Assembly (NCBI RefSeq): GCF_024979315.1
Contig: NZ_JANLCK010000003.1
Location: 434,001 to 498,000 of the forward strand
Length of the DNA stretch: 64,000 nt
Origin: Herbiconiux oxytropis
Lineage (GTDB): Bacteria > Actinomycetota > Actinomycetes > Actinomycetales > Microbacteriaceae
Direction of reading: 5' to 3'
Positions 1 through 64,000 of this stretch are shown here, piece by piece; position 1 is the stretch's first letter; the number at the start of each line of letters is the position of its first letter. Both the position numbers and the translations under genes were made by a program. Below the pieces are notes generated by a model, which made no database searches, was not told the origin of the DNA, and was given only the letters and a program-made list of their open reading frames with translations.

Positions 1-1
1 C

Positions 2-1018
2 GGTGGCCTCGACATCGACGGCACGAAGCGCCAGGTCGAGCTCGTGGTGCAGGACAACGCGTCGACGGGCGACACCGCTGGTTCGCAGGCACGCGACCTC
101 ATCCTCGACGACGAGGTGGTCGCCCTCCTCGGACCGGCCACCCCGCCGCTGAGCATCCCGGTGTCGGCGGCCGCTGAGCAGGCCGGCATCCCGGCCCTGT
201 TCACGATCACGCCCATCGAGGCCTGGAAGGGTGGCAACCCCGACGGGTGGAACTGGGCCTGGGACGTCTTCTTCGACGAGGACCAGATGACCGACACGCA
301 GTTCCAGGCCGCCGATCTGGTCGAGACCAACAAGAAGGTCGCCCTCTTCACCGACCAGGAGGAGGACGGCATCGTCATGGGCGGCCTCTGGGCCGAGAAG
401 GCGGCGGAGTTCGGCTACGACCTCGTCTACCAGGCCCAGTTCCCGGTGGGCAACACCAACTTCTCCAGCCAGGTCGCCGAGGCGAAGGCCGCCGATGCCG
501 ACATCATCATCTCCCAGGTCATACCCCCGGACGGCATTGCGCTCCTCAAGGAGTTCAAGGCCCAGAGCTACGACCCCGAGCTGTTCTTCCTCGAGAAGGC
601 CGGCAACACGGGCGGCTATCCGGAGCTCACCGAGGGGCTGGCCGACGGCACCCTCGCCGCGAACTGGTTCGCGGAGGGTTGGGGCCTCGACCGGGAGGCC
701 GAGTTCATCGACGAGTTCGCGGGCGATCTCGGGGGTGTGAACTCCGACCTCGGCACCATCGTCTACGGCTACTCGATCGCCAAGGTGCTGCTCGACGCCA
801 TCACCACGGCAGGCAGCACCGATCCCGAGGCGATCAACGAGGCCATCGGCGCCACGGATGCCGTCTACCCGGCGGGCCGCATCGCCTTCGGCGACGACAA
901 CACGGCCGCCACGATCGCGGTGCAGACCCAGTGGGTCGGCAACGACGCGATCATGGTGCTCGATGCCGACGGCGAGGCGGCGGCCGATCTGGTCGTGCCG
1001 ACGCCCGGGCTCCGGTAG
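2..1018 (+). CDS. Branched-chain-type ABC transporter substrate-binding protein (5' end outside window)
   Basis: The reading frame is open from base 2 and ends at TAG, so the N-terminus and signal peptide lie upstream. The visible 338 residues have the type I periplasmic-binding fold of the LivJ/amide-binding family (Peripla_BP_6). This includes the segment GPATPPLSIPVSAAAEQAGI, which is typical of the hinge and ligand pocket, and a late YGYSIAKVLLDAI helix. It should capture a ligand outside the membrane and hand it to the permeases encoded immediately downstream. The next gene begins 13 bases after the stop. Ligand identity cannot be read from sequence. The neighbouring aromatic hydroxylase suggests an aromatic acid or similar compound rather than an amino acid, which is inference. 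Confidence 0.9.
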   Translation, partial: GGLDIDGTKRQVELVVQDNASTGDTAGSQARDLILDDEVVALLGPATPPLSIPVSAAAEQAGIPALFTITPIEAWKGGNPDGWNWAWDVFFDEDQMTDTQFQAADLVETNKKVALFTDQEEDGIVMGGLWAEKAAEFGYDLVYQAQFPVGNTNFSSQVAEAKAADADIIISQVIPPDGIALLKEFKAQSYDPELFFLEKAGNTGGYPELTEGLADGTLAANWFAEGWGLDREAEFIDEFAGDLGGVNSDLGTIVYGYSIAKVLLDAITTAGSTDPEAINEAIGATDAVYPAGRIAFGDDNTAATIAVQTQWVGNDAIMVLDADGEAAADLVVPTPGLR

Positions 1019-1031
1019 CCACCGCACCGCG

Positions 1032-1889
1032 ATGCAACTCGTCATCGACGGCCTCCTGACCGGAGGCCTCTACGCGGCAACCGCTCTGGGACTCTCCTTG
1101 GTGTTCGGCACCCTGCGCATGGTCAACCTCGCCCACGGCGAGCTGCTCATGGTGGGCGCCTATCTCACCTCGGTGCTGGTCGTGGCGCTGGGTGCCGACC
1201 CGCTGATCCTGGCGATCCCCGCAGCCATCGTGCTCGGTGCGCTCGCCTACCCGTTGCAGCGGTACGTGCTCACGCCGATCATGGCCAGGAACGCGGACGC
1301 GCCGGTGACGGCGACGTTCGGCGTGAGCGTGGCGGTGCAGAGCGTGCTGCTTCTGCTGTTCACCTCGAACCCCCGTTCCCTGCCGGCGCCGTACGCGACG
1401 GCGAGCTTCGAGGTGCTCGGCGTGACGGTGCGCGTCGCGCTGCTCATCGCGACGGCGATCGGTGTGGTGCTCGTGATCGGCCTGCACCTCCTGCTCACCA
1501 GGACGCCCTTCGGAAACCGGGTGCGGGCGGCCGCCGGCGACGCGGTGGCGGCAGGCCTGGTAGGCATCGACGTCAACCGCACGTTCGCGATGGTCTTCGC
1601 CATCGCCGCCGCTGCGGCCGCGATCGGCGGGTCGCTCATCGCGGTGACCTACTCGGTCTCGCCGAGCGGCGGCACGTCGTGGCTCGTCATCGCGTTCACC
1701 GTGGTGGTGATCGGCGGCCTCGGGAGCATCAGGGGGACCCTCGCCGGCGCCCTCATCCTCGGCGTGGTGCAGACGGTCGGCGTGGCGGTGGTCGGTGCTC
1801 AGTACCGCGACATCATCGTGTTCGGCCTCCTGGTCGTCATCCTGCTCATCAGGCCCCGAGGGCTCTTCACGAAGGCGCAGCGCGTATGA
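1032..1889 (+). CDS. Branched-chain-type ABC transporter permease, LivH family
   Basis: A 285-residue polytopic membrane protein beginning MQLVIDGLLTGGLYAATALG, the standard N-terminus of LivH permeases. It carries the family segment FGTLRMVNLAHGELLMVGAY and the late IAFTVVVIGGLGSIRGTLAG loop that contacts the ATPase. I chose the ATG at 1032 because upstream in-frame sequence reads as a shadow of the previous gene and the LivH family starts here. It forms the membrane channel with the next gene. Its stop overlaps the next start (ATGA), implying translational coupling. The ATPases (LivG/LivF) are not in the window downstream, so they are probably upstream of it. Confidence 0.93.
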   Translation: MQLVIDGLLTGGLYAATALGLSLVFGTLRMVNLAHGELLMVGAYLTSVLVVALGADPLILAIPAAIVLGALAYPLQRYVLTPIMARNADAPVTATFGVSVAVQSVLLLLFTSNPRSLPAPYATASFEVLGVTVRVALLIATAIGVVLVIGLHLLLTRTPFGNRVRAAAGDAVAAGLVGIDVNRTFAMVFAIAAAAAAIGGSLIAVTYSVSPSGGTSWLVIAFTVVVIGGLGSIRGTLAGALILGVVQTVGVAVVGAQYRDIIVFGLLVVILLIRPRGLFTKAQRV

Positions 1890-2923
1890 CGAATTCACTC
1901 GACTCCACCCCGAAGACGGCGCGGGCCGTCGACGGCTCCGGCCCGGCACGCCGCCGAAGCATCGCTCCCGCGGCGCGCTACCTGATCCCGCTCGTGCTGG
2001 GGGTGGCGGCCATCCTGCTCGCCGACGCGCTCGGCCGCTCCATTGCGAACCAGGGCACCGAACTGCTGCTGCTGGCACTGCTCGCCCTCTCGTGGAACGT
2101 CATCGGCGGCTACGGCGGGCTCTTCTCGCTCGGGCACCAGGTGTTCGTGGGTGTCGGCGGCTACGCGCTCATCGTCATCCTCAGCTACACCGATCTGCCG
2201 CTTCCCGTCGTGCTGATCGCGGCCGCGCTGCTCTCGGCGGTGACGGGTATGGTGCTCGGCTACCCGATGCTGCGGCTCCGCGGGCCCTACTTCGCCATCG
2301 GCACCCTCGGCGTCGCGCTCGCGGTGCTCGCCTGGATGCTCAACTGGCCGTTCACGAAGGCGTCGCAGTCGTATCCGCTGCCCATGAGCGACTCCCTCGG
2401 CTTCACCGAGCTGTTCCAGCTCACCATCGTGATCGCGGTACTGGCCCTCGTCGCCATCACCGCCCTCGTGTCCTCCCCGCTCGGGCTCCGGCTCGTCGCC
2501 CTCCGCGACGACGAGCACGGCGCTGCGAGCCTGGGCGTGCGGCGGGTGCGCACCCTGCTGCCCGTCTGGGCCGTCAGCGGGTTCCTCGCCGGACTCGTCG
2601 GCGCGCTCTTCGCCCTGCAGCAGGGCAGCCTCACCCCGGCATCGGCGTTCAGCATCCAGTTCGTTCTCGACGCCATCGTGGTCTGCGTCATCGGCGGGGT
2701 GGGCACGCTCTACGGCCCCCTGCTCGGTGCGGTGGTGGTGTTCGCCCTCAGGCAGTACACCGCCGACTTCGGCGAGTGGGCGATGCTCATCGAGGCCCTC
2801 GTGGTGATCCTCGTCGTGCGGCTCGCCCCCGAAGGGCTGTGGGGAATCCTGTCCAGAACTATCCGTGCCGTGCGTCGCGGACGACAGGCGGGCATCGCCC
2901 CGCAGAAAGAAGGACGATCGTGA
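1886..2923 (+). CDS. Branched-chain-type ABC transporter permease, LivM family
   Basis: A 345-residue membrane protein. Residues 1 to about 30 are a hydrophilic N-terminus, followed by many hydrophobic spans. The LivM signature region around LLALSWNVIGGYGGLFSLGH and the cytoplasmic loop LRDDEHGAASLGVRRVRTLL are clear. It pairs with the LivH permease just upstream to form the translocation channel. Start and stop are both shared with neighbours by 4-base overlaps (ATGA at 1886, GTGA at 2920), so the three genes should be translated as a unit with the downstream hydroxylase. Confidence 0.93.
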   Translation: MTNSLDSTPKTARAVDGSGPARRRSIAPAARYLIPLVLGVAAILLADALGRSIANQGTELLLLALLALSWNVIGGYGGLFSLGHQVFVGVGGYALIVILSYTDLPLPVVLIAAALLSAVTGMVLGYPMLRLRGPYFAIGTLGVALAVLAWMLNWPFTKASQSYPLPMSDSLGFTELFQLTIVIAVLALVAITALVSSPLGLRLVALRDDEHGAASLGVRRVRTLLPVWAVSGFLAGLVGALFALQQGSLTPASAFSIQFVLDAIVVCVIGGVGTLYGPLLGAVVVFALRQYTADFGEWAMLIEALVVILVVRLAPEGLWGILSRTIRAVRRGRQAGIAPQKEGRS

Positions 2924-4539
2924 ACACCGTGCACAAGGCCGACGTGGTCATCAACGGTCTCGGGCCCGTGGGCCTCATGGCCTGCATCCTGCTCGGGCGG
3001 CGCGGCTACACCGTGCACGCCGTGGAGCGTTGGCACCAGCAGTACGGCCGCCCTCGCGCGGTCACCTTCGATCACGAGATCGCCCGGGTGCTCGGGATGC
3101 TCGGGATCGACGCCGACAACGATCCGGGCATCGAGCACCACGGCGATCACTACTACTGGTTGAACGCCGACGACGAGATCCTGTTGGAGCCCGACTGGAT
3201 CTCGACGGAGTCCAACGGCTACCACAACCGCTACTGGTTCAATCAGCCCGAGCTGGAACGCCGCCTGCTCGTGCTCATCGAGACCCTGCCGAACGTGCAC
3301 GTGCACTACGGTCGGGAGGCGGTCTCGTTCGAACAGGATGCCGAGGGTGTCACCCTGCGCTACCGGGAGATCGTGAAGGGCACGACCACGGTGGAGTTCG
3401 CCGAGGGCGGGGAGAGCGGCGAGATCCGGGCCTCGTACGCGATCGGGGCCGACGGTGCGAACAGTTTCATCCGTCGCTCGACGGGACTGGAGATGACCGA
3501 CCTCGGCTTTCTCTTCACCTGGCTCATCGTCGACACCCGCCCCTTCGAGTACCCGAGCTATCGCACCGCGCACTTCCAGATCTGCGACCCGGCACGCCCC
3601 ACCACCGTGGTGCCCGGAGGCCCCGGGCGCCGGCGCTGGGAGTGGATGCTGCTGCCGGGGGAGGATCCCGTGCAGTTCGGCTCGGAGGAGAACGTCTGGC
3701 GGCTGCTCGAGCCGTGGGGGATCCGCCCCGACACCGCGGAGCTCGAGCGTGCCGCGGTGACCCGGTTCGAGGCCAAGTACCTCGAGCAGTGGCGGGAGGG
3801 CCGGGCGCTGCTCGTCGGAGACGCGGCGCACCTCATGCCGCCGTTCGCCGGCGAGGGCATGTGCGCAGGCCTCCGTGATGTGGTCAACCTCGTCTGGCGG
3901 CTCGACCGGGTGCTGCAGGGAGCGGCCGACGAGGCCCTCCTGGACGAGTGGTCGGACGAGCGTCGCGAGCAGGCCAAGTGGTACATCGAGTTCTCGGTGG
4001 GCCTCGGCGAGGTGATCTGCATCTCCGACCCGGCAGAGGCCGCTCTGCGCGACGCCAGGATGAAGGCCGAATACGCCGTGCAGTCGAAGGTCGGCCCGGT
4101 GCCGACCCACGATGCGCTGCTCGGGGCCGGCACCTGGATCGCGGACGACCCGCTGGCGGGCCGGACCTCGATCCAGGGCAGGGTGGCCTTCCGCGGGCGC
4201 ACCGGTCGCTTCGATGACGTCGTGGGTCGCGACGCCTGGTTCCTTCTCAGCACCGTGCCTCACGGTGCGGATCTCGACGACCGTCGCCGTGAGCTCCTCG
4301 ACGCGATGGGCGGCTCGGCGCTCACCGTGGGTCCGGCCGGGAGCGGGGCCGAGGTCGTCGACCTCGACGGGGGCTATGCCGAGTGGTTCAGCCGGAACGG
4401 GGTCGAGCACCTCCTCGTGCGGCCCGACTTCTACGTCGCCTTCACCGCCCGCGACGCGACGCAGCTCGCCGAGCGCTTCGACACCATCACGGCCTCCGTC
4501 ATCACCGACGCAGCCGCCCAGGAGAGGATCACCGCATGA
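2920..4539 (+). CDS. FAD-dependent aromatic hydroxylase (MhpA/PheA-like group A monooxygenase)
   Basis: A 539-residue flavoprotein hydroxylase. Near the N-terminus VVINGLGPVGLMACILLGRR is the FAD-binding Rossmann motif. A DG motif (GADGAN) lies near residue 177 and the GD motif (LLVGDAAHLMPPFAGEG) near residue 300. The C-terminal third resembles the thioredoxin-like domain of 3-(3-hydroxyphenyl)propionate hydroxylase-type enzymes. Members insert one oxygen atom into a phenolic ring using NAD(P)H and O2 in the cytoplasm. The GTG start at 2920 overlaps the livM stop, and a purine-rich AGAAAGAAGG ribosome-binding site lies just upstream. Coupling to an importer and a crotonase suggests the imported ligand is its substrate, which is inference. 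Confidence 0.88.
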   Translation: MNTVHKADVVINGLGPVGLMACILLGRRGYTVHAVERWHQQYGRPRAVTFDHEIARVLGMLGIDADNDPGIEHHGDHYYWLNADDEILLEPDWISTESNGYHNRYWFNQPELERRLLVLIETLPNVHVHYGREAVSFEQDAEGVTLRYREIVKGTTTVEFAEGGESGEIRASYAIGADGANSFIRRSTGLEMTDLGFLFTWLIVDTRPFEYPSYRTAHFQICDPARPTTVVPGGPGRRRWEWMLLPGEDPVQFGSEENVWRLLEPWGIRPDTAELERAAVTRFEAKYLEQWREGRALLVGDAAHLMPPFAGEGMCAGLRDVVNLVWRLDRVLQGAADEALLDEWSDERREQAKWYIEFSVGLGEVICISDPAEAALRDARMKAEYAVQSKVGPVPTHDALLGAGTWIADDPLAGRTSIQGRVAFRGRTGRFDDVVGRDAWFLLSTVPHGADLDDRRRELLDAMGGSALTVGPAGSGAEVVDLDGGYAEWFSRNGVEHLLVRPDFYVAFTARDATQLAERFDTITASVITDAAAQERITA

Positions 4540-5216
4540 CCGTCACGACCATCACCATCTCGAACCCCTCGGGGGAGGGCAACCTGCTGAACCCCGACGT
4601 CATCGCGCGGCTGGTGGGCGAACTCCAGCAGGCCGACGGCGATCCCGCCGTGACGGGCATCATGCTGACGGGGGCCGGTTCGGTCTTCTGCAGCGGCCTC
4701 GACATCCCCGCGATCAAGGCCGGAGGAGACCCGGTGGAGTTCGCGACCGCGCTCGCCGGACTGCTCAAGCTCGTCCCCACCCTGTCGACGCCGATCGTCG
4801 CCGCCATCAACGGCGACGCGGTCGCGTCCGGTGCATCCCTCGTGGCCATCATGGACTACGCCGTCTGCACTCCGGATGCCCGGATCGGCACGCGGGAGGT
4901 CAGTCTCGGCATCTGGCCGATGGTGGCGCAGGTGCCGCTGATCCAGAGACTGGGCGCGCGCTGGGCCATGGAGAACGTGGGGTCGGGGGAGCCCTTCACC
5001 GCGGAGCGGGCCCGCGAGGTCGGGCTGGTGAACGAGATCGTCGCGCCCGAGCGCCTGCACGAGGCCGCTCAGGCGTGGCTCGAGAAGGCGGCGCGTGCGG
5101 GCGCTGTCACGGCGGTGGGGCGCCCGGCGTTCTACCGGTTCGCCGAACTGGGCTATGACGAAGCGCTCGACGCCTCGGTGGAGCTGTTCGCCGAGATGAA
5201 CCGGCCGGCCCGATGA
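4536..5216 (+). CDS. Enoyl-CoA hydratase/isomerase (crotonase) family protein
   Basis: A 226-residue crotonase-fold protein, shorter than the usual roughly 260. The oxyanion-hole segments CSGLDIPAIKAGG and AAINGDAVASGASL are present. Glutamates occur at both usual catalytic positions (REVSLGIWP and RWAMENVGSG), so hydratase or isomerase chemistry on a CoA thioester is plausible. The start is an ATGA overlap with the hydroxylase stop, and an AGGAGAGG ribosome-binding site sits upstream. It is the last gene of the (+) operon. No CoA ligase is visible nearby, so the acyl-CoA substrate must be made elsewhere, or the enzyme acts on a non-CoA 1,3-dicarbonyl. Confidence 0.87.
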   Translation: MTVTTITISNPSGEGNLLNPDVIARLVGELQQADGDPAVTGIMLTGAGSVFCSGLDIPAIKAGGDPVEFATALAGLLKLVPTLSTPIVAAINGDAVASGASLVAIMDYAVCTPDARIGTREVSLGIWPMVAQVPLIQRLGARWAMENVGSGEPFTAERAREVGLVNEIVAPERLHEAAQAWLEKAARAGAVTAVGRPAFYRFAELGYDEALDASVELFAEMNRPAR

Positions 5217-5220
5217 GGCT

Positions 5221-5258
5221 CTGAGGCGGCGTGGAACAGTCCACACGACCCCGCTCAG
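5221..5258. terminator. Possible bidirectional terminator between convergent genes
   Basis: Nested inverted repeat in the short gap between convergent genes. An outer CTGAGGCGG pairs imperfectly with CCGCTCAG, and an inner GTGGA-ACAG-TCCAC hairpin lies between them. There is no T-tract, so this is weak evidence. Confidence 0.35.
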
Positions 5259-6685
5259 CCGAGGTGCAGCGCGGGCTCGCCCTGGGGCATGAGGGCCGAC
5301 TTCGGGCCCCGGATGAGGGCGGCCGCGATCACGGAGCCGAGCACCATCACGAGCGCCCCGCCGAGGAAGACGGCGGAGTAGCCGCTCGTCATCGCCTCGG
5401 GCGTGGGAGCGCCGGTTCCCGCTCCGGCCACGACCCCGGTGTAGACCGCGGTGAAGACCGACAGGCCGATCGAGCCGCCGATCTGCATGGCCGAGTTGGT
5501 GAAGGCCGAGGCCGCTCCGGCGTCGTGCGGAGCGACCCCCGTGAGTGCGAGGTTCTGCAGCGGCACGAAGACGCAGGCCATGCCGACGCCCATGATGAGG
5601 AGCCCGGGCAGCACCTGCACGAAGTAGTCGCCGTCGGCCGTGATGCGGCTGAGGTAGACGAGCCCCGCGGCCACCACGATCGGCCCCGTGATCATGAGCG
5701 GGCGCGGGCCGATCACGGGCAGGAGCTTCGTGGCCACGGGCGCCACGATCATGATCGCGATGGTGAGCGGCAGGTTGGCCAGCCCGGCCTCGAGCGGCGG
5801 CAGGCCGAGCACGATCTGCAGGTGGAAGGCCAGGTAGAGCGTGGCGCCGATCATGACGATACCGGCGATGGCCTGGATGCCGAAGGCGGCGCCGCGCACG
5901 CGGTCGAGCACGATCCGGAGCGGCAGCAGGGGCTGGGCGACCTTGGTCTCGATGTAGACGAACAGCGTGAGCAGGCCCACGCCCAGCGCGAGGAACCCGA
6001 TGGTGTCGGGCGCGCCCCAGCCGTGCTCGGCGAGGCTGAACCCGTAGACGAGCGAGCCGAAGCCGAGCGTCACCGTGGCCGCCCCCAGCAGGTCGTACCG
6101 GTTGTCGCCCTCGGCCTTCGACTCGCGCACGAACAGGATGCCGCCCACGAGACCCACGATCACGAAGACGACGTTCACGAGCAGGCACCAGCGCCAGTCG
6201 GCGAACTCGGTGAGCACGCCGCCGAGCACGAGGCCCACGGCGGCCCCCGCACCCGCGATGGTGCCGAAGACCGCGAACGCGGTGTTGCGGTCGCGGCCGT
6301 GCGTGAAGGTCACGGTGAGCAGGGCGAGGGCCGCCGGCGCGAGCAGCGCGGCGAAGGCGCCCTGGAAGCCCCGGGCGATGATGAGCTCGAGGCCCGAGGA
6401 GGCCACACCGCCCCAGGCCGACGCGATGCCGAAGCCGACCATGCCCACGAGGTAGGTGCGCTTGCGGCCCCAGTAGTCGGCCACGCGGCCGCCGAGCAGC
6501 AGCAGGGCGCCGAACGCGAGCGCGTAGGCGGTGACCACCCATTGCCGCTGGCCGTCGGTGAGGCCGAGCTCCTGCTGGGCCTGGGGGAGGGCGATGTTGA
6601 CGATGGTGCCGTCGAGCACCACCACGAGCTGGGTGAGGGCGAGCACACAGAGCGTGAGCCAGCGATTGGGCGTTGTCGTCTTCAT
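5255..6685 (-). CDS. MFS transporter, DHA2 (14-TM, EmrB/QacA-like) family
   Basis: A 476-residue multi-span protein with the DHA2 layout. It starts LCVLALTQLVVVLDGTIVNI, where motif D1-type residues and the TM1 aspartate are typical. Motif A (GGRVADYWGRKRTY) follows in the second loop. A duplicated half with about 14 hydrophobic segments ends near residue 470. Such proteins are proton antiporters that export drugs or toxic metabolites. The start has a GGAGG ribosome-binding site 7 bases upstream. The upstream gap holds a TCGATGC inverted repeat and a hairpin, so the gene is probably expressed separately from the esterase. It may export a toxic pathway intermediate, which is inference. Confidence 0.9.
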   Translation of the reverse strand: MKTTTPNRWLTLCVLALTQLVVVLDGTIVNIALPQAQQELGLTDGQRQWVVTAYALAFGALLLLGGRVADYWGRKRTYLVGMVGFGIASAWGGVASSGLELIIARGFQGAFAALLAPAALALLTVTFTHGRDRNTAFAVFGTIAGAGAAVGLVLGGVLTEFADWRWCLLVNVVFVIVGLVGGILFVRESKAEGDNRYDLLGAATVTLGFGSLVYGFSLAEHGWGAPDTIGFLALGVGLLTLFVYIETKVAQPLLPLRIVLDRVRGAAFGIQAIAGIVMIGATLYLAFHLQIVLGLPPLEAGLANLPLTIAIMIVAPVATKLLPVIGPRPLMITGPIVVAAGLVYLSRITADGDYFVQVLPGLLIMGVGMACVFVPLQNLALTGVAPHDAGAASAFTNSAMQIGGSIGLSVFTAVYTGVVAGAGTGAPTPEAMTSGYSAVFLGGALVMVLGSVIAAALIRGPKSALMPQGEPALHLG

Positions 6686-6702
6686 GGAGGATCCTCCGGG
6701 CG

Positions 6703-6758
6703 TCGATGCGGCTGCCGGAGGTTTCCAGCCTCGGATCGATGCACTCAGAAGGCATCGA
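6703..6758. promoter_or_regulatory. TCGATGC operator-like repeats upstream of the MFS exporter
   Basis: TCGATGC at 6736-6742 and its complement GCATCGA at 6752-6758 form a perfect 7-base inverted repeat with a 9-base spacer. A third TCGATGC copy lies at 6703-6709, 18 bases before the exporter start. The arrangement fits a repressor operator for the (-) strand exporter gene. The regulator is not identified. Confidence 0.45.
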
Positions 6759-6762
6759 CCAC

Positions 6763-6779
6763 ACCAGCCGGGGGCTGGT
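6763..6779 (-). terminator. Short hairpin between esterase and exporter genes
   Basis: Perfect 7-base stem ACCAGCC/GGCTGGT with a GGG loop. It lies between the esterase stop and the exporter start on the (-) strand. No T-run follows, so it could be a weak terminator or an mRNA-stability hairpin. Confidence 0.3.
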
Positions 6780-6815
6780 CAGATCATGGAGTCTACCCGC
6801 TCTGCAGGGGTGCAC

Positions 6816-7742
6816 TCACTCCACGGCGTCGAACGCGGCCCGGATCTCGCCCCCGATCAGTCGCCGTGCCGTGTGCGCGGGCCCGATCAACCCGCCCAGG
6901 TAGACGAACGGATGCACGAGGCCGTCGAAGGTCACCGAGACCACCGGCACTCCCGCGGCCGCCAGCGCGTTCGCGTAGGCGACTCCCTCGTCGTGCAGCG
7001 GATCGCACTCGGCCGTGATGACGGTGGCGGAGGGGAGGCCTGCGAGGGCGGCGGGGGAGGCCGCCGCGGGCGAGAGCCGCACGTCGGAGCGGTCGACACC
7101 GGGCGCATAGGTGTCGAAGAAGTAGGCCATGTCGCGGGCGGTGAGGAAGTGGCCCTCGGCGTAGGTGCGGTAGCTGCCATCGTCGGGCATCCGTGCGTCG
7201 ACGGCGGGGTAGATGAGGGCCTGATGCACGAGCCCGGGATGCGCACCGGCGAGCTGCTGGGCCGTCACCGCGGCGAGGTTGCCGCCCGCGCTGTCGCCGG
7301 CCACAGCCACCCGGCGCGCATCCGCGGGGAAGCCCGCGTCGCCCGTGAGCACGGCGGTGGTGACGGCGAGGGCGTCGACGACCGCGGCGGGGAACGGATC
7401 CTCCGGCCCCTTGCGGTAGTCGACGCTGACGACGGTGGCGCCTGCGGCGATCGCGATCGCCCGGGCCGTGGTGTCGGCGATCTCGAGGTCGCCGAGCACC
7501 CAGCCGCCGCCGTGGAAGTAGACCACCACGGGCAGCGCCTCCTCGAGCGGTCGCGGGCTGTAGACCCGCACGCCGACGCCCGCGATGCGCCTGTCCTCGA
7601 CCACGGCCACCGGGGCACCCTCGCCGGTGAGGGGGATCGCGTTCTCGAGGTCGGCGCGGTTCTGCTCGACGGTCTGCGTGTCGAGCGGCGGCGCATCCTT
7701 CACGATGTCGAGGAAGGCGCGGGCGTGCGGGTGGAGGGTCAA
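6816..7742 (-). CDS. Alpha/beta hydrolase, hormone-sensitive lipase family esterase
   Basis: A 308-residue cytoplasmic esterase of the HSL (bacterial family IV) type. It has the HGGG oxyanion motif at residues 77-80 and the nucleophile in GDSAGG (Ser151). The acid lies in ECDPLHDEG (about Asp247) and the histidine in GLVHPF (about His277), giving a complete catalytic triad. Such enzymes hydrolyse short acyl esters and sometimes lactones. It begins 3 bases after the XRE-cupin regulator stop, so it is probably the distal gene of that transcript. The substrate is unknown, but the context suggests an ester or lactone intermediate of the monooxygenase pathway. Confidence 0.9.
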   Translation of the reverse strand: MTLHPHARAFLDIVKDAPPLDTQTVEQNRADLENAIPLTGEGAPVAVVEDRRIAGVGVRVYSPRPLEEALPVVVYFHGGGWVLGDLEIADTTARAIAIAAGATVVSVDYRKGPEDPFPAAVVDALAVTTAVLTGDAGFPADARRVAVAGDSAGGNLAAVTAQQLAGAHPGLVHQALIYPAVDARMPDDGSYRTYAEGHFLTARDMAYFFDTYAPGVDRSDVRLSPAAASPAALAGLPSATVITAECDPLHDEGVAYANALAAAGVPVVSVTFDGLVHPFVYLGGLIGPAHTARRLIGGEIRAAFDAVE

Positions 7743-7745
7743 GGT

Positions 7746-8447
7746 CTAGCCCCAATCGTCGTGGTTGTGCAGCGCGTTGAGCACGTCGCTGAGGGAACCG
7801 GGCTTCGCCCGGGAGATGCGGTCGCGTCGTTCGCGGGGGTCGGTGTCGGCGGCGGCGGCGGCCTGCTCGGACGAGGTGCGCAGCGTGAACCAGACGCCCC
7901 GGGCGGGCTCGGCGGCCTCGTTGAGGTACACGTGCGGCCTGGTGGTGTCGAAGTGCACCGAGTCGCCGGCGCGGATGACGTGCTCCTCGAAGCCGAGCCG
8001 CAGGGTGAGCTCGCCCTCGAGCAGCACGCCGAAGTCGTAGCCTGCGTGCCGGCTCCAGAGCGCACCGGCGGTGGTGGAGGAGTGCGGCTGGTACGTCACC
8101 ATGAGCGGTTCCACGACGCCCGTCGCGCCGCCCGCGAGAAGCTCCAGCCGCACGCCGGACTCGAGCTCCACCACCGGGTTGTCCTCGGATCGCTGCACGG
8201 GTCCCGTGCGGCGGCGGGTGTCGCGGCCGCTCTCGATGCCGAGCAGCTCGTCGACCGAGAGCTCGAGCTGCAGCGCCAGCTGGTAGAGCGTGTTGAGCGA
8301 GGGCTGCACCTTGTCGTTCTCGATCTGCGAGAGCAGGCTCGGAGTCACCCCCATCGCATCGGCGAGGGACTTGAGCGTCAGGTTCTGGGCTTCCCGGGCG
8401 GACTTGAGGCGGGCGCCGATGGCGGAGAGGGAGGTCACATCACTCAT
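7746..8447 (-). CDS. XRE-family regulator with C-terminal cupin sensor domain
   Basis: A 233-residue protein. Residues about 8-65 form a helix-turn-helix (LKSLADAMGVTPSLLSQIEN) and the C-terminal half is a cupin barrel (YDFGVLLEGELTLRLGFEEH and following). Such regulators usually bind a small ligand in the cupin and control adjacent catabolic genes. The ATG at 8447 overlaps the oxygenase stop by 4 bases, so it is co-translated with the monooxygenase. A regulator embedded inside the operon it probably controls suggests autoregulation. A candidate target is the divergent promoter region at 12601-12790. Confidence 0.88.
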   Translation of the reverse strand: MSDVTSLSAIGARLKSAREAQNLTLKSLADAMGVTPSLLSQIENDKVQPSLNTLYQLALQLELSVDELLGIESGRDTRRRTGPVQRSEDNPVVELESGVRLELLAGGATGVVEPLMVTYQPHSSTTAGALWSRHAGYDFGVLLEGELTLRLGFEEHVIRAGDSVHFDTTRPHVYLNEAAEPARGVWFTLRTSSEQAAAAADTDPRERRDRISRAKPGSLSDVLNALHNHDDWG

Positions 8448-9658
8448 ACTGCCGGGAGAACGGCTCTGGCCTCGTCGACGAGGCCCAGCAGCACCTTGCC
8501 GTAGACCTCGTAGCCCATCGAGGGCAGGGAGTGCGCGTGCCGGGCGGCGGTGGCCTGGTCGCGCCAGAAGCGCTGGATGGCGTTGACGTCGGCGAAGGCT
8601 CCGGAGCCGTGCGCGCTCAGCAGGGTGTCGATCTCCTGAGTGACCGACTCGACGGCCCAGCCCACACCCGCGCGCACGTGGATGCGCTCGGCGTAGGGAC
8701 GGTAGACGCCCGCCTCGGCCTCGGTCTGCAGCTGGTCGGCCAGGCTGCCGAGGAAGAGCTCGGCGGTCTCGAGCAGCAGGGCGGCGCGAGCGATGGCGAG
8801 CTGGAACGAGACGGAGTCGGCCTGGCGGTCGTAGCTCGTGTAGGCGATCGACTTCGTCGACGCCTTCGCGATCACGAGGTCGAGCACCGTGCGGCCCATG
8901 CCGAGGTGCGGCCCCACGAGCTTCAGCACGAGCGAGGGCACGAACGGCGTGCGGTACGACAGCTCGGGGTTCACGCCCCGACCCGGGTACTCGCCCTCGA
9001 GCGCGGGGGAGAGGGGGAGGATGCGGTAGTCCGGCACGAACACGTCGTCGGCCACCTGGGTGTCGCTCCCGGTCGACTTCATGCCCGCCACGAACCAGGT
9101 CTCCTCGCTCGAGAGGTCGGCGGCGGGGATGAGGGCGAGGCCGCCGTCGATCACGTTCCCCTGCTCGTCCTCGAGCGGCACTCCGAGCAGCGACCAGGAG
9201 GCGTGCTGCGATCCGGTGCCGTAGTTCCACTTGCCCGTCACGCGGTAGCCGCCCTCGACCTTGACGGCCTTGGAGGTGGTGGCGAGCACGATCGAGACGA
9301 GCGTGTCGGGGCTCTCGCCCCAGACCTCCTCCTGCGCGCGGAGGGGGAGCAGAGCGGTCACCCAGGCACCGGAATCGTAGATGCCGAACACCCACGCCGC
9401 CCCGCCGTCGCCCCGGCCGATCTCCCTGGCCACGGCGATGCCGGCGCGGGAGCTGCCCGCGAAGCCGCCGAACCGGGTGGGCACCGAGGTGCGGAAGGCT
9501 CCGCTGTCGATGAGGGCCCGCAGCGAGGGCTCCGGGATGCGCCGGTCGACCTCGCCCTCCGCACCGTTCGCCAGCAGCGTCGGCACGGTGGCGGCGACGC
9601 GCTGGACGAGGGCGGAGATCTCGGGTTCGAGGGAGCGGCCGGTCATCGGGAACCTCAT
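8444..9658 (-). CDS. Acyl-CoA-dehydrogenase-fold flavin monooxygenase, oxygenase component
   Basis: A 404-residue protein with the acyl-CoA dehydrogenase fold of group D flavin monooxygenases (HsaA/HpaB-C2-like). An N-terminal helical domain is followed by a middle beta domain containing GGYRVTGKWNYGTGS. The C-terminal helical bundle ends with RDQATAARHAHSLPSMGYEV. Its histidine in the late helix is typical of oxygenases rather than true dehydrogenases, which carry a catalytic glutamate. These proteins use reduced flavin from a partner reductase, which is encoded directly upstream (9695-10267). It is clearly paralogous to the protein at 12791-13993. An alternative start at 9646 (MTGRSL) is possible. 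Confidence 0.82.
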   Translation of the reverse strand: MRFPMTGRSLEPEISALVQRVAATVPTLLANGAEGEVDRRIPEPSLRALIDSGAFRTSVPTRFGGFAGSSRAGIAVAREIGRGDGGAAWVFGIYDSGAWVTALLPLRAQEEVWGESPDTLVSIVLATTSKAVKVEGGYRVTGKWNYGTGSQHASWSLLGVPLEDEQGNVIDGGLALIPAADLSSEETWFVAGMKSTGSDTQVADDVFVPDYRILPLSPALEGEYPGRGVNPELSYRTPFVPSLVLKLVGPHLGMGRTVLDLVIAKASTKSIAYTSYDRQADSVSFQLAIARAALLLETAELFLGSLADQLQTEAEAGVYRPYAERIHVRAGVGWAVESVTQEIDTLLSAHGSGAFADVNAIQRFWRDQATAARHAHSLPSMGYEVYGKVLLGLVDEARAVLPAV

Positions 9659-9694
9659 TCTCTGGGCGGGTGGGATCGTGGGGACGGGTGGCTC

Positions 9695-10267
9695 TCAGTC
9701 GATCGTGGACCCTTCACCCAGCCGGTGCCAGGTGCGCGCGTGATAGACGAGGGGTGCGGTGTCGGGTGCGACCTCGGGGAGGTGGGCCTCGACGACGTGC
9801 ACGATGCAGATGGTGGAGTTGCCCGCCTCGAGCCGGAACACGATCTCGCCCCTGAGCCAGGAGTAGACCTCGGTGAAGACGGGCTCACCGGTGGGGAGCC
9901 GCCGCCAGGCGTCGCGGTCGGCGAAGCGGTCGATGCCGCTCGTGGCGCCGAGCTTGGCGATCCCGAGGTGGTCGGCCCCGAGCATGTGCACCACGACCGT
10001 GTCCGAGCGCTCCAGGGCGGGCGCCGACGACGACAGCGCCGAGACGGAGAACACGAGCATCGGCGGCTCGGTGCTCACCGAGGCGAGTGAGCTCACCGTC
10101 ATCGCGACGGGCTCGTCTCCTGTCGGATCCGCGGTCACGACGGCGACCCCGGCGGGGTGCAGCCGGAACGCGCTCTTGAACGTCTCGGCGTCGACCGACC
10201 CCGTCCGCTCCTCGTCGGAGAGTCGGATCGGGTGGTGGCGCAGGGCCTCGGCGGTGCTGCTCGTCAT
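9695..10267 (-). CDS. Flavin reductase domain protein (monooxygenase reductase component)
   Basis: A 190-residue member of the flavin reductase (HpaC/FMN-binding split barrel) family. After a 30-residue leader come FRLHPAGVAVVTADP, the TVSSLASVSTEPPMLVFSV flavin-binding strand-loop and a WLRGEIVFRLEAGNS segment, in the family order. It would reduce FMN or FAD with NAD(P)H and pass it to an oxygenase in the cytoplasm. It lies 36 bases upstream of one oxygenase on the same strand. The second oxygenase (12791) has no reductase of its own, so this protein may serve both. Confidence 0.88.
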   Translation of the reverse strand: MTSSTAEALRHHPIRLSDEERTGSVDAETFKSAFRLHPAGVAVVTADPTGDEPVAMTVSSLASVSTEPPMLVFSVSALSSSAPALERSDTVVVHMLGADHLGIAKLGATSGIDRFADRDAWRRLPTGEPVFTEVYSWLRGEIVFRLEAGNSTICIVHVVEAHLPEVAPDTAPLVYHARTWHRLGEGSTID

Positions 10268-10288
10268 GGTGTTCGTCCTTCCGTGGGT

Positions 10289-11695
10289 TCAGCGTTCGGT
10301 GGGGGTGAACCACCCCTGGGCCTCGAGGTCCTTCCAGAGCCGCTCGACGACGGCGGCGCCGCGGCGCATCACGTCGCCCTCGTCGGCGATCACGAGCCGC
10401 CCCTCGTGCACCTGCAGCACACCCTCCACCATGACCGTCCGCACCATGGTTCCGTTGGCGTAGAGGAGGTTGTTGAGCGGCTCGGGCCCGGCGGTGCCGG
10501 CTCCCACGAGCAGGCCCGACACGTCGATGGAGGTGAGGTCGGCGAGGGCGCCGGCCTCGATCCGCCCGAGATCGGGGCGCTGGAGGCCGTCGGCGGGGTT
10601 CACGGTGACGGAGTCGACCATGTCCCAGACCGTAGGCCGCTTCACGGGCACGGGGCTCGAGTCGTGGATGATGTCGTAGCGCAGCCGCCCGTAGAGCACC
10701 GCGAGCTTCGCGTTCTCCACCATGTCGTTGGAGTGGGTGTCGAGCCCCACGGCCACGTTGATCCCCGCGCCGAGGGCCTCGATGTAGGGCTGGCGGCCCT
10801 CGCCGGAGCCCGCCCCCGCCCCCGAGGGGCAGTGCACGAAGGTGAAGTTCGGCTGCGCCGCGAGGTAAGGAGCGTCGGTCTCGGGCTCCCACCCACCGAG
10901 GTGCGCCCCGAGCAGCGGCACGTCGTACCAGCCGTGGTCGCCCACCCACTCGACCGGCCCCTTGCCCCAGAGCCGCTTCATGCGCTCGGCGTCGGAGGGC
11001 AGGGTGGCGAGGTGGGTGTGGATGCCCGTGCCCAGCTCCTTCGCGGCGGCGAGGATCGCGTCGAGCGTCTCGGGCGTCGCCGTCTCGGGCCCGTGCGGGG
11101 CGATCATGGGCCGGATGCGGTCGCCCTCGGCGCCCTGCACCGTGCGGGCCCAGGCGAGGTACTCCTCGATCTGCGCGATCGTGCCGGCCGAGGATCCGGT
11201 GACCGCGTCGTCGTCCCCGAACCAGATCGGGAGCATCGAGGAGAACGACGGCAGCATGGTCGACGGATAACCGCGCACGCCCCAGTTCGACGCCACGCGC
11301 ACGTACGACTTCGCATGTCCCAGGGTGAGCGACTGCTCCACCTGCGTGGTGCAGCCCGCGCGCAGGATCTCGGCGAGGTTGTACTGCGTGAGCGCGTCGA
11401 TGTCGTCGTCCGAAAGGCTCTCGAGCATCACGGCGGGAGGACCGTACGAGCGGCCGCCCTCGATCAGGCCCCTGGTGGCGGAGCCGAGGGCCGTGTGGGT
11501 GTGTGCCGAGATCAGGCCGGGCAGGAGCAGCTGCCCCGTGAGGTCGATCCGGTTCTGCTCGCCCGGGAGCCGACCGGGCACGATCTCAGCGATCCGCCCC
11601 TCTTCCACCACCACGGAGTGGTCGGCGACGAGCTCGGCCCGCCCGCCCTGGTGCACGAGCGTCCAGGACGGCTCGAGGATCGTGGTGCGCGTCAT
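10289..11695 (-). CDS. Amidohydrolase superfamily metal-dependent hydrolase
   Basis: A 468-residue TIM-barrel hydrolase of the ATZ/TRZ-like subgroup. The metal-binding HxH lies in GLISAHTHT, with further ligands in GIHTHL, GAHLG and the late aspartate in GLDTHSND. An N-terminal beta-sandwich precedes the barrel and its strands resume at the C-terminus. Members deaminate or hydrolyse C-N bonds in heterocycles. The ATG at 11695 is preferred because upstream in-frame sequence runs into the neighbouring gene. It sits between the lactonase-like hydrolase and the flavin reductase with short gaps, so it is one step of the same cytoplasmic pathway. The substrate is unknown. Confidence 0.87.
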   Translation of the reverse strand: MTRTTILEPSWTLVHQGGRAELVADHSVVVEEGRIAEIVPGRLPGEQNRIDLTGQLLLPGLISAHTHTALGSATRGLIEGGRSYGPPAVMLESLSDDDIDALTQYNLAEILRAGCTTQVEQSLTLGHAKSYVRVASNWGVRGYPSTMLPSFSSMLPIWFGDDDAVTGSSAGTIAQIEEYLAWARTVQGAEGDRIRPMIAPHGPETATPETLDAILAAAKELGTGIHTHLATLPSDAERMKRLWGKGPVEWVGDHGWYDVPLLGAHLGGWEPETDAPYLAAQPNFTFVHCPSGAGAGSGEGRQPYIEALGAGINVAVGLDTHSNDMVENAKLAVLYGRLRYDIIHDSSPVPVKRPTVWDMVDSVTVNPADGLQRPDLGRIEAGALADLTSIDVSGLLVGAGTAGPEPLNNLLYANGTMVRTVMVEGVLQVHEGRLVIADEGDVMRRGAAVVERLWKDLEAQGWFTPTER

Positions 11696-11712
11696 GATGT
11701 CTCCTGGTGGGG

Positions 11713-12600
11713 TCAGCGGAACAGCTGGGGGGCGGAGTGGGGCTTGCGGGAGTGGTCGTCGGCGCGGAGGTTGACCTCGGTGACCGAGTTGCCGGTCTCG
11801 GAGAGCCAGGAGGTGTGCCGCGCGGCGATCTCGGGGTCGTGCCCCGGGATGATGCGGTCGGTCTCGCGCTTGAGTTCCTTCTGCAGGGTGCGGTAGACCT
11901 CGATCAGGTTGAAGGAGTTGCCTTGGCCGTAGCCGGGGGCCCACATCTTCTCGACGTTGGAGTACCAGTAGACGGTGTCGCCTGCGGCCACGTAGGGGCC
12001 GTTGCCGGTCTCGATGTGGAACCACTGCGAGCCGAAGGTGTGCGAGTCCTTCGCCAGTCGCGCGGTGATGCCGGGGAGCAGCTCCTCGTCGCCCTTCACG
12101 AAGACCACGCGCCCGTCGACGATGCCCTGGGCGGCGCGCGCCAGGTCGGTGGGGTCGAAGGAGGAGAACACCCACGACTGCTCGGCTTCCGGCTCCTGCA
12201 GAGTCGAGGCAACGGCCTCGGACCAGCCGGTGAACTCGTCGAGCTGCACGTAGAGCTTGGCGTTCGGGAAGGCCTCGAAGTTGCCCATGTGGTCGAAGTG
12301 CATGTGGCTGACCAGGATGACGTCGACGTCTTCGGGGGTGTAGCCGACCGAGGCGAGCACGTCGCGCGGGTTCTGCCAGTTGGAGAAGGCGTAGCGGTCG
12401 AGCCAGTAGTCGTCGCGGAAGCCGCAGTCCACGAGGGCGACGTGCTGCTTGCCGCCGACCTCGCCGCCCACGACGAGCGTGTAGAGCATCGGGATGCGGA
12501 TGATGCCCGCGTTGCTGAAGATGCCGGAGCCGCCGAAGAAGTCGTGCGGCATGTCGGCGTGGCAGAACTCCAGGGACCAGATCGAGTAGTCGGTGGGCAC
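11713..12600 (-). CDS. Metallo-beta-lactamase-fold hydrolase, AHL-lactonase-like
   Basis: A 295-residue MBL-fold protein with the zinc motif HMHFDH at residues 99-104. Further ligand candidates are a histidine in DSHTFGSQ, an aspartate in AAGDTVYW and a histidine in IPGHDPEI. The length and arrangement resemble N-acyl-homoserine lactonase (AiiA)-type enzymes, but lactone or ester ring-opening of a catabolic intermediate fits this context better. The GTG start has an AAGGAG ribosome-binding site 4 bases upstream. It is the first gene of the (-) operon running to about 6816 and faces the divergent regulatory region at 12601-12790. Confidence 0.88.
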   Translation of the reverse strand: MPTDYSIWSLEFCHADMPHDFFGGSGIFSNAGIIRIPMLYTLVVGGEVGGKQHVALVDCGFRDDYWLDRYAFSNWQNPRDVLASVGYTPEDVDVILVSHMHFDHMGNFEAFPNAKLYVQLDEFTGWSEAVASTLQEPEAEQSWVFSSFDPTDLARAAQGIVDGRVVFVKGDEELLPGITARLAKDSHTFGSQWFHIETGNGPYVAAGDTVYWYSNVEKMWAPGYGQGNSFNLIEVYRTLQKELKRETDRIIPGHDPEIAARHTSWLSETGNSVTEVNLRADDHSRKPHSAPQLFR

Positions 12601-12790
12601 GGGTCTCCTTCGACGAGTGGCTTAAGTCGCAATTACTTTGATTGTCGAGAAAGTTAGCACCGATGAACCCACCATCGTGTTTCCGCTGTGTAAAAACATC
12701 CGGAAGTTCAGTGTCGCTTGACAAATGGTGTGGTGAATTGGAATCGTCGGGTGGACATCCCATCGCAGACGATGAACACGAGGAGACCCC
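12601..12790. promoter_or_regulatory. Divergent promoter/operator region
   Basis: A 190-base AT-richer gap between divergent catabolic operons. A consensus -35 TTGACA lies at 12718-12723 for the (+) gene, with only weak -10 candidates (TGGAAT or GAATCG near 12739-12746). An ACTTT-N10-AAAGT inverted repeat occupies 12635-12654. The octamer CTTGACAA at 12717 on (+) matches CTCGACAA on (-) at 12649-12642 in mirror orientation. The region is a plausible control point for the XRE-cupin regulator encoded nearby. Confidence 0.55.
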
Positions 12791-13993
12791 ATGCCAGTGG
12801 CAGCCATCCGGCCCGAGATCGAGGCGATCGTCGAGAAGATCGACGCCCTGCGACCGCAGCTCATCGCGGCCGGTCGCGAGGGTGACCAGAACCGCCGCTT
12901 CCCAGCCGAGGTGTTCGAGGCCGTGGCGGCCACGGGTGCGTTCGGCATCTCGGCGCCCACGAAGTTCGGTGGCCTGGCCGCGAACACCCGCGAGGCGCAC
13001 GCGGTGGCGCGGGCGATCGGCCGTGGCGACGGCAGCCTGGCCTGGATCGACGGGATCCTCGATTCCGGCGCCTGGGTGCTGAGCCTCATGGACGAGCGGG
13101 CGCAGGAGGACGTGTGGGGATCGGAGGGCGGACTCGACTCGCTGATCTCGATCGTGCTCGCCACGTCGTCGGATGCCACGCCCGTCGAGGGCGGCTACCG
13201 GGTGACCGGCAAGTGGGGCTATGGCACGGGGAGCATGCAGGCGACCTGGTCGCTGCTGGGCATCCCATTGAAGAACGAGCAGGGCGAGGTCGTCGACGCG
13301 GGCCTGGCGCTCATCCCGACCGCTGATCTGTCGTATGAGGACAACTGGTTCGTGGCAGGAATGAAGTCGACCTCGAGCGTGATGCAGATCGCCGAGGACG
13401 TGTTCGTGCCCGCGCACCGGGTGTTGCCGCTGACCGCGGCGGTCGAGGGCACCTACCTGGGCGAGAACCCGGAGGCGTCGTACGAGACGATCTTCGTGCC
13501 GTCGTTGTTCATGAAGCTCGTGGGCCCCCACCTCGGCATGGGCCGGGCGGCACTGGACTTCGTGATCGCGAAGGCGGAGTCGAAGTCGATCGCCTACACC
13601 GGCTACGAGAAGCAGGCCGACTCGGCGATCTTCCAGTCGGCGGTCGCGAAGGCGGCCGTGCAGCTGGCCGCGGCGGAGGCGGTGGCCGAGAAGGTCGCCG
13701 ATCAGATCTACTCCGCGACCGAGGCCGGCTACTACGCCCCCTACGCCGAGCGGATCGAGATGCGCGCGAAGGCCGGGTGGGTGGTCGAGACGATCACGAC
13801 GCTCATCAACGACCTCATCACCGCGCACGGGTCTGCCGGGTTCGCGGAGTCGTCGGTGCTGCAGCGCATCTGGCGCGACCAGGCCACCGCGGCCAGGCAC
13901 GGCCACACCCTGTCGGCCAGCGGCTACGAGGCCTTCGGCAAGATCCTCTTCGGCCGCGAGGACGACGCCCGCTTCGTGCTCCCGATCGTCTAG
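12791..13993 (+). CDS. Acyl-CoA-dehydrogenase-fold flavin monooxygenase, oxygenase component (paralogue)
   Basis: A 400-residue paralogue of the protein at 8444-9658. They share the GGYRVTGKW-GYGTGS strand, the LVGPHLGMGR helix and the C-terminal RDQATAARHGHTLSASGYEA segment, with similarity along the full length. Like its relative it should hydroxylate a substrate using reduced flavin from the reductase at 9695-10267. It is transcribed away from that cluster, under the TTGACA promoter region just upstream, with a GAGGAGA ribosome-binding site. It is followed by a RidA-like gene. Two oxygenases served by one reductase suggest two successive hydroxylations or two related substrates, which is inference. 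Confidence 0.82.
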   Translation: MPVAAIRPEIEAIVEKIDALRPQLIAAGREGDQNRRFPAEVFEAVAATGAFGISAPTKFGGLAANTREAHAVARAIGRGDGSLAWIDGILDSGAWVLSLMDERAQEDVWGSEGGLDSLISIVLATSSDATPVEGGYRVTGKWGYGTGSMQATWSLLGIPLKNEQGEVVDAGLALIPTADLSYEDNWFVAGMKSTSSVMQIAEDVFVPAHRVLPLTAAVEGTYLGENPEASYETIFVPSLFMKLVGPHLGMGRAALDFVIAKAESKSIAYTGYEKQADSAIFQSAVAKAAVQLAAAEAVAEKVADQIYSATEAGYYAPYAERIEMRAKAGWVVETITTLINDLITAHGSAGFAESSVLQRIWRDQATAARHGHTLSASGYEAFGKILFGREDDARFVLPIV

Positions 13994-14052
13994 AGCGACG
14001 AGCCGACACCCGTCCTATCGTGGTGACCACGACCGAATGAAATGAGAGCACT

Positions 14053-14439
14053 GTGACCAACGACCGCATCAGCCGCATCCCCGCCCCCGTCGTCCCCGGG
14101 ATCTCCGACAGCACCCGCGTGACCGCCGGCGACCTCGTGTTCATCTCCGGCCAGGTCGGCTTCGAGGCCGACGGCTCGGTCCCGACCGACTTCGCCCGTG
14201 CCATCGAGCTCACCTACGGCGAGGTCGAGCGCGCCCTCCGCGCAGCCGGCGCGACCTGGGAGGACGTGGTGCGGGTCAACGTCTACATCACCGAGCTCGA
14301 CCAGGAGAAGCTGAAGGTCTGGCGCGAGACCCGCAACGCCCTCGTGAAGGTGCCCGAGCCCTCGGCCAGCACCGTCATCGGCGTGCACTCCCTCTACAAC
14401 GGCGCCACCATCGAGGTCGACGCCATCGCCGCCGTCTGA
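14053..14439 (+). CDS. RidA/YjgF-family protein lacking the usual catalytic arginine
   Basis: A 128-residue Rid-family protein. The conserved FISGQVG segment, the alternating helix with VERALRAAGATWEDVVRVNV and the C-terminal GATIEVDAIAAV strand are all present. Archetypal RidA enzymes, which deaminate enamine/imine intermediates, carry an arginine in the ARSCVEV-like strand. Here the aligned segment is SASTVIGV, so that residue appears to be replaced. It may therefore have another hydrolytic or binding role. The start is GTG at 14053. It follows the oxygenase by 59 bases on the same strand, pointing to co-expression. Confidence 0.85.
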   Translation: MTNDRISRIPAPVVPGISDSTRVTAGDLVFISGQVGFEADGSVPTDFARAIELTYGEVERALRAAGATWEDVVRVNVYITELDQEKLKVWRETRNALVKVPEPSASTVIGVHSLYNGATIEVDAIAAV

Positions 14440-14484
14440 GCACATGCCGGGGCGGACCGCCGCCCCGGACACCGGCCGAACAGC

Positions 14485-14520
14485 AAGGAGCCCGGGTCGC
14501 ACGCGCGACCCGGGCTCCTT
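14485..14520. terminator. Strong bidirectional terminator hairpin
   Basis: Perfect 16-base inverted repeat with an ACGC loop. The left arm begins AAGGAGCCCGGG and the right arm ends CCCGGGCTCCTT. The A and T ends make it work in both directions. It sits between the convergent RidA-like gene and the BMP lipoprotein gene. Confidence 0.88.
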
Positions 14521-14532
14521 CTCGTGTGACCG

Positions 14533-15621
14533 CTACGGGGCGGAGGGCGTCTCGATCGTGATGGTGCCGTCGATGATGCCCGCCTCGATGTCGTCGAGCT
14601 CACCCTGCAGCGCGGGGTCGACGAGCGACTCGAAGTCGTGGAACGGGCTCATCAGCACGCCGCCGTTCTCGAGCGTGCCCACGTAGGACTCGTTCGAGAA
14701 GTCGCCGGTGGCCGAGGCCTGGATGACCTCGGAGATCGACTTCGGCATGTCGCGCGCGATCGAGGTGAACCAGATGTCGGAGTACTCCGGGTCGCTGAGG
14801 AACATGTCGGTGTCGACTCCCACGAGCGCGACCGGGGAGGCCGACTCGCGGATGGCCTGGGCGGCACCCTGGTAGATCGGGCCGCCGACCGGCACGATCA
14901 CGTCGACGCCCTGCTCGAGGATGCCCTGCGAGAGCACCTTCGCGGCGTTGATGTCGCTGAAGTTGCCGGTGAACTGACCGGTCTGCGCATCCGCGTCCCA
15001 GCCGATGACCTGCACGTCGGTGCCCTTCTGCTCGTTGTGGTACTCCACGCCGCGCGCGAAGCCGTCCATGTAGAGCGTCACGGGCGGGATCTGCGCTCCG
15101 CCGTAGGTGCCGACCTTGCCGGACTTGGAGTAGCTCGCTGAGGCGTAGCCCACCAGGAAGCCGGCCTGCGAGGTGTCCCACACCACGCCCTTGACGTTGT
15201 CGGCCTCGATCGTGTTGTCGTCGATCATGATGAAGTGCACGTCGGGGTTGGCGAGCGCGGCCTCCTCGGTGGCGGCGGCGAGCAGGTAGCCCATCGTCAC
15301 GATCGTGGTGCAGCCCTGGTCGACGAGGCTCGCGATGTTCGGGGCGTAGTCGCTCTCCGACTGCGACTGGACGTCGATGTGCTCGGTGCCGAGCGCCTCG
15401 GCGGCGAGGGTCGTGCCCTCGAGACCGAGCTGGTTGAACGACTGGTCGTCGAAGCCGCCCTCGTCGGAGACGATGCAGGGCAGCACGTCGCCCGCGGCGG
15501 CGGTGCTGCCGGCGTCGCCGGAGGGGGCGTCGCTCGGGGCGCTCGCGCAGCCGGTGAAGACGAGCGCGCCGGCGAGGGCGAGGGCGCCCGTGGCGAGCAG
15601 GCGGGGGAGGGTTCGGGACAT
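14533..15621 (-). CDS. BMP-family ABC substrate-binding lipoprotein
   Basis: A 362-residue lipoprotein. A hydrophobic signal peptide ends at the lipobox FTGC (cysteine near residue 25), followed by a Ser/Ala/Gly-rich linker. The BMP (Med/TmpC, PnrA-like) fold follows, with GGFDDQSFNQ and VDQGCTTIVTMGYLLA in the family positions. Relatives bind purine nucleosides or similar compounds for ABC importers, and this one would sit on the outer face of the membrane. The ATG at 15621 has an AAGGAG ribosome-binding site. It is the last gene of its (-) cluster. No matching BmpC/D permeases or ATPase lie in this window, so its partner must be elsewhere. Confidence 0.9.
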   Translation of the reverse strand: MSRTLPRLLATGALALAGALVFTGCASAPSDAPSGDAGSTAAAGDVLPCIVSDEGGFDDQSFNQLGLEGTTLAAEALGTEHIDVQSQSESDYAPNIASLVDQGCTTIVTMGYLLAAATEEAALANPDVHFIMIDDNTIEADNVKGVVWDTSQAGFLVGYASASYSKSGKVGTYGGAQIPPVTLYMDGFARGVEYHNEQKGTDVQVIGWDADAQTGQFTGNFSDINAAKVLSQGILEQGVDVIVPVGGPIYQGAAQAIRESASPVALVGVDTDMFLSDPEYSDIWFTSIARDMPKSISEVIQASATGDFSNESYVGTLENGGVLMSPFHDFESLVDPALQGELDDIEAGIIDGTITIETPSAP

Positions 15622-15683
15622 CGGTGCTCCTTGTTCGGTCGGGTGGTGCGGGGATGCGGTGCGGATGGTGCGTCGGTGAAGTC

Positions 15684-16439
15684 TCATTTCGGGGTCTCAA
15701 CCCAGGCGTAGATCTCCCAGATGTACCCATCGGGGTCGACGAAGTAGGTCGAGCGTGCCCCCCACTCGAAGACGGCGGGTGGTCCGGAGGCCACGAGCCC
15801 GCGGGCCGTGAGGTCGGCGTGCATGGCGTCGACCTCCTCGCCCGTGGCGAGCTCGATCGCGAGCATCACGTGACCGCCGTTGCGGGTGAACGACGCGGAC
15901 TCCGCCGGGCCGAGGCGGGGCGCCGCGGCGTCCAGCACCGTGAGCAGCACGTTGCCGCCGTCGAAGTGCAGGCGCCCGTCGCTCGGCCGCGGCACGAAGC
16001 CGAGCCGCTCGAGGAAGTCGTAGCTGCGGGCCACGTCGCTCACCGTGAGCTCGATCTCGGCGATCCGGGGTCGGCCGGTGGCCGAGGAGGTGAGCACGGT
16101 CGCGAAGCCGTCGGGGTCGGTGACGACCCAGCGCACCGGATGCGCGGGGCTCGGCGACAGCCGCATGGCGCTCGACACGGCGGCGGCCCTCTCGAGCGCT
16201 TGCTGGTCGGCGAGCTCGACCGTCACGCGGAAGGGCAGGCCGGGCGCCGAGGGGTAGGCCTCGCCCACCGTCTCGGCGATGCTCGGGCGCATCCACATGG
16301 CGAGCCTGGGGCCGTCGCCGATCAGGAAGTCGGCGAACCGCACGTTGCGCATCCGCCGCTCGAGGCCGAGGCCCTCGCGGTAGAAGTCGTCGCTCGCCGT
16401 GACGTCGGTGTTGACGATGCAGATGTCGTCGAGTCTCAT
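15684..16439 (-). CDS. VOC-superfamily protein with two vicinal-oxygen-chelate modules
   Basis: A 251-residue protein made of two glyoxalase/dioxygenase-type modules. The first starts ICIVNTDVTASDDFYREGLG and the second starts AEIELTVSDVARSYDFLERL, with the C-terminal metal-site strand YFVDPDGYIWEIY. Such proteins are metal-dependent isomerases, dioxygenases or resistance proteins in the cytoplasm. The first module lacks obvious histidine/glutamate ligands, so only one active site may be functional. Its start overlaps the amidohydrolase stop (ATGA), so they are co-translated. The reaction cannot be assigned. Confidence 0.85.
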   Translation of the reverse strand: MRLDDICIVNTDVTASDDFYREGLGLERRMRNVRFADFLIGDGPRLAMWMRPSIAETVGEAYPSAPGLPFRVTVELADQQALERAAAVSSAMRLSPSPAHPVRWVVTDPDGFATVLTSSATGRPRIAEIELTVSDVARSYDFLERLGFVPRPSDGRLHFDGGNVLLTVLDAAAPRLGPAESASFTRNGGHVMLAIELATGEEVDAMHADLTARGLVASGPPAVFEWGARSTYFVDPDGYIWEIYAWVETPK

Positions 16440-17956
16440 CGGTGGTCCTCCTCGTGGCTGGGGTTCGTCGCCCGCAGGTAGGCCTCGCGCACGAACGGCT
16501 CCATCTCGCTCTGGAACGCCCGCCACCTCGGCAGCGCCTCGGCGAGGTAGGCGCCTGCGGCCTCGCGGAATTCGGCGAGCAGGGCGTCGGCGTCGATCCG
16601 GGTGCACCGGCCGTCCTCCACCACGAGGCGCCCATCGACCCACACCTGGTGGATGGACGAGCCGTTCTCAGCGAAGACGAGCTGCTGGGCGGCGTCGTTC
16701 AGCGGTGTGAAGGCGGTGCCGGCGGTGAGGTCGTAGAGCACGAGGTCGGCCTTCCGCCCCGGCGCGATGCCGCCCACCTCGTGGCCCCAGCCGGCGGCGC
16801 GGGCGCCGACGACGGTGGCGGCGTGCAGCACCTCGTCGACGGTGGGCCAGGTGCGGTAGTCGGGGTCGGTGAGGGTGTGCAGCCCGGCGGTGGTCTTGAC
16901 CACGTCGAGCATGCGCATCGTGTCGTTGCTCGAGGCGCCGTCGGTGCCGAGGGCCACCCGCACTCCGGCGTCGTGCAGGGCCCGCCAGCCGAGAACCCCC
17001 GAGCCGAGCTTGAGGTTGGAGAGCGGGTTGTGCACCACGGTGGCGCCCGAGGCGGCCAGCAGCTCGAGGTCGCCCGCGGTGAGCCAGATGCCGTGGGCGA
17101 GGGTGACGTTCGGGCCGAGCACCCCGAGTTCGTCGAGGTGCTCCACGATGGTGCGGCCGGCGTAGAGGGTGCGCGCGAGCGTCTGCTGCGCCCGGGTCTC
17201 GAGCAGGTGCAGGTGCAGCACCTCGCCGTGCTCGCGCGCCTCCGCAGCGGCACGCACGAGGAATCCGTCGGTCACCCGCTGCGGAGCACTCGGGGCCACG
17301 GCGAAGCGCAGTCGCGGCCGCCCGGTGGTGAGGGCCCGGGCGGCGGCGCAGAAGCCGAAGTAGGCCTCCTGCACCTCGGCCGAGGGCGGCATCGATTCGC
17401 GGCTGGCGCGGAGGATCTCGGCCGGCAGCACCTCGTCGGCGAAGGGCAGACGGTCGACGATGGGCACGTCGATGCCGACACCCGTGCAGGTGGCGCGGAT
17501 GCCCGCGGCGTCGTAGGCGGCGTAGACCTGGGCGATCGTGCTGGGGGACTGATCGGGCAGTTCGCCCACGTCGTCGAGGAGCGCCGTGGTGCCGCCGAGG
17601 AGCGACTCGATCGCCGCCACCATGGTGCGGAGGTAGATGAGCCGCTCGGGAAGCGGCTCGACGCCGGAGGGCGGGTAGCTGAGCAGGGTCCAGATCTCGA
17701 GGGGGAGCGGATCGCTCGTGCCGCGCACGAGGATCTCCCACGAGTGCGTGTGGGCATTGACGAGGCCGGGGGTGATGAGGAGGTGGGTGGCGTCGACGAT
17801 GCTGCGCGGCGCATCCGGGCCGCTCGCCTCGACCGAGTGCGGCAGCTCGACGGCGGTGACGCGGTCGCCTTCCACCCGCACGTCGGCGCGGAAGGGGGTC
17901 GATCCGTGCTCGTCGTCGAGAGCGATGACGAGGGCGTTCTGCCAGAGGGTGCTCAT
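16436..17956 (-). CDS. Amidohydrolase, ATZ/TRZ (chlorohydrolase/deaminase) type
   Basis: A 506-residue amidohydrolase, slightly longer than the usual roughly 450. The metal site is visible: NAHTHSW after the N-terminal sandwich, HLHLLETRAQ, LAHGIWL and the aspartate in GTDGASSND. This order is that of cytosine/guanine deaminases and TrzA/AtzB-type hydrolases, which displace an amino or halide group from an N-heterocycle. The start at 17956 has a GGAGAACC ribosome-binding site. It is co-translated with the VOC protein. The BMP lipoprotein downstream fits uptake of a purine- or pyrimidine-like compound, which is inference. Confidence 0.88.
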   Translation of the reverse strand: MSTLWQNALVIALDDEHGSTPFRADVRVEGDRVTAVELPHSVEASGPDAPRSIVDATHLLITPGLVNAHTHSWEILVRGTSDPLPLEIWTLLSYPPSGVEPLPERLIYLRTMVAAIESLLGGTTALLDDVGELPDQSPSTIAQVYAAYDAAGIRATCTGVGIDVPIVDRLPFADEVLPAEILRASRESMPPSAEVQEAYFGFCAAARALTTGRPRLRFAVAPSAPQRVTDGFLVRAAAEAREHGEVLHLHLLETRAQQTLARTLYAGRTIVEHLDELGVLGPNVTLAHGIWLTAGDLELLAASGATVVHNPLSNLKLGSGVLGWRALHDAGVRVALGTDGASSNDTMRMLDVVKTTAGLHTLTDPDYRTWPTVDEVLHAATVVGARAAGWGHEVGGIAPGRKADLVLYDLTAGTAFTPLNDAAQQLVFAENGSSIHQVWVDGRLVVEDGRCTRIDADALLAEFREAAGAYLAEALPRWRAFQSEMEPFVREAYLRATNPSHEEDHR

Positions 17957-18017
17957 GGTTCTCCGTGGCGACCGTCGGGTCGCCGGCTCGTGCGGGCGCG
18001 GTGCGCCCATCAGGGGT

Positions 18018-18062
18018 GAAGTGCGTCTTCGCTCACCGGGGAAGGCGCAGAAGGCGCACTTC
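18018..18062 (-). promoter_or_regulatory. Hairpin between small ORF and amidohydrolase gene
   Basis: On the (-) strand GAAGTGCGCCTTC pairs with GAAGACGCACTTC, giving 12 of 13 positions paired around a 19-base loop. It lies 20 bases after the small ORF stop and 61 bases before the amidohydrolase start. It could be a terminator, an attenuator or an mRNA processing hairpin. No T-run follows it. Confidence 0.45.
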
Positions 18063-18082
18063 TCCCCAGGTGCGGGGCGCGG

Positions 18083-18181
18083 TCACGAGTTGAAGGAGAA
18101 CACGGAGGTGTTGTGGCGGCCGCTCCGGCGGCGCAGGCAGAACCAGGGGCTGAAGCCCTTCGATCCGTCCACCATCGTCAT
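18083..18181 (-). CDS. Small ORF encoding an unrecognised 32-residue peptide
   Basis: A 32-codon ORF in an otherwise non-coding 296-base gap, read in the direction of its neighbours. It starts MTMVDGSKGF and ends NTSVFSFNS, with a basic centre (LRRRSGRH) and aromatic residues on both sides (SPWF, VFSF). Codon third positions are almost all G or C, as in real genes of this genome. The ribosome-binding site is weak (GAG in GGTCGAGACATG). A hairpin follows at 18018-18062. I do not recognise the peptide. It could be a regulatory leader peptide for the downstream amidohydrolase operon, a small regulatory protein or chance. The composition shows no run of a single amino acid as in classical attenuators. 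Confidence 0.5.
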   Translation of the reverse strand: MTMVDGSKGFSPWFCLRRRSGRHNTSVFSFNS

Positions 18182-18252
18182 GTCTCGACCGTACCGACCG
18201 TGTGTGACGGGCGTGTTTCGCGCACAGAACAACTCTGTTTCCCGTCTGCGGG

Positions 18253-19758
18253 TCAGGAGCCGGGGAGCACCAGCACCCCGTCGACCCGGCGCGGCAGGTC
18301 GACGGGACCGTCGCGGAGCTCGGCCGGGAGCTCGGAGGCCGGAGCGTTCTGCCAGGCGACGGGACGCAGGTAGCGCCGGATCGAGGTCGCGCCCACCGAG
18401 GTGTGCACCGAATCGGTGGAGGGCCAGGGGCCGCCGTGGTTCTGCGCCCAGGCCACCGCCACGCCAGTGGGGTACTGGTCGTAGAGGATGCGGCCGACCC
18501 TCGCCGAGATCGCCGCGCGCGCCGCGGGCACCCCGGAGTCACCCGGTTCGAGGAAGAGCGAGGCGGTGAGGCTCCCGGGCACGGAGCCGACGAGGCGCGC
18601 GGCGTGCTCGTCGTCGCGGTAGCGGGCGACCACGGCCACGGGGCCGAAGCACTCCTCGGCGAGGCGGGGCGGCAGGTCGTCGCCCTCGAACTCGACGAGG
18701 GAGGGAGCGGTCGTGCCCGGGGCGGGGGCGTCTGTGCGGCCCGAGAGCACGCGCGCGCCCGACACGGCGCCGAGCGACTCGAGTCCGGAGGCGTAGGCCG
18801 CCGCCATGCCCGTCGTGAGCGCGGGCTTCGGCACCACGCTCGTGAGCTGTGCCGCCAGCTCGGCGACGAGCTCGTCGCCGTCCGGGCCGGCGGGCACGAA
18901 GGCCAGACCGGGCTTCGTGCAGAACTGTCCGCCGCCCAGGGCGATCGAGCCCGCCAGGCCCGCGGCCAGCGAGGAGGCCCGCGCGGCGGCTGCGGCGGGT
19001 GAGACGAGCACGGGGTTGATGCTGCCGAGCTCGCCGTAGAACGGGATGGGCTCGGGCCGGGCAGCGGCGAGCTCGGCGAGGGCGCGACCGCCGCCTGGTG
19101 AACCGGTGAAGCTCGCGGCCCTGATGGCGGGAGCCTCGACGAGCCCGATGCCCGCCTCGTAGCCGAAGACGACGGAGACGGCCCGCCCCACGAGGGGTTC
19201 CGTGGCGTCCGCGATGGTCGACCCGACGAGCGCGCTGGTGGCCGGATGCGCGGGGTGCGCCTTCACGACCACGCCGCATCCGGCCGCGAGGGCCGCCGCG
19301 GTGTCGCCGCCCGGCACCGAGAACGCGAGCGGGAAGTTGCTGGCGGCGTAGACCGCGACGGGCCCGATCGGCACGAGCATCCGCCGGAGATCCGGACGCG
19401 GGCCCATGGGGGTGTCGCCGGCATGATCGATCACGGCCTCGAGGTACGAGCCCTCCCGCAGCACCTCGGCGAAGAAGCGCAGCTGGTAGGCCGTGCGGGT
19501 GAGCTCGCCGTTCAGTCGCACGGGGCCGAGGGCCGTCTCGGAGTCGGCGGCGCCCACGATCTCGTCGCGGCGCGCCTCGAGGGCGTCGGCGATCGTCTCG
19601 AGCAGGGCGGCGCGGCCGAACCGGCCGAGGGAGACGAGGCGCTCACCGGCCCGCTCGGCGGCGGCGACGGCGTCGGCCAGACCGGCGGCATCCGTCTCGT
19701 CGAAGCCGAGCGGCCGGGCGAGGCCGGTGGCGGGGTCGGTGCTGATCACGGAGGTCAT
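18253..19758 (-). CDS. Aldehyde dehydrogenase, alpha-ketoglutarate semialdehyde dehydrogenase type
   Basis: A 501-residue NAD(P)-dependent aldehyde dehydrogenase. It shows the catalytic cysteine in GGGQFCTKPG, the general-base glutamate in YGELGSINP and the cofactor-fold segment ASNFPLAFSVPGGDTAAAL. The pattern VYAASNFPLAFS and GGGQFCTKPG is typical of 2,5-dioxovalerate (ketoglutarate semialdehyde) dehydrogenases rather than betaine or acetaldehyde types. It would oxidise the semialdehyde from the DapA-family enzyme to 2-oxoglutarate in the cytoplasm. It lies 70 bases downstream of the dehydratase on the same strand and is the last enzyme of the sugar-acid block. Confidence 0.88.
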   Translation of the reverse strand: MTSVISTDPATGLARPLGFDETDAAGLADAVAAAERAGERLVSLGRFGRAALLETIADALEARRDEIVGAADSETALGPVRLNGELTRTAYQLRFFAEVLREGSYLEAVIDHAGDTPMGPRPDLRRMLVPIGPVAVYAASNFPLAFSVPGGDTAAALAAGCGVVVKAHPAHPATSALVGSTIADATEPLVGRAVSVVFGYEAGIGLVEAPAIRAASFTGSPGGGRALAELAAARPEPIPFYGELGSINPVLVSPAAAAARASSLAAGLAGSIALGGGQFCTKPGLAFVPAGPDGDELVAELAAQLTSVVPKPALTTGMAAAYASGLESLGAVSGARVLSGRTDAPAPGTTAPSLVEFEGDDLPPRLAEECFGPVAVVARYRDDEHAARLVGSVPGSLTASLFLEPGDSGVPAARAAISARVGRILYDQYPTGVAVAWAQNHGGPWPSTDSVHTSVGATSIRRYLRPVAWQNAPASELPAELRDGPVDLPRRVDGVLVLPGS

Positions 19759-19828
19759 CGTTCTCTTCTCTCTCACGGGTCGGGTCTCTGTCGCGGGCCG
19801 CGGGCGTTGTGCGGGGCTGCCGAAAGCG

Positions 19829-20977
19829 CTACATCCAGGCGGTCGATCCGTCCGGTCGCACGGGCACCCGGCGCTCCCAGTGCACCCAGTCGTCGTGCGC
19901 GAGCGCCTCCTCGTCGATGGTGATGCCCCAGCCCGGCCGGGTCGGCCGCAGCTCGAGGTGGCCGTCGACGGGCTCGTAGGGATCGTGGCACCAGGCCACG
20001 GGGTCGGGCTTGTACTCCAGGATGGAGAAGTTGGTGGTGGCGGCCGCGAAGTGCACGTTCGCCGCCGTGGCGAGCGGCCCAAGGGGGTTGTGCGGAGCCA
20101 CGGGCACGTAATGCGCCTCGGCGAGGTGCGCGATCTTGACCATCTGGGTGAGCCCGCCGACCACGCAGATGTCGGGCTGGATGATATCGGCCCCCTGCAC
20201 CGAGAGCAGCCCCAGGAACTCGTTCGGCGAGTAGAGCGACTCCCCGGTGGCCAGCGGCACCGAGAGCGCCGAGAGCTCCGAGCGGATGCGCGCCCACGCG
20301 GGCAGGTGCTCCGGCCGGATCGGCTCCTCGAGGAACAGCGGATCGAAGGGCGCGAGTGCTGCACCGAGCGCCACGGCCTGCTGCGGCGACCAGAGGCAGG
20401 CGTGGGCGTCGAACGCGAACTCCCAGTCATCCGGATGCGCGTCGCGCACCGCGCCGAAGTACTCGCCGAGCTCCCGCGCGACCACCCCGAAGCGGTGCCG
20501 GTGCAGATCGCTGCGATACGGGCTCAGCTTGAACGCGGTGAACCCGTGGGTCTCGTGGAGCGTGGTCGTGCGCTCGAGCAGCTCCGGCACATCCGGAGCC
20601 GAGTAGAGCCCCGCGTAGACTCGCACGCGGTCGCGCACCGCTCCGCCGAGGAGTTGGTAGACCGGCAGCCCCGCGGCTTTGCCCGCGATGTCCCAGAGAG
20701 CGTGGTCGATCGCGGCCAGCGCCGCGAGCCCCAGGGCGCCCGGCGGGAACCGCGACGACTGCAGCAGCAGCTGGGAGACGAAGGAGGTGCGACGCGCATC
20801 GATCCCCTTGATCTGCTCGAAGAGGTACTCCAGCAGCGGCGGGAAGGCGAGGTCGGGGCCGTGGTTGTACACCTCGGCCCAGCCCGCGATGCCGTCGTCT
20901 GTCGTGATCTTCACGAGCACGCGCGGTCGGTCGCCCACTCGCTGCAGGTAGGTGTCGAGGCGCTCGATCCGCGTCAC
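19829..20977 (-). CDS. Enolase-superfamily (mandelate racemase/muconate lactonizing type) sugar-acid dehydratase
   Basis: A 382-residue enzyme with the N-terminal capping domain and C-terminal modified TIM barrel of the superfamily. The metal-ligand strands show FDAHACLW (Asp plus His two residues on), LEEPI and TGESLYS. The barrel ends with APHNPLGPLATAANVHFAAA. The DxH pair and the PHNP histidine resemble galactonate/gluconate-type dehydratases. It should dehydrate an aldonate or aldarate to a 2-keto-3-deoxy acid. The GTG start at 20977 overlaps the DapA-family stop by 4 bases. The exact sugar acid is not decidable from sequence. Confidence 0.87.
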   Translation of the reverse strand: MTRIERLDTYLQRVGDRPRVLVKITTDDGIAGWAEVYNHGPDLAFPPLLEYLFEQIKGIDARRTSFVSQLLLQSSRFPPGALGLAALAAIDHALWDIAGKAAGLPVYQLLGGAVRDRVRVYAGLYSAPDVPELLERTTTLHETHGFTAFKLSPYRSDLHRHRFGVVARELGEYFGAVRDAHPDDWEFAFDAHACLWSPQQAVALGAALAPFDPLFLEEPIRPEHLPAWARIRSELSALSVPLATGESLYSPNEFLGLLSVQGADIIQPDICVVGGLTQMVKIAHLAEAHYVPVAPHNPLGPLATAANVHFAAATTNFSILEYKPDPVAWCHDPYEPVDGHLELRPTRPGWGITIDEEALAHDDWVHWERRVPVRPDGSTAWM

Positions 20978-21909
20978 GCCGCCACCGCCACGTCCCAGGC
21001 CGCGATCGACTCGCGCACCTCGGCGCGGGCCGCCTCGTCGAGAGGAGCGCTCGGCGGGCGCACCGAGCTCCGGCAGAGCCCGAGCTGGTTCATCGCCTCC
21101 TTGACCACCGACACGTTGTCGGCCGAGCGGTTGCGTGCGCGGAGGTGCTCGAATTGACGGATGCCGCGCCACAACGTGTCGACGCTCGCCGAGTCGCCGC
21201 GCCGCAGGGCCTCCAGCAGGCGAAGTGAGACCTCGGGCACCACGTTCACGAGCCCGGAGGTGAAGGCGCGCGCGCCGCCCTGCCAGTAGGCGGGGGCGTA
21301 GGACTCGGCGAGCCCTGCGATCCACAGCACCTCGGAGGAGGTGCCCGCCGCCACCTCGGAGCGCACGGTGGCGAACACCACGGGGTCGGGCACCGAGTAC
21401 TTCAGCGCCACCACGTTGGGTGCAGCCGAGATCAGCCGAGCGATCTGTGCGCCGCCCACGAGCGGCGTGCTGAGGTAGGGCACCACACCGATCTCGGGCA
21501 CGGCGCGCGCCACGGCGAGGTTGTAGTCGGCCCAGCCCTCGGGCGAGAGATAGGGCAGCACCGGCTGGTGGATCATGATGGCGTCGGCGCCGGCATCCCG
21601 GGCGAAGCGCGCATCCGCGATCGCCGTCTCGAGGTCGAGTCCCACACCACCGATGACCACGGCGGAGCCGGCGGGCGCCTCCGTCGCTGCATTCGTCACC
21701 GTGCGGAGGACCGCGCGCCGTTCGTCGGGCGAGAGGGCGTAGAACTCACCCGTGTTGCCGTTGGGCGTGAGCGCGGTGACGCCCGAGGCGACCAGCCGGC
21801 GGATGAGGTCGGCGAGCAGCGGGTGGTCGATCGCCCCGGTCTCGTCGTAGGGCACCACGGGGATGCCGACCACGGTCGAGAGACGCTCGATCAGGGAGTC
21901 GCGGTTCAT
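20974..21909 (-). CDS. DapA-family (dihydrodipicolinate synthase/N-acetylneuraminate lyase) enzyme
   Basis: A 311-residue TIM-barrel enzyme with the Schiff-base lysine in VALKYSVPD, the conserved tyrosine in IHQPVLPYLS and the substrate loop NGNTGEFYAL. In this operon it is more likely a 2-keto-3-deoxy sugar-acid dehydratase, making 2-oxoglutarate semialdehyde, than a lysine biosynthesis enzyme. A 5-dehydro-4-deoxyglucarate dehydratase or 2-keto-3-deoxypentonate dehydratase would feed the aldehyde dehydrogenase at 18253. Its ATG overlaps the transporter stop (ATGA) and its stop overlaps the dehydratase start, so the three genes are translationally coupled. Confidence 0.87.
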   Translation of the reverse strand: MNRDSLIERLSTVVGIPVVPYDETGAIDHPLLADLIRRLVASGVTALTPNGNTGEFYALSPDERRAVLRTVTNAATEAPAGSAVVIGGVGLDLETAIADARFARDAGADAIMIHQPVLPYLSPEGWADYNLAVARAVPEIGVVPYLSTPLVGGAQIARLISAAPNVVALKYSVPDPVVFATVRSEVAAGTSSEVLWIAGLAESYAPAYWQGGARAFTSGLVNVVPEVSLRLLEALRRGDSASVDTLWRGIRQFEHLRARNRSADNVSVVKEAMNQLGLCRSSVRPPSAPLDEAARAEVRESIAAWDVAVAA

Positions 21910-23297
21910 GACGGGTTCCTTTCGGAGGGAGACGGTGCGGAGCCGGGAAGGGTGGGCTCGACGTCGGCCAGGGCGACCACGGGCTTGATGCGCACCCAGA
22001 AGGCGTAGATCGAGGCGCTGATGAGGCAGCTGAGGGCGGCGAACACGAGCGGGCCCACGTAGGAGTTGTTGCTGAAGGTGAGGAACAGGCCGATCGCGAT
22101 GGGGCTGATCAGGTTGCCCAGCTGCGATCCGAAGTTCTGGAAGCCGGCGACCGAGCCGACGGTGTCGCGCGACTCGGCGACCTCGGCCGGGAGACTCAGG
22201 ATGGCGGCGCCCGCGAACGAGTGCGCGGCGCTGGAGACCGTGAGCACGACCATGACGAGCAGGTTCGACTCCACGAAGGGGCTGAAGCCGATGCACGCGC
22301 TCAGCACCAGGCCGGCGATGATGGGGATCTTGCGAGCGGCACCCGCGGAGACCTTGCCGGAGGCGAGCAGCCGGTCCGAGACGATGCCACCCAGAATGGT
22401 GGAGCCGATGGCGATGACGGCCGGGATCGCGCCGACGAGGCCGAACTCCTCCTTCGACATGCCGCGGTCGTTCAGCAGGTAGCTCGGGTACCAGGTGAGG
22501 AAGAAGGCGCCGGCGAGCGAGCGGAACACGTAGCCGAACATGAGCGCCCAGACCTGGTTGTTGCGCAGCAACCGGCGCCAGGGCTTCTTCTCGGCGGTCG
22601 CCGCAGCGGCCACCATCTCGCCCTGGTCGGAGTTGATGTACTCGAGCTCTTCCGCGTTCACCCGCTTGTGCTTCTCGGGGGCGCGGTAGACCGCGAGCCA
22701 GCCGATCACCCAGAGCACGCCGACCGCGCCGATCAGGAGGAAGGCGAAGCGCCAGCCGGCGAACACGGCGAGGGCGGTCACGACCGGGATGGAGAGGGCG
22801 GTGCCGATCTGCTGGCCCATGTCGAACAGGCTCGAGGCGAAGGCGCGCTCGCGGCGGGGAAACCAGCGCGAGACCACCTTCACGTTCGCGGGCTGCACGG
22901 GAGCCTCGCCGATGCCGAGTCCGAGGCGGAACACGATCGTGGAGGCGACACCGGTGGAGAGCGCGGTGAGGGCGGTCCAGATCGACCACCAGCCGACCGC
23001 GATCGGGTAGATCACGCGCGGGCCGAACCTGTCGAGCAGCCAGCCCGAGGGGATCTGGAACAGCGCATAGGTCCAGAAGAAGGAGGAGAGCAGCACGCCC
23101 TGGATGGCGGGACCGATGTCGAACTCCTCCGACATGAACGGCAGCGCCACCGCGAGCGCGGCGCGGTCGAGGTAGGCGATGGTGAGGCCGAGGGCCGAGA
23201 AGCCCACGATCGTCCAGCGCATCTGCGAGCGGCGCCCGCGGGCTCCCGAGGTGGGGGAGGTGGTCGATCGTTCTGGTTTTGTATCATTGTGAAGCAT
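21906..23297 (-). CDS. MFS transporter, anion:cation symporter (glucarate/hexuronate-type) family
   Basis: A 463-residue 12-TM carrier of the ACS family. TM1 reads LGLTIAYLDRAALAVALPFM. Motif A-like WLLDRFGPR follows TM2, GEAPVQPANVKVVSRWFPRR is the hallmark after TM4, and a long central cytoplasmic loop (EKHKRVNAEELEYINSDQGE) separates the halves. Relatives import glucarate, galactarate, galactonate or hexuronates by proton symport. The start has a strong AAGGAG ribosome-binding site. It lies 97 bases downstream of the GntR regulator gene on the same strand and is coupled to the DapA-family gene, which supports sugar-acid import. Confidence 0.9.
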   Translation of the reverse strand: MLHNDTKPERSTTSPTSGARGRRSQMRWTIVGFSALGLTIAYLDRAALAVALPFMSEEFDIGPAIQGVLLSSFFWTYALFQIPSGWLLDRFGPRVIYPIAVGWWSIWTALTALSTGVASTIVFRLGLGIGEAPVQPANVKVVSRWFPRRERAFASSLFDMGQQIGTALSIPVVTALAVFAGWRFAFLLIGAVGVLWVIGWLAVYRAPEKHKRVNAEELEYINSDQGEMVAAAATAEKKPWRRLLRNNQVWALMFGYVFRSLAGAFFLTWYPSYLLNDRGMSKEEFGLVGAIPAVIAIGSTILGGIVSDRLLASGKVSAGAARKIPIIAGLVLSACIGFSPFVESNLLVMVVLTVSSAAHSFAGAAILSLPAEVAESRDTVGSVAGFQNFGSQLGNLISPIAIGLFLTFSNNSYVGPLVFAALSCLISASIYAFWVRIKPVVALADVEPTLPGSAPSPSERNPS

Positions 23298-23394
23298 CGT
23301 TGCTCCTTCGTAAGCGACGGTGACCGCTCCTCGCGGAGCGTTGAACGGCGGGGCGGCTCGGGATCTTGGCGGTGAACGAGCCGTCTTGTTTCGG

Positions 23395-24063
23395 TTAGGC
23401 GCCTCCCTCTCTCGCGGGCGGCGCGATGATGTGCCGCCGCGCGAAGTCTCCGATGTGCTCGCGCACGAGCCGGGCGGTGCCCTCGGCGTCGCCGTCCCTG
23501 GCTGCCGCCAGGATGCGGTCGTGCTCGCCGGCCTCCTGCTCCCAGGAGGCGCTGCGGGCCCAGGATCCGGCGGAGATCAGCGCGATCTGGTCGCGCAGGC
23601 CGTCGAGGGTCTGCAGCAGCAGGGGGTTGCCGGAGTGGCGGTAGAGGGCGCGGTGGAACTCGCGGTTGGCGATGCTGCGGCCCGATCCGTCACCGGCAGC
23701 GCGGGCTCGCTCGAGCGCACCGGCCGCCTCGTCGAGGTCGGCGCCGGCGGCGATGCTGCGCCGCACCGCCTCGGGTTCGAGCAGCAGCCGCATGTCGTAG
23801 ATCGCCACGGCGTCGTCGTCGCTGAACACGCGCACGGTGGCGCCGGTGTAGGGGCGGATGACCACGAGCCCCGTTCCCTCGAGCGTCTTGAGCGCCTCAC
23901 GCACCGGGGTCTTCGAGACGCCGAGACGGCTGGCGAGTTCGGATTCCACGAGCGCCTGGCCGGGCGCGAGCTGCCCGTTCAGGATGGCGTTCTTCACGAT
24001 CTCGAGCACGTGGGTGGTGCGCGAGGTCGTGGCGACCTGGCCCAGCGGCGACGTCACTGTCAT
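23395..24063 (-). CDS. GntR-family transcriptional regulator with FCD ligand-binding domain
   Basis: A 222-residue regulator. An N-terminal winged helix (ESELASRLGVSKTPVREALK) is followed by an all-helical FCD domain containing FHRALYRHSGNPLLLQTLDG and EHDRIL, which supply the usual metal-binding residues. Members respond to sugar acids or their breakdown products. I chose the ATG at 24063, which has a GGAGGAG ribosome-binding site 8 bases upstream, over the more distal ATGs. The palindrome at 24082-24104 just upstream suggests autorepression. It probably controls the sugar-acid genes that follow it. Confidence 0.9.
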   Translation of the reverse strand: MTVTSPLGQVATTSRTTHVLEIVKNAILNGQLAPGQALVESELASRLGVSKTPVREALKTLEGTGLVVIRPYTGATVRVFSDDDAVAIYDMRLLLEPEAVRRSIAAGADLDEAAGALERARAAGDGSGRSIANREFHRALYRHSGNPLLLQTLDGLRDQIALISAGSWARSASWEQEAGEHDRILAAARDGDAEGTARLVREHIGDFARRHIIAPPAREGGA

Positions 24064-24081
24064 CTCGATCTCCTCCATCGG

Positions 24082-24104
24082 CTCTCGTACATCGTATATG
24101 AGAG
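24082..24104. promoter_or_regulatory. Palindromic operator/promoter of the GntR gene
   Basis: Imperfect 23-base inverted repeat centred on base 24093, with outer arms CTCTC/GAGAG and 8 of 11 positions matching. It overlaps a likely -10 on the (-) strand (TACGAT). A TTGCGC -35-like box lies 16-17 bases further upstream. The layout is typical for FCD-GntR autoregulation. Confidence 0.6.
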
Positions 24105-24152
24105 CACGGGAAGCGCAAATCACGGCCCGCCGCAACACGCCGCGCGCACGAG

Positions 24153-24184
24153 AGAGGGGCGCCGCCCGAAGGCGACGCCCCTCT
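24153..24184 (-). terminator. Terminator hairpin
   Basis: AGAGGGGCG pairs perfectly with CGCCCCTCT, with an additional inner GCC/GGC pairing. It lies 16 bases beyond the stop of the small membrane protein on the (-) strand. Confidence 0.75.
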
Positions 24185-24199
24185 GTCAGGAAGGAGTGA

Positions 24200-24625
24200 T
24201 CAGTACCAGACCTTGAGCTTGCCGATGAGGCCGTAGAGCGAGCCGAGCAGCGCCAGCAGCGGCACGAACATGCGCAGGAAGTAGCTCAGCACGACGATGT
24301 CGCCGAAGTCGCCGAGCGCGAACAGCCCCCAGGCGATCGCGGCGAAGCCGAGGGTCACACCGAAGCTCTTGATGCGGGTGATGCCGGGGGCCGCGAAGCC
24401 CACCGAGGCGAGCAGGATGCCGGTGTCGATCACGAAGGCGCCCCACCTCGGGTCGGCGATGTGCGGCGCGATGATCCAGAGCGCGAGGGCCGCGAGCCAG
24501 AACAGCACGAACACGGCGCCGGCGAGCTTCTTGGGGAACGGCTTGCCGGTGTGCTCGGGACCGATCGACGCCACGGAGCCGTGATCGTCGTGCGAGGTGG
24601 GTGCGGGCGCGTGGACCGTGGACAT
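24200..24625 (-). CDS. Small integral membrane protein, unknown function
   Basis: A 141-residue protein. The first 40 or so residues are hydrophilic and rich in His, Pro and Ser. About four hydrophobic segments follow: FVLFWLAALALWIIA, the GILLASVGFA region, FAAIAWGLFALGD and RMFVPLLALLGSLYGLI. No catalytic motif is visible and I do not recognise the family. The start at 24625 has an AAGGAG ribosome-binding site. It is transcribed away from the ABC ATPase gene and has its own terminator. Confidence 0.75.
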   Translation of the reverse strand: MSTVHAPAPTSHDDHGSVASIGPEHTGKPFPKKLAGAVFVLFWLAALALWIIAPHIADPRWGAFVIDTGILLASVGFAAPGITRIKSFGVTLGFAAIAWGLFALGDFGDIVVLSYFLRMFVPLLALLGSLYGLIGKLKVWY

Positions 24626-24767
24626 CTCGAGTGCTCCTTCATCACGGCGCCCGGCGAACCGGTGGGCGCGTCTGTCGCTCAACTCTACCGGTTCGGCGCT
24701 CACGGGGATTTCCGCGATCACGGCGGGTGACGTTGTCGACACCCGTCGATGCCGACAGAGTGGAGCC

Positions 24768-25610
24768 ATGTCTGACCCCACGCCCCCCTCGGCCTCCGCC
24801 CCGGCCCCGGCCCCGGCTCCTGCGGTCCCCGCACCGGCGGCGCACGCTCCGAGCGATCACCCCGCCATGCAGCTCAATCGCTTGAGCAAGCGCTTCGGCG
24901 ACAAGGTGGCCGTCGACGACCTCAGTCTCACGGTGCCGGTCGGCTCGTTCTACGGCATGGTCGGCCCGAACGGCGCCGGCAAGACCACCACGCTCTCGAT
25001 GGCCACGGGCCTGCTGCACCCCGATGCCGGGCAGTCCCTCATCCACGGCGTCGACCTCTGGGCCGAACCGCTCAAGGCCAAGGCCCTCATCGGCAACCTC
25101 TCCGACGGCGTCAAGCTCTTCGACCGCCTCACCGGCGAGCAGCTCGTGACCTACAACGGGCTGCTCTTCGGCCTCGACCGCGACGAGGTGGCCGAGCGCG
25201 TGGCCGACCTGCTGAAGCTGCTCGATCTCGAGTCGGCCGCCGGCACGCTCGTGGTGGACTACTCGGCCGGCATGACCAAGAAGATCGCCCTGGCCTGCGC
25301 CCTCGTGCACGCCCCGCGGCTGCTCGTGCTCGACGAGCCGTTCGAGTCGGTCGACCCGGTCTCGGCGGCGAACATCCGCGACATCCTCACCGGCTACGTG
25401 CAGAACGGCGGCACGGTCATCGTCTCGAGCCACGTGATGGATCTCGTGCAGCGCATGTGCGACCACGTCGCGGTGGTCGCGAACGGCAGGGTCCTCGTGG
25501 CAGGCACGGTCGACGAGGTGCGCGACGGATCGACGCTCGAGGACCGCTTCGTCGACCTCGTCGGCGGCCGCACCCACGCAGAGGGGCCGGAATGGTTGCG
25601 ACGCTCGTAA
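24768..25610 (+). CDS. ABC transporter ATP-binding protein (ABC-2 exporter type)
   Basis: A 280-residue ATPase with an unusual Ala/Pro-rich 30-residue N-terminal extension. Walker A is GPNGAGKTT, Walker B is LLVLDEPFES and the H-loop is VIVSSH. The signature motif is degenerate: YSAGM replaces LSGGQ, as in some CcmA-like exporters. It drives the permease encoded by the next gene, whose start overlaps its stop by 19 bases. The pair probably exports an unknown substrate. The ATG at 24768 follows a TGGAGCC ribosome-binding site. Confidence 0.88.
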   Translation: MSDPTPPSASAPAPAPAPAVPAPAAHAPSDHPAMQLNRLSKRFGDKVAVDDLSLTVPVGSFYGMVGPNGAGKTTTLSMATGLLHPDAGQSLIHGVDLWAEPLKAKALIGNLSDGVKLFDRLTGEQLVTYNGLLFGLDRDEVAERVADLLKLLDLESAAGTLVVDYSAGMTKKIALACALVHAPRLLVLDEPFESVDPVSAANIRDILTGYVQNGGTVIVSSHVMDLVQRMCDHVAVVANGRVLVAGTVDEVRDGSTLEDRFVDLVGGRTHAEGPEWLRRS

Positions 25611-27169
25611 GGCTGCGCTTCCTCGTCCTCCGCAACTCGCTCAAGCGGAGCACCTGGCAGCTCGTCGCCGTCGTGATCGGCGCCATCTACGGCCTCGGCA
25701 TCCTGGGGCTCGTCGTGGCCGCGCTCATCGGGCTCGGCTTCGCGCCCGTGGAGCTCGCCTCGACCGCGCTCATCCTCGGCGGTTCCGTGCTCGTCGTGGG
25801 CTGGATCCTCGTCCCGCTGATCGCCTTCGGCGTGGAGCAGACGCTCGAGCCCGCGCGGCTCGTGGTGTTCCCGCTGTCGATGAAGCAGCTGCTCGTGGGC
25901 CTCACCGTCACCGGCATCCTCGGCGTGCCCGGCATCGTCACCTCGATCGCCGTGCTCGCGACCTTCGCCACCTGGCTCCGCGAGCCGCTCGCCGCCGTGG
26001 CCGCGGTGATCGGCGGCGCGGTCGGAGTGCTCATCTGCGTGATCGGATCGCGCACGGTCGCCGCGCTCTCGACGAGCCTGCAGTCCAACCGCCGGTTCCG
26101 GGAGCTCGGCGGCATCCTGATCTTCATCCCGCTCATCCTGCTCGGGCCCATCATCACCTGGGTCTCGCAGGGCGTCGCCACCTCGGCGGATGCGCTGCCG
26201 CAGCTCGCGCGGGCACTCAGCTGGTCGCCGCTCGGAGCACCCTGGTCGGTGGCCGCCGATGTCGCCATCGGCGACTGGGGCCCCGCCGCCGCGAAGCTCG
26301 GCATCTCACTCGCCACGGTGGCGGTGCTCGTGCTGATCTGGCGCCGCAGCCTCGCGGTAGCCCTCGTGACCCCGCCGGCCTCCTCGGCCAAGCGCGTGGC
26401 GAAGGGCAAGACGGGCCTGTTCGGCATCCTCCCGGCCACCCCGGCCGGTGCGATCGCCGCCCGCTGCCTCACCTACTGGCGGCGCGACCCCCGCTACGCC
26501 CGCCAGTTGATCATCGTGCCGCTCGTGCCCGTCTTCCTCGCCATCTACTCGGGCAACATGGGCTCGCTCGTGCTGCTCAACCTCACCGGCCCGCTCATCG
26601 CCTTCGTGCTCGCTCTCGCGCTCTACACCGACATCTCCTACGACGGAACGGCCTTCGCCACGCACCTGGCCGACGGCGTGCGGGGCATCGACGATCGCCT
26701 CGGACGCCTCTGGGCCCTCTCGGTCATCGCCGTGCCCGTGATCCTGCTCGGCACCTTCATCCCCGTGGCGATCACCGACTCGTGGGCGAGTCTGCCCATG
26801 CTGCTCGGGCTCGCGGTCGCGGTGTACCTCACCGGTCTCGGCGTCTCGGCCGTCTCGTCGTCGCGCATCGTCATCCCCGTGCCGCAGGCGGGCGACAACC
26901 CGTTCAAGTCGGCGCCGGGGGCCGGGTTCTCGACCATGCTCTCCGGCTTCGCCACTTGGGGCGTCACCATGGCGCTGTGCCTGCCCGCGATCGTGCTCGC
27001 CATCCTGAGCGTCGTGTTCGACTCGGTGCTCTACGGCTGGCTGACACTCGCGGCGGGCCTGGTGGTCGGCGCGATCGCGTTCGTGATCGGGCTGCGGATG
27101 GGTGCCGCCCAGCTCGACCGGCGCGGGCCTGATCTGCTCGCGCGGCTCAAGCGGATGCGCAGCGCCTAG
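25592..27169 (+). CDS. ABC-2-type exporter permease
   Basis: A 525-residue membrane protein with around ten or more hydrophobic spans in two halves. The first begins at LVAVVIGAIYGLGILGLVVA. A cytoplasmic stretch in the middle (SAKRVAKGKTGLFGIL) precedes ARCLTYWRRDPRYARQ. The protein resembles large actinobacterial ABC-2 transporter permeases that work with CcmA-like ATPases. The ATG at 25592 lies inside the ATPase gene, so the two are translationally coupled. The substrate is unknown. Confidence 0.85.
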   Translation: MVATLVRLRFLVLRNSLKRSTWQLVAVVIGAIYGLGILGLVVAALIGLGFAPVELASTALILGGSVLVVGWILVPLIAFGVEQTLEPARLVVFPLSMKQLLVGLTVTGILGVPGIVTSIAVLATFATWLREPLAAVAAVIGGAVGVLICVIGSRTVAALSTSLQSNRRFRELGGILIFIPLILLGPIITWVSQGVATSADALPQLARALSWSPLGAPWSVAADVAIGDWGPAAAKLGISLATVAVLVLIWRRSLAVALVTPPASSAKRVAKGKTGLFGILPATPAGAIAARCLTYWRRDPRYARQLIIVPLVPVFLAIYSGNMGSLVLLNLTGPLIAFVLALALYTDISYDGTAFATHLADGVRGIDDRLGRLWALSVIAVPVILLGTFIPVAITDSWASLPMLLGLAVAVYLTGLGVSAVSSSRIVIPVPQAGDNPFKSAPGAGFSTMLSGFATWGVTMALCLPAIVLAILSVVFDSVLYGWLTLAAGLVVGAIAFVIGLRMGAAQLDRRGPDLLARLKRMRSA

Positions 27170-27188
27170 GGCTCGAGCCCGGGGCGCT
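27169..27188. terminator. Possible terminator between convergent genes
   Basis: The 12-base palindrome GGGCTCGAGCCC lies at the junction of two convergent genes, flanked by GCGCC and GGGGCGC, which could extend the stem. There is no T-tract. Confidence 0.35.
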
Positions 27189-27562
27189 CAGGGCAGCTGG
27201 GGCACCCACTGCTCCAGGATGCTCGTGAAGGCCGCGCGTTTCGCCTCCACATCGGCGGCGTCGGCGAACGCCACGAGCGCGCGGTCCTTGCCCTGCCAGG
27301 CCAGCAGGCCCTCGGGGTCGTCCACCGCGAGATCCGGATGCCCAGGCACGGCCTTCGCGCCCGTGTGCAGCACCACGCGCACGGGCGCGGCCGGGCGGAG
27401 GTTCAGCGTGGCGAACCAGTCCCGCACCGCGAAGCTCGGTGCGTTCCACTTGATGCCCTCGCGGATGGCGGGGTCGGCGGCGAGGATGAGCGCACGGAGC
27501 GCCTCGACGGTCTCCCGCGGCCCCGGATCCAGCGCCGCCACGTAGTCGTCGACGTCGCTCAC
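27188..27562 (-). CDS. DUF1801 (YdhG-like) domain protein
   Basis: A 124-residue protein matching the DUF1801 pattern: VDDYVAALDPGPRETVEALR, IREGIKWNAPSFAV and a C-terminal helix. The family's biochemical role is not known, although relatives occur near iron or stress genes. The GTG start overlaps the DUF1206 stop by 4 bases, so it is translated together with that membrane protein. Confidence 0.85.
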   Translation of the reverse strand: MSDVDDYVAALDPGPRETVEALRALILAADPAIREGIKWNAPSFAVRDWFATLNLRPAAPVRVVLHTGAKAVPGHPDLAVDDPEGLLAWQGKDRALVAFADAADVEAKRAAFTSILEQWVPQLP

Positions 27563-28386
27563 TTGTCGAGTTTCGCGAGGCGCGCGCGGGCGATCAGGAA
27601 CACGCCGTACGCGATCAGGCCCACGCCGACCGCGACGAGGATGGCGATGCCGAACGGCAGGTCGGCCAGGGACTTGAGCGCTCCGTCGAGCCCCGAGGCC
27701 TGCGAGGCGTTGGAGTTCACGGCCGCCACCACGAAGAGCACCCCCACCACCGCGAGGGCGATGCCCTTGGCGACGTAGCCGACCACTCCGAGGATCACGA
27801 CCCCTCGCCCGGCGGATCCCGCGGGCACCCGGATGTTCTTGCGGAACGTGCGGCGGATGCCGATCACCACGAAACCGACACCGGCCCCGAACACCGCGAG
27901 GCCGATCGCCACGAGCAGGAACACCCCGCCCGGAGTGGCGAGCAGCTGGGCGCTCATGCTCTGCGAGCTGTCGCTCGACGACGATCCGCCACCGAGGGCG
28001 AAGGTCAGCGCGGTGCCGCCGATGGCGAAGTACACCACGCCCTTGCCGAGCTCCGAAGCGCGCTTGCCCCACTTCTTCTTGGCATCCTGATCCTGCAGCA
28101 GCACCACCTGCACGAGCTGCCAGAGGCCGAGCGCGAACAGGCCCACCACGGCGATCCACAGCACGATCAGGCCGCCGGGCGACGAGGAGATCTGGCGGAG
28201 GGCGCCCGACTGGTCGGCCTCCCCGCCCGATCCGCCTGTGCCCCCGCCGCTGAAGGCCACACCGATGGCGATGCCGCCGATGAGGATGTGCAGGAGTCCG
28301 TTCACGGCGAAGCCCGAGCGGGCGACGGTGCGGAACACGCGGCTGGTGCTGGCGTCGCGCACGGCGCCCTTGGCGGTCTGAGTCAT
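27559..28386 (-). CDS. DUF1206 membrane protein
   Basis: A 275-residue protein with three repeats of a two-TM unit, beginning FRTVARSGFAVNGLLHILIG, ELGKGVVYFAIGGTALTFAL and GRGVVILGVVGYVAKGIALA. Each repeat opens with a G-x(2)-GK/Y-type turn, which is the DUF1206 architecture. The function is unknown. Two low-complexity Gly/Ser loops lie between spans. It is divergent from gltX with only 38 bases between starts. Confidence 0.9.
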   Translation of the reverse strand: MTQTAKGAVRDASTSRVFRTVARSGFAVNGLLHILIGGIAIGVAFSGGGTGGSGGEADQSGALRQISSSPGGLIVLWIAVVGLFALGLWQLVQVVLLQDQDAKKKWGKRASELGKGVVYFAIGGTALTFALGGGSSSSDSSQSMSAQLLATPGGVFLLVAIGLAVFGAGVGFVVIGIRRTFRKNIRVPAGSAGRGVVILGVVGYVAKGIALAVVGVLFVVAAVNSNASQASGLDGALKSLADLPFGIAILVAVGVGLIAYGVFLIARARLAKLDK

Positions 28387-28403
28387 CTCACTACCGTGTC
28401 ACG

Positions 28404-28420
28404 CCCCGATAGAATCGGGG
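28404..28420 (+). promoter_or_regulatory. gltX promoter -10 inside a palindrome
   Basis: CCCCGAT-AGA-ATCGGGG forms a perfect 7-base stem and contains the -10-like TAGAAT (28410-28415). The ATG at 28425 starts 10 bases after it, so the transcript would have almost no leader. No good -35 is visible. Confidence 0.5.
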
Positions 28421-28424
28421 CGAC

Positions 28425-29951
28425 ATGAGCGCACCTTCTTCGCACCTCGCCCCGCATCCGTTCTCCACCGCCACGGGAGCCGACGTGCGCGTCCGCTTCT
28501 GCCCGAGTCCCACAGGAACGCCCCACGTGGGCCTCGTGCGCACCGCGCTGTTCAACTGGGCCTACGCGCGGCACACCGGCGGCAAGCTCGTGTTCCGCAT
28601 CGAGGACACGGATGCGAACCGCGACTCGGAGGAGAGCTACGAGCTCATCATCGAGGCGCTCACCTGGCTCGGCCTCGACTGGGACGAGGGGATCAACGTG
28701 GGCGGCCCCCACGCCCCCTACCGCCAGTCGGAGCGCTTCGACATCTACCGCGGCATCGTCGAGCGCCTGCTCGAGTCGGGGCACGTCTACGAGAGCTTCT
28801 CCAATGCCGAGGAGATCGACGCGCGCAACGAGGCGGCGGGGCGCGCGAAGCAGCTCGGCTACGACAACTTCGACCGCACTCTGACCGACGAGCAGAAGGA
28901 GGCCTTCCGTGCCGAGGGCCGGCAGCCGGCGCTCCGGCTGCGCGTGCCGGACACCGACCTCTCGTTCGACGACCTGGTGCGCGGCGAGATCACCTTCCCG
29001 GCAGGCTCGTTCACCGACTTCGTGATCGTGCGGCCCAATGGGCATCCGCTCTACACCCTGGTCAACCCGGTCGACGATGCGCTCATGGGCATCACCCACG
29101 TGCTGCGCGGAGAAGACCTGCTGTCGTCGACCCCGCGGCAGATCGCGCTCTACCACGCGCTCATCGACATCGGTGTGACCACGTTCGTGCCGCGCTTCGG
29201 GCACCTGCCCTACGTGATGGGCGAGGGCAACAAGAAGCTCTCGAAGCGCGACCCGGAGTCGAATCTCTTCCACCACCGCGACCGCGGCTTCATCCCCGAG
29301 GGTCTCGTGAACTACCTGGCGCTGCTCGGCTGGTCGCTCGCGGCCGATCGCGACGTCTTCACGCTCGACGAGATGGTGGCGGCGTTCGACGTGGAGGACG
29401 TGCTGCCGAACCCGGCCCGCTTCGACCTCAAGAAGGCCGAGTCGATCGATGGCGACCACATCCGGATGCTGGCCGTGGAGGACTTCGCGGAGCGGCTCGT
29501 GCCCTACCTCGAGGCCGCCGGTGTCGTGAGCACGCCGCTGTCTGCGGCCGAGTCGGCCACGCTGGCGGCCGTCGCGCCGCTCGTGCAGACGCGCATGGCG
29601 CTGCTCGGCGAGGCGCCGGAGCTCCTGGCGTCGTTCTTCGTGGCGGCCTCCTCGCTCACCTACGCTCCGGATGCCCTCGCCTCGCTCCCCGAGAACGCCG
29701 GTCTCGTGCTCGTGGCCGCCATCGGCGGGCTCGAGCTCGTGCCCGAGCCGTCGTGGAACGCCGAGTCCATCCAGGCGGCACTGCAGTCGGCCCTCATCGA
29801 GGGCCTGGGGCTGAAGCCCCGCGTGGCCTACGGACCGCTCCGCGTGGCCCTCTCGGGCCGGCGGATCTCGCCGCCGCTGTTCGAGTCGATGGAGATCCTC
29901 GGCAAGGCCGAGACCGTCGCACGGCTCGACGCGCTGGTGAAGGCGCTGTGA
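28425..29951 (+). CDS. gltX: Glutamyl-tRNA synthetase
   Basis: A 508-residue class I aminoacyl-tRNA synthetase charging tRNA-Glu (and tRNA-Gln in bacteria that use the amidotransferase route). The HIGH-type motif is [10 protein letters not shown], near residue 29. [14 protein letters not shown] follows, and the KMSKS-type motif is [10 protein letters not shown]. The length and the C-terminal anticodon-binding domain are normal. The gene is preceded by a short palindrome containing the -10 box. Its stop overlaps the start of the thioredoxin-reductase-like gene (GTGA). A tRNA-Gln gene lies 5 kb downstream. Confidence 0.97.
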
Positions 29952-30916
29952 GCACGGCGGCGGGCGCGCCTGCCGCTCCGGCCGGACCGGTCGGCGGGCA
30001 CTACGACGTCGTGATCATCGGCGGAGGGCCCGCGGGACTCTCCGCCGGGCTCAACCTCGTGCGGGCGCGCCGTCGGGTGCTCATCCTCGACAGCAACCGC
30101 CCCCGCCACTCCGCCACCCTCGTCTCCCATGGTTTCGTCACTCGAGACGGCGTCTCGCCGCTCGAGCTTCGCTCGCTCGGGCGCGAGGAGTTCGCGGGCT
30201 ACCCCGACGCCGAGTTCCACCAGGGCCTCGTCTCCGCGGTCACCCGGGTCGAGGGCGAGGAGGTCGTCTTCTCCGTCACCTCGCGCGGTGTGCGCGGGTC
30301 GGCGGATCGCGACGTCACCGCATCCGTCGTCATCCTGGCCTCGGGCCTCGCCGAGACGCTGCCCGCGCTGCCGAGCATGCGCGCCTACTACGGCACGAGC
30401 CTGCACAGCTGCATCGAGTGCGACGGCTTCGAGAAGAGCGACGGCGCGCTGGCGCTCATCGGCGACACCGACGATCTCGCCGAGCGCGCACTGCTCGTCT
30501 CCCAGGTCACCGACGACCTGATCGTGTTCACCAACGGCTCCGCGGCGGTCACCGCCGAGGAGGAGGCCGCGCTCGCACGGCGCGGCATCGCGGTGGAGCG
30601 CCGCCCCATCGCCGACGTGGTGGGCGATCGCTCGGGCCTCACGGGCGTGCAGCTCGACGACGGCACCCTCGTGCCGCGCACGGGTGGCTTCGTGCGCCCC
30701 CACTGGTCGGTGCCGCTCGACTTCGCCGCCTCCCTGGGGCTCGACCGCGACCCCGACGGACACATCCTCGTGGCCGATCGCGGCGCCACCTCGGTGCCCG
30801 GCGTCTACGCGATCGGCGACCTCACGGCCCCCGGCCCCCAGCAGCTCATCGTGGCGGCCGGTGCCGGAGCCCGCACGGCCGCCGCCGTCAACCGCCACCT
30901 CCTCGGACCCCTCTAG
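29948..30916 (+). CDS. Thioredoxin-reductase-like FAD oxidoreductase with CIEC active site
   Basis: A 322-residue flavoprotein of the thioredoxin reductase fold. The FAD site is [18 protein letters not shown] near the N-terminus and [16 protein letters not shown] near the C-terminus. The redox-active pair is [10 protein letters not shown], corresponding to CATCDG in TrxR. The NADPH-binding motif is degraded, reading [12 protein letters not shown] instead of GGGxxA. It may therefore use O2 or another partner, like GliT-type oxidases, or a different reductant. This is inference from the sequence. The GTG start is coupled to gltX. Confidence 0.85.
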
Positions 30917-30930
30917 CCGGCCCCACCCAA

Positions 30931-30960
30931 CCGCCGCCGGTTCGGGCGGACGGGCGGCGG
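30931..30960. terminator. Terminator-like hairpin between convergent genes
   Basis: CCGCCGCC (30931-30938) pairs with GGCGGCGG (30953-30960) around a 14-base loop, between two convergent stop codons. No T-tract is present. Confidence 0.5.
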
Positions 30961-30964
30961 AGGG

Positions 30965-31576
30965 TCAGGAGTCGGAGCGCACGCGGCGGAGCCAGGCACG
31001 GCGGCCCTGGAGGAAAGGCTCCACGTCGGTGACGCGGTCGAGCGCGATGGCGTCGGGCGAGACGCCGCGGGCCTCGACCGCGAGCGTGCGCCCGCCGACG
31101 GTGGTGGCGGCCCACCAGCGGTCGCCGCGCTCCCACAGCTCGAACGGGTGCTCGAGGCCGCCGAGCGCGAGCGGCACGATCGAGTCGGGGAGGCCTTCGG
31201 CGGGAGAGAGAACGCGGTACTGCGATCCGCCGTCCACCCGCTCCGCGCGACGCCGGAGCCGTTCCACCACCGAGCGGCTGTCGCCCTCGCGCCAGTGCAC
31301 GTGCACCTCGAAGGCGTCCTCACCCCGGCCGGTGCCCACAGGAGGGGCCCGGTCGGGGTCGCGCTCCTCCGGAGAGTCCTTCGGCGGCAGCTCGTGTGCG
31401 AACGACAGCACGCGCGTGTGCCCCGAGTAGTCCCAATCGGTCACCATCGCGAACCCCGGCCACTCCACGAGCCCGAAGGCGCCGGCGGGCTCGAACGACG
31501 CTCGCAGGCGCTCATCCGTCTCATCCACCCGATTCCAGAACTCGTCCGGAGTGAGGTGTCGGGGCCCTGCCTGCAT
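30965..31576 (-). CDS. Hypothetical protein
   Basis: A 203-residue soluble protein without a recognised domain. It starts MQAGPRHLTPDEFWNRVDET and has several Trp-rich stretches (WDYSGHTRVLSF, VHVHWREGDSR, LWERGDRWWAATT) and a C-terminus rich in arginine. The composition and codon bias match the surrounding core genes, so it looks like a real gene. The start at 31576 is preferred over the upstream ATG because the N-terminal extension runs into the divergent gene's promoter. Confidence 0.65.
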   Translation of the reverse strand: MQAGPRHLTPDEFWNRVDETDERLRASFEPAGAFGLVEWPGFAMVTDWDYSGHTRVLSFAHELPPKDSPEERDPDRAPPVGTGRGEDAFEVHVHWREGDSRSVVERLRRRAERVDGGSQYRVLSPAEGLPDSIVPLALGGLEHPFELWERGDRWWAATTVGGRTLAVEARGVSPDAIALDRVTDVEPFLQGRRAWLRRVRSDS

Positions 31577-31652
31577 GCCTCCAGTCTGGCATCCGGGCCA
31601 GGCGACCAGGGGGTCACGACCCGCCGTGGCGACCGGTTGCGAGAATAGGGGA

Positions 31653-32225
31653 GTGAACGAGAACAGCAGGCCCCGCCGACCGGATGTCACGCAGACCGAG
31701 ATGGTCGGCGGCATCGAAGCACTCGAGGTCTCGCTGCACGACGCCGACGAGCGCTGGGCCGAGGCCTACGTCGAGCACCGGCAGCGCATCAGGGAGGCCC
31801 TCGCCGACCTGGGCGAGGAGTTCGGCATCGAGCACATCGGCTCGACCGCGGTGCCGGGACTGGCGGCCAAGCCCATCGTCGACATCGTGGTCACGGTGCC
31901 CGACATCACGGCCGAGGAGGACTACCTCGGCCAGCTGATCGCCGCCGGCTACGAGCTGAGGGTGCGGGAGCCCGGTCACCGGCTCGTGCGCACCCCGGCG
32001 CGCGACGTGCACGTGCACCTCTACGAGCACGAGCACCCGGCGGTGGCCGACTACCTGCTCCTCCGCGATCAGCTGCGTGCGGATGCCGCCGACCGCGCCC
32101 TCTACGAGAACACGAAGCGCGCGCTCCTCGAGCGCCGCTGGGACGACACGAACGCCTACGCGGAGGCCAAGACCGCCGTCATCCGGCAGATCAAGGTGCG
32201 CGCACGAGCCCGGCAGGCAGGCTAG
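31653..32225 (+). CDS. GrpB/UPF0157 family nucleotidyltransferase-like protein
   Basis: A 190-residue protein with the GrpB hallmark IEHIGSTAVPGLAAKPIVDI, which forms the nucleotidyltransferase-like active site, and later RDVHVHLYEHEHP. About 20 extra N-terminal residues precede the domain. The function of the family is not established. The GTG at 31653 sits 6 bases after a GAGAAT box, so the transcript may be nearly leaderless. The stop overlaps the convergent PLDc_N gene by 4 bases. Confidence 0.88.
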   Translation: MNENSRPRRPDVTQTEMVGGIEALEVSLHDADERWAEAYVEHRQRIREALADLGEEFGIEHIGSTAVPGLAAKPIVDIVVTVPDITAEEDYLGQLIAAGYELRVREPGHRLVRTPARDVHVHLYEHEHPAVADYLLLRDQLRADAADRALYENTKRALLERRWDDTNAYAEAKTAVIRQIKVRARARQAG

Positions 32226-32449
32226 GCCCGGGGCGGATCTCCGGCCGTGGCGTAGCGGCGGCCGACGGCGAACCAGACGATCGAGCCCAGGAGCGGCAGG
32301 ATCAGCACGACCAGCACCCAGGTCACGCGCTCGCCGGTCGACGCCCGCGGGGCGCGGACGATGCTGACCAGTGCCGCGATGAACAGCACGACGGCGGCGA
32401 GCCAGATCAGCAGGAGGACGACGTGCCAGGGCTCGAATGAGGCGAACAT
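32222..32449 (-). CDS. Small PLDc_N-domain membrane protein
   Basis: A 75-residue protein with two hydrophobic spans (VVLLLIWLAAVVLFIAALVS and VTWVLVVLILPLLGSIVWFA). The LPLLGSIVWFAVGRR ending is characteristic of the PLDc_N (phospholipase D-nuclease N-terminal) family of small membrane proteins. Its role is unknown. A GTG at 32452 is an equally possible start. The codon usage is normal for the genome. Confidence 0.75.
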   Translation of the reverse strand: MFASFEPWHVVLLLIWLAAVVLFIAALVSIVRAPRASTGERVTWVLVVLILPLLGSIVWFAVGRRYATAGDPPRA

Positions 32450-32498
32450 CACCCCATCATGCCCCGATCAGGGGCCATCGGGGGCACCCCGCGCCCGC

Positions 32499-32504
32499 TA
32501 GGGT
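32499..32504 (+). promoter_or_regulatory. Leaderless-type -10 of the DedA gene
   Basis: TAGGGT ends 6 bases before the ATG at 32511. The expected transcription start then falls on the A of the start codon, as in leaderless actinobacterial mRNAs. Confidence 0.5.
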
Positions 32505-32510
32505 CGCACT

Positions 32511-33164
32511 ATGGCACCGGCCGACCTCTTCAACCTGCAGGACACCGTCGAAGGCGCAGGCCTCTGGGGTCTCGCCATCGTGTGCGTCATCATCTTCGCC
32601 GAGACGGGCCTGCTCATCGGCTTCTTCCTCCCGGGTGACACGCTCCTGTTCTTCACCGGGCTGCTCACCTACACGGGCGCCATCCCGCTCCCGCTCGCCG
32701 TGGTCATCCTGGCCGTCTTCGCCGCCGCCTTCCTCGGCGACCAACTCGGCTTCGTCATCGGCCGCCGGGCGGGCCCGGCCATCTTCGAGCGCCGCGATTC
32801 CGGTTTCTTCAGCCGCAAGAACGTCGACCGCACCCAGGCCTTCTTCGACCGCTTCGGCGGCTGGGCCGTCACGATCGCCCGCTTCGTCGGCGTCGTGCGC
32901 ACCTTCGCTCCGGTGGCCGCCGGCGTCGGCCGCATGAAGTACTCGCACTTCGTGGGCTTCAACGCCCTCGGGGCCGCCATCTGGTCGGCGGCGCTGATCG
33001 GTGTCGGCTACGCCCTCGGCTCCATCCCCGAGGTCGCCGAGGTCGTGCAGCAGTACATGGAGTGGGTGCTCATCGGCATCGTCGTGCTCACGGTCGGATC
33101 GGCGCTCATCGCCTTCCTGCGGCAGCGTGCTCGGGCCCGCCGCGAGAAGGTGACCTCGGCCTGA
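32511..33164 (+). CDS. DedA-family membrane protein
   Basis: A 217-residue polytopic protein of the DedA (SNARE-associated/VTT) family. It shows FAETGLLIGFFLPGDTLLFF and GDQLGFVIGRRAGPAIF near the N-terminus. The conserved arginine-containing segment RFVGVVRTFAPVAAGVGRM and the C-terminal pair of spans follow. Family members act in the inner membrane as proton-dependent lipid (undecaprenyl or phospholipid) flippases or in pH tolerance. The start is preceded by a TAGGGT -10 and lacks a ribosome-binding site, so the mRNA is probably leaderless. Confidence 0.92.
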   Translation: MAPADLFNLQDTVEGAGLWGLAIVCVIIFAETGLLIGFFLPGDTLLFFTGLLTYTGAIPLPLAVVILAVFAAAFLGDQLGFVIGRRAGPAIFERRDSGFFSRKNVDRTQAFFDRFGGWAVTIARFVGVVRTFAPVAAGVGRMKYSHFVGFNALGAAIWSAALIGVGYALGSIPEVAEVVQQYMEWVLIGIVVLTVGSALIAFLRQRARARREKVTSA

Positions 33165-33171
33165 GGTCTGG

Positions 33172-33669
33172 CTACAGCAGTCGCAGCTTCTTCACGAGGG
33201 AGTCCACTGTGGCGCGCGGCCCCACGATGCTGAGCGCGAGGCACTCGAGCCCGGCTCCGGGGGTCATTGCGAGTTCGCTCAGGTACTCGTCGTAGACGCG
33301 CGTCGTCTGTCCAGCGAGCGGCATGTCGGCCAGCCACACGCCGGAATCCTCCGCGATCGACTGCACCACCTTGGCCCGGGTGTTCGCGAGCCGTTCGGCC
33401 GAGGCGCCCAGCACGGTGCACCCGGCCCAGGCGAGCCCCGGATGCGCGACCCCGTCGGCGTCGACCGCATCCGGACCCTGCAGCCCGGCCACGACCGATC
33501 CGGTCGCCGCCGCCACGCACGCGACGGCGTTGGCGGCGCGACCGGCCGGGAGGTCGCTGTCGACCACGATCACCCACTTGAGGCGGGAGGCGCGGGTCGA
33601 CTCGCCCGTGACGATCTCGTCGGGGGAGTAAGCGGGAACGGATGCTGCTGATGCGGTGTTCGAATTCAC
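33172..33669 (-). CDS. DUF2000 family protein
   Basis: A 165-residue protein with the DUF2000 pattern KWVIVVDSDLPAGRAANAVA and a late ALSIVGPRATVDSLVKKL strand-helix. The family has a PTH2-like fold but its function is not established. The GTG start at 33669 lies in a 74-base region shared with the divergent Lrp/AsnC-type regulator, which may control it, as is common for divergent pairs. Confidence 0.85.
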   Translation of the reverse strand: MNSNTASAASVPAYSPDEIVTGESTRASRLKWVIVVDSDLPAGRAANAVACVAAATGSVVAGLQGPDAVDADGVAHPGLAWAGCTVLGASAERLANTRAKVVQSIAEDSGVWLADMPLAGQTTRVYDEYLSELAMTPGAGLECLALSIVGPRATVDSLVKKLRLL

Positions 33670-33690
33670 ACCGTGATGCTATGCAGGAGT

Positions 33691-33737
33691 TCGATCGGTC
33701 TACAATCGATCCGTACTTAATCCGGGAACGGGAGGTG
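33691..33737. promoter_or_regulatory. Promoter and ribosome-binding site of the Lrp/AsnC gene
   Basis: A TACAAT -10-like hexamer at 33701-33706 lies inside the inverted repeat GATCG...CGATC (33693-33711). GGAGGTG at 33731-33737 is a near-perfect Shine-Dalgarno sequence 6 bases before the GTG at 33744. This supports that downstream start over the earlier ATGs. Confidence 0.55.
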
Positions 33738-33743
33738 AGCGGC

Positions 33744-34199
33744 GTGCTCGACGAACTAGATACGGCCATCGTGCGCGAACTGCAGGCGGATGCGCGCCGC
33801 ACCAACCGCGACATCGCCGCGGCGGTCGGCGTTTCACCGACCACAGCTCTCGACCGCACGCGGGGCCTCCGTGAGCGGGGAGTCATCCGCGGTGCCGCGC
33901 TGGATCTCGACCTGGCTGCCATCGGGCGCCCGGTGCAGGCGATGATCGCCGTGCGCATCCGCCCGCCGTCGCGCCGCAACATCGAGGGGTTCCGCAACTG
34001 GGTGAGCGCGCTGCCCGACACCCTCGGCGTCTTCGTGACGAGCGGCACGGAGGACTTCCTCATCCACGTCGCAGTGCCCGACAACGAGAGCCTCTACGCC
34101 TTCGTCATCGACCGCCTGACCGAGCGGCCGGAGGTGGCCGACGTGCGCACCTCCGTGGTCTACGAGCACCTTCGGAACCCGCGCATCCGCCCGGTCTGA
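33744..34199 (+). CDS. Lrp/AsnC-family transcriptional regulator
   Basis: A 151-residue regulator with the usual layout. An N-terminal helix-turn-helix contains LDELDTAIVRELQADARRTN and IAAAVGVSPTTALDRTRGLR. The C-terminal ligand-binding (RAM) domain contains VFVTSGTEDFLIHVAVPDNE. The GTG at 33744 is chosen because it has a GGAGGTG ribosome-binding site at ideal spacing and gives the family's normal length and N-terminus. It is divergent from the DUF2000 gene and probably regulates it and itself. Confidence 0.9.
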   Translation: MLDELDTAIVRELQADARRTNRDIAAAVGVSPTTALDRTRGLRERGVIRGAALDLDLAAIGRPVQAMIAVRIRPPSRRNIEGFRNWVSALPDTLGVFVTSGTEDFLIHVAVPDNESLYAFVIDRLTERPEVADVRTSVVYEHLRNPRIRPV

Positions 34200-34307
34200 G
34201 GTGCGGCGCGCGGTGCCGGATTCCCTGGTCGCGTTGCGCTCCGGATGCGACGATGGGCACCGCTGCGACGACGCAAGCACCCACCCACCCACCACCAGAG
34301 GAGCAAC

Positions 34308-34847
34308 ATGACGGATGCCACCCCCACCCTGCCTCCCACGGGTCGTCGTGAGACCCGTGGCCTCGACACGGCACTCGTCTTCAATCGTGACTTCGCCGCC
34401 ACTCCCGCCGAGGTCTGGGCGGCCCTCACGGAGCCGGCCCTGCTCGAGCGCTGGATCGGCACGTTGAGCGGTGATCCGCTGGCGGGCACCGTCGTGTTCC
34501 GCATGACGGCCGAGGGTGAGGACGTGCCGGAGGAGCCCGTCACGATCACCGACTGCGCGCCTCGGGAGCGCCTGGCGCTGCAGCTCGGTGTCGGCGACGG
34601 CGCAGCCGACCCCTGGCGCCTCGAAATCGACCTCGCCGCGCACGACGCGGGCACCGGCCCCGTGGGCACCACCCTCACCTTCGCCCAGCTCCTGACCGAC
34701 CCCTCCGGCGTCGGCGACATCGCCCCGGGCTGGGAGTACTACCTCGACCGCCTCGCCGCGGTCCTCCGCGGTGCAGATGTGGAGGCGGTCCGCTTCGAGC
34801 ACTACCACCCCGGCCAGAGCGAGCACTACCGAGCGATGTTCTCCTGA
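34308..34847 (+). CDS. SRPBCC (AHSA1-like) domain protein
   Basis: A 179-residue protein. After a 20-residue leader it has the AHSA1/SRPBCC pattern: FNRDFAATPAEVWAALTEPA, LLERWIGTLSG and the C-terminal long helix WEYYLDRLAAVLRGADVEAV. These START-like folds bind hydrophobic ligands, and the exact role is unknown. The start at 34308 has an AGAGGAG ribosome-binding site. It is the last core gene before the tRNA-Gln locus. Confidence 0.85.
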   Translation: MTDATPTLPPTGRRETRGLDTALVFNRDFAATPAEVWAALTEPALLERWIGTLSGDPLAGTVVFRMTAEGEDVPEEPVTITDCAPRERLALQLGVGDGAADPWRLEIDLAAHDAGTGPVGTTLTFAQLLTDPSGVGDIAPGWEYYLDRLAAVLRGADVEAVRFEHYHPGQSEHYRAMFS

Positions 34848-34888
34848 TCAGGTGTTCTCCTGCAGTCCACACACACGGTGCCGCCGTT

Positions 34889-34918
34889 TTGGAATCGGCG
34901 CGGCGGATGCGCTAAAGT
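34889..34918 (+). promoter_or_regulatory. Promoter of tRNA-Gln
   Basis: TTGGAA (-35, 34889-34894) and TAAAGT (-10, 34913-34918) are separated by 18 bases. The mature tRNA begins 31 bases downstream. Confidence 0.6.
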
Positions 34919-34949
34919 AAACAGTCGGCTCGGCCAGTGGTTGAGACGG

Positions 34950-35021
34950 TGGGGTATGGTGTAATTGGCAACACGGCTGATTCTGGTTCAGTTGTTCTTG
35001 GTTCGAGTCCAGGTACCCCAG
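34950..35021 (+). tRNA. tRNA-Gln (anticodon CTG)
   Basis: A complete 72-base cloverleaf. The acceptor stem is TGGGGTA/TACCCCA with discriminator G. The D-stem is GTGT/ACAC. The anticodon stem is GCTGA/TCAGT with loop TTCTGGT, giving anticodon CTG. The T-arm is CTTGG-TTCGAGT-CCAGG. The 3' CCA is not encoded. It reads CAG codons. A terminator follows directly and the unusual-composition region begins right after it. Confidence 0.95.
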
Positions 35022-35028
35022 CGAGCAA

Positions 35029-35050
35029 GGCCCGGATTTCCGGGCCATTT
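35029..35050 (+). terminator. Terminator after tRNA-Gln
   Basis: GGCCCGG-ATTT-CCGGGCC forms a 7-base stem followed by ATTTGCATTT, 8 bases after the tRNA 3' end. Confidence 0.8.
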
Positions 35051-35409
35051 GCATTTCCAGCAGCAGGCTGTAGCGACGTGGTCTAGGTAAACGCTCGATC
35101 TATTTCGGGGAGAGACTCTCAGTTGGATCGTGTCGCAAATGAGGCTTTCTAGTCGATCGTGGTGAGACGTTTCAAAACGCTTGGGTTGCGAGACGCAACA
35201 TCCCGCCCGTTCAGGGCACCCGTGCGGGCAAAGAATGCGGGCGGGGTAAACGGGCATCCCAGTAACGGCGGGGCCGGTGCAGTAAACGACACCAACCGCC
35301 GCTCGTTTCTCGACCGGCTTGCGGGCGTTAGCGGAAAGCCGAGCTACTCGTACATCCGCCCCAGCGTGCCGCTCCTCCTAGTGTCTGAGCGAGGAGGGAG
35401 AATGCGTCC
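35051..35409. other. Intergenic 359 bases at the left edge of the atypical region
   Basis: No convincing gene. Short open frames on both strands lack family similarity and ribosome-binding sites, and one of them overlaps the tRNA. Composition is less G/C-biased than the core genes. A GAGGAGGGAG purine tract at its right end may serve the next gene. No duplicated tRNA 3' end (attachment site) was found by eye. Confidence 0.5.
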
Positions 35410-36414
35410 ATGAGCTATAGGACGGCAGACGGTGCCAGCTATGAGGGTCGCGACGCATTGGGCAATGAGAAATTCAGTGTGTCTATCCCATACGACGAGC
35501 ACGGCTTTTTTGGCCGTGAGTGCCCCGCCTGCCATCAGGTGTTCCGGATGAACGGCGAGGATTACGACGCGCTTCCAGATGACCTTGTGCTGATCTGCCC
35601 CTACTGCGGGCACGACGAAGAGCACAGCGAGTTCATGACGGCTCAGCAACGGGACCGGGCTTTGCAGGTTGCCCAGGACGCGGCCATGCAACTCGTGTCC
35701 GACATGCTCGACAAGAGCTTCCGTTCGATGGCGCGTTCAACCAGGAACAATCATTTCGTCAAGGTCTCATACCGGTCGAAGCCGTTCTATCCGCAACCCC
35801 TGCCTGGCATCAATGAGGAGAGGCTCGTCCGAGAACGGACCTGCACCGCTTGCGGTGTGCGCTACGCGATCTTCGGCGAGCACCGCTTCTGTCCGGTAAG
35901 TGGAGCACTTGATGCAGCTGAGATTGCTCGCGATGCCCTGGCCGCGGAGACCGCGAAACTAACCGCTCTCAGCGACATCCCGGATGCCCAAAGAGCAGTA
36001 CTTCGCGAGCAGGGTGTCTTCGATCGCATTGCAGTCGACACTCTTGGTCGGGTCGTCGGAATCGTGGAAGCGCTCGCATCAGCGGAGTTCGCCAGTCGGG
36101 CACAGGGTGCCGACACGATCGTGCGGGGGCGGGGCAACGTGTTCCAGCGCCTGGACGACCTCGCGCAAGTTTTTGCCGACCATTTGGGCGTCGATCCACG
36201 CTCGTTACCCGAAGTCGACTGGGCGGCACTACATCGACTTTGGGCAGCCCGCCACGCGCATGTCCATGCAGACGGTCGTGTAGACGCCAAGTACCTGCGA
36301 TCTGTCCCAACTTCGTCACTGAAACTCGGGCAGCGAGTAGTTGTGTCCGAGCGGGACGCCCGAATTGCCATCGAGCAGGCCACAGCCCTCTGTGACGCCT
36401 TGGTTGTCAGCTGA
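35410..36414 (+). CDS. Zinc-ribbon protein with possible C-terminal HEPN-like domain
   Basis: A 334-residue protein not assigned to a named family. Two CxxC pairs at residues 38-41 and 63-66 (RECPACHQ, LICPYCGH) form a likely zinc ribbon. A second cluster lies at C145/C148/C161 (RTCTACGVRYAIFG...RFCP). The C-terminal half is helical and ends with ARHAHVHADGRVD, where RHAHVH (281-286) fits the Rx4H motif of HEPN ribonucleases. A role in RNA cleavage or defence is inference. Codon usage is less G/C-biased than in the core genes. A purine-rich GAGGAGGGAG lies about 10 bases upstream of the start. Confidence 0.75.
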   Translation: MSYRTADGASYEGRDALGNEKFSVSIPYDEHGFFGRECPACHQVFRMNGEDYDALPDDLVLICPYCGHDEEHSEFMTAQQRDRALQVAQDAAMQLVSDMLDKSFRSMARSTRNNHFVKVSYRSKPFYPQPLPGINEERLVRERTCTACGVRYAIFGEHRFCPVSGALDAAEIARDALAAETAKLTALSDIPDAQRAVLREQGVFDRIAVDTLGRVVGIVEALASAEFASRAQGADTIVRGRGNVFQRLDDLAQVFADHLGVDPRSLPEVDWAALHRLWAARHAHVHADGRVDAKYLRSVPTSSLKLGQRVVVSERDARIAIEQATALCDALVVS

Positions 36415-36552
36415 CAGGTTGTCACGCATAGCGTGCCGATAACCACCTGCTGCGGCTTGCCGCTTCAGCAGGCAGGAACCTCCGTCCTGGCGGCCCCGAC
36501 ATCGATCCCTCAGCGGGCACATGGTGCTGACGTGGCTGACCGGCAGAAGTAG

Positions 36553-36930
36553 TTAGACAGGTCCGATGAATCGCACGCCGACGCTCGAGGCGACAACCTG
36601 AATGTCTCCGAAGTCTCCCGCAAGGCGATAATTGTCGTCCTGAAAAGTGAACTCGTCCATCGCACCCCAATCGTGCTCGCCGTCGGCATTTATTGCCGGT
36701 GGAACGCCTTGACCGTTCCAGGTCAGCGAAGTGACCCCTCTGAATTCGATGACACCGCGGCGATAGTAAGTGACTTCTCCCTCCCGTGGTGGGCGCAGGT
36801 TTGGATGATCCCTTGCGAATGAGAGGTCGATTTCTACCTGGAGGATGTTCGGCTTGGCGACAATACCAAGCACGCAGCTGTACTCCAGAACGTAGTGCTG
36901 CAGAGCAGGCAGCGTTGTGTAGTCAGGCAC
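36553..36930 (-). CDS. Hypothetical protein
   Basis: A 125-residue, probably beta-rich cytoplasmic protein. It begins MPDYTTLPALQHYVLEYSCV and contains YYRRGVIEFRGVTSLTWNG and DDNYRLAGDFGDIQVV. No recognised domain. The start is GTG. The small size, acidic composition and location among hypothetical genes are reminiscent of immunity-type proteins, but nothing in the sequence proves that. Codon third positions are mixed, unlike core genes. Confidence 0.55.
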   Translation of the reverse strand: MPDYTTLPALQHYVLEYSCVLGIVAKPNILQVEIDLSFARDHPNLRPPREGEVTYYRRGVIEFRGVTSLTWNGQGVPPAINADGEHDWGAMDEFTFQDDNYRLAGDFGDIQVVASSVGVRFIGPV

Positions 36931-37139
36931 ACGTCGAGACTAGCGATGACCAATCAGGAGTGAGACAGAGAACGCTTGAACCGCACGTATCCTCTCCCAG
37001 CGAGATGGCCTTGGTATTACGGCCGGCCGGAGCGCTCGAATAGCGATCATCCTTCGCTCACGACGACCAGCTCGGTGTCACGATGTGTGACGCGGTCTGA
37101 GAGCCTGGGTGCATCCTCATACTTCAGTTAGGAGCGAAA

Positions 37140-37628
37140 TTGGCGTCAAGGAGATTTCTGGCCGTCGCAGCTGTCCTTGCACTCCTGCTCAGCGGCTGCA
37201 CCAGAGAAAGCGCTTCGGATCCGATACACACACCATCTGTTCTGACGGGCACGTGGGTCGCAACTGGGCCCAATGGACAAGAGGCCACACTCGAATTACG
37301 CGCCGACCGCTCGGCGAGCTTCACGGGCATACCAGTTCAAATGGTGCTCGGGAGGTTATCTGTTCATTCAGGTGAGCCACTTGACTGGGCCGACGTCGTT
37401 GACCGGGACGGAACTTGGAGTGCCCAGGCAAACAATGCCTACCGGTACTTATCGTTCCGGTTCTCCCCGGCGGTGGAGGAAGAGACGACCATGTTGCTGA
37501 GTCTGGAGCGCGACCAATCGGCGTGGAACCTTTACTACAAGCTCGACGGCGACGAAGGACCCCGGCTGGACTTCGAGAGAAGCGCCACTGAGAGTGGTCA
37601 GCAGCACGACTTTCCCGCTGACCGATAG
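37140..37628 (+). CDS. Putative lipoprotein
   Basis: A 162-residue protein with a clear lipoprotein signal: basic start, hydrophobic core FLAVAAVLALLLSGC and lipobox LSGC (cysteine near residue 20). The rest looks beta-rich, with LTGTWVATGPNGQEATLELR and TWSAQANNAYRYLSFRF. It should be anchored on the outer face of the membrane. The start is TTG with an AGGAG ribosome-binding site 5 bases upstream. The family and function are unknown. Confidence 0.7.
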   Translation: MASRRFLAVAAVLALLLSGCTRESASDPIHTPSVLTGTWVATGPNGQEATLELRADRSASFTGIPVQMVLGRLSVHSGEPLDWADVVDRDGTWSAQANNAYRYLSFRFSPAVEEETTMLLSLERDQSAWNLYYKLDGDEGPRLDFERSATESGQQHDFPADR

Positions 37629-37695
37629 GTGCCAACTGAGCGATCATCCTCCGTCTCGCGAGACCATCCCTCAGCGGGCGCTTCTCATGCCGGCT

Positions 37696-38199
37696 TCATT
37701 CGACCGGCCAAATCCGGTCCGCGAGCACGTCGGGATCCCTACTGAATCGACCACGCACGAGTACGCGCTGAGCCTCGCGCCACGGTACGACCACACTCGT
37801 CCGCCGGTGAAGAGTTCCAGCTTCGGCGTCTGCAAAAACCGCAGCGTCGTAAGGATCCACCTCAGAAAAGAGTCGTACGAAGATCATTCGTCTTGATGCG
37901 TCTGCCTGTTCGAGCTCGATCCAGCTATTTCCTGGGTAGTCATCCACGTCGAAGTCGAACTTAGGAAAAGGGAGTGCTTTGGCGAATCTCGGATCTGCCG
38001 AGACTGCATTCGTCACAACGTTAGAGAAGAGCGCTTCGGCGATTGCTTCCCAACCGTCGTGGGCATCTTCGTCGTGCCAGCTGAGACCGGCGCGCTCGAC
38101 AATCGGCCCCAGCGCTATGAGTGAGTCTCGATATACCGCGAGGAGGTCGCGCAGCTCGTAGCTTCGCGGCGAAGAAGGCACCTGGTCATCGGTACTCAC
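37696..38199 (-). CDS. Hypothetical protein
   Basis: A 167-residue soluble acidic protein of unknown family. It has an N-terminal helical part (ELRDLLAVYRDSLIALGPIV) and a central FPKFDFDVDDYPGNSWIELE segment, followed by strands. The start is GTG with an AGGGGGA ribosome-binding site. It is transcribed against the lipoprotein gene. The composition is intermediate between the core genome and the neighbouring low-GC genes. Confidence 0.65.
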   Translation of the reverse strand: MSTDDQVPSSPRSYELRDLLAVYRDSLIALGPIVERAGLSWHDEDAHDGWEAIAEALFSNVVTNAVSADPRFAKALPFPKFDFDVDDYPGNSWIELEQADASRRMIFVRLFSEVDPYDAAVFADAEAGTLHRRTSVVVPWREAQRVLVRGRFSRDPDVLADRIWPVE

Positions 38200-38685
38200 A
38201 TAGTCCCCCTCGGCCCCGTCATCGGTTCCCTACGAAAACGTTAGGCCAATCCCCGGTCGAAAATGCGCCGCGTTCCTCGTCCCTCCCCGCGGGGCGGCGT
38301 ATTCGTGCACGTTGATCGATCCCCAGTGGGGCTTCGAGGTCTCGATCGAGCAGGGGCCCGCGTTACCACCGGGGCGCGTAATCTCGGAAATTGCTGCCCT
38401 GTCTATCGGTCACCGCAACGCGTCCACTCCGCCGCGGTGCCTTCGTGAAGCGCTGAGCAGCGACGGGTGGGCACTTTGATGGAACCGGATAACGGTTCCC
38501 ACTGATGGTTGGTCAGATTGGCACTCGCGCCAGGCGCTGTGTTGGCAAAGCATGAGGGGTCCGAACTGGGCTGCTGGACCGCTGGTCTACGACGCGCTCG
38601 TGGTGCGGCGGCTCTCCGCGTCGCGGCCGGAAAAGTTACGGCTGGCCGACATCTCCGCTGGCTTGAACGCCATCATGCGACGCAT
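38200..38685. other. Non-coding or degenerate stretch, with a possible 48-codon remnant
   Basis: 486 bases without a convincing complete gene. On the (+) strand 38552-38698 is an open frame of 48 codons (starts MRGPNWAAGP, ends NAIMRRIYFR), uninterrupted and coding-like, with the upstream frame also open. It could be the end of a decayed gene. No ribosome-binding site or family was recognised. Confidence 0.35.
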
Positions 38686-39258
38686 CTATTTCCGCTGAGG
38701 GCTCTCGACCGAACTGACGCCGGCGATTCGGCGCATCTCCTCGCGCACCTTGGGGGACGCGATTGGCCTACCTAGGTCCGGGTGCAGTGGGATCGATGGT
38801 TCCAACTCCGCAGCGACGGCCAAGGAGTCCGAGGCAAAAGACTCTGCGCCGACGTCTCCGAGGGCTTCGGCTACTCGGGCCTGCGCGACCAGATACCTGA
38901 GCACCGAATCCCGGAACATTCTCATCCGAGATATTTCTGGCTTCACCGCATCGAGGAGAGTCTTCGCCTCCTGCATGTCGGCCCGATGGCCTTTGGCGAT
39001 CAGGATCCCTGCCAGCAGCACCTCGGTCATTCCCGTGGTTCCCGAACGCCCCGTCACGCTCTCTGCGATGAGCTGTAGAACTTGTCGGAGGTAATTCGCC
39101 GCCTGGTCCGGATCGCCAGCATCCGCGAAGGTGATCCCGAGTTGCTCGGTTGCTGAGAGCACCTGCAGCCGATCGCCGCTGTAGTCAGCAATTACCCGCT
39201 TGAAGAGTTCCTGCCCCGCAACGCGCGTGGCTTCTTCGTCCTGGCGCACGAGATGCAC
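38686..39258 (-). CDS. TPR-like protein, probably truncated at the 5' end
   Basis: A helical protein of at least 190 residues with TPR-like repeats (LATATEQ-type pattern ATEQLGITFADAGDPDQAAN and YLVAQARVAEALGDVGAESF). The first usable start is GTG at 39258. The frame stays open and protein-like further upstream (to 39354, reading ARPWNRAQYVRIQA) before a stop, with no start codon in that stretch. This looks like the C-terminal part of a longer gene that lost its beginning, perhaps at an insertion or deletion boundary near 39350. It could still be translated from 39258. Confidence 0.5.
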   Translation of the reverse strand: MHLVRQDEEATRVAGQELFKRVIADYSGDRLQVLSATEQLGITFADAGDPDQAANYLRQVLQLIAESVTGRSGTTGMTEVLLAGILIAKGHRADMQEAKTLLDAVKPEISRMRMFRDSVLRYLVAQARVAEALGDVGAESFASDSLAVAAELEPSIPLHPDLGRPIASPKVREEMRRIAGVSSVESPQRK

Positions 39259-39434
39259 GGCCTGAATGCGTACATATTGCGCTCGGTTCCACGGGCGTGC
39301 GCGGGCCAGTTTCGACTCAAACTCATGCGAGACGGCGACGACAGAGCGGTGGGTTCAGGTACGAAGCGGGCCTAAAGGCACCAAGATTACGAATGGTGGT
39401 TACAAGGCACCAGGACAAAGGAGACAGTAGGACG

Positions 39435-39968
39435 ATGTTTCGGCGGCACACCCAATCCGAAGTCTGGCGAGCGTCCATTGGCCTGATTAGGGACCATTGT
39501 GAGCGGGGGCCCGACTTGTACTTCCTGCTTACCAATCTAGAGTTCCGAGAGACCGCGGAACTCGTAGATCCGGCCCTCTGGATGGACTGGGTCGATCAGC
39601 TATTTCTTGCTCAAGGCGCGACGTTTGATCCCCCTAAAGATCCGTCTAGTTTGTGGGGGTTGTACCGCATTCGCGTTCCAGATGGCGGCCACGTGGACGT
39701 TGAGGTGCGAAACAGCGCGGTAAGCCTTTGGCCCGATTGGCTTGATTCGGGGCCGAAGGACGGGCTTAGCGAAGTTCAAGCGTTGCAATCGCTCCTTGAG
39801 CTGCTTAGTCAATACTCGCTGGCTGGAATAACGGATATCGAAATCATCCTCAAGGAGCTTGAAAGCGGCAAGAACCGGTTCAATTGGCTCGCATCGTGCG
39901 TTCGACTACTGGCGATGTCAGCCACGGAGCCGGCGTTCGCGAGGCTATCTCGCCCGAATCCGCGATGA
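39435..39968 (+). CDS. Hypothetical protein
   Basis: A 177-residue protein of unknown family. It begins MFRRHTQSEVWRASIGLIRD and contains the acidic/aromatic segment PALWMDWVDQLFLAQGATFD and an amphipathic C-terminal region. ATG at 39435 is chosen because AGTAGGACG just upstream can act as a ribosome-binding site. Upstream in-frame sequence overlaps the truncated TPR gene. Third codon positions include many A and T, unlike the core genome. It lies 19 bases before the DUF4304 gene and may be its partner. Confidence 0.55.
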   Translation: MFRRHTQSEVWRASIGLIRDHCERGPDLYFLLTNLEFRETAELVDPALWMDWVDQLFLAQGATFDPPKDPSSLWGLYRIRVPDGGHVDVEVRNSAVSLWPDWLDSGPKDGLSEVQALQSLLELLSQYSLAGITDIEIILKELESGKNRFNWLASCVRLLAMSATEPAFARLSRPNPR

Positions 39969-39987
39969 CAGCGAGGGGCCAACACTC

Positions 39988-40662
39988 GTGACCAGCCTGA
40001 TTGACCCGATGCGTCAGATCGTTGACCTCGCCGCTCCGCAACTGAAGGCTTTAGGATTCAGAAAGCGGCGACATTCGTTCAACCGCTCAGTAGGTGATGG
40101 AATCACCCACGTCTTGAACTTTCAGATGGGGTCTTCGAACCCGCCGGGCACGGTCGAGATTCCAGGCCTGCGCCCCAACTTGCAGGGACGGTTCACGGTG
40201 AACGTTGGAGTTCACTCTCCGTCGATGCCGCGCCAGCGATATCGACAGCTCACTTGGATCAACGAATACAATTGTCAACTGCGAAAGCGGCTCGGTTTCC
40301 TGCTTCCTGAGCAGGACGATGTCTGGTGGCATCTTGATCATCCCGACGCAGGGGTGGACGCGATCCGTGCGGTCATCGATGTCGGAGTGCCGTGGTTGGA
40401 TCGGTTTCAGTCGAGCGAGAGCATATGGTCTGCATTCGAAGCCGAGGGGTCGGAATCGATCGGAATGTCTCGGGCCGGCGCTCTCGATATTGCCGATCTC
40501 TACAGCGCGCACGGGCACCCCGAAGATGCCCGACGAGTACTCAATTCCTATGCTCGAAAAAGCCACAACTCACATCACGTCGATTACCTGGTGAAGCATC
40601 TCGAAGACCGTGGCTTCCATGACCTATCAGCACTGGTCCAATCGAGCCCGCCCAGCTCTTAG
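39988..40662 (+). CDS. DUF4304-like protein
   Basis: A 224-residue protein with the DUF4304 pattern near the N-terminus: LKALGFRKRRHSFNR, THVLNFQMGSSN and GRFTVNVGVHSP. The C-terminal part is variable. DUF4304 proteins often occur near toxin/immunity loci, but their role is not established. GTG at 39988 gives a normal N-terminus for the family. Longer starts upstream overlap the preceding gene in another frame. Codon usage is atypical for this genome. Confidence 0.65.
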   Translation: MTSLIDPMRQIVDLAAPQLKALGFRKRRHSFNRSVGDGITHVLNFQMGSSNPPGTVEIPGLRPNLQGRFTVNVGVHSPSMPRQRYRQLTWINEYNCQLRKRLGFLLPEQDDVWWHLDHPDAGVDAIRAVIDVGVPWLDRFQSSESIWSAFEAEGSESIGMSRAGALDIADLYSAHGHPEDARRVLNSYARKSHNSHHVDYLVKHLEDRGFHDLSALVQSSPPSS

Positions 40663-40752
40663 CTTGTGAAAAGCGGAACAGTCTTAGTCAAGCGTTCGTA
40701 TAGGGATCGGCTAACGGGCAGCTGCAACAATGCAATCTTCCAGCGCTCGGAC

Positions 40753-40778
40753 AAGGCCTCCCGCGGGATGCCTTTTTT
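40753..40778 (+). terminator. Rho-independent terminator
   Basis: AAGGC-c-TCCC-GC-GGGA-t-GCCTT forms a 9-base-pair stem with one mismatch, followed by TTTT. It lies 90 bases beyond the DUF4304 stop. T-tract terminators are otherwise rare in this window. Confidence 0.75.
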
Positions 40779-40802
40779 GCTGCCTCGGGCCCCTTCGTGC
40801 GG

Positions 40803-40822
40803 GTGTATCACCGGTGATACAC
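40803..40822. promoter_or_regulatory. Perfect palindromic operator of the toxin-antitoxin pair
   Basis: The 20-base sequence GTGTATCACCGGTGATACAC is a perfect palindrome ending 7 bases before the antitoxin ATG. It overlaps a -10-like TACACT (40818-40823). This is the expected site for antitoxin or complex autorepression. Confidence 0.75.
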
Positions 40823-40829
40823 TCAGGGC

Positions 40830-41066
40830 ATGTCGTCGGTCAGTGTGAGAGACCTCCGCAACCGTGGAGGAGACGTCCTGGCGCGCGTGGCGCGCGGGGA
40901 AGCGCTCGTCGTGACGAACGACGGGGCCGAGGTCGCCGAGCTGCGGCCGCTGCCCCGACAATCCCTGTCCACGCGGCAGCTGATCGAGAGGCGCCTCCAC
41001 CTTCCCCTCGTCGATCCCGAGGCCCTCCGCGCCGATCTCGACGAGCTCCTGGACTCGTCGCTGTGA
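40830..41066 (+). CDS. Phd/YefM-type antitoxin
   Basis: A 78-residue antitoxin. The N-terminal SVSVRDLRNRGGDVLARVAR and GEALVVTNDGAEVAELRPL form the Phd/YefM DNA-binding fold. The C-terminal tail (residues about 45-78), with alternating Arg/Leu and an acidic end, would wrap the toxin. It both neutralises the PIN toxin encoded next and represses the operon through the palindrome upstream. TGATG overlap with the toxin gene couples their translation. Confidence 0.9.
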   Translation: MSSVSVRDLRNRGGDVLARVARGEALVVTNDGAEVAELRPLPRQSLSTRQLIERRLHLPLVDPEALRADLDELLDSSL

Positions 41067-41476
41067 TGGTGCCGCCGCGGGGTCTGCTCGACACCTCCAC
41101 CGTGATCCTGCTCGGGCGGATCGACGATCCCGACGCGCTGCCCGATGAGCTGCTGATCAGCACCGTGACGATCGCCGAACTCAGTGTGGGGCCGCTGGTG
41201 GCCTCCGACGACAGCGTTCGTGCGGCGCGGCAGGCACACCTGCAGCAGGCTGAGGCCGACTTCGAGCCGCTGCCCTTCGACGGTGCGTCCGCGCGCGCTT
41301 TCGGACAGGTGGCAGCGGCGCTCCGACGCGCAGGCCGCAAGCCGGCGGCGCGCGCGTACGACGCGCTGATCGCCGCGATCGCCCTCGCGAACGACCTGCC
41401 GGTGGTGACCGCGAACCCGAGGGACTTCGCAGGCATCCCCGACTTGACCGTGGTCGAGGTTCAGGTTCGTCACTGA
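41066..41476 (+). CDS. PIN-domain toxin (VapC-like)
   Basis: A 136-residue PIN nuclease. The acidic metal site is complete: Asp9 (GLLDTST), Glu38 (TIAELSVG), Asp99 (RAYDALIAAIA) and Asp120 or Asn117 (TANPRDF). Such toxins cleave tRNA or rRNA and halt growth until the antitoxin is restored. The gene overlaps the antitoxin by one base. It sits at the boundary between the atypical region and the core-like catabolic block. Confidence 0.92.
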   Translation: MVPPRGLLDTSTVILLGRIDDPDALPDELLISTVTIAELSVGPLVASDDSVRAARQAHLQQAEADFEPLPFDGASARAFGQVAAALRRAGRKPAARAYDALIAAIALANDLPVVTANPRDFAGIPDLTVVEVQVRH

Positions 41477-41487
41477 CGAGGCGCTGC

Positions 41488-41877
41488 TCAGTCCGTCAGC
41501 TCGAGTTCGAGGATCTGGAAGCCCTCGGCCGGCAGCTCGCAGGCCGCGTCGATCTCGCGAACGACCCGGTTGAACTCGGTGACGTCACCGAACGGCGATC
41601 CGGGCAGGGCGGTCCGAGCCTCGGCGATGAGAGGTGTGAGGTCGTCCCCCGCCATCTCCTCGGTGTCCGCAAGGCTCGCTCGGGCCTCATCCCACGAGGT
41701 CGTCGCCTCGGCGGACGGGTCGAGACGGTTGATGCTCAGCTTCTGGGTGATCGCCGCGAAGTGCGGGCACGCCCACTCGTCGTCCGGGAGCTCTTCGCTC
41801 GCGCACCCCGCCAGGCCGAGGACCGTCGCGGCCACCACCGCCACCGTCAGGATCTGTCGTGGAGCCCGTGTCCTCAT
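41488..41877 (-). CDS. Putative lipoprotein
   Basis: A 129-residue protein with a lipoprotein signal peptide (ILTVAVVAATVLGLAGC, cysteine near residue 25). The mature part is small, acidic and helical, with WACPHFAAITQKLS at its start. The ATG at 41877 begins directly at the signal peptide. No family recognised. It is convergent with the PIN toxin gene, 11 bases apart, and 112 bases downstream of the large hydrolase operon. Confidence 0.7.
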   Translation of the reverse strand: MRTRAPRQILTVAVVAATVLGLAGCASEELPDDEWACPHFAAITQKLSINRLDPSAEATTSWDEARASLADTEEMAGDDLTPLIAEARTALPGSPFGDVTEFNRVVREIDAACELPAEGFQILELELTD

Positions 41878-41989
41878 CGCATCCACCCCGTCCGGTCGTC
41901 CCGCTGACCCTATCCGACCCGTGGGCTCTGCGCGTCCACGACGACCGGTGCGGCTCTGCATGAGGGCGCACGAATCACGTCCCTGCAGC

Positions 41990-43111
41990 TCAGGCCTCGA
42001 CGAGGTCCAGCACTCTCGCCCAGGTGGCCTCCCAGATCGGCGCACGGGGATCGATCACGCTGAAGTGGTGGCCCGGGGCCTCAAGGAGTTCGGGCTGGCC
42101 GAGGGCGACCGACCGGGAGAGGCGCCGGTTCATCTCCACCAGGTCGGCCGAGTCGTCGGCGCCCTGCACGAGCAGCCACGGGGTCGACCGCTCGCGGAAC
42201 TCCCGCGGCGACGCACGGGCGTAGAGCTCCGGGATCTCGGAGGGTGAACCGCCCAGAGCGATCCCGACGGCGCCTTCGCCGAGAAACCGCTCGTGGGCGG
42301 CGACGAGGTCGACCACGCCGGCGAGCGAGACCGTGAGCTGCACGGTCTCCGGAGCGGCCTCCTCCGCGAGCTGCAGCGCCAGCTGGCCTCCCGCCGAGTG
42401 CCCGACGAGCACGACGGGCCCGCCGGAGGGGCCCGCCAGCTCGCGCGCCCGGGCCGATCCGGAACGCAGGTCGTCGAGGGTGGCCGCCCACCCGTGGAGG
42501 TCCGGCCGCCGGTACTCGAGGTTCCAGCTGCGCCAGCCGCGCCGGGCGACATCGACGGCGAGCTCGTCCATCAGCCCGGCCTGCCACCTCGAGCGGTAGA
42601 ACCCGCCGTGAATGAGGACCGCGAGAGGCGGTGCCCCGGATCCGGCGGCGTTCACCGGTTCACGCCACTCGCCGTACTGTTCGGCATCGGGCCCGTAATG
42701 CACGCGCCGGGCCGGGTGCAGGGCGGCAGCGACGGCCGAGTTCACCACGAAGGGGAGCCCATCCAGTCCCAGACCGCGCACGTGGTGCAGGAGCGCGGTC
42801 GAGGGGTCGCGGTCGCGCGCGCCCAGATCGAACCGGATGATCGGAGGCCGGGTTCGTCCCTGATCCGTCGAGAACGAATCCGCCTCCAGCTCGAGATCGA
42901 CCCCCTCGCCGGGCAGGACGAGCACGGCAGACGCCTCGGAGGTGGGCGCGGCGGCACGACGCAGCACGTCGGCGGGGGTCTCATCCGGCAGCAGCGTGAC
43001 CATCCTGAACCCCCACCCGCGCGAGGCGGTGGCCTCGGCGAGCACCTGTTCCAGGCGTGCCTCGTCGACGTCGAGCCCGCTCGACACGATCGCGGTGAGA
43101 AGACGGTTCAT
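41990..43111 (-). CDS. Alpha/beta hydrolase with an N-terminal extra domain
   Basis: A 373-residue protein. Residues about 150-373 are an alpha/beta hydrolase with the oxyanion motif LIHGGFYRSRW, nucleophile GHSAGGQLAL and catalytic histidine in EAPGHHFSVID. The HGGFYRSRW pattern resembles kynurenine formamidase-like enzymes. Residues 1 to about 130 form an additional, unrecognised domain (VLEQVLAEA-like helix, then VLVLPGEGVDLELEAD). It is the last gene of the 13-gene operon, its start overlapping the LLM gene stop by 4 bases. It probably cleaves an amide or ester intermediate of that pathway. Confidence 0.8.
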   Translation of the reverse strand: MNRLLTAIVSSGLDVDEARLEQVLAEATASRGWGFRMVTLLPDETPADVLRRAAAPTSEASAVLVLPGEGVDLELEADSFSTDQGRTRPPIIRFDLGARDRDPSTALLHHVRGLGLDGLPFVVNSAVAAALHPARRVHYGPDAEQYGEWREPVNAAGSGAPPLAVLIHGGFYRSRWQAGLMDELAVDVARRGWRSWNLEYRRPDLHGWAATLDDLRSGSARARELAGPSGGPVVLVGHSAGGQLALQLAEEAAPETVQLTVSLAGVVDLVAAHERFLGEGAVGIALGGSPSEIPELYARASPREFRERSTPWLLVQGADDSADLVEMNRRLSRSVALGQPELLEAPGHHFSVIDPRAPIWEATWARVLDLVEA

Positions 43112-44115
43112 CGGTCGAGCTTCAGCAGCGGCATCACGGCGGTGCCGATCAGGTCGATCCCGCCGGCGTCGGTGAGCCCTTGGGGTGTCCCGAAGTCCAC
43201 GCGGTCGGCCCCCGCATCGATCAGCGACTGCGCCTGCTCGGCGACGTGCTCGGGGGTGCCGGAGAAGGCGAAGAGGTCGAGCACGTCATCCGGGATCCGA
43301 TCGCCGGCCGCCTGATCATCTCCCTCGCCCACGAGGCGGCGCACCGACTCGAGCAGGTCGTCCGGGAGCTCGACGGTCGGATCGAGGTCGGCCACGGCGG
43401 CCAGGTACATCGCGACCTCGCGGCGGGCCGCTGATCGGGCGGCACGCCCGTCGCGATCGACCACGGTGACCGCCCCGAGCACGAGCTTCACATCCTGGGC
43501 GCTCCGACCCGCCTTCTGCGCGCCCACCCCGATCCGCTCGCGCATCACAGGGACCATCGCCGGGTTCGCCGTGCCGCCGACCTTGAGCTCGTCCGCGATC
43601 CGCCCTGCGAGGGCGGCTCCGAGCGGCCCCCAGGCGCCGATCAGCAGGGGTGGCCGCGCTCGCCTCACGGGGTACCGCAGGGCCACGCCCGGAGCGAGCG
43701 GATAGATCTCTCCCTCGAACCCGGCCCCTTCACCCGAGAGCAGAGCGTAGATGTGTCCGGCTGCTTCTCGCAGGTGCGCGACGGGCTTGGTCTGGCGGAG
43801 TCCGATCGCGTCGAGCCAGGTCCCCTTGGCAAGTCCCAGGTACGCCCGGCCGTCGCTCGCTGCGTCGAGCGCGGCGACCTGCCCGGCGATCTCGTACGGA
43901 TGCAGGGAGTACGGGTTCCAGCAGGCGGCGCCCAGCCTGACCCGGGATGTCGCCGCCGCCATCTCGAGGAGCGCGGCGATGGGCGGCTGGAACAGCAGGT
44001 CGCTGAACACGCTCACGACATCGATCCCGTGCCTCTCGGCGCCGGCGGCGAGCGGGCCGTAGGCTCCGGGCGCCTTGTCCGACTGGATGCCGAGCCCGAT
44101 CTCCGCGCGGCTCAC
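43108..44115 (-). CDS. LLM-class (luciferase-like, F420/FMN) oxidoreductase
   Basis: A 335-residue TIM-barrel flavin/F420 oxidoreductase. The family features are a MSRAEIGLGIQSD strand, the TSRVRLGAACWNPYSLHPYE active-site strand and a conserved LLIGAWGPLGAALAGRIADE near residue 160. These enzymes use F420 or FMN for hydride transfer or monooxygenation. The GTG start at 44115 overlaps the TIGR04076 stop. Other F420-type proteins occur about 15 kb upstream (59063, 59516), consistent with an F420-producing organism. Confidence 0.85.
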   Translation of the reverse strand: MSRAEIGLGIQSDKAPGAYGPLAAGAERHGIDVVSVFSDLLFQPPIAALLEMAAATSRVRLGAACWNPYSLHPYEIAGQVAALDAASDGRAYLGLAKGTWLDAIGLRQTKPVAHLREAAGHIYALLSGEGAGFEGEIYPLAPGVALRYPVRRARPPLLIGAWGPLGAALAGRIADELKVGGTANPAMVPVMRERIGVGAQKAGRSAQDVKLVLGAVTVVDRDGRAARSAARREVAMYLAAVADLDPTVELPDDLLESVRRLVGEGDDQAAGDRIPDDVLDLFAFSGTPEHVAEQAQSLIDAGADRVDFGTPQGLTDAGGIDLIGTAVMPLLKLDR

Positions 44116-44468
44116 GTGAGGTCTCCCGAGCGCATCGGGCAGAGCGCACCGCGTTCGATCCGCATGATCAGACGCTCCTCCGGGTCTGGACAGGCGACCA
44201 GGGAATCCCGTTCGAGCCAGTCGCCGTCCGGCAGCTTGCGCTGCTTGGCCGGGATCATCGGCAGCACGGCCTGCAGCGCGTAGAGGCAGAAATGCCCCGG
44301 AATCGTCAGCTGACTCGAGTTCACCACGTCGAACGAGTCGCCCACGTGCATGCCGCAGACCGATCGGCCCTCGATGCGGTCGACGACGACGGTGATGTCG
44401 TACAGCTCCATGTCGTCGCCGGCGTCGGCTTCACGCGAGTCGGCGTCCCCAACGGTCTCATCGGTCAT
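44112..44468 (-). CDS. TIGR04076-family protein
   Basis: A 118-residue protein. After a 20-residue acidic leader it matches TIGR04076: YDITVVVDRIEGRSVCGMHV, GDSFDVVN and the C-terminal CPDPEERLIMRIERG. A pair of cysteines (SVCGMHV and GHFCLYAL) is conserved and may bind metal or a cofactor. The family has no defined activity but often accompanies oxidoreductases in catabolic operons. Its start overlaps the dehydrogenase stop by 11 bases and its stop overlaps the LLM gene. Confidence 0.85.
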   Translation of the reverse strand: MTDETVGDADSREADAGDDMELYDITVVVDRIEGRSVCGMHVGDSFDVVNSSQLTIPGHFCLYALQAVLPMIPAKQRKLPDGDWLERDSLVACPDPEERLIMRIERGALCPMRSGDLT

Positions 44469-45492
44469 GATCTGCTCCTTCTGCGGCGACGGATGCGCCT
44501 CCGCGATCGAGTACCACGATGGTCTTGCCCCGGGTGCGGCGGGCCGCGAGGTCGTCGAGTGCGGCGCCTGCGTCGTCGAGGCCGACGACGCGATCGACGA
44601 GCGGGCGCACGCTTCCGGCCGTGACGAGGGCGAAGAGTGCGGCGTAGACCTCGCTCACCTCCGCCGGCCGCTCCCACGGATAGCGTGAACCCCAGGACAG
44701 GCCCACCAGATCGACGTTGCGCGCCATCAGCGAAGCGGGGTCGACCTGCGACGAGCCCCCGGCCGTGCCGACGGCCACGAGACGGCCCTCGAACGCCAGG
44801 CAATCGAGCGAAACCGCGGTCATCGGCCCGCCGACCGGGTCGATCACGGCGGCCACGCCCGCACCCCCGGTGGCCGCGCGCACGAGGTCGACGACGTCGG
44901 CGTCCCGGTAGTCGATGGCCAGATCGGCGCCCTGGGCGAGGCAGACGGCCGTCTTCTCCGGCCCGCCCGCCGTCGCGATGACGCGGAGCCCACGCGAGCG
45001 CGCGAGCTGGATGGTGGCGATCCCCACCCCACCCGCTCCGGCGTTGACCAGCACGGTCTCGCCGGGCTCGAGCCGAGCCCGCTCGAGGGCGAACCACGCC
45101 GTCTGGTAGGTCACCGGCAGCGCGGCGGCCGTCACAGCGTCGACGGTCGGGGGTCGCTCCACGGCGAGCGACGAGGCGATGACGACTTCGTCGCCGAGGG
45201 CTCCCTCCGGCAGCGCGGGGCAGGCCAGGACTCTCGTGCCCACCGCGTGCACCGAGCCCTCGGCCGCCTCGATCACCGTGCCGGCCACCTCGACGCCGGG
45301 CACGAACGGCGGAACGGGGACACCGGGGTAGTCGCCCCGGCACATCATGACGTCGAGGAAGTTGAGCCCGACCGCCTCGGAGCCGAGCCGGATCTGCCCT
45401 CGCTCGAGAGTTCCGCGCGTCCGTTCCGACACGCGGAGCACGTCGCCCGGCTCGCCGAACTCCACGACGACGGCGGAGCGGTACCGGCTCAC
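44458..45492 (-). CDS. MDR-superfamily NADPH:quinone oxidoreductase-like protein
   Basis: A 344-residue medium-chain dehydrogenase/reductase. The substrate domain (VVVEFGEPGDVLRVSERTRG, GLNFLDVMMCRGDYPGV) and the NADPH Rossmann motif NAGAGGVGIATIQLARSRG match the quinone oxidoreductase/enoyl reductase group. No zinc ligands are visible, so it is probably zinc-independent. GTG at 45492 overlaps the SnoaL-like stop by 4 bases. It probably reduces an unsaturated carbonyl intermediate, which is inference. Confidence 0.87.
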   Translation of the reverse strand: MSRYRSAVVVEFGEPGDVLRVSERTRGTLERGQIRLGSEAVGLNFLDVMMCRGDYPGVPVPPFVPGVEVAGTVIEAAEGSVHAVGTRVLACPALPEGALGDEVVIASSLAVERPPTVDAVTAAALPVTYQTAWFALERARLEPGETVLVNAGAGGVGIATIQLARSRGLRVIATAGGPEKTAVCLAQGADLAIDYRDADVVDLVRAATGGAGVAAVIDPVGGPMTAVSLDCLAFEGRLVAVGTAGGSSQVDPASLMARNVDLVGLSWGSRYPWERPAEVSEVYAALFALVTAGSVRPLVDRVVGLDDAGAALDDLAARRTRGKTIVVLDRGGASVAAEGADHDR

Positions 45493-45956
45493 ACCCGCTC
45501 TCCCGACCCCGGGCCCGACTCCGGACCGGGTTCCGGATCGGCCGTCTCGGCGACCTGCGAGGGCCGCGCCCACAGCTCGGAGTGGTGGTGCACGATGCGC
45601 CAGCCGTTCTCCGGATCCCGCAGCAGCACGTCGGTCACCCGCGAGACCTCGTCGCCGTCGACCCCCGTCTTCGACGCGACGAGCAGGTACCTGGCCACCG
45701 CGTGATCGCCCCACACGTCCACGCGCTCGGCCTCCACCCGGAGCGACGCCACCTGAGCCACGACCGACGGCGGCCGTTCGTCGCGGTAGGCGTCGAGCTC
45801 GTCCCGGCTGATCAGGCGCGGGAGAGGTGTCTCCCAGGTCGTGACGTCCGGTGCGAGATGTCGGTCGAACCGCTCACGATCCCGTGCCATGAACGCGTCG
45901 TACATGTCCCGGATCTCGTCGAGCACGACGCTCTCCGCCGTGGTGGGGGCACTCAT
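45489..45956 (-). CDS. SnoaL/DUF4440-like (NTF2 fold) protein
   Basis: A 155-residue protein with an NTF2-like cone fold: helix EIRDMYDAFMARDRERFDRH, strands around RVDVWGDHAVARYLLVASKT and a WRIVHHHSELW strand. The last 20 residues are a Pro/Glu/Gly-rich tail. Such proteins are ketosteroid-isomerase-like enzymes or binding proteins. It is translationally coupled to the genes on both sides (ATGA and GTGA overlaps). Confidence 0.83.
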   Translation of the reverse strand: MSAPTTAESVVLDEIRDMYDAFMARDRERFDRHLAPDVTTWETPLPRLISRDELDAYRDERPPSVVAQVASLRVEAERVDVWGDHAVARYLLVASKTGVDGDEVSRVTDVLLRDPENGWRIVHHHSELWARPSQVAETADPEPGPESGPGSGERV

Positions 45957-47242
45957 GCGATCACCAGTCTGTCGTCGCGCACCACATCGCCCGCCTGCAT
46001 GACCCACCGCAGGGTGCGGAGCGCGGAGATGTCCTCGAGCGGATCCGCGTCGACCGCGATCAGATCGGCGCGCTTGCCCACCTCGATCGTGCCGACGGCG
46101 TCGTCGATCCCGAGCCAGCGCGCGCAGTTGACGGTGCCGGCCCGGAGAGTGGCGGGTGCGCCGAGTCCGTTCTCGCTCATGTGCTCCATCTCGCGCACGA
46201 TCGCCGTGGTGCCCTCGAACGGCCAGAAGGGCGGCATGTCGCTGCCGACCATGATGGTGACCCCGGCCTCCATCGCCATCCGGAACGACTCGAGGTGCCG
46301 AGGCCCCGCCGACAGGGACCGCTCCTGCATCCACGCCGGAACACCGAGCTCGTCGAAGAACGATCCGCATCGGGTCACCACGAGGGTCGGCACCAGAGCG
46401 GTGCCCGCGGCCGCCATCGCCGCGGCCACCTCGGGGGTGAGCTCGTAGCCGTGCTCCACGCAGTCGAGCCCCAGCGCCACGGCCTCGGCGATGATCGGCG
46501 CAGGGCCGGCGTGCGCCGTGACCTTGCGCCCCCAGGCGTGAGCGGTCGAGATGACCGCCGACATCTCCTCGCGGGTGAGCTGCGGGGTGTCCATGCCTTC
46601 GTGGCGACCCGCGATGCCGCCGGAGATCATCACCTTGATCAGGTCGGCTCCCGCCTTGATCTGGCTGCGCACCCCCTGCGCGAAGCCCACGGCTCCGTCG
46701 CACTCGAGTGTGTCGCCGTTCTCGTGCCCGTGGCCGCCGGTGCACACGAGGGCCCGGCCGGCGGTGCGGATGTCGGGCCCGGGCACGAGGCCTCGCGCGA
46801 TCGCGTCGCGGAGCGCGAAGTCGACGTGGTCGCGCTCGGCGACGCAGCGCACGGTCGTGATGCCGGAGTGCAGTGCGCGGCGCGCCCCGTCGGCCATGTA
46901 GAGCGCGATCCCCGCGTCGTCGAGCGCGCTCACGGCGGCGCCGCGCTCGCCGGGGAGCGCGAGGGAGAAGTGGGTGTGCATGTTCATCAGGCCGGGTGCC
47001 AGATAGGCGCCGCCGAGATCCACCTCGACGGGCGCAACCGCCCCCGTGCCCGCCGAGACCGCTGCGGCGCGGCGCACGTCGTCCTCGGCGCCGACCGCCG
47101 CGATCACGCCGTCGCGCACCCACACCGCACCGGGCGTGGCCGTCTCGGCGACGGCGTCCACGATCGACAGCGAGTGCAGCAGCACGCTCGTCGGACTCGG
47201 CCCCGTTCCGCGGAACGCGGTGGAAGCGATGTCATCGGTCAT
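45953..47242 (-). CDS. Amidohydrolase, imidazolonepropionase/prolidase-like (lysine-carboxylate) type
   Basis: A 429-residue metal-dependent hydrolase. The HxH is in LMNMHTHFSL, the metal-bridging lysine in LIKVMISGG, histidines in VTAHAG and EHGYEL, and the aspartate in VGSDMPPF. This order is that of the carboxylated-lysine binuclear subgroup (prolidase/Xaa-Arg dipeptidase-like), which hydrolyses amides or lactams. ATG at 47242 has a GGAG ribosome-binding site. An ATG at 47257 lacks one. The gene overlaps the HyuB stop by 11 bases. Confidence 0.87.
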   Translation of the reverse strand: MTDDIASTAFRGTGPSPTSVLLHSLSIVDAVAETATPGAVWVRDGVIAAVGAEDDVRRAAAVSAGTGAVAPVEVDLGGAYLAPGLMNMHTHFSLALPGERGAAVSALDDAGIALYMADGARRALHSGITTVRCVAERDHVDFALRDAIARGLVPGPDIRTAGRALVCTGGHGHENGDTLECDGAVGFAQGVRSQIKAGADLIKVMISGGIAGRHEGMDTPQLTREEMSAVISTAHAWGRKVTAHAGPAPIIAEAVALGLDCVEHGYELTPEVAAAMAAAGTALVPTLVVTRCGSFFDELGVPAWMQERSLSAGPRHLESFRMAMEAGVTIMVGSDMPPFWPFEGTTAIVREMEHMSENGLGAPATLRAGTVNCARWLGIDDAVGTIEVGKRADLIAVDADPLEDISALRTLRWVMQAGDVVRDDRLVIA

Positions 47243-48917
47243 CGAGATCAACTCCATAGGTGTCGGATGCCGCGGCGGCGGAGACGATGCCCTCCGCCAC
47301 GTCCCGGCGGACGAGTTCCGGATCGCGTTCCGAGACGGGACCGTGCCCCGCTCCTCCCGCCGTGAGCAGGGTCACGCGGTCTCCTGCCGACACCGCGATC
47401 CGACGGGTGCTGAGCCGTCGCTCGCGGGCGGTGCCGGGGAAGGCGATCACCTGCGTCGGTTCGCTCTCCTGGCCGCCGTCGAGCGACCACGGCCTGGTGC
47501 GGGTCTTCTTGACCACCGAGAGGAACTCGCCGTTCGAGACGAAGCGGATGTCGCGCCTGATGCCCGGGCCCCCGCGGTGCTTTCCCGCCCCGGCCGAATC
47601 CGCGCGCACCTCGAGGCGTTCGAAGAGCATCCCGCTCTTGGCCTCGAGCACCTCGATGGGCGTGCTCCTGGCCACGGTCTGGCACAGGTGGTTGATCGGT
47701 CCGGCCCCGTCGTGGTGCGGGGTGCCGCCCCAGCCGATCGGGTCGTTGTTGCTGATGGCGAAGAACGCTCCGGTGTCCGGATGCGCGCCCACCATCATGA
47801 ATCCGGGCACGTCGCCGCCTGAGGACGCCCCGAGCCGATCCGGCATGCCCTGGGCGAGCGCCTTGTAGATGAGCTCGACGGCCAGGTTCCCCGTCCACTG
47901 CGTGAAGGTGGCCGCGGGGTACACCGCGTGGAAGAGCGATCCGGGTTCGGCCTTCACACGGAGCGGAGCCATGTGGCCCGCGTTCGTCTGCTCGAACGGC
48001 GTGGTGAGCGCCTTGAAGGCCACCCTGGCGCAGGCGATCGTGGCACCGAAGGGAAGGTTGACGGGCCCGCGCACCATCGGCGACGAACCCGCGAAGTCGA
48101 CGGTGAAGGTGCCGTCGGCCACCGTGACGGTGACCTCCAGCCGTACCGGTTCGTCGGTGATGCCGTCGTCGTCCATCCAGTCGACAGCCGTCCAGCTGCC
48201 CTGCGGCAGAGCCGCGATCGCGTCGAGCGACGCCTGTTCGCCGAGCTGCATGAAGCGCTCGATGCTCGCCTGCACGGTGCCGAGGCCGAATTTGGCGATG
48301 ACGTCGACGATGCGCCGCTGGCCGGTGCGCAGGCACGACACCTGCGCGTGCAGGTCGCCCAGCACCACGTCCGGCATGCGCGAGTTGAAGCGGATGAGCT
48401 CGTGCACGTCGTGCACGGGCTCACCGCGGGAGAAGACCTTGGTGCCCGGGAAGATGAGTCCCTCCTGGTGCATGTCGGTGGAGTCGAGCACGTAGCCCGG
48501 ATCCTTCGCGCCGAGGTCCATCCAGTGCGCCCGCACGCACACGAAGCCCACGAGCGTCTCCTCGTCGGGCAGGAAGACGGGAGAGAAGAGGGTCGCGTCG
48601 TAGGAGTGCGCCGCGTTCCAGTAGGGGTAGTTGAGCAGCACGACGTCGCCGGCCTCGAGGTTCTCCACCCCGACGTACTCGAGTCCCTTCTTCAGGGAGT
48701 GGTCGTTCGCACCCAGGAAGCGGGTGAGGCCCGGCGCCTCGGCCACGAGTCGCGCCCTCTCGTCGTAGATCGAGATGCCGAAGTCGAGCACCTCGTAGAT
48801 CACGGGATTGAACGCCGTGCGGATGAGGGTGCTGCGCATCTCGTCGGCGGCCGCGGCGAGGTAGCTCCGCACGACCTCGACGGTGGCGCCGTCGACGGCG
48901 GGCAGGCCCTCACTCAT
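47232..48917 (-). CDS. Hydantoinase/oxoprolinase B-type subunit (HyuB), copy 2
   Basis: A 561-residue HyuB-family protein, paralogous along its full length to the copy at 48910-50595. Conserved stretches include IRTAFNPVIYEVLDFGISIY, LLNYPYWNAAHSYDATLF, DSTDMHQEGLIFPGTKVFSR and ISNNDPIGWGGTP. Together with HyuA it forms the ATP-dependent hydrolases that open hydantoins, 5-oxoproline, lactams or N-carbamoyl compounds. Start ATG at 48917 overlaps the first copy by 8 bases. It may form a second enzyme with the shared HyuA, or an alternative complex. Confidence 0.9.
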   Translation of the reverse strand: MSEGLPAVDGATVEVVRSYLAAAADEMRSTLIRTAFNPVIYEVLDFGISIYDERARLVAEAPGLTRFLGANDHSLKKGLEYVGVENLEAGDVVLLNYPYWNAAHSYDATLFSPVFLPDEETLVGFVCVRAHWMDLGAKDPGYVLDSTDMHQEGLIFPGTKVFSRGEPVHDVHELIRFNSRMPDVVLGDLHAQVSCLRTGQRRIVDVIAKFGLGTVQASIERFMQLGEQASLDAIAALPQGSWTAVDWMDDDGITDEPVRLEVTVTVADGTFTVDFAGSSPMVRGPVNLPFGATIACARVAFKALTTPFEQTNAGHMAPLRVKAEPGSLFHAVYPAATFTQWTGNLAVELIYKALAQGMPDRLGASSGGDVPGFMMVGAHPDTGAFFAISNNDPIGWGGTPHHDGAGPINHLCQTVARSTPIEVLEAKSGMLFERLEVRADSAGAGKHRGGPGIRRDIRFVSNGEFLSVVKKTRTRPWSLDGGQESEPTQVIAFPGTARERRLSTRRIAVSAGDRVTLLTAGGAGHGPVSERDPELVRRDVAEGIVSAAAASDTYGVDLDDR

Positions 48918-50595
48918 CGATCTCGACCCCGTAGACCGACGCCGCGGCCTCGCGCGACACGTAGCCCTCCGACACGTCCCGCCGCACGAGTGCGGGGTCG
49001 CGGTCGGCTGGATCGCCGTGCCCGCCGCCGCCCGCGGTGAGCAGCCGGATGAGATCGCCCGGCTGCACCGGAACACGCTTCGTGCTGACTCTGGCCTCGC
49101 GCTCGGTGCCGGGGAAGACGACGACCTGATTGGGCTTCGGCTCGAGCCCGCCCTCGAGCGCCCACGGTGCGGTCTTCGTCTTCTTGATGACCGACAGGAA
49201 CTCGCCTGGTGAGACGAAGCGGATGTCGCGCTGCAGGCCCGCGCCGCCGCGGTGCCTCCCCGCTCCGCCGGAATCGGTGCGGATCTCGAGCCGCTCGAAG
49301 ATCATCCCGCTCCTGGCCTCGAGCACCTCGAGCGGGGTGCTCCGCACCGTGCTCTCGGAGAGGTGGATGGTGGCGTCGAGCCCGTCGTGCTCCGGTGTGC
49401 CGCCCCAGCCGACAGGATCGTTGTTGCTGATCGCGAAGAACTCTCCGGTGTCAGGGTGGTCGCCCACCATCATGAAGCCGGGGACGTCACCTCCGGATGA
49501 GGCAGCGAGACGGTCGGGCATGCCCTGCGCGAGGGCTTTGTACACGAGCTCGAGCGCCACGATCCCCGTCCAGAGCGTGAACGTCGGGGCGGGGTACACC
49601 GCGTGGAAGAGGGTGCCGGGCTCGGCGAGCACCCGGAGCGGCACGGTGGTTCCGGCGTTGCTCGGCTGCTCGGGCGAGGTGAGGTTCTTCAGCACGACCT
49701 TGCACAGGGCGATGGTCGCACCGAGGGGCATGTTCACGGGCCCCTTCGTGGCAGGCGACGATCCGGCGAAGTCGACGGTGAACGTGCCGTCGGCGATCGT
49801 GACCGTCACCTGCATGCGGATGGGGTCGTCGCTGATGCCGTCGTCGTCCATCCAGTCGACCGCTGTCCACGAGCCCTGCGGCAGCGCGGCCAGGGCATCG
49901 ATCGTGCTCTGCTCGCTGTGCGCCTTGATGACGGTCACGGCCTCGTCGACGGCGGGCTTGCCGAACTTCTGCATGATCTCGATCAGGCGGCGCTCGCCCG
50001 TGCGGATGGCCGAGACCTGGGCGTGCAGGTCGCCGAGAACGACGTCGGGCATGCGCGAGTTGAAGCGGATCAGCTCGTGGATGTCGTGCACGGCCTTCCC
50101 GCGCGAGAACACCTTCGTGCCTGGGAAGAGCATGCCCTCCTGGTGCACGTCGGTGGAGTCGAGCACATAGCCGGGATCCTTGGCGCCGAGGTCCATCCAG
50201 TGGGCCCGCACGCAGACGTAGCCCACCAGGGTGCCGTCGGCATCCGGATGCGCCTCGTCGGGCAGGAAGACCGGGGCGAACAGCGTCGCGTCGTAGGCGT
50301 GGGCCGCGTTCCAGTAGGGGTAGTTCAGCATGACGATGTCGCCCGGGAACAGGTTCTCGGCCCCCACGTACTCCACGCCCTTCTGCAGGGAGAAGTCGTT
50401 CGCGCCCAGGAAGAAGGTGAGTCCGGGCGCCTCGGCGATGAGCTCGAGCTTCTCGTCGTAGAGCGAGATCCCGAAGTCGAGCACCTCGTAGATCACCGGG
50501 TTGAAGGCGGTGCGGATGAGGGTCGTGCGCATCTCCTCTGCCGCCGCGAGCAGGTAGCTCCGCACGACCTCGATGGTGGCGCCGTCGAGGGTCAT
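48910..50595 (-). CDS. Hydantoinase/oxoprolinase B-type subunit (HyuB), copy 1
   Basis: A 561-residue HyuB-family protein directly downstream of HyuA (4-base ATGA overlap). It has the family stretches IRTAFNPVIYEVLDFGISLY, RFNSRMPDVVLGDLHAQVS and SSGGDVPGFMMVGDHPDTGE. The subunit carries the ATP-activated amide-hydrolysing site in caprolactamase-, hydantoinase- and acetone-carboxylase-like complexes. Its exact length match to the second copy points to tandem duplication. The substrate cannot be inferred from sequence. Confidence 0.92.
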   Translation of the reverse strand: MTLDGATIEVVRSYLLAAAEEMRTTLIRTAFNPVIYEVLDFGISLYDEKLELIAEAPGLTFFLGANDFSLQKGVEYVGAENLFPGDIVMLNYPYWNAAHAYDATLFAPVFLPDEAHPDADGTLVGYVCVRAHWMDLGAKDPGYVLDSTDVHQEGMLFPGTKVFSRGKAVHDIHELIRFNSRMPDVVLGDLHAQVSAIRTGERRLIEIMQKFGKPAVDEAVTVIKAHSEQSTIDALAALPQGSWTAVDWMDDDGISDDPIRMQVTVTIADGTFTVDFAGSSPATKGPVNMPLGATIALCKVVLKNLTSPEQPSNAGTTVPLRVLAEPGTLFHAVYPAPTFTLWTGIVALELVYKALAQGMPDRLAASSGGDVPGFMMVGDHPDTGEFFAISNNDPVGWGGTPEHDGLDATIHLSESTVRSTPLEVLEARSGMIFERLEIRTDSGGAGRHRGGAGLQRDIRFVSPGEFLSVIKKTKTAPWALEGGLEPKPNQVVVFPGTEREARVSTKRVPVQPGDLIRLLTAGGGGHGDPADRDPALVRRDVSEGYVSREAAASVYGVEIDE

Positions 50596-52643
50596 GCCGC
50601 CTCCTCCAGAGTGATCAGCAGGTAGCCGTGCTCGTCGACCTCGACGTGCTGGCCGCTGTGCACGACCGTCGTGGAGGTGCCCTCGTCGACGAGCGCGGGC
50701 CCGTCGAACCGGTCGCCGGGCGAGAGGCGACTGCGATCGTAGACGGCGAACTCCGCGGCGCTCCGGGTGCCGAAGTCGAACGCAGTCCGACGGCCCGTGA
50801 GGGCACGGGCGGGATCGCCGTCGCCCTCGGGGAGCACCGGGAGCCCTGGTCGCACCGTGCGGCCGATGCCGCGCACCCTGGCCGTCAGGATCTGCACCCT
50901 GCTCTCCATGGAGTGGCCGTAGCGGGCTTCGTGCAGCTCGTTGAACGACCGCCGGATCGCCTCCGGGTCCAGGTCTTCCCCGATCGGCACCGTGAGCGTG
51001 TGCTCCTGCCCCAGGTAGCGCAGCTCGAGCTGGTTCTCGAGGTGGGCCACGTCGTCGGCCACACCCTGCTCGCGGAGCGATCCGAGTGCTTCCCCACCGA
51101 TCTCGTCGAGCTCGCGCCGGAGGTCGTCGAGATCGACCTCGTCGAGCACCTCCATCCTGGTGCGCGCGAAGTCGTTCACGATGTCGGCGCTCAGCATGCC
51201 CCAGGCCGAGAACCCCGAGGGGGCGAACGGCACGATCACCTCGCGCACGCCCATCTCGCGGGCGAGGAGGGGAGCCACGAGGGGGCCGGCTCCGCCGAAG
51301 GCGAGCAGCGAGAACACCCGGGGGTCGTGACCGCGCTCGACCGTGATCTGCCGCACGGCCCCGACGGTCTTGGCGAGCATCACGTCGAAGATGCCGGCGG
51401 CGGCCGCCTCGACGCTCAGCCCGAGCGGCTCGGCGATCGTGGCGCGCACCGCCTCGACGGCGGCCTCGGCCTGGAGGGGCATCGATCCGGCGAGGAAGCT
51501 CTCGGGATCCACGTAGCCGAGGCAGACCGACGCATCCGTGACCGTGGGGCGGGTGCCGCCCCGGCCGTAGCACACCGGCCCGGGCACGGCGCTCGCACTC
51601 TCGGGCCCCACCTTCAGCAGGCCTCGGTCGATCCAGGCGATCGATCCGCCGCCCGCTCCGATGGTGCGGATGTCGTAGGAGGGCATGAGGAGCGGGAAGT
51701 GCTCGAGCTCGGCCTCGTGGGTCACGACCGCCGTGCCGTCCTCGATCACGCAGGCGTCGAGCGAGGTGCCGCCGATGTCGAAGGTCAGCACGTTCGGCCG
51801 CTCGAGCACGTCGGCGAGGTAGCCGCCGCCCACGATCCCGCCCGCCGGCCCGGAGAGCACGGTGTGGGTGGGCGACTGCTTGGCCGTGGCCGAGGTCATC
51901 GACCCTCCGCCCGAACGCATGATGAGGAACCGCCCGTCGAAGCCCTTCGCCGCGAGGCCCTTCTCCAGTTCGTCGACGTAGCGCTCGAAGATGGGCCGGA
52001 TGTAGGCCTCGAGCACGGTCGTCGACGTGCGCTCGTACTCCCGATGCTCCCGCACGATGTCGGTCGAGACCGAGACGGTCACCTGCGGGTACCACTCCCG
52101 CAGCAGCTCGGCCGTGCGCTGCTCGTGGGAGGGGTCGAGGTAGGAGTGCAGGTAGCAGACCGCGAGCGAGATGACGCCCTCGTCCTCCACGAGCTGCCTG
52201 GCCACCTCGCGGAGGCCCACCTCGTCGAGGGGTTCGAGCTCTTCGCCCCTGTGGTTCAGGCGGCCGCGCACCCCGGCGGTGTGCCGGCGCTTGACGAGGC
52301 TCTCGGGGCGCTCGTACTGGAAGTCGTACATCCGGTCGTCCGGCACGTTCCCCCGGCCGAGCAGGAAGATGTCGCGCAGGCCGTAGTTGGTGATGATCCC
52401 GGTCGCGCCCCCGCGCCGCTCGAGCACGGCGTTGAGGCCGAGCGTGGTGCCGTGGATGAACAGCTCGACCTCGCCGAGGTCGGTGCCGAGGGCCTCGACC
52501 GCCGCCAGCACGCCCTCCCAGGGGCGGGCCGGCGTGGTGGAGGCCTTGCGGAAGCGCACGACCCCGGTGCGGGTGTCCAGTTCCATGGCGTCGACGAACG
52601 TGCCGCCGATGTCGACGGCGAGACGGAGTGGGGCAGGGGACAC
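50592..52643 (-). CDS. Hydantoinase/oxoprolinase A-type subunit (HyuA)
   Basis: A 683-residue subunit with the ASKHA ATPase fold. The phosphate motif is LAVDIGGTFVDAM at the N-terminus, the second is TFDIGGTSLDACVIED and the adenosine-binding segment is VLSGPAGGIVGG. It phosphorylates or activates the amide carbonyl in complex with HyuB. The GTG at 52643 is preferred, being 9 bases after an AAAGGA ribosome-binding site. A GTG at 52661 overlapping the ABC gene stop is the alternative. It is followed by two HyuB genes in the same operon. Confidence 0.9.
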   Translation of the reverse strand: MSPAPLRLAVDIGGTFVDAMELDTRTGVVRFRKASTTPARPWEGVLAAVEALGTDLGEVELFIHGTTLGLNAVLERRGGATGIITNYGLRDIFLLGRGNVPDDRMYDFQYERPESLVKRRHTAGVRGRLNHRGEELEPLDEVGLREVARQLVEDEGVISLAVCYLHSYLDPSHEQRTAELLREWYPQVTVSVSTDIVREHREYERTSTTVLEAYIRPIFERYVDELEKGLAAKGFDGRFLIMRSGGGSMTSATAKQSPTHTVLSGPAGGIVGGGYLADVLERPNVLTFDIGGTSLDACVIEDGTAVVTHEAELEHFPLLMPSYDIRTIGAGGGSIAWIDRGLLKVGPESASAVPGPVCYGRGGTRPTVTDASVCLGYVDPESFLAGSMPLQAEAAVEAVRATIAEPLGLSVEAAAAGIFDVMLAKTVGAVRQITVERGHDPRVFSLLAFGGAGPLVAPLLAREMGVREVIVPFAPSGFSAWGMLSADIVNDFARTRMEVLDEVDLDDLRRELDEIGGEALGSLREQGVADDVAHLENQLELRYLGQEHTLTVPIGEDLDPEAIRRSFNELHEARYGHSMESRVQILTARVRGIGRTVRPGLPVLPEGDGDPARALTGRRTAFDFGTRSAAEFAVYDRSRLSPGDRFDGPALVDEGTSTTVVHSGQHVEVDEHGYLLITLEEAA

Positions 52644-52657
52644 GGAGGATCGTCCTT

Positions 52658-54280
52658 TCACGGGGTGACGGCTCGGCCGCCGAGGCGGGGCGCCGCGGCG
52701 AGGAGCCGGCGGGTGTACGGATGCTGAGGGGAGTCGAACACCTCGGCGGTGGGGCCCTCCTCCACCACCTCGCCGCGGTAGATCACGACCACGCGGTCGC
52801 AGAAGGAGCGCACGGTCGCGAGATCGTGCGAGACGAAGAGCTGACCGCGCTCGCCGTCGGCGCCGAGCTCGGTGATGAGGTCGAGGATCTGCGCCTGCAC
52901 GGTCACGTCGAGAGCGGATGTCGGCTCGTCGAACACGATCAGCTCGGGTTCGCAGACGAGGGCTCTGGCGATGCCCACCCGCTGCGCCTGCCCGCCGGAC
53001 AGCTCGTGCGGCAGCCGGGTGAGGAAGGTCTCGTCGAGCCCTGTGCGCCGGAGCACCTCGGTGGCGCGCTGCTCGCGCCGGGGCCGGTCGACACCCTGGG
53101 CGAGCAGCGTCTCGGTGACCGCGTCGAGCACGGTGCGCCGGGGGTCGAGGGCACCGAGCGGATCCTGGAACACCATCTGCACGGAACGGCGGAGCGCCCG
53201 CCGTCGGGAACCCCGCAGCGCGGCGAGGTCGTGCCCGGCCACCTCGACCCGGCCGCTGGAGGGCTTCACGAGCCCCACGAGCATCCGCGCCAGAGTCGTC
53301 TTGCCCGAGCCGCTCTCGCCCACGATGCCGACGGTCTCGCCGCGGTGGACGGTGAGGTCGACACCGCGCAGCGCGTGGTGCCCACCGCTGCCGATGCGGC
53401 CGCGGTAGCGCACATGGGCGTCGCGCACCTCGGCCACGACGCCGCCGGGCCCGTCCTCAGGCCTGACCGGGCCGGCGGCACGGCGCGTGAGCGGGCGGTC
53501 GATGTCGGGCACGGCGGCGAGAAGAGTGCGGGTGTACTCCGAGCGCGGGCTCTCGAGCACCTGGGCGGTCGTCCCCTCCTCGACCACCTCTCCGGCGCGC
53601 AGCACCACGATGCGGTCGCACACCTCCACCGCGGCCGCGATGTCGTGCGAGATCAGCAGCACTCCGCGGCCCTGCTCGACGGCGAGCGAGCGCAGCAGCG
53701 CGAGCGCGTCGCGGGTGAGGGTGACGTCGAGCCCCGTGGTCGGCTCGTCGGCGAGCAGGAGCCCGGGATCGCAGGCGAGGCAGAGCGCGATCATCACGCG
53801 CTGCGCCATGCCGCCTGAGAGCTCGTGCGGGTAGGAGCCGAGCACGCGGCGCGTGTCGGTGATGCCCACGGCCTCGAGCAGCCGTACCGACTCCGCGGTC
53901 GCCTCCTGGCCGGTGGAGCCCTGATGCAGTCTCAGCCGGTCGGCGAGCTGCTTCTGCACGGTGCGCAGCGGTTCGAGCGCCGCGCGGGGGTTCTGGAAGC
54001 ACAGGGCGACTCCGTGGCCGCGATGCTCCAGCAGCTGCGCCTCCGACATCCCGAGCACGTCCTGGTCGCGGAAGAGCACGTCGCCGCCGGTCTGGGCGCG
54101 GGCGGGCAGCATCCCGATCGTGGCGCGGGCCAGCATGCTCTTTCCGCCGCCGCTCTCACCCACGAGGCCCACCACCTCGCCGGCCCGCACGGTGAGGTCC
54201 ACGCCGCGAAGCGCCTCGACTGCCGCTCCGGTGGTGGGGATCGACACGGTCAGGCCGCGCACGTCGAGCAGCACGTTCAT
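52658..54280 (-). CDS. Peptide-type ABC importer ATPase, fused DppD-DppF type
   Basis: A 540-residue protein with two complete nucleotide-binding domains. The first has Walker A GESGGGKSM, signature LSGGMAQRV and an LLLADEPTTGLDV Walker B. The second has GESGSGKTT, LSGGQAQRV and LIVFDEPTSALDV. Each half carries the peptide/nickel transporter C-terminal ending. It powers the importer together with the two permeases that follow. The start has an AGGAGG ribosome-binding site 5 bases upstream. A GTGA-type overlap links it to the HyuA gene. Confidence 0.94.
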   Translation of the reverse strand: MNVLLDVRGLTVSIPTTGAAVEALRGVDLTVRAGEVVGLVGESGGGKSMLARATIGMLPARAQTGGDVLFRDQDVLGMSEAQLLEHRGHGVALCFQNPRAALEPLRTVQKQLADRLRLHQGSTGQEATAESVRLLEAVGITDTRRVLGSYPHELSGGMAQRVMIALCLACDPGLLLADEPTTGLDVTLTRDALALLRSLAVEQGRGVLLISHDIAAAVEVCDRIVVLRAGEVVEEGTTAQVLESPRSEYTRTLLAAVPDIDRPLTRRAAGPVRPEDGPGGVVAEVRDAHVRYRGRIGSGGHHALRGVDLTVHRGETVGIVGESGSGKTTLARMLVGLVKPSSGRVEVAGHDLAALRGSRRRALRRSVQMVFQDPLGALDPRRTVLDAVTETLLAQGVDRPRREQRATEVLRRTGLDETFLTRLPHELSGGQAQRVGIARALVCEPELIVFDEPTSALDVTVQAQILDLITELGADGERGQLFVSHDLATVRSFCDRVVVIYRGEVVEEGPTAEVFDSPQHPYTRRLLAAAPRLGGRAVTP

Positions 54281-55158
54281 CGGGTCCTCCTGCGGGTCTC
54301 GCGTTCCTGGAGGCCCTCACCCAGGAGGCTGAACCCCAGCACGCACACGACGAGTGCGAGGCCGGGCGGCACCGAGGTCCAGAGCCGGCCGGCGACGATG
54401 TCGCTCGTCCCCTGGCTGATCATCGCGCCCCACTCGGGCTGCGGCACGGGCACGCCGAGGCCGAGGAACGAGAGCCCGGCGAGGGCGAGCATCGCCCAGC
54501 CCACGTTGAGCGGCGCCACGATGCGCACCGGCGCGAGGCTGTTCGGGATGACGTGCCGCAGCAGCACGCGGGCGCTCACGAGTCCCGAGGTGCGCGCGGC
54601 GTCGACGTAGGCGAGCTCCCGCACGGTGCGCACCTCGGCACGCACGAGTCGGGCGTAGGAGGGGACCGAGACGATCGCCACCACGATCGTGAGGTTCACG
54701 ATGCCGGGGCCGAGCAGGGCGGCGACCGCGAGGGCGAGGATGAAGGTGGGGAAGGCCTGGAGGATCTCGAGCAGCCGCATCACGATGGCGTCGAGGGCCC
54801 CGCCGACGTAGCCGGACACGGCTCCGATGAGGGATCCGATCACCACGGCGACCGCCACCGACACCACAGCCACTCCGAGGTCGACCCTCCCGGCGTGCAG
54901 CAGCCGGCTGAACACGTCCATGCCGTTCGCGTCCGTGCCGAGCCAGTGATCCGGCCCCGGTGCCTGACGGATGGCGGTGGAGTCGATCTCGATCGGGCCC
55001 CAGGGGGTCAGGAGCGGCGCGAAGACGCTCGCGAGCACGACGAGGCCCACGAGGGCCGCACCCGTCCAGATCATCCCCTCGCCGAAGCCGCGCGAGGCGC
55101 GGGGAGTTCGGCTGCGGGGGAGCCGGCGGTTCACGCCGATCGGTCCGACGCTGACCAT
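54277..55158 (-). CDS. Peptide-type ABC importer permease (DppC family)
   Basis: A 293-residue inner-membrane permease of the OppC/DppC type. An N-terminal span (MIWTGAALVGLVVLASVFAP) is followed by PDHWLGTDANGMDVFSRLLH. The EAA loop reads RTSGLVSARVLLRHVIPNSL. About six spans are visible. It forms the channel with the DppB-type permease and shares overlaps of 4 bases and 1 base with its neighbours. Confidence 0.93.
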   Translation of the reverse strand: MVSVGPIGVNRRLPRSRTPRASRGFGEGMIWTGAALVGLVVLASVFAPLLTPWGPIEIDSTAIRQAPGPDHWLGTDANGMDVFSRLLHAGRVDLGVAVVSVAVAVVIGSLIGAVSGYVGGALDAIVMRLLEILQAFPTFILALAVAALLGPGIVNLTIVVAIVSVPSYARLVRAEVRTVRELAYVDAARTSGLVSARVLLRHVIPNSLAPVRIVAPLNVGWAMLALAGLSFLGLGVPVPQPEWGAMISQGTSDIVAGRLWTSVPPGLALVVCVLGFSLLGEGLQERETRRRTR

Positions 55159-56168
55159 CAGAGCCTCACTCTCGGGTCGAGGGCGGCATGGATGACATCG
55201 GCCACGAGGTAGGCGATGGCGTAGACGAGGGCGATGATGACCACACCGGCCTGCACCACGGGGTAGTCGCGGTAGAGCAGTCCGCGCAGCAGCCACTGGC
55301 CCATGCCCTGCCAGGAGAAGACGTACTCCACGAGCACGACACCGCCGAGCACGTTGCCGAGCACGAGGGCCGCGAGAGTGGGGATGCGGGAGACGGTGCC
55401 GCGCAGCAGGTAGCCCGTCACGAGCGGGCGGCCGCTGATCCCGTGCGCCCGCGCCGTGGCCCAAGGCGCGGCGGCACGGATGTCGATGGCGGCCGACCGC
55501 ACGCTGCGCAGCAGCGACGCCGTCACTCCGACCGCGATGGTGAGCACGGGCAGCACGAGGTAGAGCAGGGCGGAACCGAGGGCGGGCCAGTTGCCCGTGA
55601 GGAGTGCGTCGACCGCCTCCGCTCCCGTGATGGGGGTGGGGCTCAGCCCCCGGCCGATCCGGCCGCTCGGGCCGGGGAACCAGCCGAGCTGCTGGTAGCC
55701 GATGACGATGAGGATCAGTCCGAGCCAGAACTCCGGCATCGCCGTGCCGACGAGCGACGTGATGCGGCTCGTGTGGTCGAGGGGGCTGTTGACCCGGAGG
55801 GCCGAGACGATGCCGATCACGATCGACACCACGACGGCGAGTCCGACGCCGAGGAAGACGAGTTCGAGCGTCGGCGCCAGGCGGAAGGCGAGCTCGGTGG
55901 AGACGGGCACACCGGTCTGGATCGAGGTGCCGAAGTCGCCCACGAAGAAGCCGCCGAGGTAGTCGAGGAACTGGCTCCAGAGCGGCTGGTCGAGCCCGAG
56001 TCGCTGCCGGATGGCCTCGAGGTCCTCCGCCGTGGTGTTCGGCCCCACGAAGGCCTGCACCGGATCGCCGGGCAGCACGCGCACGAGGAGGAAGGTCAGC
56101 ACGATCACGCCGAGCAGCACCGGCACGACGAGCGCGATCCTGATGGCGATGTACCGGGCGATTCGCAT
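55158..56168 (-). CDS. Peptide-type ABC importer permease (DppB family)
   Basis: A 336-residue permease of the OppB/DppB type. TM1 is IALVVPVLLGVIVLTFLLVR, then LPGDPVQAFVGPNTTAEDLE, the periplasmic loop signature of the family. The EAA loop contains AHGISGRPLVTGYLLRGTVS. About six spans are visible. It pairs with the DppC-type permease (TGATG overlap). The 117-base gap on its upstream side holds direct repeats and a hairpin. Confidence 0.93.
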   Translation of the reverse strand: MRIARYIAIRIALVVPVLLGVIVLTFLLVRVLPGDPVQAFVGPNTTAEDLEAIRQRLGLDQPLWSQFLDYLGGFFVGDFGTSIQTGVPVSTELAFRLAPTLELVFLGVGLAVVVSIVIGIVSALRVNSPLDHTSRITSLVGTAMPEFWLGLILIVIGYQQLGWFPGPSGRIGRGLSPTPITGAEAVDALLTGNWPALGSALLYLVLPVLTIAVGVTASLLRSVRSAAIDIRAAAPWATARAHGISGRPLVTGYLLRGTVSRIPTLAALVLGNVLGGVVLVEYVFSWQGMGQWLLRGLLYRDYPVVQAGVVIIALVYAIAYLVADVIHAALDPRVRL

Positions 56169-56207
56169 GCTTCTCTCTCGGTGTGGAGCGGGCGGGGCTT
56201 CGGGCGC

Positions 56208-56260
56208 GGGCGGCTGGGCGCCGGGCGGCCGATGCCGGGCGGCTGGGCGCCGGGCGGCCG
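56208..56260. repeat. Two tandem copies of a 24-base GC-rich direct repeat
   Basis: GGGCGGCTGGGCGCCGGGCG, extended by GCCG, occurs at 56208-56231 and again at 56237-56260, separated by 5 bases. The repeats fill the gap between the substrate-binding gene and the first permease gene. Confidence 0.8.
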
Positions 56261-56280
56261 CGGAGGAGGGCCGCCCGGCG
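56248..56280 (-). terminator. 12-base-pair intergenic hairpin after the substrate-binding protein gene
   Basis: CGCCGGGCGGCC (56248-56259) pairs perfectly with GGCCGCCCGGCG (56269-56280) around a 9-base loop. It starts 5 bases after the SBP stop on the (-) strand. No T-tract follows. Such hairpins usually protect the upstream mRNA or attenuate downstream expression, so that more binding protein than permease is made. Confidence 0.65.
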
Positions 56281-56285
56281 CGTGA

Positions 56286-57905
56286 TCAGTCGATCGTGAG
56301 GTACTTCATGCGCAGCAGGCCGTCGACCGGCTGCACGAAGCCCGACACGGTGTCGCGCACCGGGAGGTTGTAGTTCGGCTGCGCCAACGGGATCACCGGC
56401 ACGTCGGTGGCGAACTGCTTCTGCACCTCGGCCCACAGCGCCTCGCGCTCGGCGGGGTCGGTGAGGGTGTGCGAGGCCTCGACATCGGCATCGACCGTGG
56501 CGTTGGAGTAGTTCGCGTAATTGAGGTACGCGCCCGTCGTCCAGCCGTTCATGAGGTACTCGACGTCGTTGACCCACTGCTGGCCGGAGGCGATCTGCAT
56601 GGCAAGATCCTTCGCGTCGCGGCGTGCGCCGAGCGCAGCGGGGTCGAGCGGGGTGGGGGTGACCGTGATCCCCACCTCGGCGAGGGCGTCCTGCACGAGG
56701 ATCGCGATCTGCTCCTGCTCGTCGCTCTCGGCCTGGTAGGCGAGGTCCACCGAGAGGTCGCTCACTCCGGCCTGCGCGAGCAGCGCCTTCGCCTGGTCGA
56801 CGTCCTGGTCGTAGGGGAAGCCGTCCTCGCTGTAGCCCGGCATGTCGATCGGCACGATGCTGAGCGGCCGACGGGCGTCGCCGCCGTAGACGGTCGAGAT
56901 GATCTCGTCGTAGGGCATCGCGTACGCGACCGCCTGGCGCACGAGCGGGTCGTCGAACGGTGCGACCGCCGTGTCGAGGGGGATGTAGATCATCTCGTTG
57001 GAGGGGGCGGAGATGATCTCCACTCCCGCCGTGCCCTCGAGGTCGGCGATCTGCTGACGGCCGAGGCCGAGAGCGATGTCGACGTCGCCGTTCTGCAGCA
57101 GCACGCTCTCGGCGGCGGGGTCGGAGACGACCGTGAGCCTGATGGTGTCGGTCAGGGGGCCGTCTTCGGCCGGGTAGTCCTTGTTCGCCTTGAGCACGAT
57201 CTCCTGGCCGGGGGTGAACTCCTCGACGTTGTAGAGACCACCGTCGCTGGGGTTCTGCGCCGCCCAGTCCTGCGCCCACGGGTCATCGGCCGTGGCGTGC
57301 TCCTTCATCAGCACCGAGTCGTAGACGAAGAGGCTGATGGCCTGGATCTGAGGGGTCAGAGCGCTCGGGTACGCCTGGTCGAAGGTCACGGTGCGCTCGT
57401 CGACGACCTGGATCTGCTCGGGGTCGGTGAGGCCGATCAGCGAGTAGACCCCCGCCACGTTGGCCTGGGCGGCGAACGCCCTGTCCTTCGACCACTTGAC
57501 GTCGTCGGCGGTGATGGGGTTGCCGCTCGGGAACGTCGCGTCCTCGCGCAGGGTGAGGGTCCAGAGCTTGCCGTCCTCCGAGGTGAACGACTCGGCCCAC
57601 GCCGGCAGGATGTTCTCGGTGTCGAGGATCTGGCCGCCGGCGACGTCGGTCACGCCGTAGTCGGTGAGGTAGGGGTAGACGTTCTTGAACAGCGCGAGCG
57701 CGACCGGATCGAACGCCACGAAGTCCTGGTCCCAGCTCCCGGGGTAGGAGGGCACCGCGATGCGGAGCTCGGATGTCGCCGACTCGTCCGGTGCGGTCTG
57801 GCCGGCCACGCAGCCGGTGAGGCCGACGATCGTCGTGGTGAGGACGGCCCCCGCCACGACGAGTCTGCGGAACGACTTCGATGTCACTTGCGATGGGAAA
57901 TCCAC
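56286..57905 (-). CDS. Peptide-type ABC importer substrate-binding lipoprotein
   Basis: A 539-residue lipoprotein of the SBP_bac_5 (DppA/OppA) family. A signal peptide ends at GLTGC (cysteine near residue 32). The mature protein has the family features VYSLIGLTDPEQIQ and LVRQAVAYAMPYDEIISTVY, with the domain II hinge near the end. It captures the ligand outside the membrane. The GTG start has a GGAGG ribosome-binding site. It is the first gene of the operon, with an operator-like site at 57983-57997 upstream. Relatives bind peptides, opines, nickel or glycosides, so the ligand is open. Confidence 0.92.
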   Translation of the reverse strand: MDFPSQVTSKSFRRLVVAGAVLTTTIVGLTGCVAGQTAPDESATSELRIAVPSYPGSWDQDFVAFDPVALALFKNVYPYLTDYGVTDVAGGQILDTENILPAWAESFTSEDGKLWTLTLREDATFPSGNPITADDVKWSKDRAFAAQANVAGVYSLIGLTDPEQIQVVDERTVTFDQAYPSALTPQIQAISLFVYDSVLMKEHATADDPWAQDWAAQNPSDGGLYNVEEFTPGQEIVLKANKDYPAEDGPLTDTIRLTVVSDPAAESVLLQNGDVDIALGLGRQQIADLEGTAGVEIISAPSNEMIYIPLDTAVAPFDDPLVRQAVAYAMPYDEIISTVYGGDARRPLSIVPIDMPGYSEDGFPYDQDVDQAKALLAQAGVSDLSVDLAYQAESDEQEQIAILVQDALAEVGITVTPTPLDPAALGARRDAKDLAMQIASGQQWVNDVEYLMNGWTTGAYLNYANYSNATVDADVEASHTLTDPAEREALWAEVQKQFATDVPVIPLAQPNYNLPVRDTVSGFVQPVDGLLRMKYLTID

Positions 57906-57982
57906 GGGTCCTCCACGGTGTCCTGATGCACGGTAAACGTCTGATGAAACAGGCCTCGCGACGGAGTAGGGCCTTCAGATGT

Positions 57983-57997
57983 TTTACCGCACTAAAC
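57983..57997. promoter_or_regulatory. TTTA-type operator-like motif upstream of the importer operon
   Basis: TTTACCGCACTAAAC lies 78 bases before the SBP start. A very similar TTTACCCGCACTAAAC occurs in front of the regulator gene (58675-58690). Half-sites CGGTAAAC (57931-57938) and TTTAACATGATCGTAAA (58013-58029) flank it. It is a candidate binding site for the XRE-cupin regulator. Confidence 0.6.
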
Positions 57998-58039
57998 ACT
58001 CATGGCGCCAGCATTTAACATGATCGTAAAACGCGTGCC

Positions 58040-58648
58040 TCAGAACAGGCGCGGAGTGACCACCGAGACGACGATGGTGAGCTCGTCGGTGTCGTTGTGC
58101 AGAGAGTGCGGCGTGTTCGACCGCAAGTGCAGGCTGTCGCCCACCCCGAGGCGGTGTGTGACGCCGGCCACCTCGTAGGTGAGCTCGCCCTGGATGACGT
58201 AGGCGAACTCCTCACCCGCGTGGTGCGACGACTCCTCCTTCTCACCGCCCGGCTCGATGTAGACGAGCATCGGCTCGAGCACGAGTCCCGGCACCCTGGC
58301 GGAGAGCATCTCGTAGTGCCGGCCCCCGGAGACGACGCGCTCGACGTGCTCCGCCGCCCGGTTGAGCGTGAACACGACTCCCTCCGGCTCTGCCACGGTG
58401 GAACTCGGCTGCACGAAGAAGTCGGCCATCGGATGCCCGAGAGCGGCCGCAACGGACCTCAGGCTCGACAGAGCGATAGAGCTCAGTCCCCGCTCGACCT
58501 GCGAGAGGAACCCGACGGTCAGGCCGCTGCCCGTGGCGAGCTTTCGCAGCGACAACCCCTGCTCCTCACGGAAGCTGCGGATGCGCTGCCCGACGACATC
58601 GACGTCGTTGGTGAGGTCGTGTTCCCGGTCCCCGATTCCTGCGTGCAC
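58040..58648 (-). CDS. XRE-family regulator with C-terminal cupin domain
   Basis: A 202-residue regulator. The helix-turn-helix lies at about residues 20-75 (LSLRKLATGSGLTVGFLSQV, then ALSSLRSVAAALG) and the cupin at about 100-195 (SSHHAGEEFAYVIQGELTYE, GVGDSLHLRSNTPHSLHND). Several histidines in the cupin could bind a metal and so a ligand. The gene is 134 bases upstream of the importer operon, on the same strand. Near-identical motifs before both genes suggest it regulates the operon and itself. The GTG start at 58648 has no strong ribosome-binding site. Confidence 0.88.
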   Translation of the reverse strand: MHAGIGDREHDLTNDVDVVGQRIRSFREEQGLSLRKLATGSGLTVGFLSQVERGLSSIALSSLRSVAAALGHPMADFFVQPSSTVAEPEGVVFTLNRAAEHVERVVSGGRHYEMLSARVPGLVLEPMLVYIEPGGEKEESSHHAGEEFAYVIQGELTYEVAGVTHRLGVGDSLHLRSNTPHSLHNDTDELTIVVSVVTPRLF

Positions 58649-58674
58649 GGCGAGACATCCCTTCGGTCAGCGCG

Positions 58675-58690
58675 TTTACCCGCACTAAAC
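58675..58690. promoter_or_regulatory. TTTA-type operator-like motif upstream of the regulator gene
   Basis: TTTACCCGCACTAAAC begins 27 bases before the regulator start and matches the site at 57983-57997 except for one extra C. This points to autoregulation. Confidence 0.6.
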
Positions 58691-58709
58691 AACTCACCCT
58701 ATCGGGACT

Positions 58710-59063
58710 CTACTCGTGCAGCAGGGTGCGGAGCTCCGTGATGCGGCCGCCCCGCACCGTGATGATGTCGACGCCCCGGGCGGCAGGCGAGCCCGCAGGG
58801 CCGAAGGTCCACGCCTGCACGCCGGTGTCGGCACTCACGTAGCCGAGACCGTCGTCGGCGAACACGAAGTCGGCGGGCGCGCCGTCGACGAGGCCCGCGG
58901 CCTTCGCCTCGAGCGCATCCCACCCCGTCACGGTCTCTTCGGGATCGATGAAGGTCACGTCGGGTGCGAACAGCGCCTCGATCGCCGTGCGGCGCGATCC
59001 GGGGTCGCGGTTGCCGAAGACGTCGTGCAGGTTCGAAGCGAGCAGCTCGGCGACCGTGGCCAT
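58710..59063 (-). CDS. SnoaL-like (NTF2 fold) protein
   Basis: A 117-residue NTF2-like protein: helix LLASNLHDVFGNRDPGSRRT, FAPDVTFIDPEETVTGWDAL strand pair and the VDIITVRGGRITELRTLLHE ending typical of SnoaL-like proteins. Possible roles are isomerase, hydratase or ligand binder. The start overlaps the Ddn-type gene stop by one base (TGATG), so these genes are co-translated. Confidence 0.83.
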   Translation of the reverse strand: MATVAELLASNLHDVFGNRDPGSRRTAIEALFAPDVTFIDPEETVTGWDALEAKAAGLVDGAPADFVFADDGLGYVSADTGVQAWTFGPAGSPAARGVDIITVRGGRITELRTLLHE

Positions 59064-59506
59064 CAGTCCTCCTCGAGGCGGGTGAGCACGAAGACCGGGA
59101 TCTCGCGGTCGGTCTTGGTCTGGTAGTCGGCGTAGGGAGGGTAGGCGGCGACTGCTCGCTCCCACCAGGCGTCCTTCTCGGCGCCGAAGACCTCGCGAGC
59201 CGTGTAGTCGTGCTTCTCGGTGCGGTCCTGGAGCTCGACGTGCGGCTCCTTGACGATGTTGAAGTACCAGACCGGATGCTTCGGCGCACCGCCCAGCGAC
59301 GCCACGACGGCGTACTCCCCGTCGTGCTCGACCCGCATCAGCGGCGTCTTGCGCAGCTTGCCGGACTTGGCGCCGACGGTGGTGAGGATGACGACGGGCA
59401 TGCCGTTCAGCTCGGTGCCCTTCGTGCCTCCCGACGACTCGTAGACCTCGAGCTGCTTGCGCGCCCAGTCGCTGGTTCCCGGCTCGTACTCCCCGATCAA
59501 TGGCAT
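59063..59506 (-). CDS. Ddn-like deazaflavin (F420)-dependent nitroreductase family protein
   Basis: A 147-residue split-barrel protein of the Ddn/nitroreductase-F420 family, with [20 protein letters not shown] and [20 protein letters not shown], the two conserved strands that bind F420. It would reduce a substrate with reduced F420 in the cytoplasm. It lies 9 bases downstream of another F420-type gene on the same strand. Its substrate is unknown. Confidence 0.9.
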
Positions 59507-59515
59507 GCGTCGATG

Positions 59516-60001
59516 CTAGCGCGAGCGAGCGTCGAGCCGCTCCGCCACGTCCGGCGGGAAGCCGCCCGTCGAGACGGGGCTCCAGCGAGTCGGCGTGATC
59601 CGCAGCAGCGACTTGTCCTGCAGCACCATCGCCTCGCGGTACTCCTCCCAGTCGGGGTGCTCGCCGGCGATCGAGCGGTAGTAGTCGACGAGCCCGTCGG
59701 CGGCCTCGGGCATGTGCAGCACCTCCGCCTCGCCGTCGACCTGGATCCAGGCGTCGTTCCAGTCGTCCGAGAGCACGAGCACCGACGCGGCCGGCCGGCG
59801 CTCGGCGTTCCGCGTCTTGGCCCGGCCCGGGTAGGTGGACACCACGATCCGCCCCTCCTGGTCGACGCCGCCGCTCACGGGCGACATCTGGGGGCGGCCG
59901 TCGGCGCGCGTCGTGGCCACGAGCATCCTGTGCCGCGGCCGCACGAAGGCCAGCATCCCCTCGCGGTCGACGGCGGTGTTGGTCGAGATCGTCCTGGGCA
60001 T
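59516..60001 (-). CDS. PPOX-class F420-type split-barrel protein
   Basis: A 161-residue pyridoxamine-oxidase-fold protein with RHRMLVATTRADGRPQMSPV, the typical strand of PPOX-class F420-dependent enzymes, and DDWNDAWIQVDGEAEVLHMP. It should bind F420 or FMN. It is the first gene of a (-) group with the Ddn-like and SnoaL-like genes, and the gap to the divergent MmyB-like gene is 110 bases. Confidence 0.87.
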   Translation of the reverse strand: MPRTISTNTAVDREGMLAFVRPRHRMLVATTRADGRPQMSPVSGGVDQEGRIVVSTYPGRAKTRNAERRPAASVLVLSDDWNDAWIQVDGEAEVLHMPEAADGLVDYYRSIAGEHPDWEEYREAMVLQDKSLLRITPTRWSPVSTGGFPPDVAERLDARSR

Positions 60002-60111
60002 GCCTCCACGCTAGGGCGTGTCGCGTGCGTCCGCACACCCTGGACCGCTGTCGAGTCGGGTTGCGACGATCTGCAGGGACGAGAGCGGTGCGGCCCGAAT
60101 AGCGTGGTCGC

Positions 60112-60648
60112 ATGAGCACCGATGACGCTGAAGCCGCTGCCTCCCGCGGCCCGATCCAGGCCATGATCTCGTCCTGGGCGGCGATCCCTGCCGTGCTCTG
60201 CGATCGCCACTTCACGGTCGTGGGCGCCAACGACGCCGCGCGGGCCCTCTCGCCCGCGTTCGCCGACGGGGTGAACCTGGCCCGCTTCACGTTCGCGGAG
60301 GCCGACATCGACCGGGATCACCCTGCCTACGACGCGGCGGCGCACCAGGTCGCCGCGCTGCTCAGGGAGTCGCTCGAGCAGCACGAGGGCGACGCGCAGT
60401 TCCGCGGCATCGTGGGCGACCTGTCGGTGACGAGCATCGACTTCGCAGGGGCCTGGGCCGACGACAGCCTGTCGGCGAAGGCCAACGGGGTGATCGACTT
60501 CCACGACACCCCCGTCGGCCTCATCCGGATGGGGTACCAGGTGCTGCGGGTACCCGGGAACGAGGACGACTCGCTCCTGGTGTGGGGTGCGGCCGATCAG
60601 CGCTCGGCCCGATCCCTGGAGCGACTGCTCCGCTTGAGCGCAGACTGA
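60112..60648 (+). CDS. Stand-alone MmyB-like ligand-binding domain protein (no HTH)
   Basis: A 178-residue protein consisting of the PAS-like MmyB ligand-binding domain: AIPAVLCDRHFTVVGANDAA, GVNLARFTFAEADIDRDHPA and FHDTPVGLIRMGYQVLRVPG. This domain is normally attached to an XRE helix-turn-helix, as in the protein encoded at 61911-62765. Here no DNA-binding part is present. It could be a small-molecule binding protein or a modifier of a regulator. The start is ATG. Its 3' end overlaps the convergent PucR gene by 128 bases. Confidence 0.78.
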   Translation: MSTDDAEAAASRGPIQAMISSWAAIPAVLCDRHFTVVGANDAARALSPAFADGVNLARFTFAEADIDRDHPAYDAAAHQVAALLRESLEQHEGDAQFRGIVGDLSVTSIDFAGAWADDSLSAKANGVIDFHDTPVGLIRMGYQVLRVPGNEDDSLLVWGAADQRSARSLERLLRLSAD

Positions 60649-61804
60649 TCTCGGCCCGGGACTCCCACAGCCGCACGAGCTTCAGGCACAGGTGCAGGGT
60701 GCTGCGGGCCACGCCGTCGTCGAGCGCCGCCTTCACCACGGGGGGCATGTTCTCGAGCCGGTAGTAGAGCGTGGTGCGGTGGATGTGGAGCAGCTGGCAC
60801 GCCTCCTTCACCTGCGAGCGCATGTCGAGGTAGGTCTCGACCGTGGAGCGCTGCACGGGGTCGCCGTCCTGGCACAGGGCGTGCGCGGCGGGCGAGAACA
60901 GAGCGATCTGCGACAGGTCCTCGGGAATGGCGGCGAGCATCAGCCAGGTGCCGAGCTCGCTGATGTCGGCGACACCGGTGAGGTGGGGGAGCCGGAGCAC
61001 GGTCCCGGCCGCGGTGACCGCGTGGTCGGCGGCGGTGCGGAGGTCGTCGGCGTGCCGGTCGTGCCGCGCCGTGCCGATGGCGCGGATGTCGAGCGACCGG
61101 TCGGCGGCCTCCGCCGTGATCCGCTCTATCACCGGCTGCGCCTCCGGTGCCCGCACCGCGAAGAGCTCTTGGCCGCCTCGCTCGCCGAGATACAGGATGC
61201 CGTGGGCGCGACGCGCGTCGAGCTGCCGGCTGAAGGCCACGCGCTCGATCACGCCCGCCTCGGAGCCGAAGGCGACGGCGATCACGAGCGTGCCCGCCCC
61301 GCGCTCGAGCCACAGGTTCGCGACCGCGTCGCTGAACGCTCTGCGGGCGACGGCGCCGTCGTCGGCGAGGAGACGGCGGATCACCGCGCTGCGCGCCGTG
61401 CCGCCCGCGGGCTCGGCCTGCCCGGAGAGCACCTCCCGCACCAGCAGCACCGCCGCGTCGACCGCGCTGTAGTGCGCAGGGGTGAGCGGCGGATGCCCGC
61501 CCGTGATCAACCACAGGATGCCGAGGGCTCCGCTGTCGTCCCGGATGGGGATCGCCAGGCGGTCGAGCGCCTCGAGCTCGCTCATGTCGACGTGCACGGG
61601 CTGGCGTGCCTCGGCGATCCGGAGGCGTTCCACGAGGGCACGAGCCTCCGGCGGGGTGCGCCGCTGCAGCAGGCTCGTGGCCCGGATGCGGTCGACGATG
61701 TCGCCCTGGGCGCTCGCAGCGAGAGGGCGGTGCTCGAGGTCGTTGACGAGCACCGCCCGGCCGAGAGCGAGGGCGAGCTCGTCGACGATGTCCTGGAGGT
61801 TCAT
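60521..61804 (-). CDS. PucR/CdaR-family transcriptional regulator
   Basis: A 427-residue regulator. The N-terminal part contains a GAF-like sensor (IPIRDDSGALGILWLITGG). A central linker follows, and the C-terminal PucR HTH is RSQVKEACQLLHIHRTTLYY. A low-complexity tail of about 45 residues (Pro/Ser/Arg-rich) follows the HTH and overlaps the convergent gene. Such regulators control purine or other N-compound catabolism. The ATG at 61804 is the likely start. A GTG at 61816 is possible, and neither has a strong ribosome-binding site. Confidence 0.85.
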   Translation of the reverse strand: MNLQDIVDELALALGRAVLVNDLEHRPLAASAQGDIVDRIRATSLLQRRTPPEARALVERLRIAEARQPVHVDMSELEALDRLAIPIRDDSGALGILWLITGGHPPLTPAHYSAVDAAVLLVREVLSGQAEPAGGTARSAVIRRLLADDGAVARRAFSDAVANLWLERGAGTLVIAVAFGSEAGVIERVAFSRQLDARRAHGILYLGERGGQELFAVRAPEAQPVIERITAEAADRSLDIRAIGTARHDRHADDLRTAADHAVTAAGTVLRLPHLTGVADISELGTWLMLAAIPEDLSQIALFSPAAHALCQDGDPVQRSTVETYLDMRSQVKEACQLLHIHRTTLYYRLENMPPVVKAALDDGVARSTLHLCLKLVRLWESRAEISLRSSGAVAPGIGPSADRPHPTPGASRPRSRVPAAPGTPSG

Positions 61805-61910
61805 CACGACGCCCACGATAGGTCCGTGTTCGCCGGGCCGCGTGGCCCTCTCGTTGCCACCCAGCCCACTCGATCCGCACCCAGAGCATCACTCCGCCGC
61901 GAGCCGGGGA

Positions 61911-62765
61911 CTAGACGGCGGGCCAGCCCCGAAGGGGCCCCCGGATGCCGCGCCCCGTCAGCCTGTTGTGTCGCAGATGGCTCAGCAGCTCATCTGCCCT
62001 GGTGCCCTCCTCCACCGGCCACAGCGCCATGAAGAATCCTCCGGGCACCTCGAGGATCTGCCACGGGAACTCGACCATCTCGCTTCCCTCGACGCTGATC
62101 ATCGTCGTTCCCTCGGTGAGGGGCCGGGCATCGTGCTCGGACCAGAACCGCCTGAACAGCGGATCGCTCACCGAGAGCTGGCCGACGATCTCCCGGAAGC
62201 GCGGGTTGGCGGGGTCGCCGTGGAACCTGAGCGCCGCGACGGTGCTCCTCGCGCTCTCCGGGTAGATCTCCACGTCGGGATAGTCCCGCAGCACGGCGAA
62301 GGCCCCCAGCAGGATGTTGTCCCCGTAGGTCGCGTAGCCCGGACTCAGGATGTCGGCCATCTCGTTGATGGCGAGGACGTCCTGGTTGCTGTCGAAGATG
62401 TAGGCGGGAACGTGCGACCAGTTCTTCAGCAGGGTCAGCACCTGATCGCTGACCGGAACCGGTTCCGAGGGCCTTCCCGGCGTGGTCGTCGCCGCGCGAG
62501 CGATCCGGTTGAGGTAGATGCGCTCCGATCCGTCGAGCCGCAGGGCGTCGGCGAGGCTGTTGAGCACCTGATCGGACATCTGGTGCCCCTGGCCCTGTTC
62601 GAGCCGGGTGTAGTAGTCGCGGCTGATGCCCGCGAGCTCTGCGACCTCCTCGCGGCGCAGGCCCGGCACGCGCCTGTCATCGGGCGGGAATCCGAACGAG
62701 GCGGGGTCCAGCCGGGCCCGCCGACTGCGGAGGAACTGCGCGAGGAGCGGTGTTCGGGAGGTCAC
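61911..62765 (-). CDS. XRE-family regulator with MmyB-like ligand-binding domain
   Basis: A 284-residue regulator with an N-terminal HTH (VAELAGISRDYYTRLEQGQG) and a C-terminal MmyB domain (VPAYIFDSNQDVLAINEMAD, then FRRFWSEHDARPLTEGTTMI). This is the standard XRE/MmyB arrangement, in which the C-terminal part may bind a fatty acid or aromatic ligand. The start is GTG. It lies 36 bases downstream of the ACMSD-like amidohydrolase on the same strand and probably belongs to the same transcription unit. Confidence 0.9.
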   Translation of the reverse strand: MTSRTPLLAQFLRSRRARLDPASFGFPPDDRRVPGLRREEVAELAGISRDYYTRLEQGQGHQMSDQVLNSLADALRLDGSERIYLNRIARAATTTPGRPSEPVPVSDQVLTLLKNWSHVPAYIFDSNQDVLAINEMADILSPGYATYGDNILLGAFAVLRDYPDVEIYPESARSTVAALRFHGDPANPRFREIVGQLSVSDPLFRRFWSEHDARPLTEGTTMISVEGSEMVEFPWQILEVPGGFFMALWPVEEGTRADELLSHLRHNRLTGRGIRGPLRGWPAV

Positions 62766-62801
62766 GGGTTGCCCATCGTCGTCCGGGTGATCGGGAGAAC
62801 G

Positions 62802-63809
62802 CTATCGCACCAGGGGGTCGGGATCGTCTCCTGGACCGGGCAGCCCGAGGAAGGCGCGGCCGTCGTGCTCCAGCTGGTGGGCGGTCAGTCCACGGGCCAC
62901 CGCGTGCCGCACCGGGTCGCCATCGGCCATGTCGAACGGGTAGTCGCTGCCGAGGAGCACCTTCCCGTCGCCCGCTTTCGCGGTGAGCAGGGCGAAGGCG
63001 TCGTCGTCGTGCGTCACGGTGTCGAGGAACAGCGCGCGGAACCCCTCCTCGGGCGGCCGGGACGACGAGGCCCGGACGTCGGGGCGGGCATGCCACGCGT
63101 GGGTCCACCGCCCGAGCAGATCCGGAGCGCACCCGCCGCCGTGCACGAAGCAGATCCGCAAGGCCGGCACCCGCTCCTGCACGCCGCCGAGCAGGAGCGA
63201 AGCGATCGCGGTGGCCGTCTCCACGGGGTTGCCGATGAGGTTGGCCAGGTAGTGCCTCGACAGCGACGGCGACGGCAGCTGCATGGGGTGCACGAGCACC
63301 GCGAGGCCGAGGTCGGCGGCTTCGCGCAGCACGCCCTCGAGCGGTTCCGAGTCGAGCGACGAGCCGTGCACGAGGGGCGGGAGCGCGACTCCGAGCATGC
63401 CCGGGATCCGCGCGAGGGCTCGGAGCTGACGTGTGGAGGCCGCGGTGTCGGCGAGGCTGACGCAGCCGAAACCGGCGAACCATCCCTCCCCGTCGACCAC
63501 GACCCGCGCCAGGCCGTCGTTGAACGCCTCGACGTACTCGTCCGTTCCGCGATCGGTGCCCAGGGCGAAGGCGAAGGGAGGTGCCGAGAGCACGCGCGAA
63601 CCCACGCCGGCCCGCTCCATGTCGGCGCGCACCCGGCCCACGTCGCTCATCGACCGGGTCTCGATCGAGAGCGGCACCTCGCCGAGGAACAGTCGGCCGT
63701 CGCGGTCGGTGATGCCCCCGAACGGGGCTCCGGGCGCCAGGCCGAACAGCTCGCGCGGCAGCCAGTGCGCGTGCACGTCGACCGGGCCGGGCCGGAGCGC
63801 GAAGCTCAT
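62802..63809 (-). CDS. ACMSD-like amidohydrolase family protein
   Basis: A 335-residue metal-dependent TIM-barrel enzyme. Metal ligands are visible as VDVHAHW near the N-terminus, AVLVHPMQ, CFVHGGGCAPD and the aspartate in LLGSDYPFDMA. The arrangement resembles aminocarboxymuconate-semialdehyde decarboxylase and related decarboxylases/hydrolases. It may decarboxylate an aromatic-ring cleavage product. The start at 63809 overlaps the stop of the next (partial) gene by 4 bases. Confidence 0.87.
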   Translation of the reverse strand: MSFALRPGPVDVHAHWLPRELFGLAPGAPFGGITDRDGRLFLGEVPLSIETRSMSDVGRVRADMERAGVGSRVLSAPPFAFALGTDRGTDEYVEAFNDGLARVVVDGEGWFAGFGCVSLADTAASTRQLRALARIPGMLGVALPPLVHGSSLDSEPLEGVLREAADLGLAVLVHPMQLPSPSLSRHYLANLIGNPVETATAIASLLLGGVQERVPALRICFVHGGGCAPDLLGRWTHAWHARPDVRASSSRPPEEGFRALFLDTVTHDDDAFALLTAKAGDGKVLLGSDYPFDMADGDPVRHAVARGLTAHQLEHDGRAFLGLPGPGDDPDPLVR

Positions 63810-64000
63810 CGCGGACCCTCGCCGTTGCGGGCGGGCAGCGGCAGCGCGGCGTTGTCGGAGTCGAGGTGCTCGACGGTCGTGAACACGAGCGTGCTGCGGC
63901 CGACGTTCTCGATGTCGTGCAGCAGGTACTCACCCTCGGCGAAGTGGAAGTGCCGGGTCTCCCCGGCGTCGTACGCGACGTCGCGGGTGGTGCCGTCGAA
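63806..64000 (-). CDS. Partial small protein, 5' end outside window (possible cupin-like)
   Basis: The frame is open from base 64000 to the stop, giving the last 64 residues. The visible part has a beta-rich region (AYDAGETRHFHFAEGEYLLH, then DIENVGRSTLVFTTVEHLD), compatible with a cupin. A short, uncharged tail follows. Its stop overlaps the start of the ACMSD-like gene, so it is co-translated with it. The family is not certain. Confidence 0.6.
   Translation of the reverse strand, partial: FDGTTRDVAYDAGETRHFHFAEGEYLLHDIENVGRSTLVFTTVEHLDSDNAALPLPARNGEGPR

What the first reader, a model, noticed from the sequence alone, without database searches (positions are those of the whole stretch)
41990..57905. 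Thirteen-gene operon joining a peptide-type importer, HyuA with two HyuB subunits and an unusual set of redox/hydrolase enzymes
Thirteen (-) strand genes run from the substrate-binding protein to the alpha/beta hydrolase. Apart from one 117-base gap and a short space at HyuA, they are joined by 1- to 11-base overlaps. The combination of importer, ATP-dependent HyuA/HyuB, carboxylated-lysine amidohydrolase, SnoaL-like protein, quinone-oxidoreductase-like protein, TIGR04076 protein, LLM oxidoreductase and HGG-type hydrolase is not one I recognise. It suggests one pathway for uptake and opening of a cyclic amide or imide followed by oxidation. The overlaps are read from sequence. The pathway is inference.
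Basis: partly seen in the sequence, partly recalled or inferred. Interest (0 to 1): 0.7.

Follow-up and report, generated by a model that had tools for sequence, protein, structure and literature searches.

The report
Conserved operon opening cyclic amide compounds
Thirteen bacterial genes that travel together probably import a peptide-like compound and cut its amide bonds, using an unusual ATP-driven ring-opening enzyme with two similar subunits and an uncharacterised protein pair that may use cofactor F420.

Summary
Thirteen minus-strand genes run from 57905 to 41990, joined by ten overlaps of 1-11 bases, a 117-base gap and a 14-base gap. The block has two modules. One is an importer plus an ATP-dependent hydrolase of one HyuA and two HyuB; both HyuB keep the metal-site motif. 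The other is amidohydrolase-TIGR04076-LLM, which also occurs without Hyu. TIGR04076 lies directly 5' of LLM in 25 of 25 loci that have it. The terminal hydrolase resembles kynurenine formamidase in predicted fold, though not uniquely; tryptophan/kynurenine genes lie near it in 9 of 12 loci and in 0 of 20 loci without it. HyuA (8 of 32 loci) and a DUF885 peptidase (15 of 32) never share a locus. Best reading: inducible uptake and hydrolysis of a lactam- or peptide-like compound linked to kynurenine metabolism, with a probable F420 redox step. "Hydantoin" and "oxidation" are not shown. Substrate unknown.

The parts
58040..58648 (-). XRE-cupin transcriptional regulator, likely local regulator of the block
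   Evidence: HTH_3 and Cupin_2; relative at 45% identity or more in 9 of 32 loci, window included, and in 5 of 8 Hyu loci, window included
58675..58689 (-). candidate operator before the regulator gene (TTTAGTGCGG core with one extra G)
   Evidence: 2 mismatches to the searched core, sequence
57982..57996 (-). candidate operator before the importer gene (TTTAGTGCGGTAAAA)
   Evidence: one of only two places with up to 2 mismatches in the 4.13 Mb genome; the reversed-pattern control also gave 1 place. No consistent GTT..AAC palindrome in relatives
56286..57905 (-). solute-binding protein, family 5 (peptide type), probably a lipoprotein
   Evidence: SBP_bac_5 E 2.4e-73; LTGC lipobox-like motif read from the translation
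55158..56168 (-). permease 1 (BPD_transp_1, DppB-like)
54277..55158 (-). permease 2 (BPD_transp_1, DppC-like), ATG at 55158, 1-base overlap
   Evidence: start read from sequence
52658..54280 (-). fused double ATPase of the importer
   Evidence: two ABC_tran and two oligo_HPY stretches
50592..52643 (-). HyuA (ATP-binding alpha subunit)
   Evidence: Pfam; NCBIfam best model CapA, 511.6 bits, below its 1000-bit cut-off; motifs DIGGTFVD, DIGGT, SAVPGP read from the translation
48910..50595 (-). HyuB1 (metal-site beta subunit)
   Evidence: Hydantoinase_B E 3.1e-153; D40, H99, D102, H132 motif read from the alignment
47232..48917 (-). HyuB2, second beta subunit, 71.6% identical to HyuB1
45953..47242 (-). 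carboxylated-lysine-type amidohydrolase related to prolidases and carboxypeptidases
   Evidence: HxH (94, 96), K208, H249, H269, D340 invariant in 26 rows, numbered from ATG 47257
45489..45956 (-). SnoaL-like protein
44458..45492 (-). quinone-oxidoreductase-like MDR enzyme (PIG3-like, below cut-off)
44112..44468 (-). TIGR04076 protein, constant upstream neighbour of LLM
   Evidence: 68.3 bits against cut-off 33; directly 5' of LLM in 25 of 25 loci; no solved relative by sequence, no PDB fold match at E 0.001
43108..44115 (-). luciferase-like oxidoreductase, probably F420-dependent
41990..43111 (-). alpha/beta hydrolase with HGG motif, kynurenine-formamidase-like, with an extra N-terminal domain (about 1-133)

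Best explanation
The block is an inducible catabolic operon, probably under the adjacent XRE-cupin regulator. The family-5 importer brings in a small peptide-like compound with a lactam or otherwise resistant amide. HyuA activates the amide with ATP, and metal-site HyuB subunits (two conserved paralogues, alpha-beta-beta) hydrolyse it. The prolidase-type amidohydrolase cuts a second amide bond. The terminal HGG hydrolase removes a formyl or acyl group as kynurenine formamidase does, linking the product to tryptophan/kynurenine catabolism. TIGR04076 and LLM act together in an F420-linked hydride transfer; SnoaL and the MDR enzyme adjust the intermediate. Shown here: gene order, its conservation, linkages and intact active-site motifs. 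Inferred: regulation, every substrate and every reaction. The identity of the compound is open; a tryptophan-containing cyclic dipeptide or an oxidised-tryptophan lactam fits best.
For: Gene order kept in L027, L029 and L035 and mostly in L038. Kynurenine-pathway genes near 9 of 12 loci with the terminal hydrolase, 0 of 20 without. In L029 the block is followed by a divergent LysR gene and then kynureninase, a FAD monooxygenase and tryptophan dioxygenase. In L027 a 29%-identical paralogue of the terminal hydrolase overlaps a kynureninase gene by 4 bases. Foldseek ranks kynurenine formamidase (4e15) second for the terminal hydrolase. HyuA in 8 and DUF885 in 15 of 32 loci, never both, as if they did alternative amide-cutting jobs beside the same amidohydrolase. 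Amidohydrolase relatives in the PDB include an Xaa-Pro dipeptidase, arginine carboxypeptidases and ochratoxinase. LLM: six best solved relatives are methylenetetrahydromethanopterin reductases, three of them named F420-dependent in the listing. F420 ligase found in 23 of 24 tested genomes with TIGR04076-LLM and in 4 of 6 tested genomes without LLM; baseline 120 of 199 in the window's family. TIGR04076 found in 4 of 197 class genomes, all four of which hold the amidohydrolase.
Against: No substrate is shown. The window has no tryptophan dioxygenase or kynureninase near; the own copies lie on another contig. 3 of 12 loci with the terminal hydrolase (window, L035, L076) have no kynurenine gene in view. 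The terminal hydrolase's best fold match is a lipase, many esterases score about as well, and no formamidase was listed by sequence at E 0.001. Eight loci (L037, L040, L042, L048, L050, L079, L087, L088) instead carry imino-acid-oxidation-like genes, one of them (L048) a Hyu locus, so the core is not tied to tryptophan alone. One TIGR04076-LLM genome (L041) showed no F420 ligase. The F420 comparison mixes families. Fisher tests ignore relatedness (four Sphaerisporangium loci, several Microbacterium loci).
Confidence: 0.42

Rival explanations
1. A proline/hydroxyproline peptide (or cyclic dipeptide) pathway: importer, HyuABB or DUF885, prolidase-type amidohydrolase, then imino-acid oxidation or F420-linked reduction of a pyrroline ring by TIGR04076-LLM.
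For: Eight of 32 loci carry a DAO gene with a SoxA-like or DHDPS-family gene near the amidohydrolase; an S9 peptidase gene in L037, L040 and L050 and an M24 peptidase gene in L039 lie there too. F420 enzymes of the luciferase-like type reduce pyrroline imines in 4-alkyl-proline biosynthesis (PMC8498797, passages).
Against: None of the 12 loci with the terminal hydrolase, this window included, carries those genes. The hydroxyproline assignment rests on recalled knowledge; NCBIfam did not name it.
Confidence: 0.25
2. Opening of an indole-derived lactam (oxindole type) made from tryptophan or indoleacetate, as for 2-oxoindoleacetyl-CoA lactamases of the Hyd branch.
For: [quoted passage not shown] tryptophan genes lie near relatives.
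Against: No CoA ligase or indole hydroxylase was recognised among the 13 genes; no direct comparison with the indoleacetate enzymes was made.
Confidence: 0.15
3. HyuABB is an ATP-dependent carboxylase of an aryl ketone such as kynurenine, like acetophenone carboxylase.
For: Kynurenine is an aryl ketone (recalled chemistry); HyuA matches the ApcC model at E 1.2e-94.
Against: No gamma-type subunit was recognised among the 13 genes; the CapA lactamase model and the PDB chains named N-methylhydantoinase and 5-oxoprolinase score higher than acetophenone carboxylase; the make-up here is one alpha and two beta, whereas Apc has two related alpha-type subunits.
Confidence: 0.05
4. The 13 genes are only neighbours of unrelated function.
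For: Modules separate in relatives.
Against: Overlaps, same order in several genera, no internal promoter or terminator found.
Confidence: 0.05

Closest known systems
Caprolactamase CapAB (Pseudomonas jessenii; PMC8453981)
   Same: HyuA and HyuB families; phosphate motifs in HyuA; D-H-D-H metal tetrad by motif in both HyuB
   Different: two beta paralogues; HyuA reaches about half and HyuB about a fifth of the equivalog cut-off; different operon; first Gly of GxxPGP is Ser here
ATP-dependent hydantoinase/5-oxoprolinase (Hyd)
   Same: alpha/beta ATP-dependent amidohydrolase families, no gamma subunit recognised
   Different: published Hyd clusters are said to hold only hydA and hydB (PMC5214803); here A-B-B in 6 of 8 loci
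Acetophenone carboxylase
   Same: distant HyuA/HyuB homology; an extra paralogous subunit
   Different: its paralogous pair is alpha-type, not beta; no gamma or epsilon recognised here
Prolidase-type amidohydrolases (2qs8, Cc2672 3mtw, NF051886)
   Same: conserved HxH, Lys, His, His, Asp residues of the amidohydrolase metal site
   Different: 222 bits against an equivalog cut-off of 500
Kynurenine formamidase, alpha/beta type (4e15)
   Same: alpha/beta-hydrolase fold match, HGG motif, kynurenine gene neighbourhood in relatives
   Different: 18% identity; extra N-terminal domain; other esterases score about as well
F420-dependent luciferase-like hydride transferases (Mer)
   Same: best solved relatives; F420 ligase gene in the host genome
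   Different: preceded by TIGR04076 wherever that gene is present; substrate unknown

Membership tests
ATP-dependent hydantoinase/lactamase (Hyd) | HyuA with the three ATP motifs | tested here: met
   DIGGTFVD and DIGGT present; adenosine motif is SAVPGP, differing in its first residue from GxxPGP
ATP-dependent hydantoinase/lactamase (Hyd) | HyuB Asp-His-Asp-His metal tetrad | tested here: met
   by motif position in all 14 HyuB rows of these loci, not by alignment to CapB itself; residues from PMC8453981
ATP-dependent hydantoinase/lactamase (Hyd) | only two genes, hydA and hydB | tested here: not met
   two HyuB in 6 of 8 loci; L048 and L083 have one
ATP-dependent hydantoinase/lactamase (Hyd) | ATP-dependent ring hydrolysis | not testable with these tools
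   needs enzyme assay
Caprolactamase (NF050156/NF050157) | score over equivalog cut-off | tested here: not met
   HyuA 511.6, HyuB1 206.1, HyuB2 191 bits against 1000
Acetophenone carboxylase | score over equivalog cut-offs | tested here: not met
   HyuA 317.9 (ApcC) and 208.5 (ApcA), HyuB1 77.4 (ApcD) bits against 1500, 1250, 1500
Xaa-Pro dipeptidase NF051886 | score over equivalog cut-off | tested here: not met
   222 against 500
Kynurenine formamidase (alpha/beta type) | HGG motif, GxSxG nucleophile elbow and a conserved His | tested here: met
   H168 G169 G170, G237 S239 G241 and H349 invariant in 12 rows. These motifs are shared with other esterases
Kynurenine formamidase (alpha/beta type) | hydrolysis of N-formylkynurenine | not testable with these tools
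   needs enzyme assay
F420-dependent LLM oxidoreductase | closest to F420 enzymes, host has F420 ligase | tested here: met
   one of 24 genomes with the pair (L041) gave no ligase match. The NCBIfam F420 models matched were all below their cut-offs
F420-dependent LLM oxidoreductase | F420 binding | not testable with these tools
   needs purified protein
TIGR04076 | score over curated cut-off | tested here: met
   68.3 against 33 bits

The most novel reading that the evidence does not exclude
A dedicated catabolic system for cyclic dipeptides or oxidised-tryptophan lactams, built on an alpha-beta-beta ATP-dependent lactamase in which two diverged metal-site subunits share one ATPase subunit, together with a new two-component F420 oxidoreductase made of LLM and its constant small partner TIGR04076.
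Probability: 0.18. Interest if true: 0.7.

Novelty: new variant of a known kind. Interest (0 to 1): 0.48.

Why it matters
Little is known of how diketopiperazines are degraded (start of the abstract and passages of PMC3852281), and I found no assigned role for TIGR04076: a full-text search of 5.39 million open papers found the name in one (listing only). The neighbourhood data give testable roles for TIGR04076 (LLM partner), for HyuABB (counterpart of DUF885) and for the terminal hydrolase (formamidase-like).

Tried and rejected
Hydantoin use: nothing found points to hydantoins in particular. Acetophenone-carboxylase reading: disfavoured. A conserved operator: only two places match in the genome, but the reversed-pattern control also gave one place, and a GTT..AAC palindrome scan found no consistent site upstream of the genes tested in relatives (it did not score the window's own sites either). 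TIGR04076 fold: AlphaFold model with mean pLDDT 89.7, yet no PDB match at E 0.001 and no relative by sequence up to E 1. The N-terminal domain of the terminal hydrolase aligned over 116 columns with type II dehydroquinase, but weakly (hhalign probability 18%, E 0.0014 for one pair; control with TIGR04076 E 0.35). Paper searches: hydantoinase with kynurenine and gene cluster, 0 papers; hydantoinase with oxindole, indole-3-acetic acid and degradation, 0 papers; diketopiperazine or cyclic dipeptide hydrolase and related words, 23 papers, 20 listed, none about such a gene by title. Indoleacetate lactamases were not compared by tree.

Rows dropped before counting: of the 25 loci, seven were left out (L043-L047, L049, L051: amidohydrolases at 47% identity or less, or a fragment). 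Of the 15 regions, L086 (same identities as L039) and L075 (3 kb contig) were left out. G066 was counted once, as L028. L038 was not among the 31 genomes. Presence thresholds were set by hand. Most loci are 20-21 kb, so absence means absence within that stretch.
Full report
OBSERVATION. The window is G000:C23:434001-498000 of a 4.13 Mb genome in 32 contigs. In order, the overlaps are 1, 4, 4, 8, 11, 4, 4, 11, 4 and 4 bases; the two gaps are 117 bases (after the binding-protein gene) and 14 bases (before HyuA). Three starts were checked in the sequence. No promoter-like or terminator-like site lies inside the block. An XRE-cupin regulator gene lies directly upstream on the same strand (58040-58648), and the sequence before it resembles the sequence before the importer gene. 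Only these two places match the core with up to 2 mismatches in the whole genome; the reversed control pattern matched once, so the argument rests on their position rather than on rarity.

CONSERVATION. A genome scan with the amidohydrolase gave 25 loci. The block recurs in L027 (Herbiconiux daphne), L029 (Nocardioides) and L035 (Dactylosporangium, with an IS605-type transposase gene on the other strand between HyuB2 and the amidohydrolase). In L038 it recurs without SnoaL and MDR genes and with an opposite-strand monooxygenase gene before the terminal hydrolase. The binding-protein gene is cut by the locus end in L027, L029 and L038 and lies outside L035. Identities to the window are 84-94% for 10 of 13 L027 proteins (58-75% for SnoaL, MDR and terminal hydrolase) and fall to 43% (terminal hydrolase in L035). 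Amidohydrolase orthologues are rare: 8 of 394 class genomes and 10 of 398 family genomes at E 1e-90, own genome included. Such patchiness suggests horizontal spread (inference).

MODULES. I compared 32 loci, the window included. HyuA is in 8 (window, L027, L029, L035, L038, L048, L077, L083). DUF885 (Pfam, for representatives) is in 15, never with HyuA (Fisher 0.003, relatedness ignored). TIGR04076 is in 25, each time followed by an LLM gene on the same strand with 0-211 bases between the aligned parts. The own genome has a further TIGR04076-TIGR04076-LLM run elsewhere (L056). In a sample of 197 class genomes TIGR04076 was found in four, all of which hold the amidohydrolase. Leucobacter (L048) has importer-HyuA-HyuB-amidohydrolase-SnoaL but neither TIGR04076 nor LLM, and no F420 ligase was found in its genome; G712 (L088) is alike in lacking the pair and the ligase. 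Against this, L041 has the pair but no F420 ligase was found. Over the 31 genomes the ligase was found in 23 of 24 with TIGR04076-LLM, 1 of 1 with LLM alone (L076) and 4 of 6 with neither; the baseline in the window's family is 120 of 199.

HyuABB. HyuB1 and HyuB2 are 71.6% identical. Both occur in 6 of 8 Hyu loci; the single HyuB of L048 and L083 groups with B1 of the window, L027 and L029 (97/99 support). B1 and B2 rows cluster by position more than shuffled labels do, but a single origin of each is not firmly supported (B2 on one side in 23% of bootstrap trees, B1 in 0%, since the single copies fall inside it). All 14 rows keep the Asp, His-x-x-Asp and His motif (window HyuB1 D40, H99, D102, H132) that corresponds by position to the CapB metal ligands, where all four alanine mutants lost activity (PMC8453981, passages). 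PMC5214803 (passages) states that Hyd clusters have only hydA and hydB; the extra beta gene is the departure here.

LINKS TO SUBSTRATE. The terminal hydrolase occurs in 12 loci; tryptophan dioxygenase, kynureninase or the FAD monooxygenase is in view in 9 (L027, L028, L029, L030, L031, L032, L036, L038, L084) and in 0 of 20 others (Fisher 8e-6; four Sphaerisporangium loci are relatives). In L027 the kynureninase gene lies about 5 kb beyond the block, on the other strand. L029 has importer, HyuABB, amidohydrolase, SnoaL, MDR, TIGR04076, LLM, hydrolase, then a divergent LysR gene, kynureninase, monooxygenase and tryptophan dioxygenase. The FAD monooxygenase is closest to VioC and below the cut-off of each of the 25 models listed, so 'kynurenine monooxygenase' is inference. 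Eight other loci carry a DAO gene with a SoxA-like or DHDPS-family gene, none with the hydrolase (Fisher 0.014). I read these as imino-acid oxidation from recalled knowledge of hydroxyproline operons. So the amidohydrolase core seems to serve different end products. The window falls in the group with the terminal hydrolase, although its own dioxygenase and kynureninase genes are on contig C12.

MECHANISM. Import, ATP-driven lactam opening by HyuABB, amide cutting by the amidohydrolase, deacylation by the terminal hydrolase, and an F420-linked hydride transfer by LLM with TIGR04076 make the most economical reading. Each catalytic step is inferred from family membership and intact motifs. The order of steps is not known. 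F420 luciferase-like enzymes act on cyclic imines among other substrates (PMC8498797, passages).

NOVELTY. A new variant of ATP-dependent lactamase operons. What is unusual: the alpha-beta-beta gene set, the fixed TIGR04076-LLM pair and the alternation of Hyu with DUF885. It is not a new class of system on present evidence.

Noticed in passing
window 40830-41473, plus strand: Two small genes just beyond the operon end, the second reading like a PIN-domain (VapC-type) protein; possible toxin-antitoxin pair, judged by eye from the translation, no family search made.
   Followed up: no
window 34950-42000: tRNA-Gln (34950-35022) followed by about 6-7 kb of lower G+C (0.59-0.65 against about 0.70) up to the operon end; looks like an island boundary.
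   Followed up: no
window 59063-60001, minus strand: F420H2-dependent quinone-reductase-family and PNPOx-family genes a little upstream of the regulator.
   Followed up: no
window 41990-43111, residues about 1-133: The terminal hydrolase has an N-terminal domain whose predicted topology resembles type II dehydroquinase, with only a weak profile match.
   Followed up: partly
L056:8281-11509: Own tryptophan operon: dioxygenase, a 349-residue amidohydrolase-like protein (by eye) without a Pfam match at 0.001 or NCBIfam match at 1e-10 where a formamidase might be expected, then kynureninase.
   Followed up: partly
L056:16332-19180: Second cluster with two TIGR04076 genes and an LLM next to an acyl-CoA-dehydrogenase-like gene (the last name by eye).
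   Followed up: no
L028 and L042: Records titled Acidobacteria bacterium and Planococcus carry loci that look like those of Microbacteriaceae; three L028 proteins give the same identities as those of G066, a genome of the window's own family. Possibly mislabelled records.
   Followed up: no
G000: Six matches to the HyuA family in this one 4.1 Mb genome, one of them partial.
   Followed up: no
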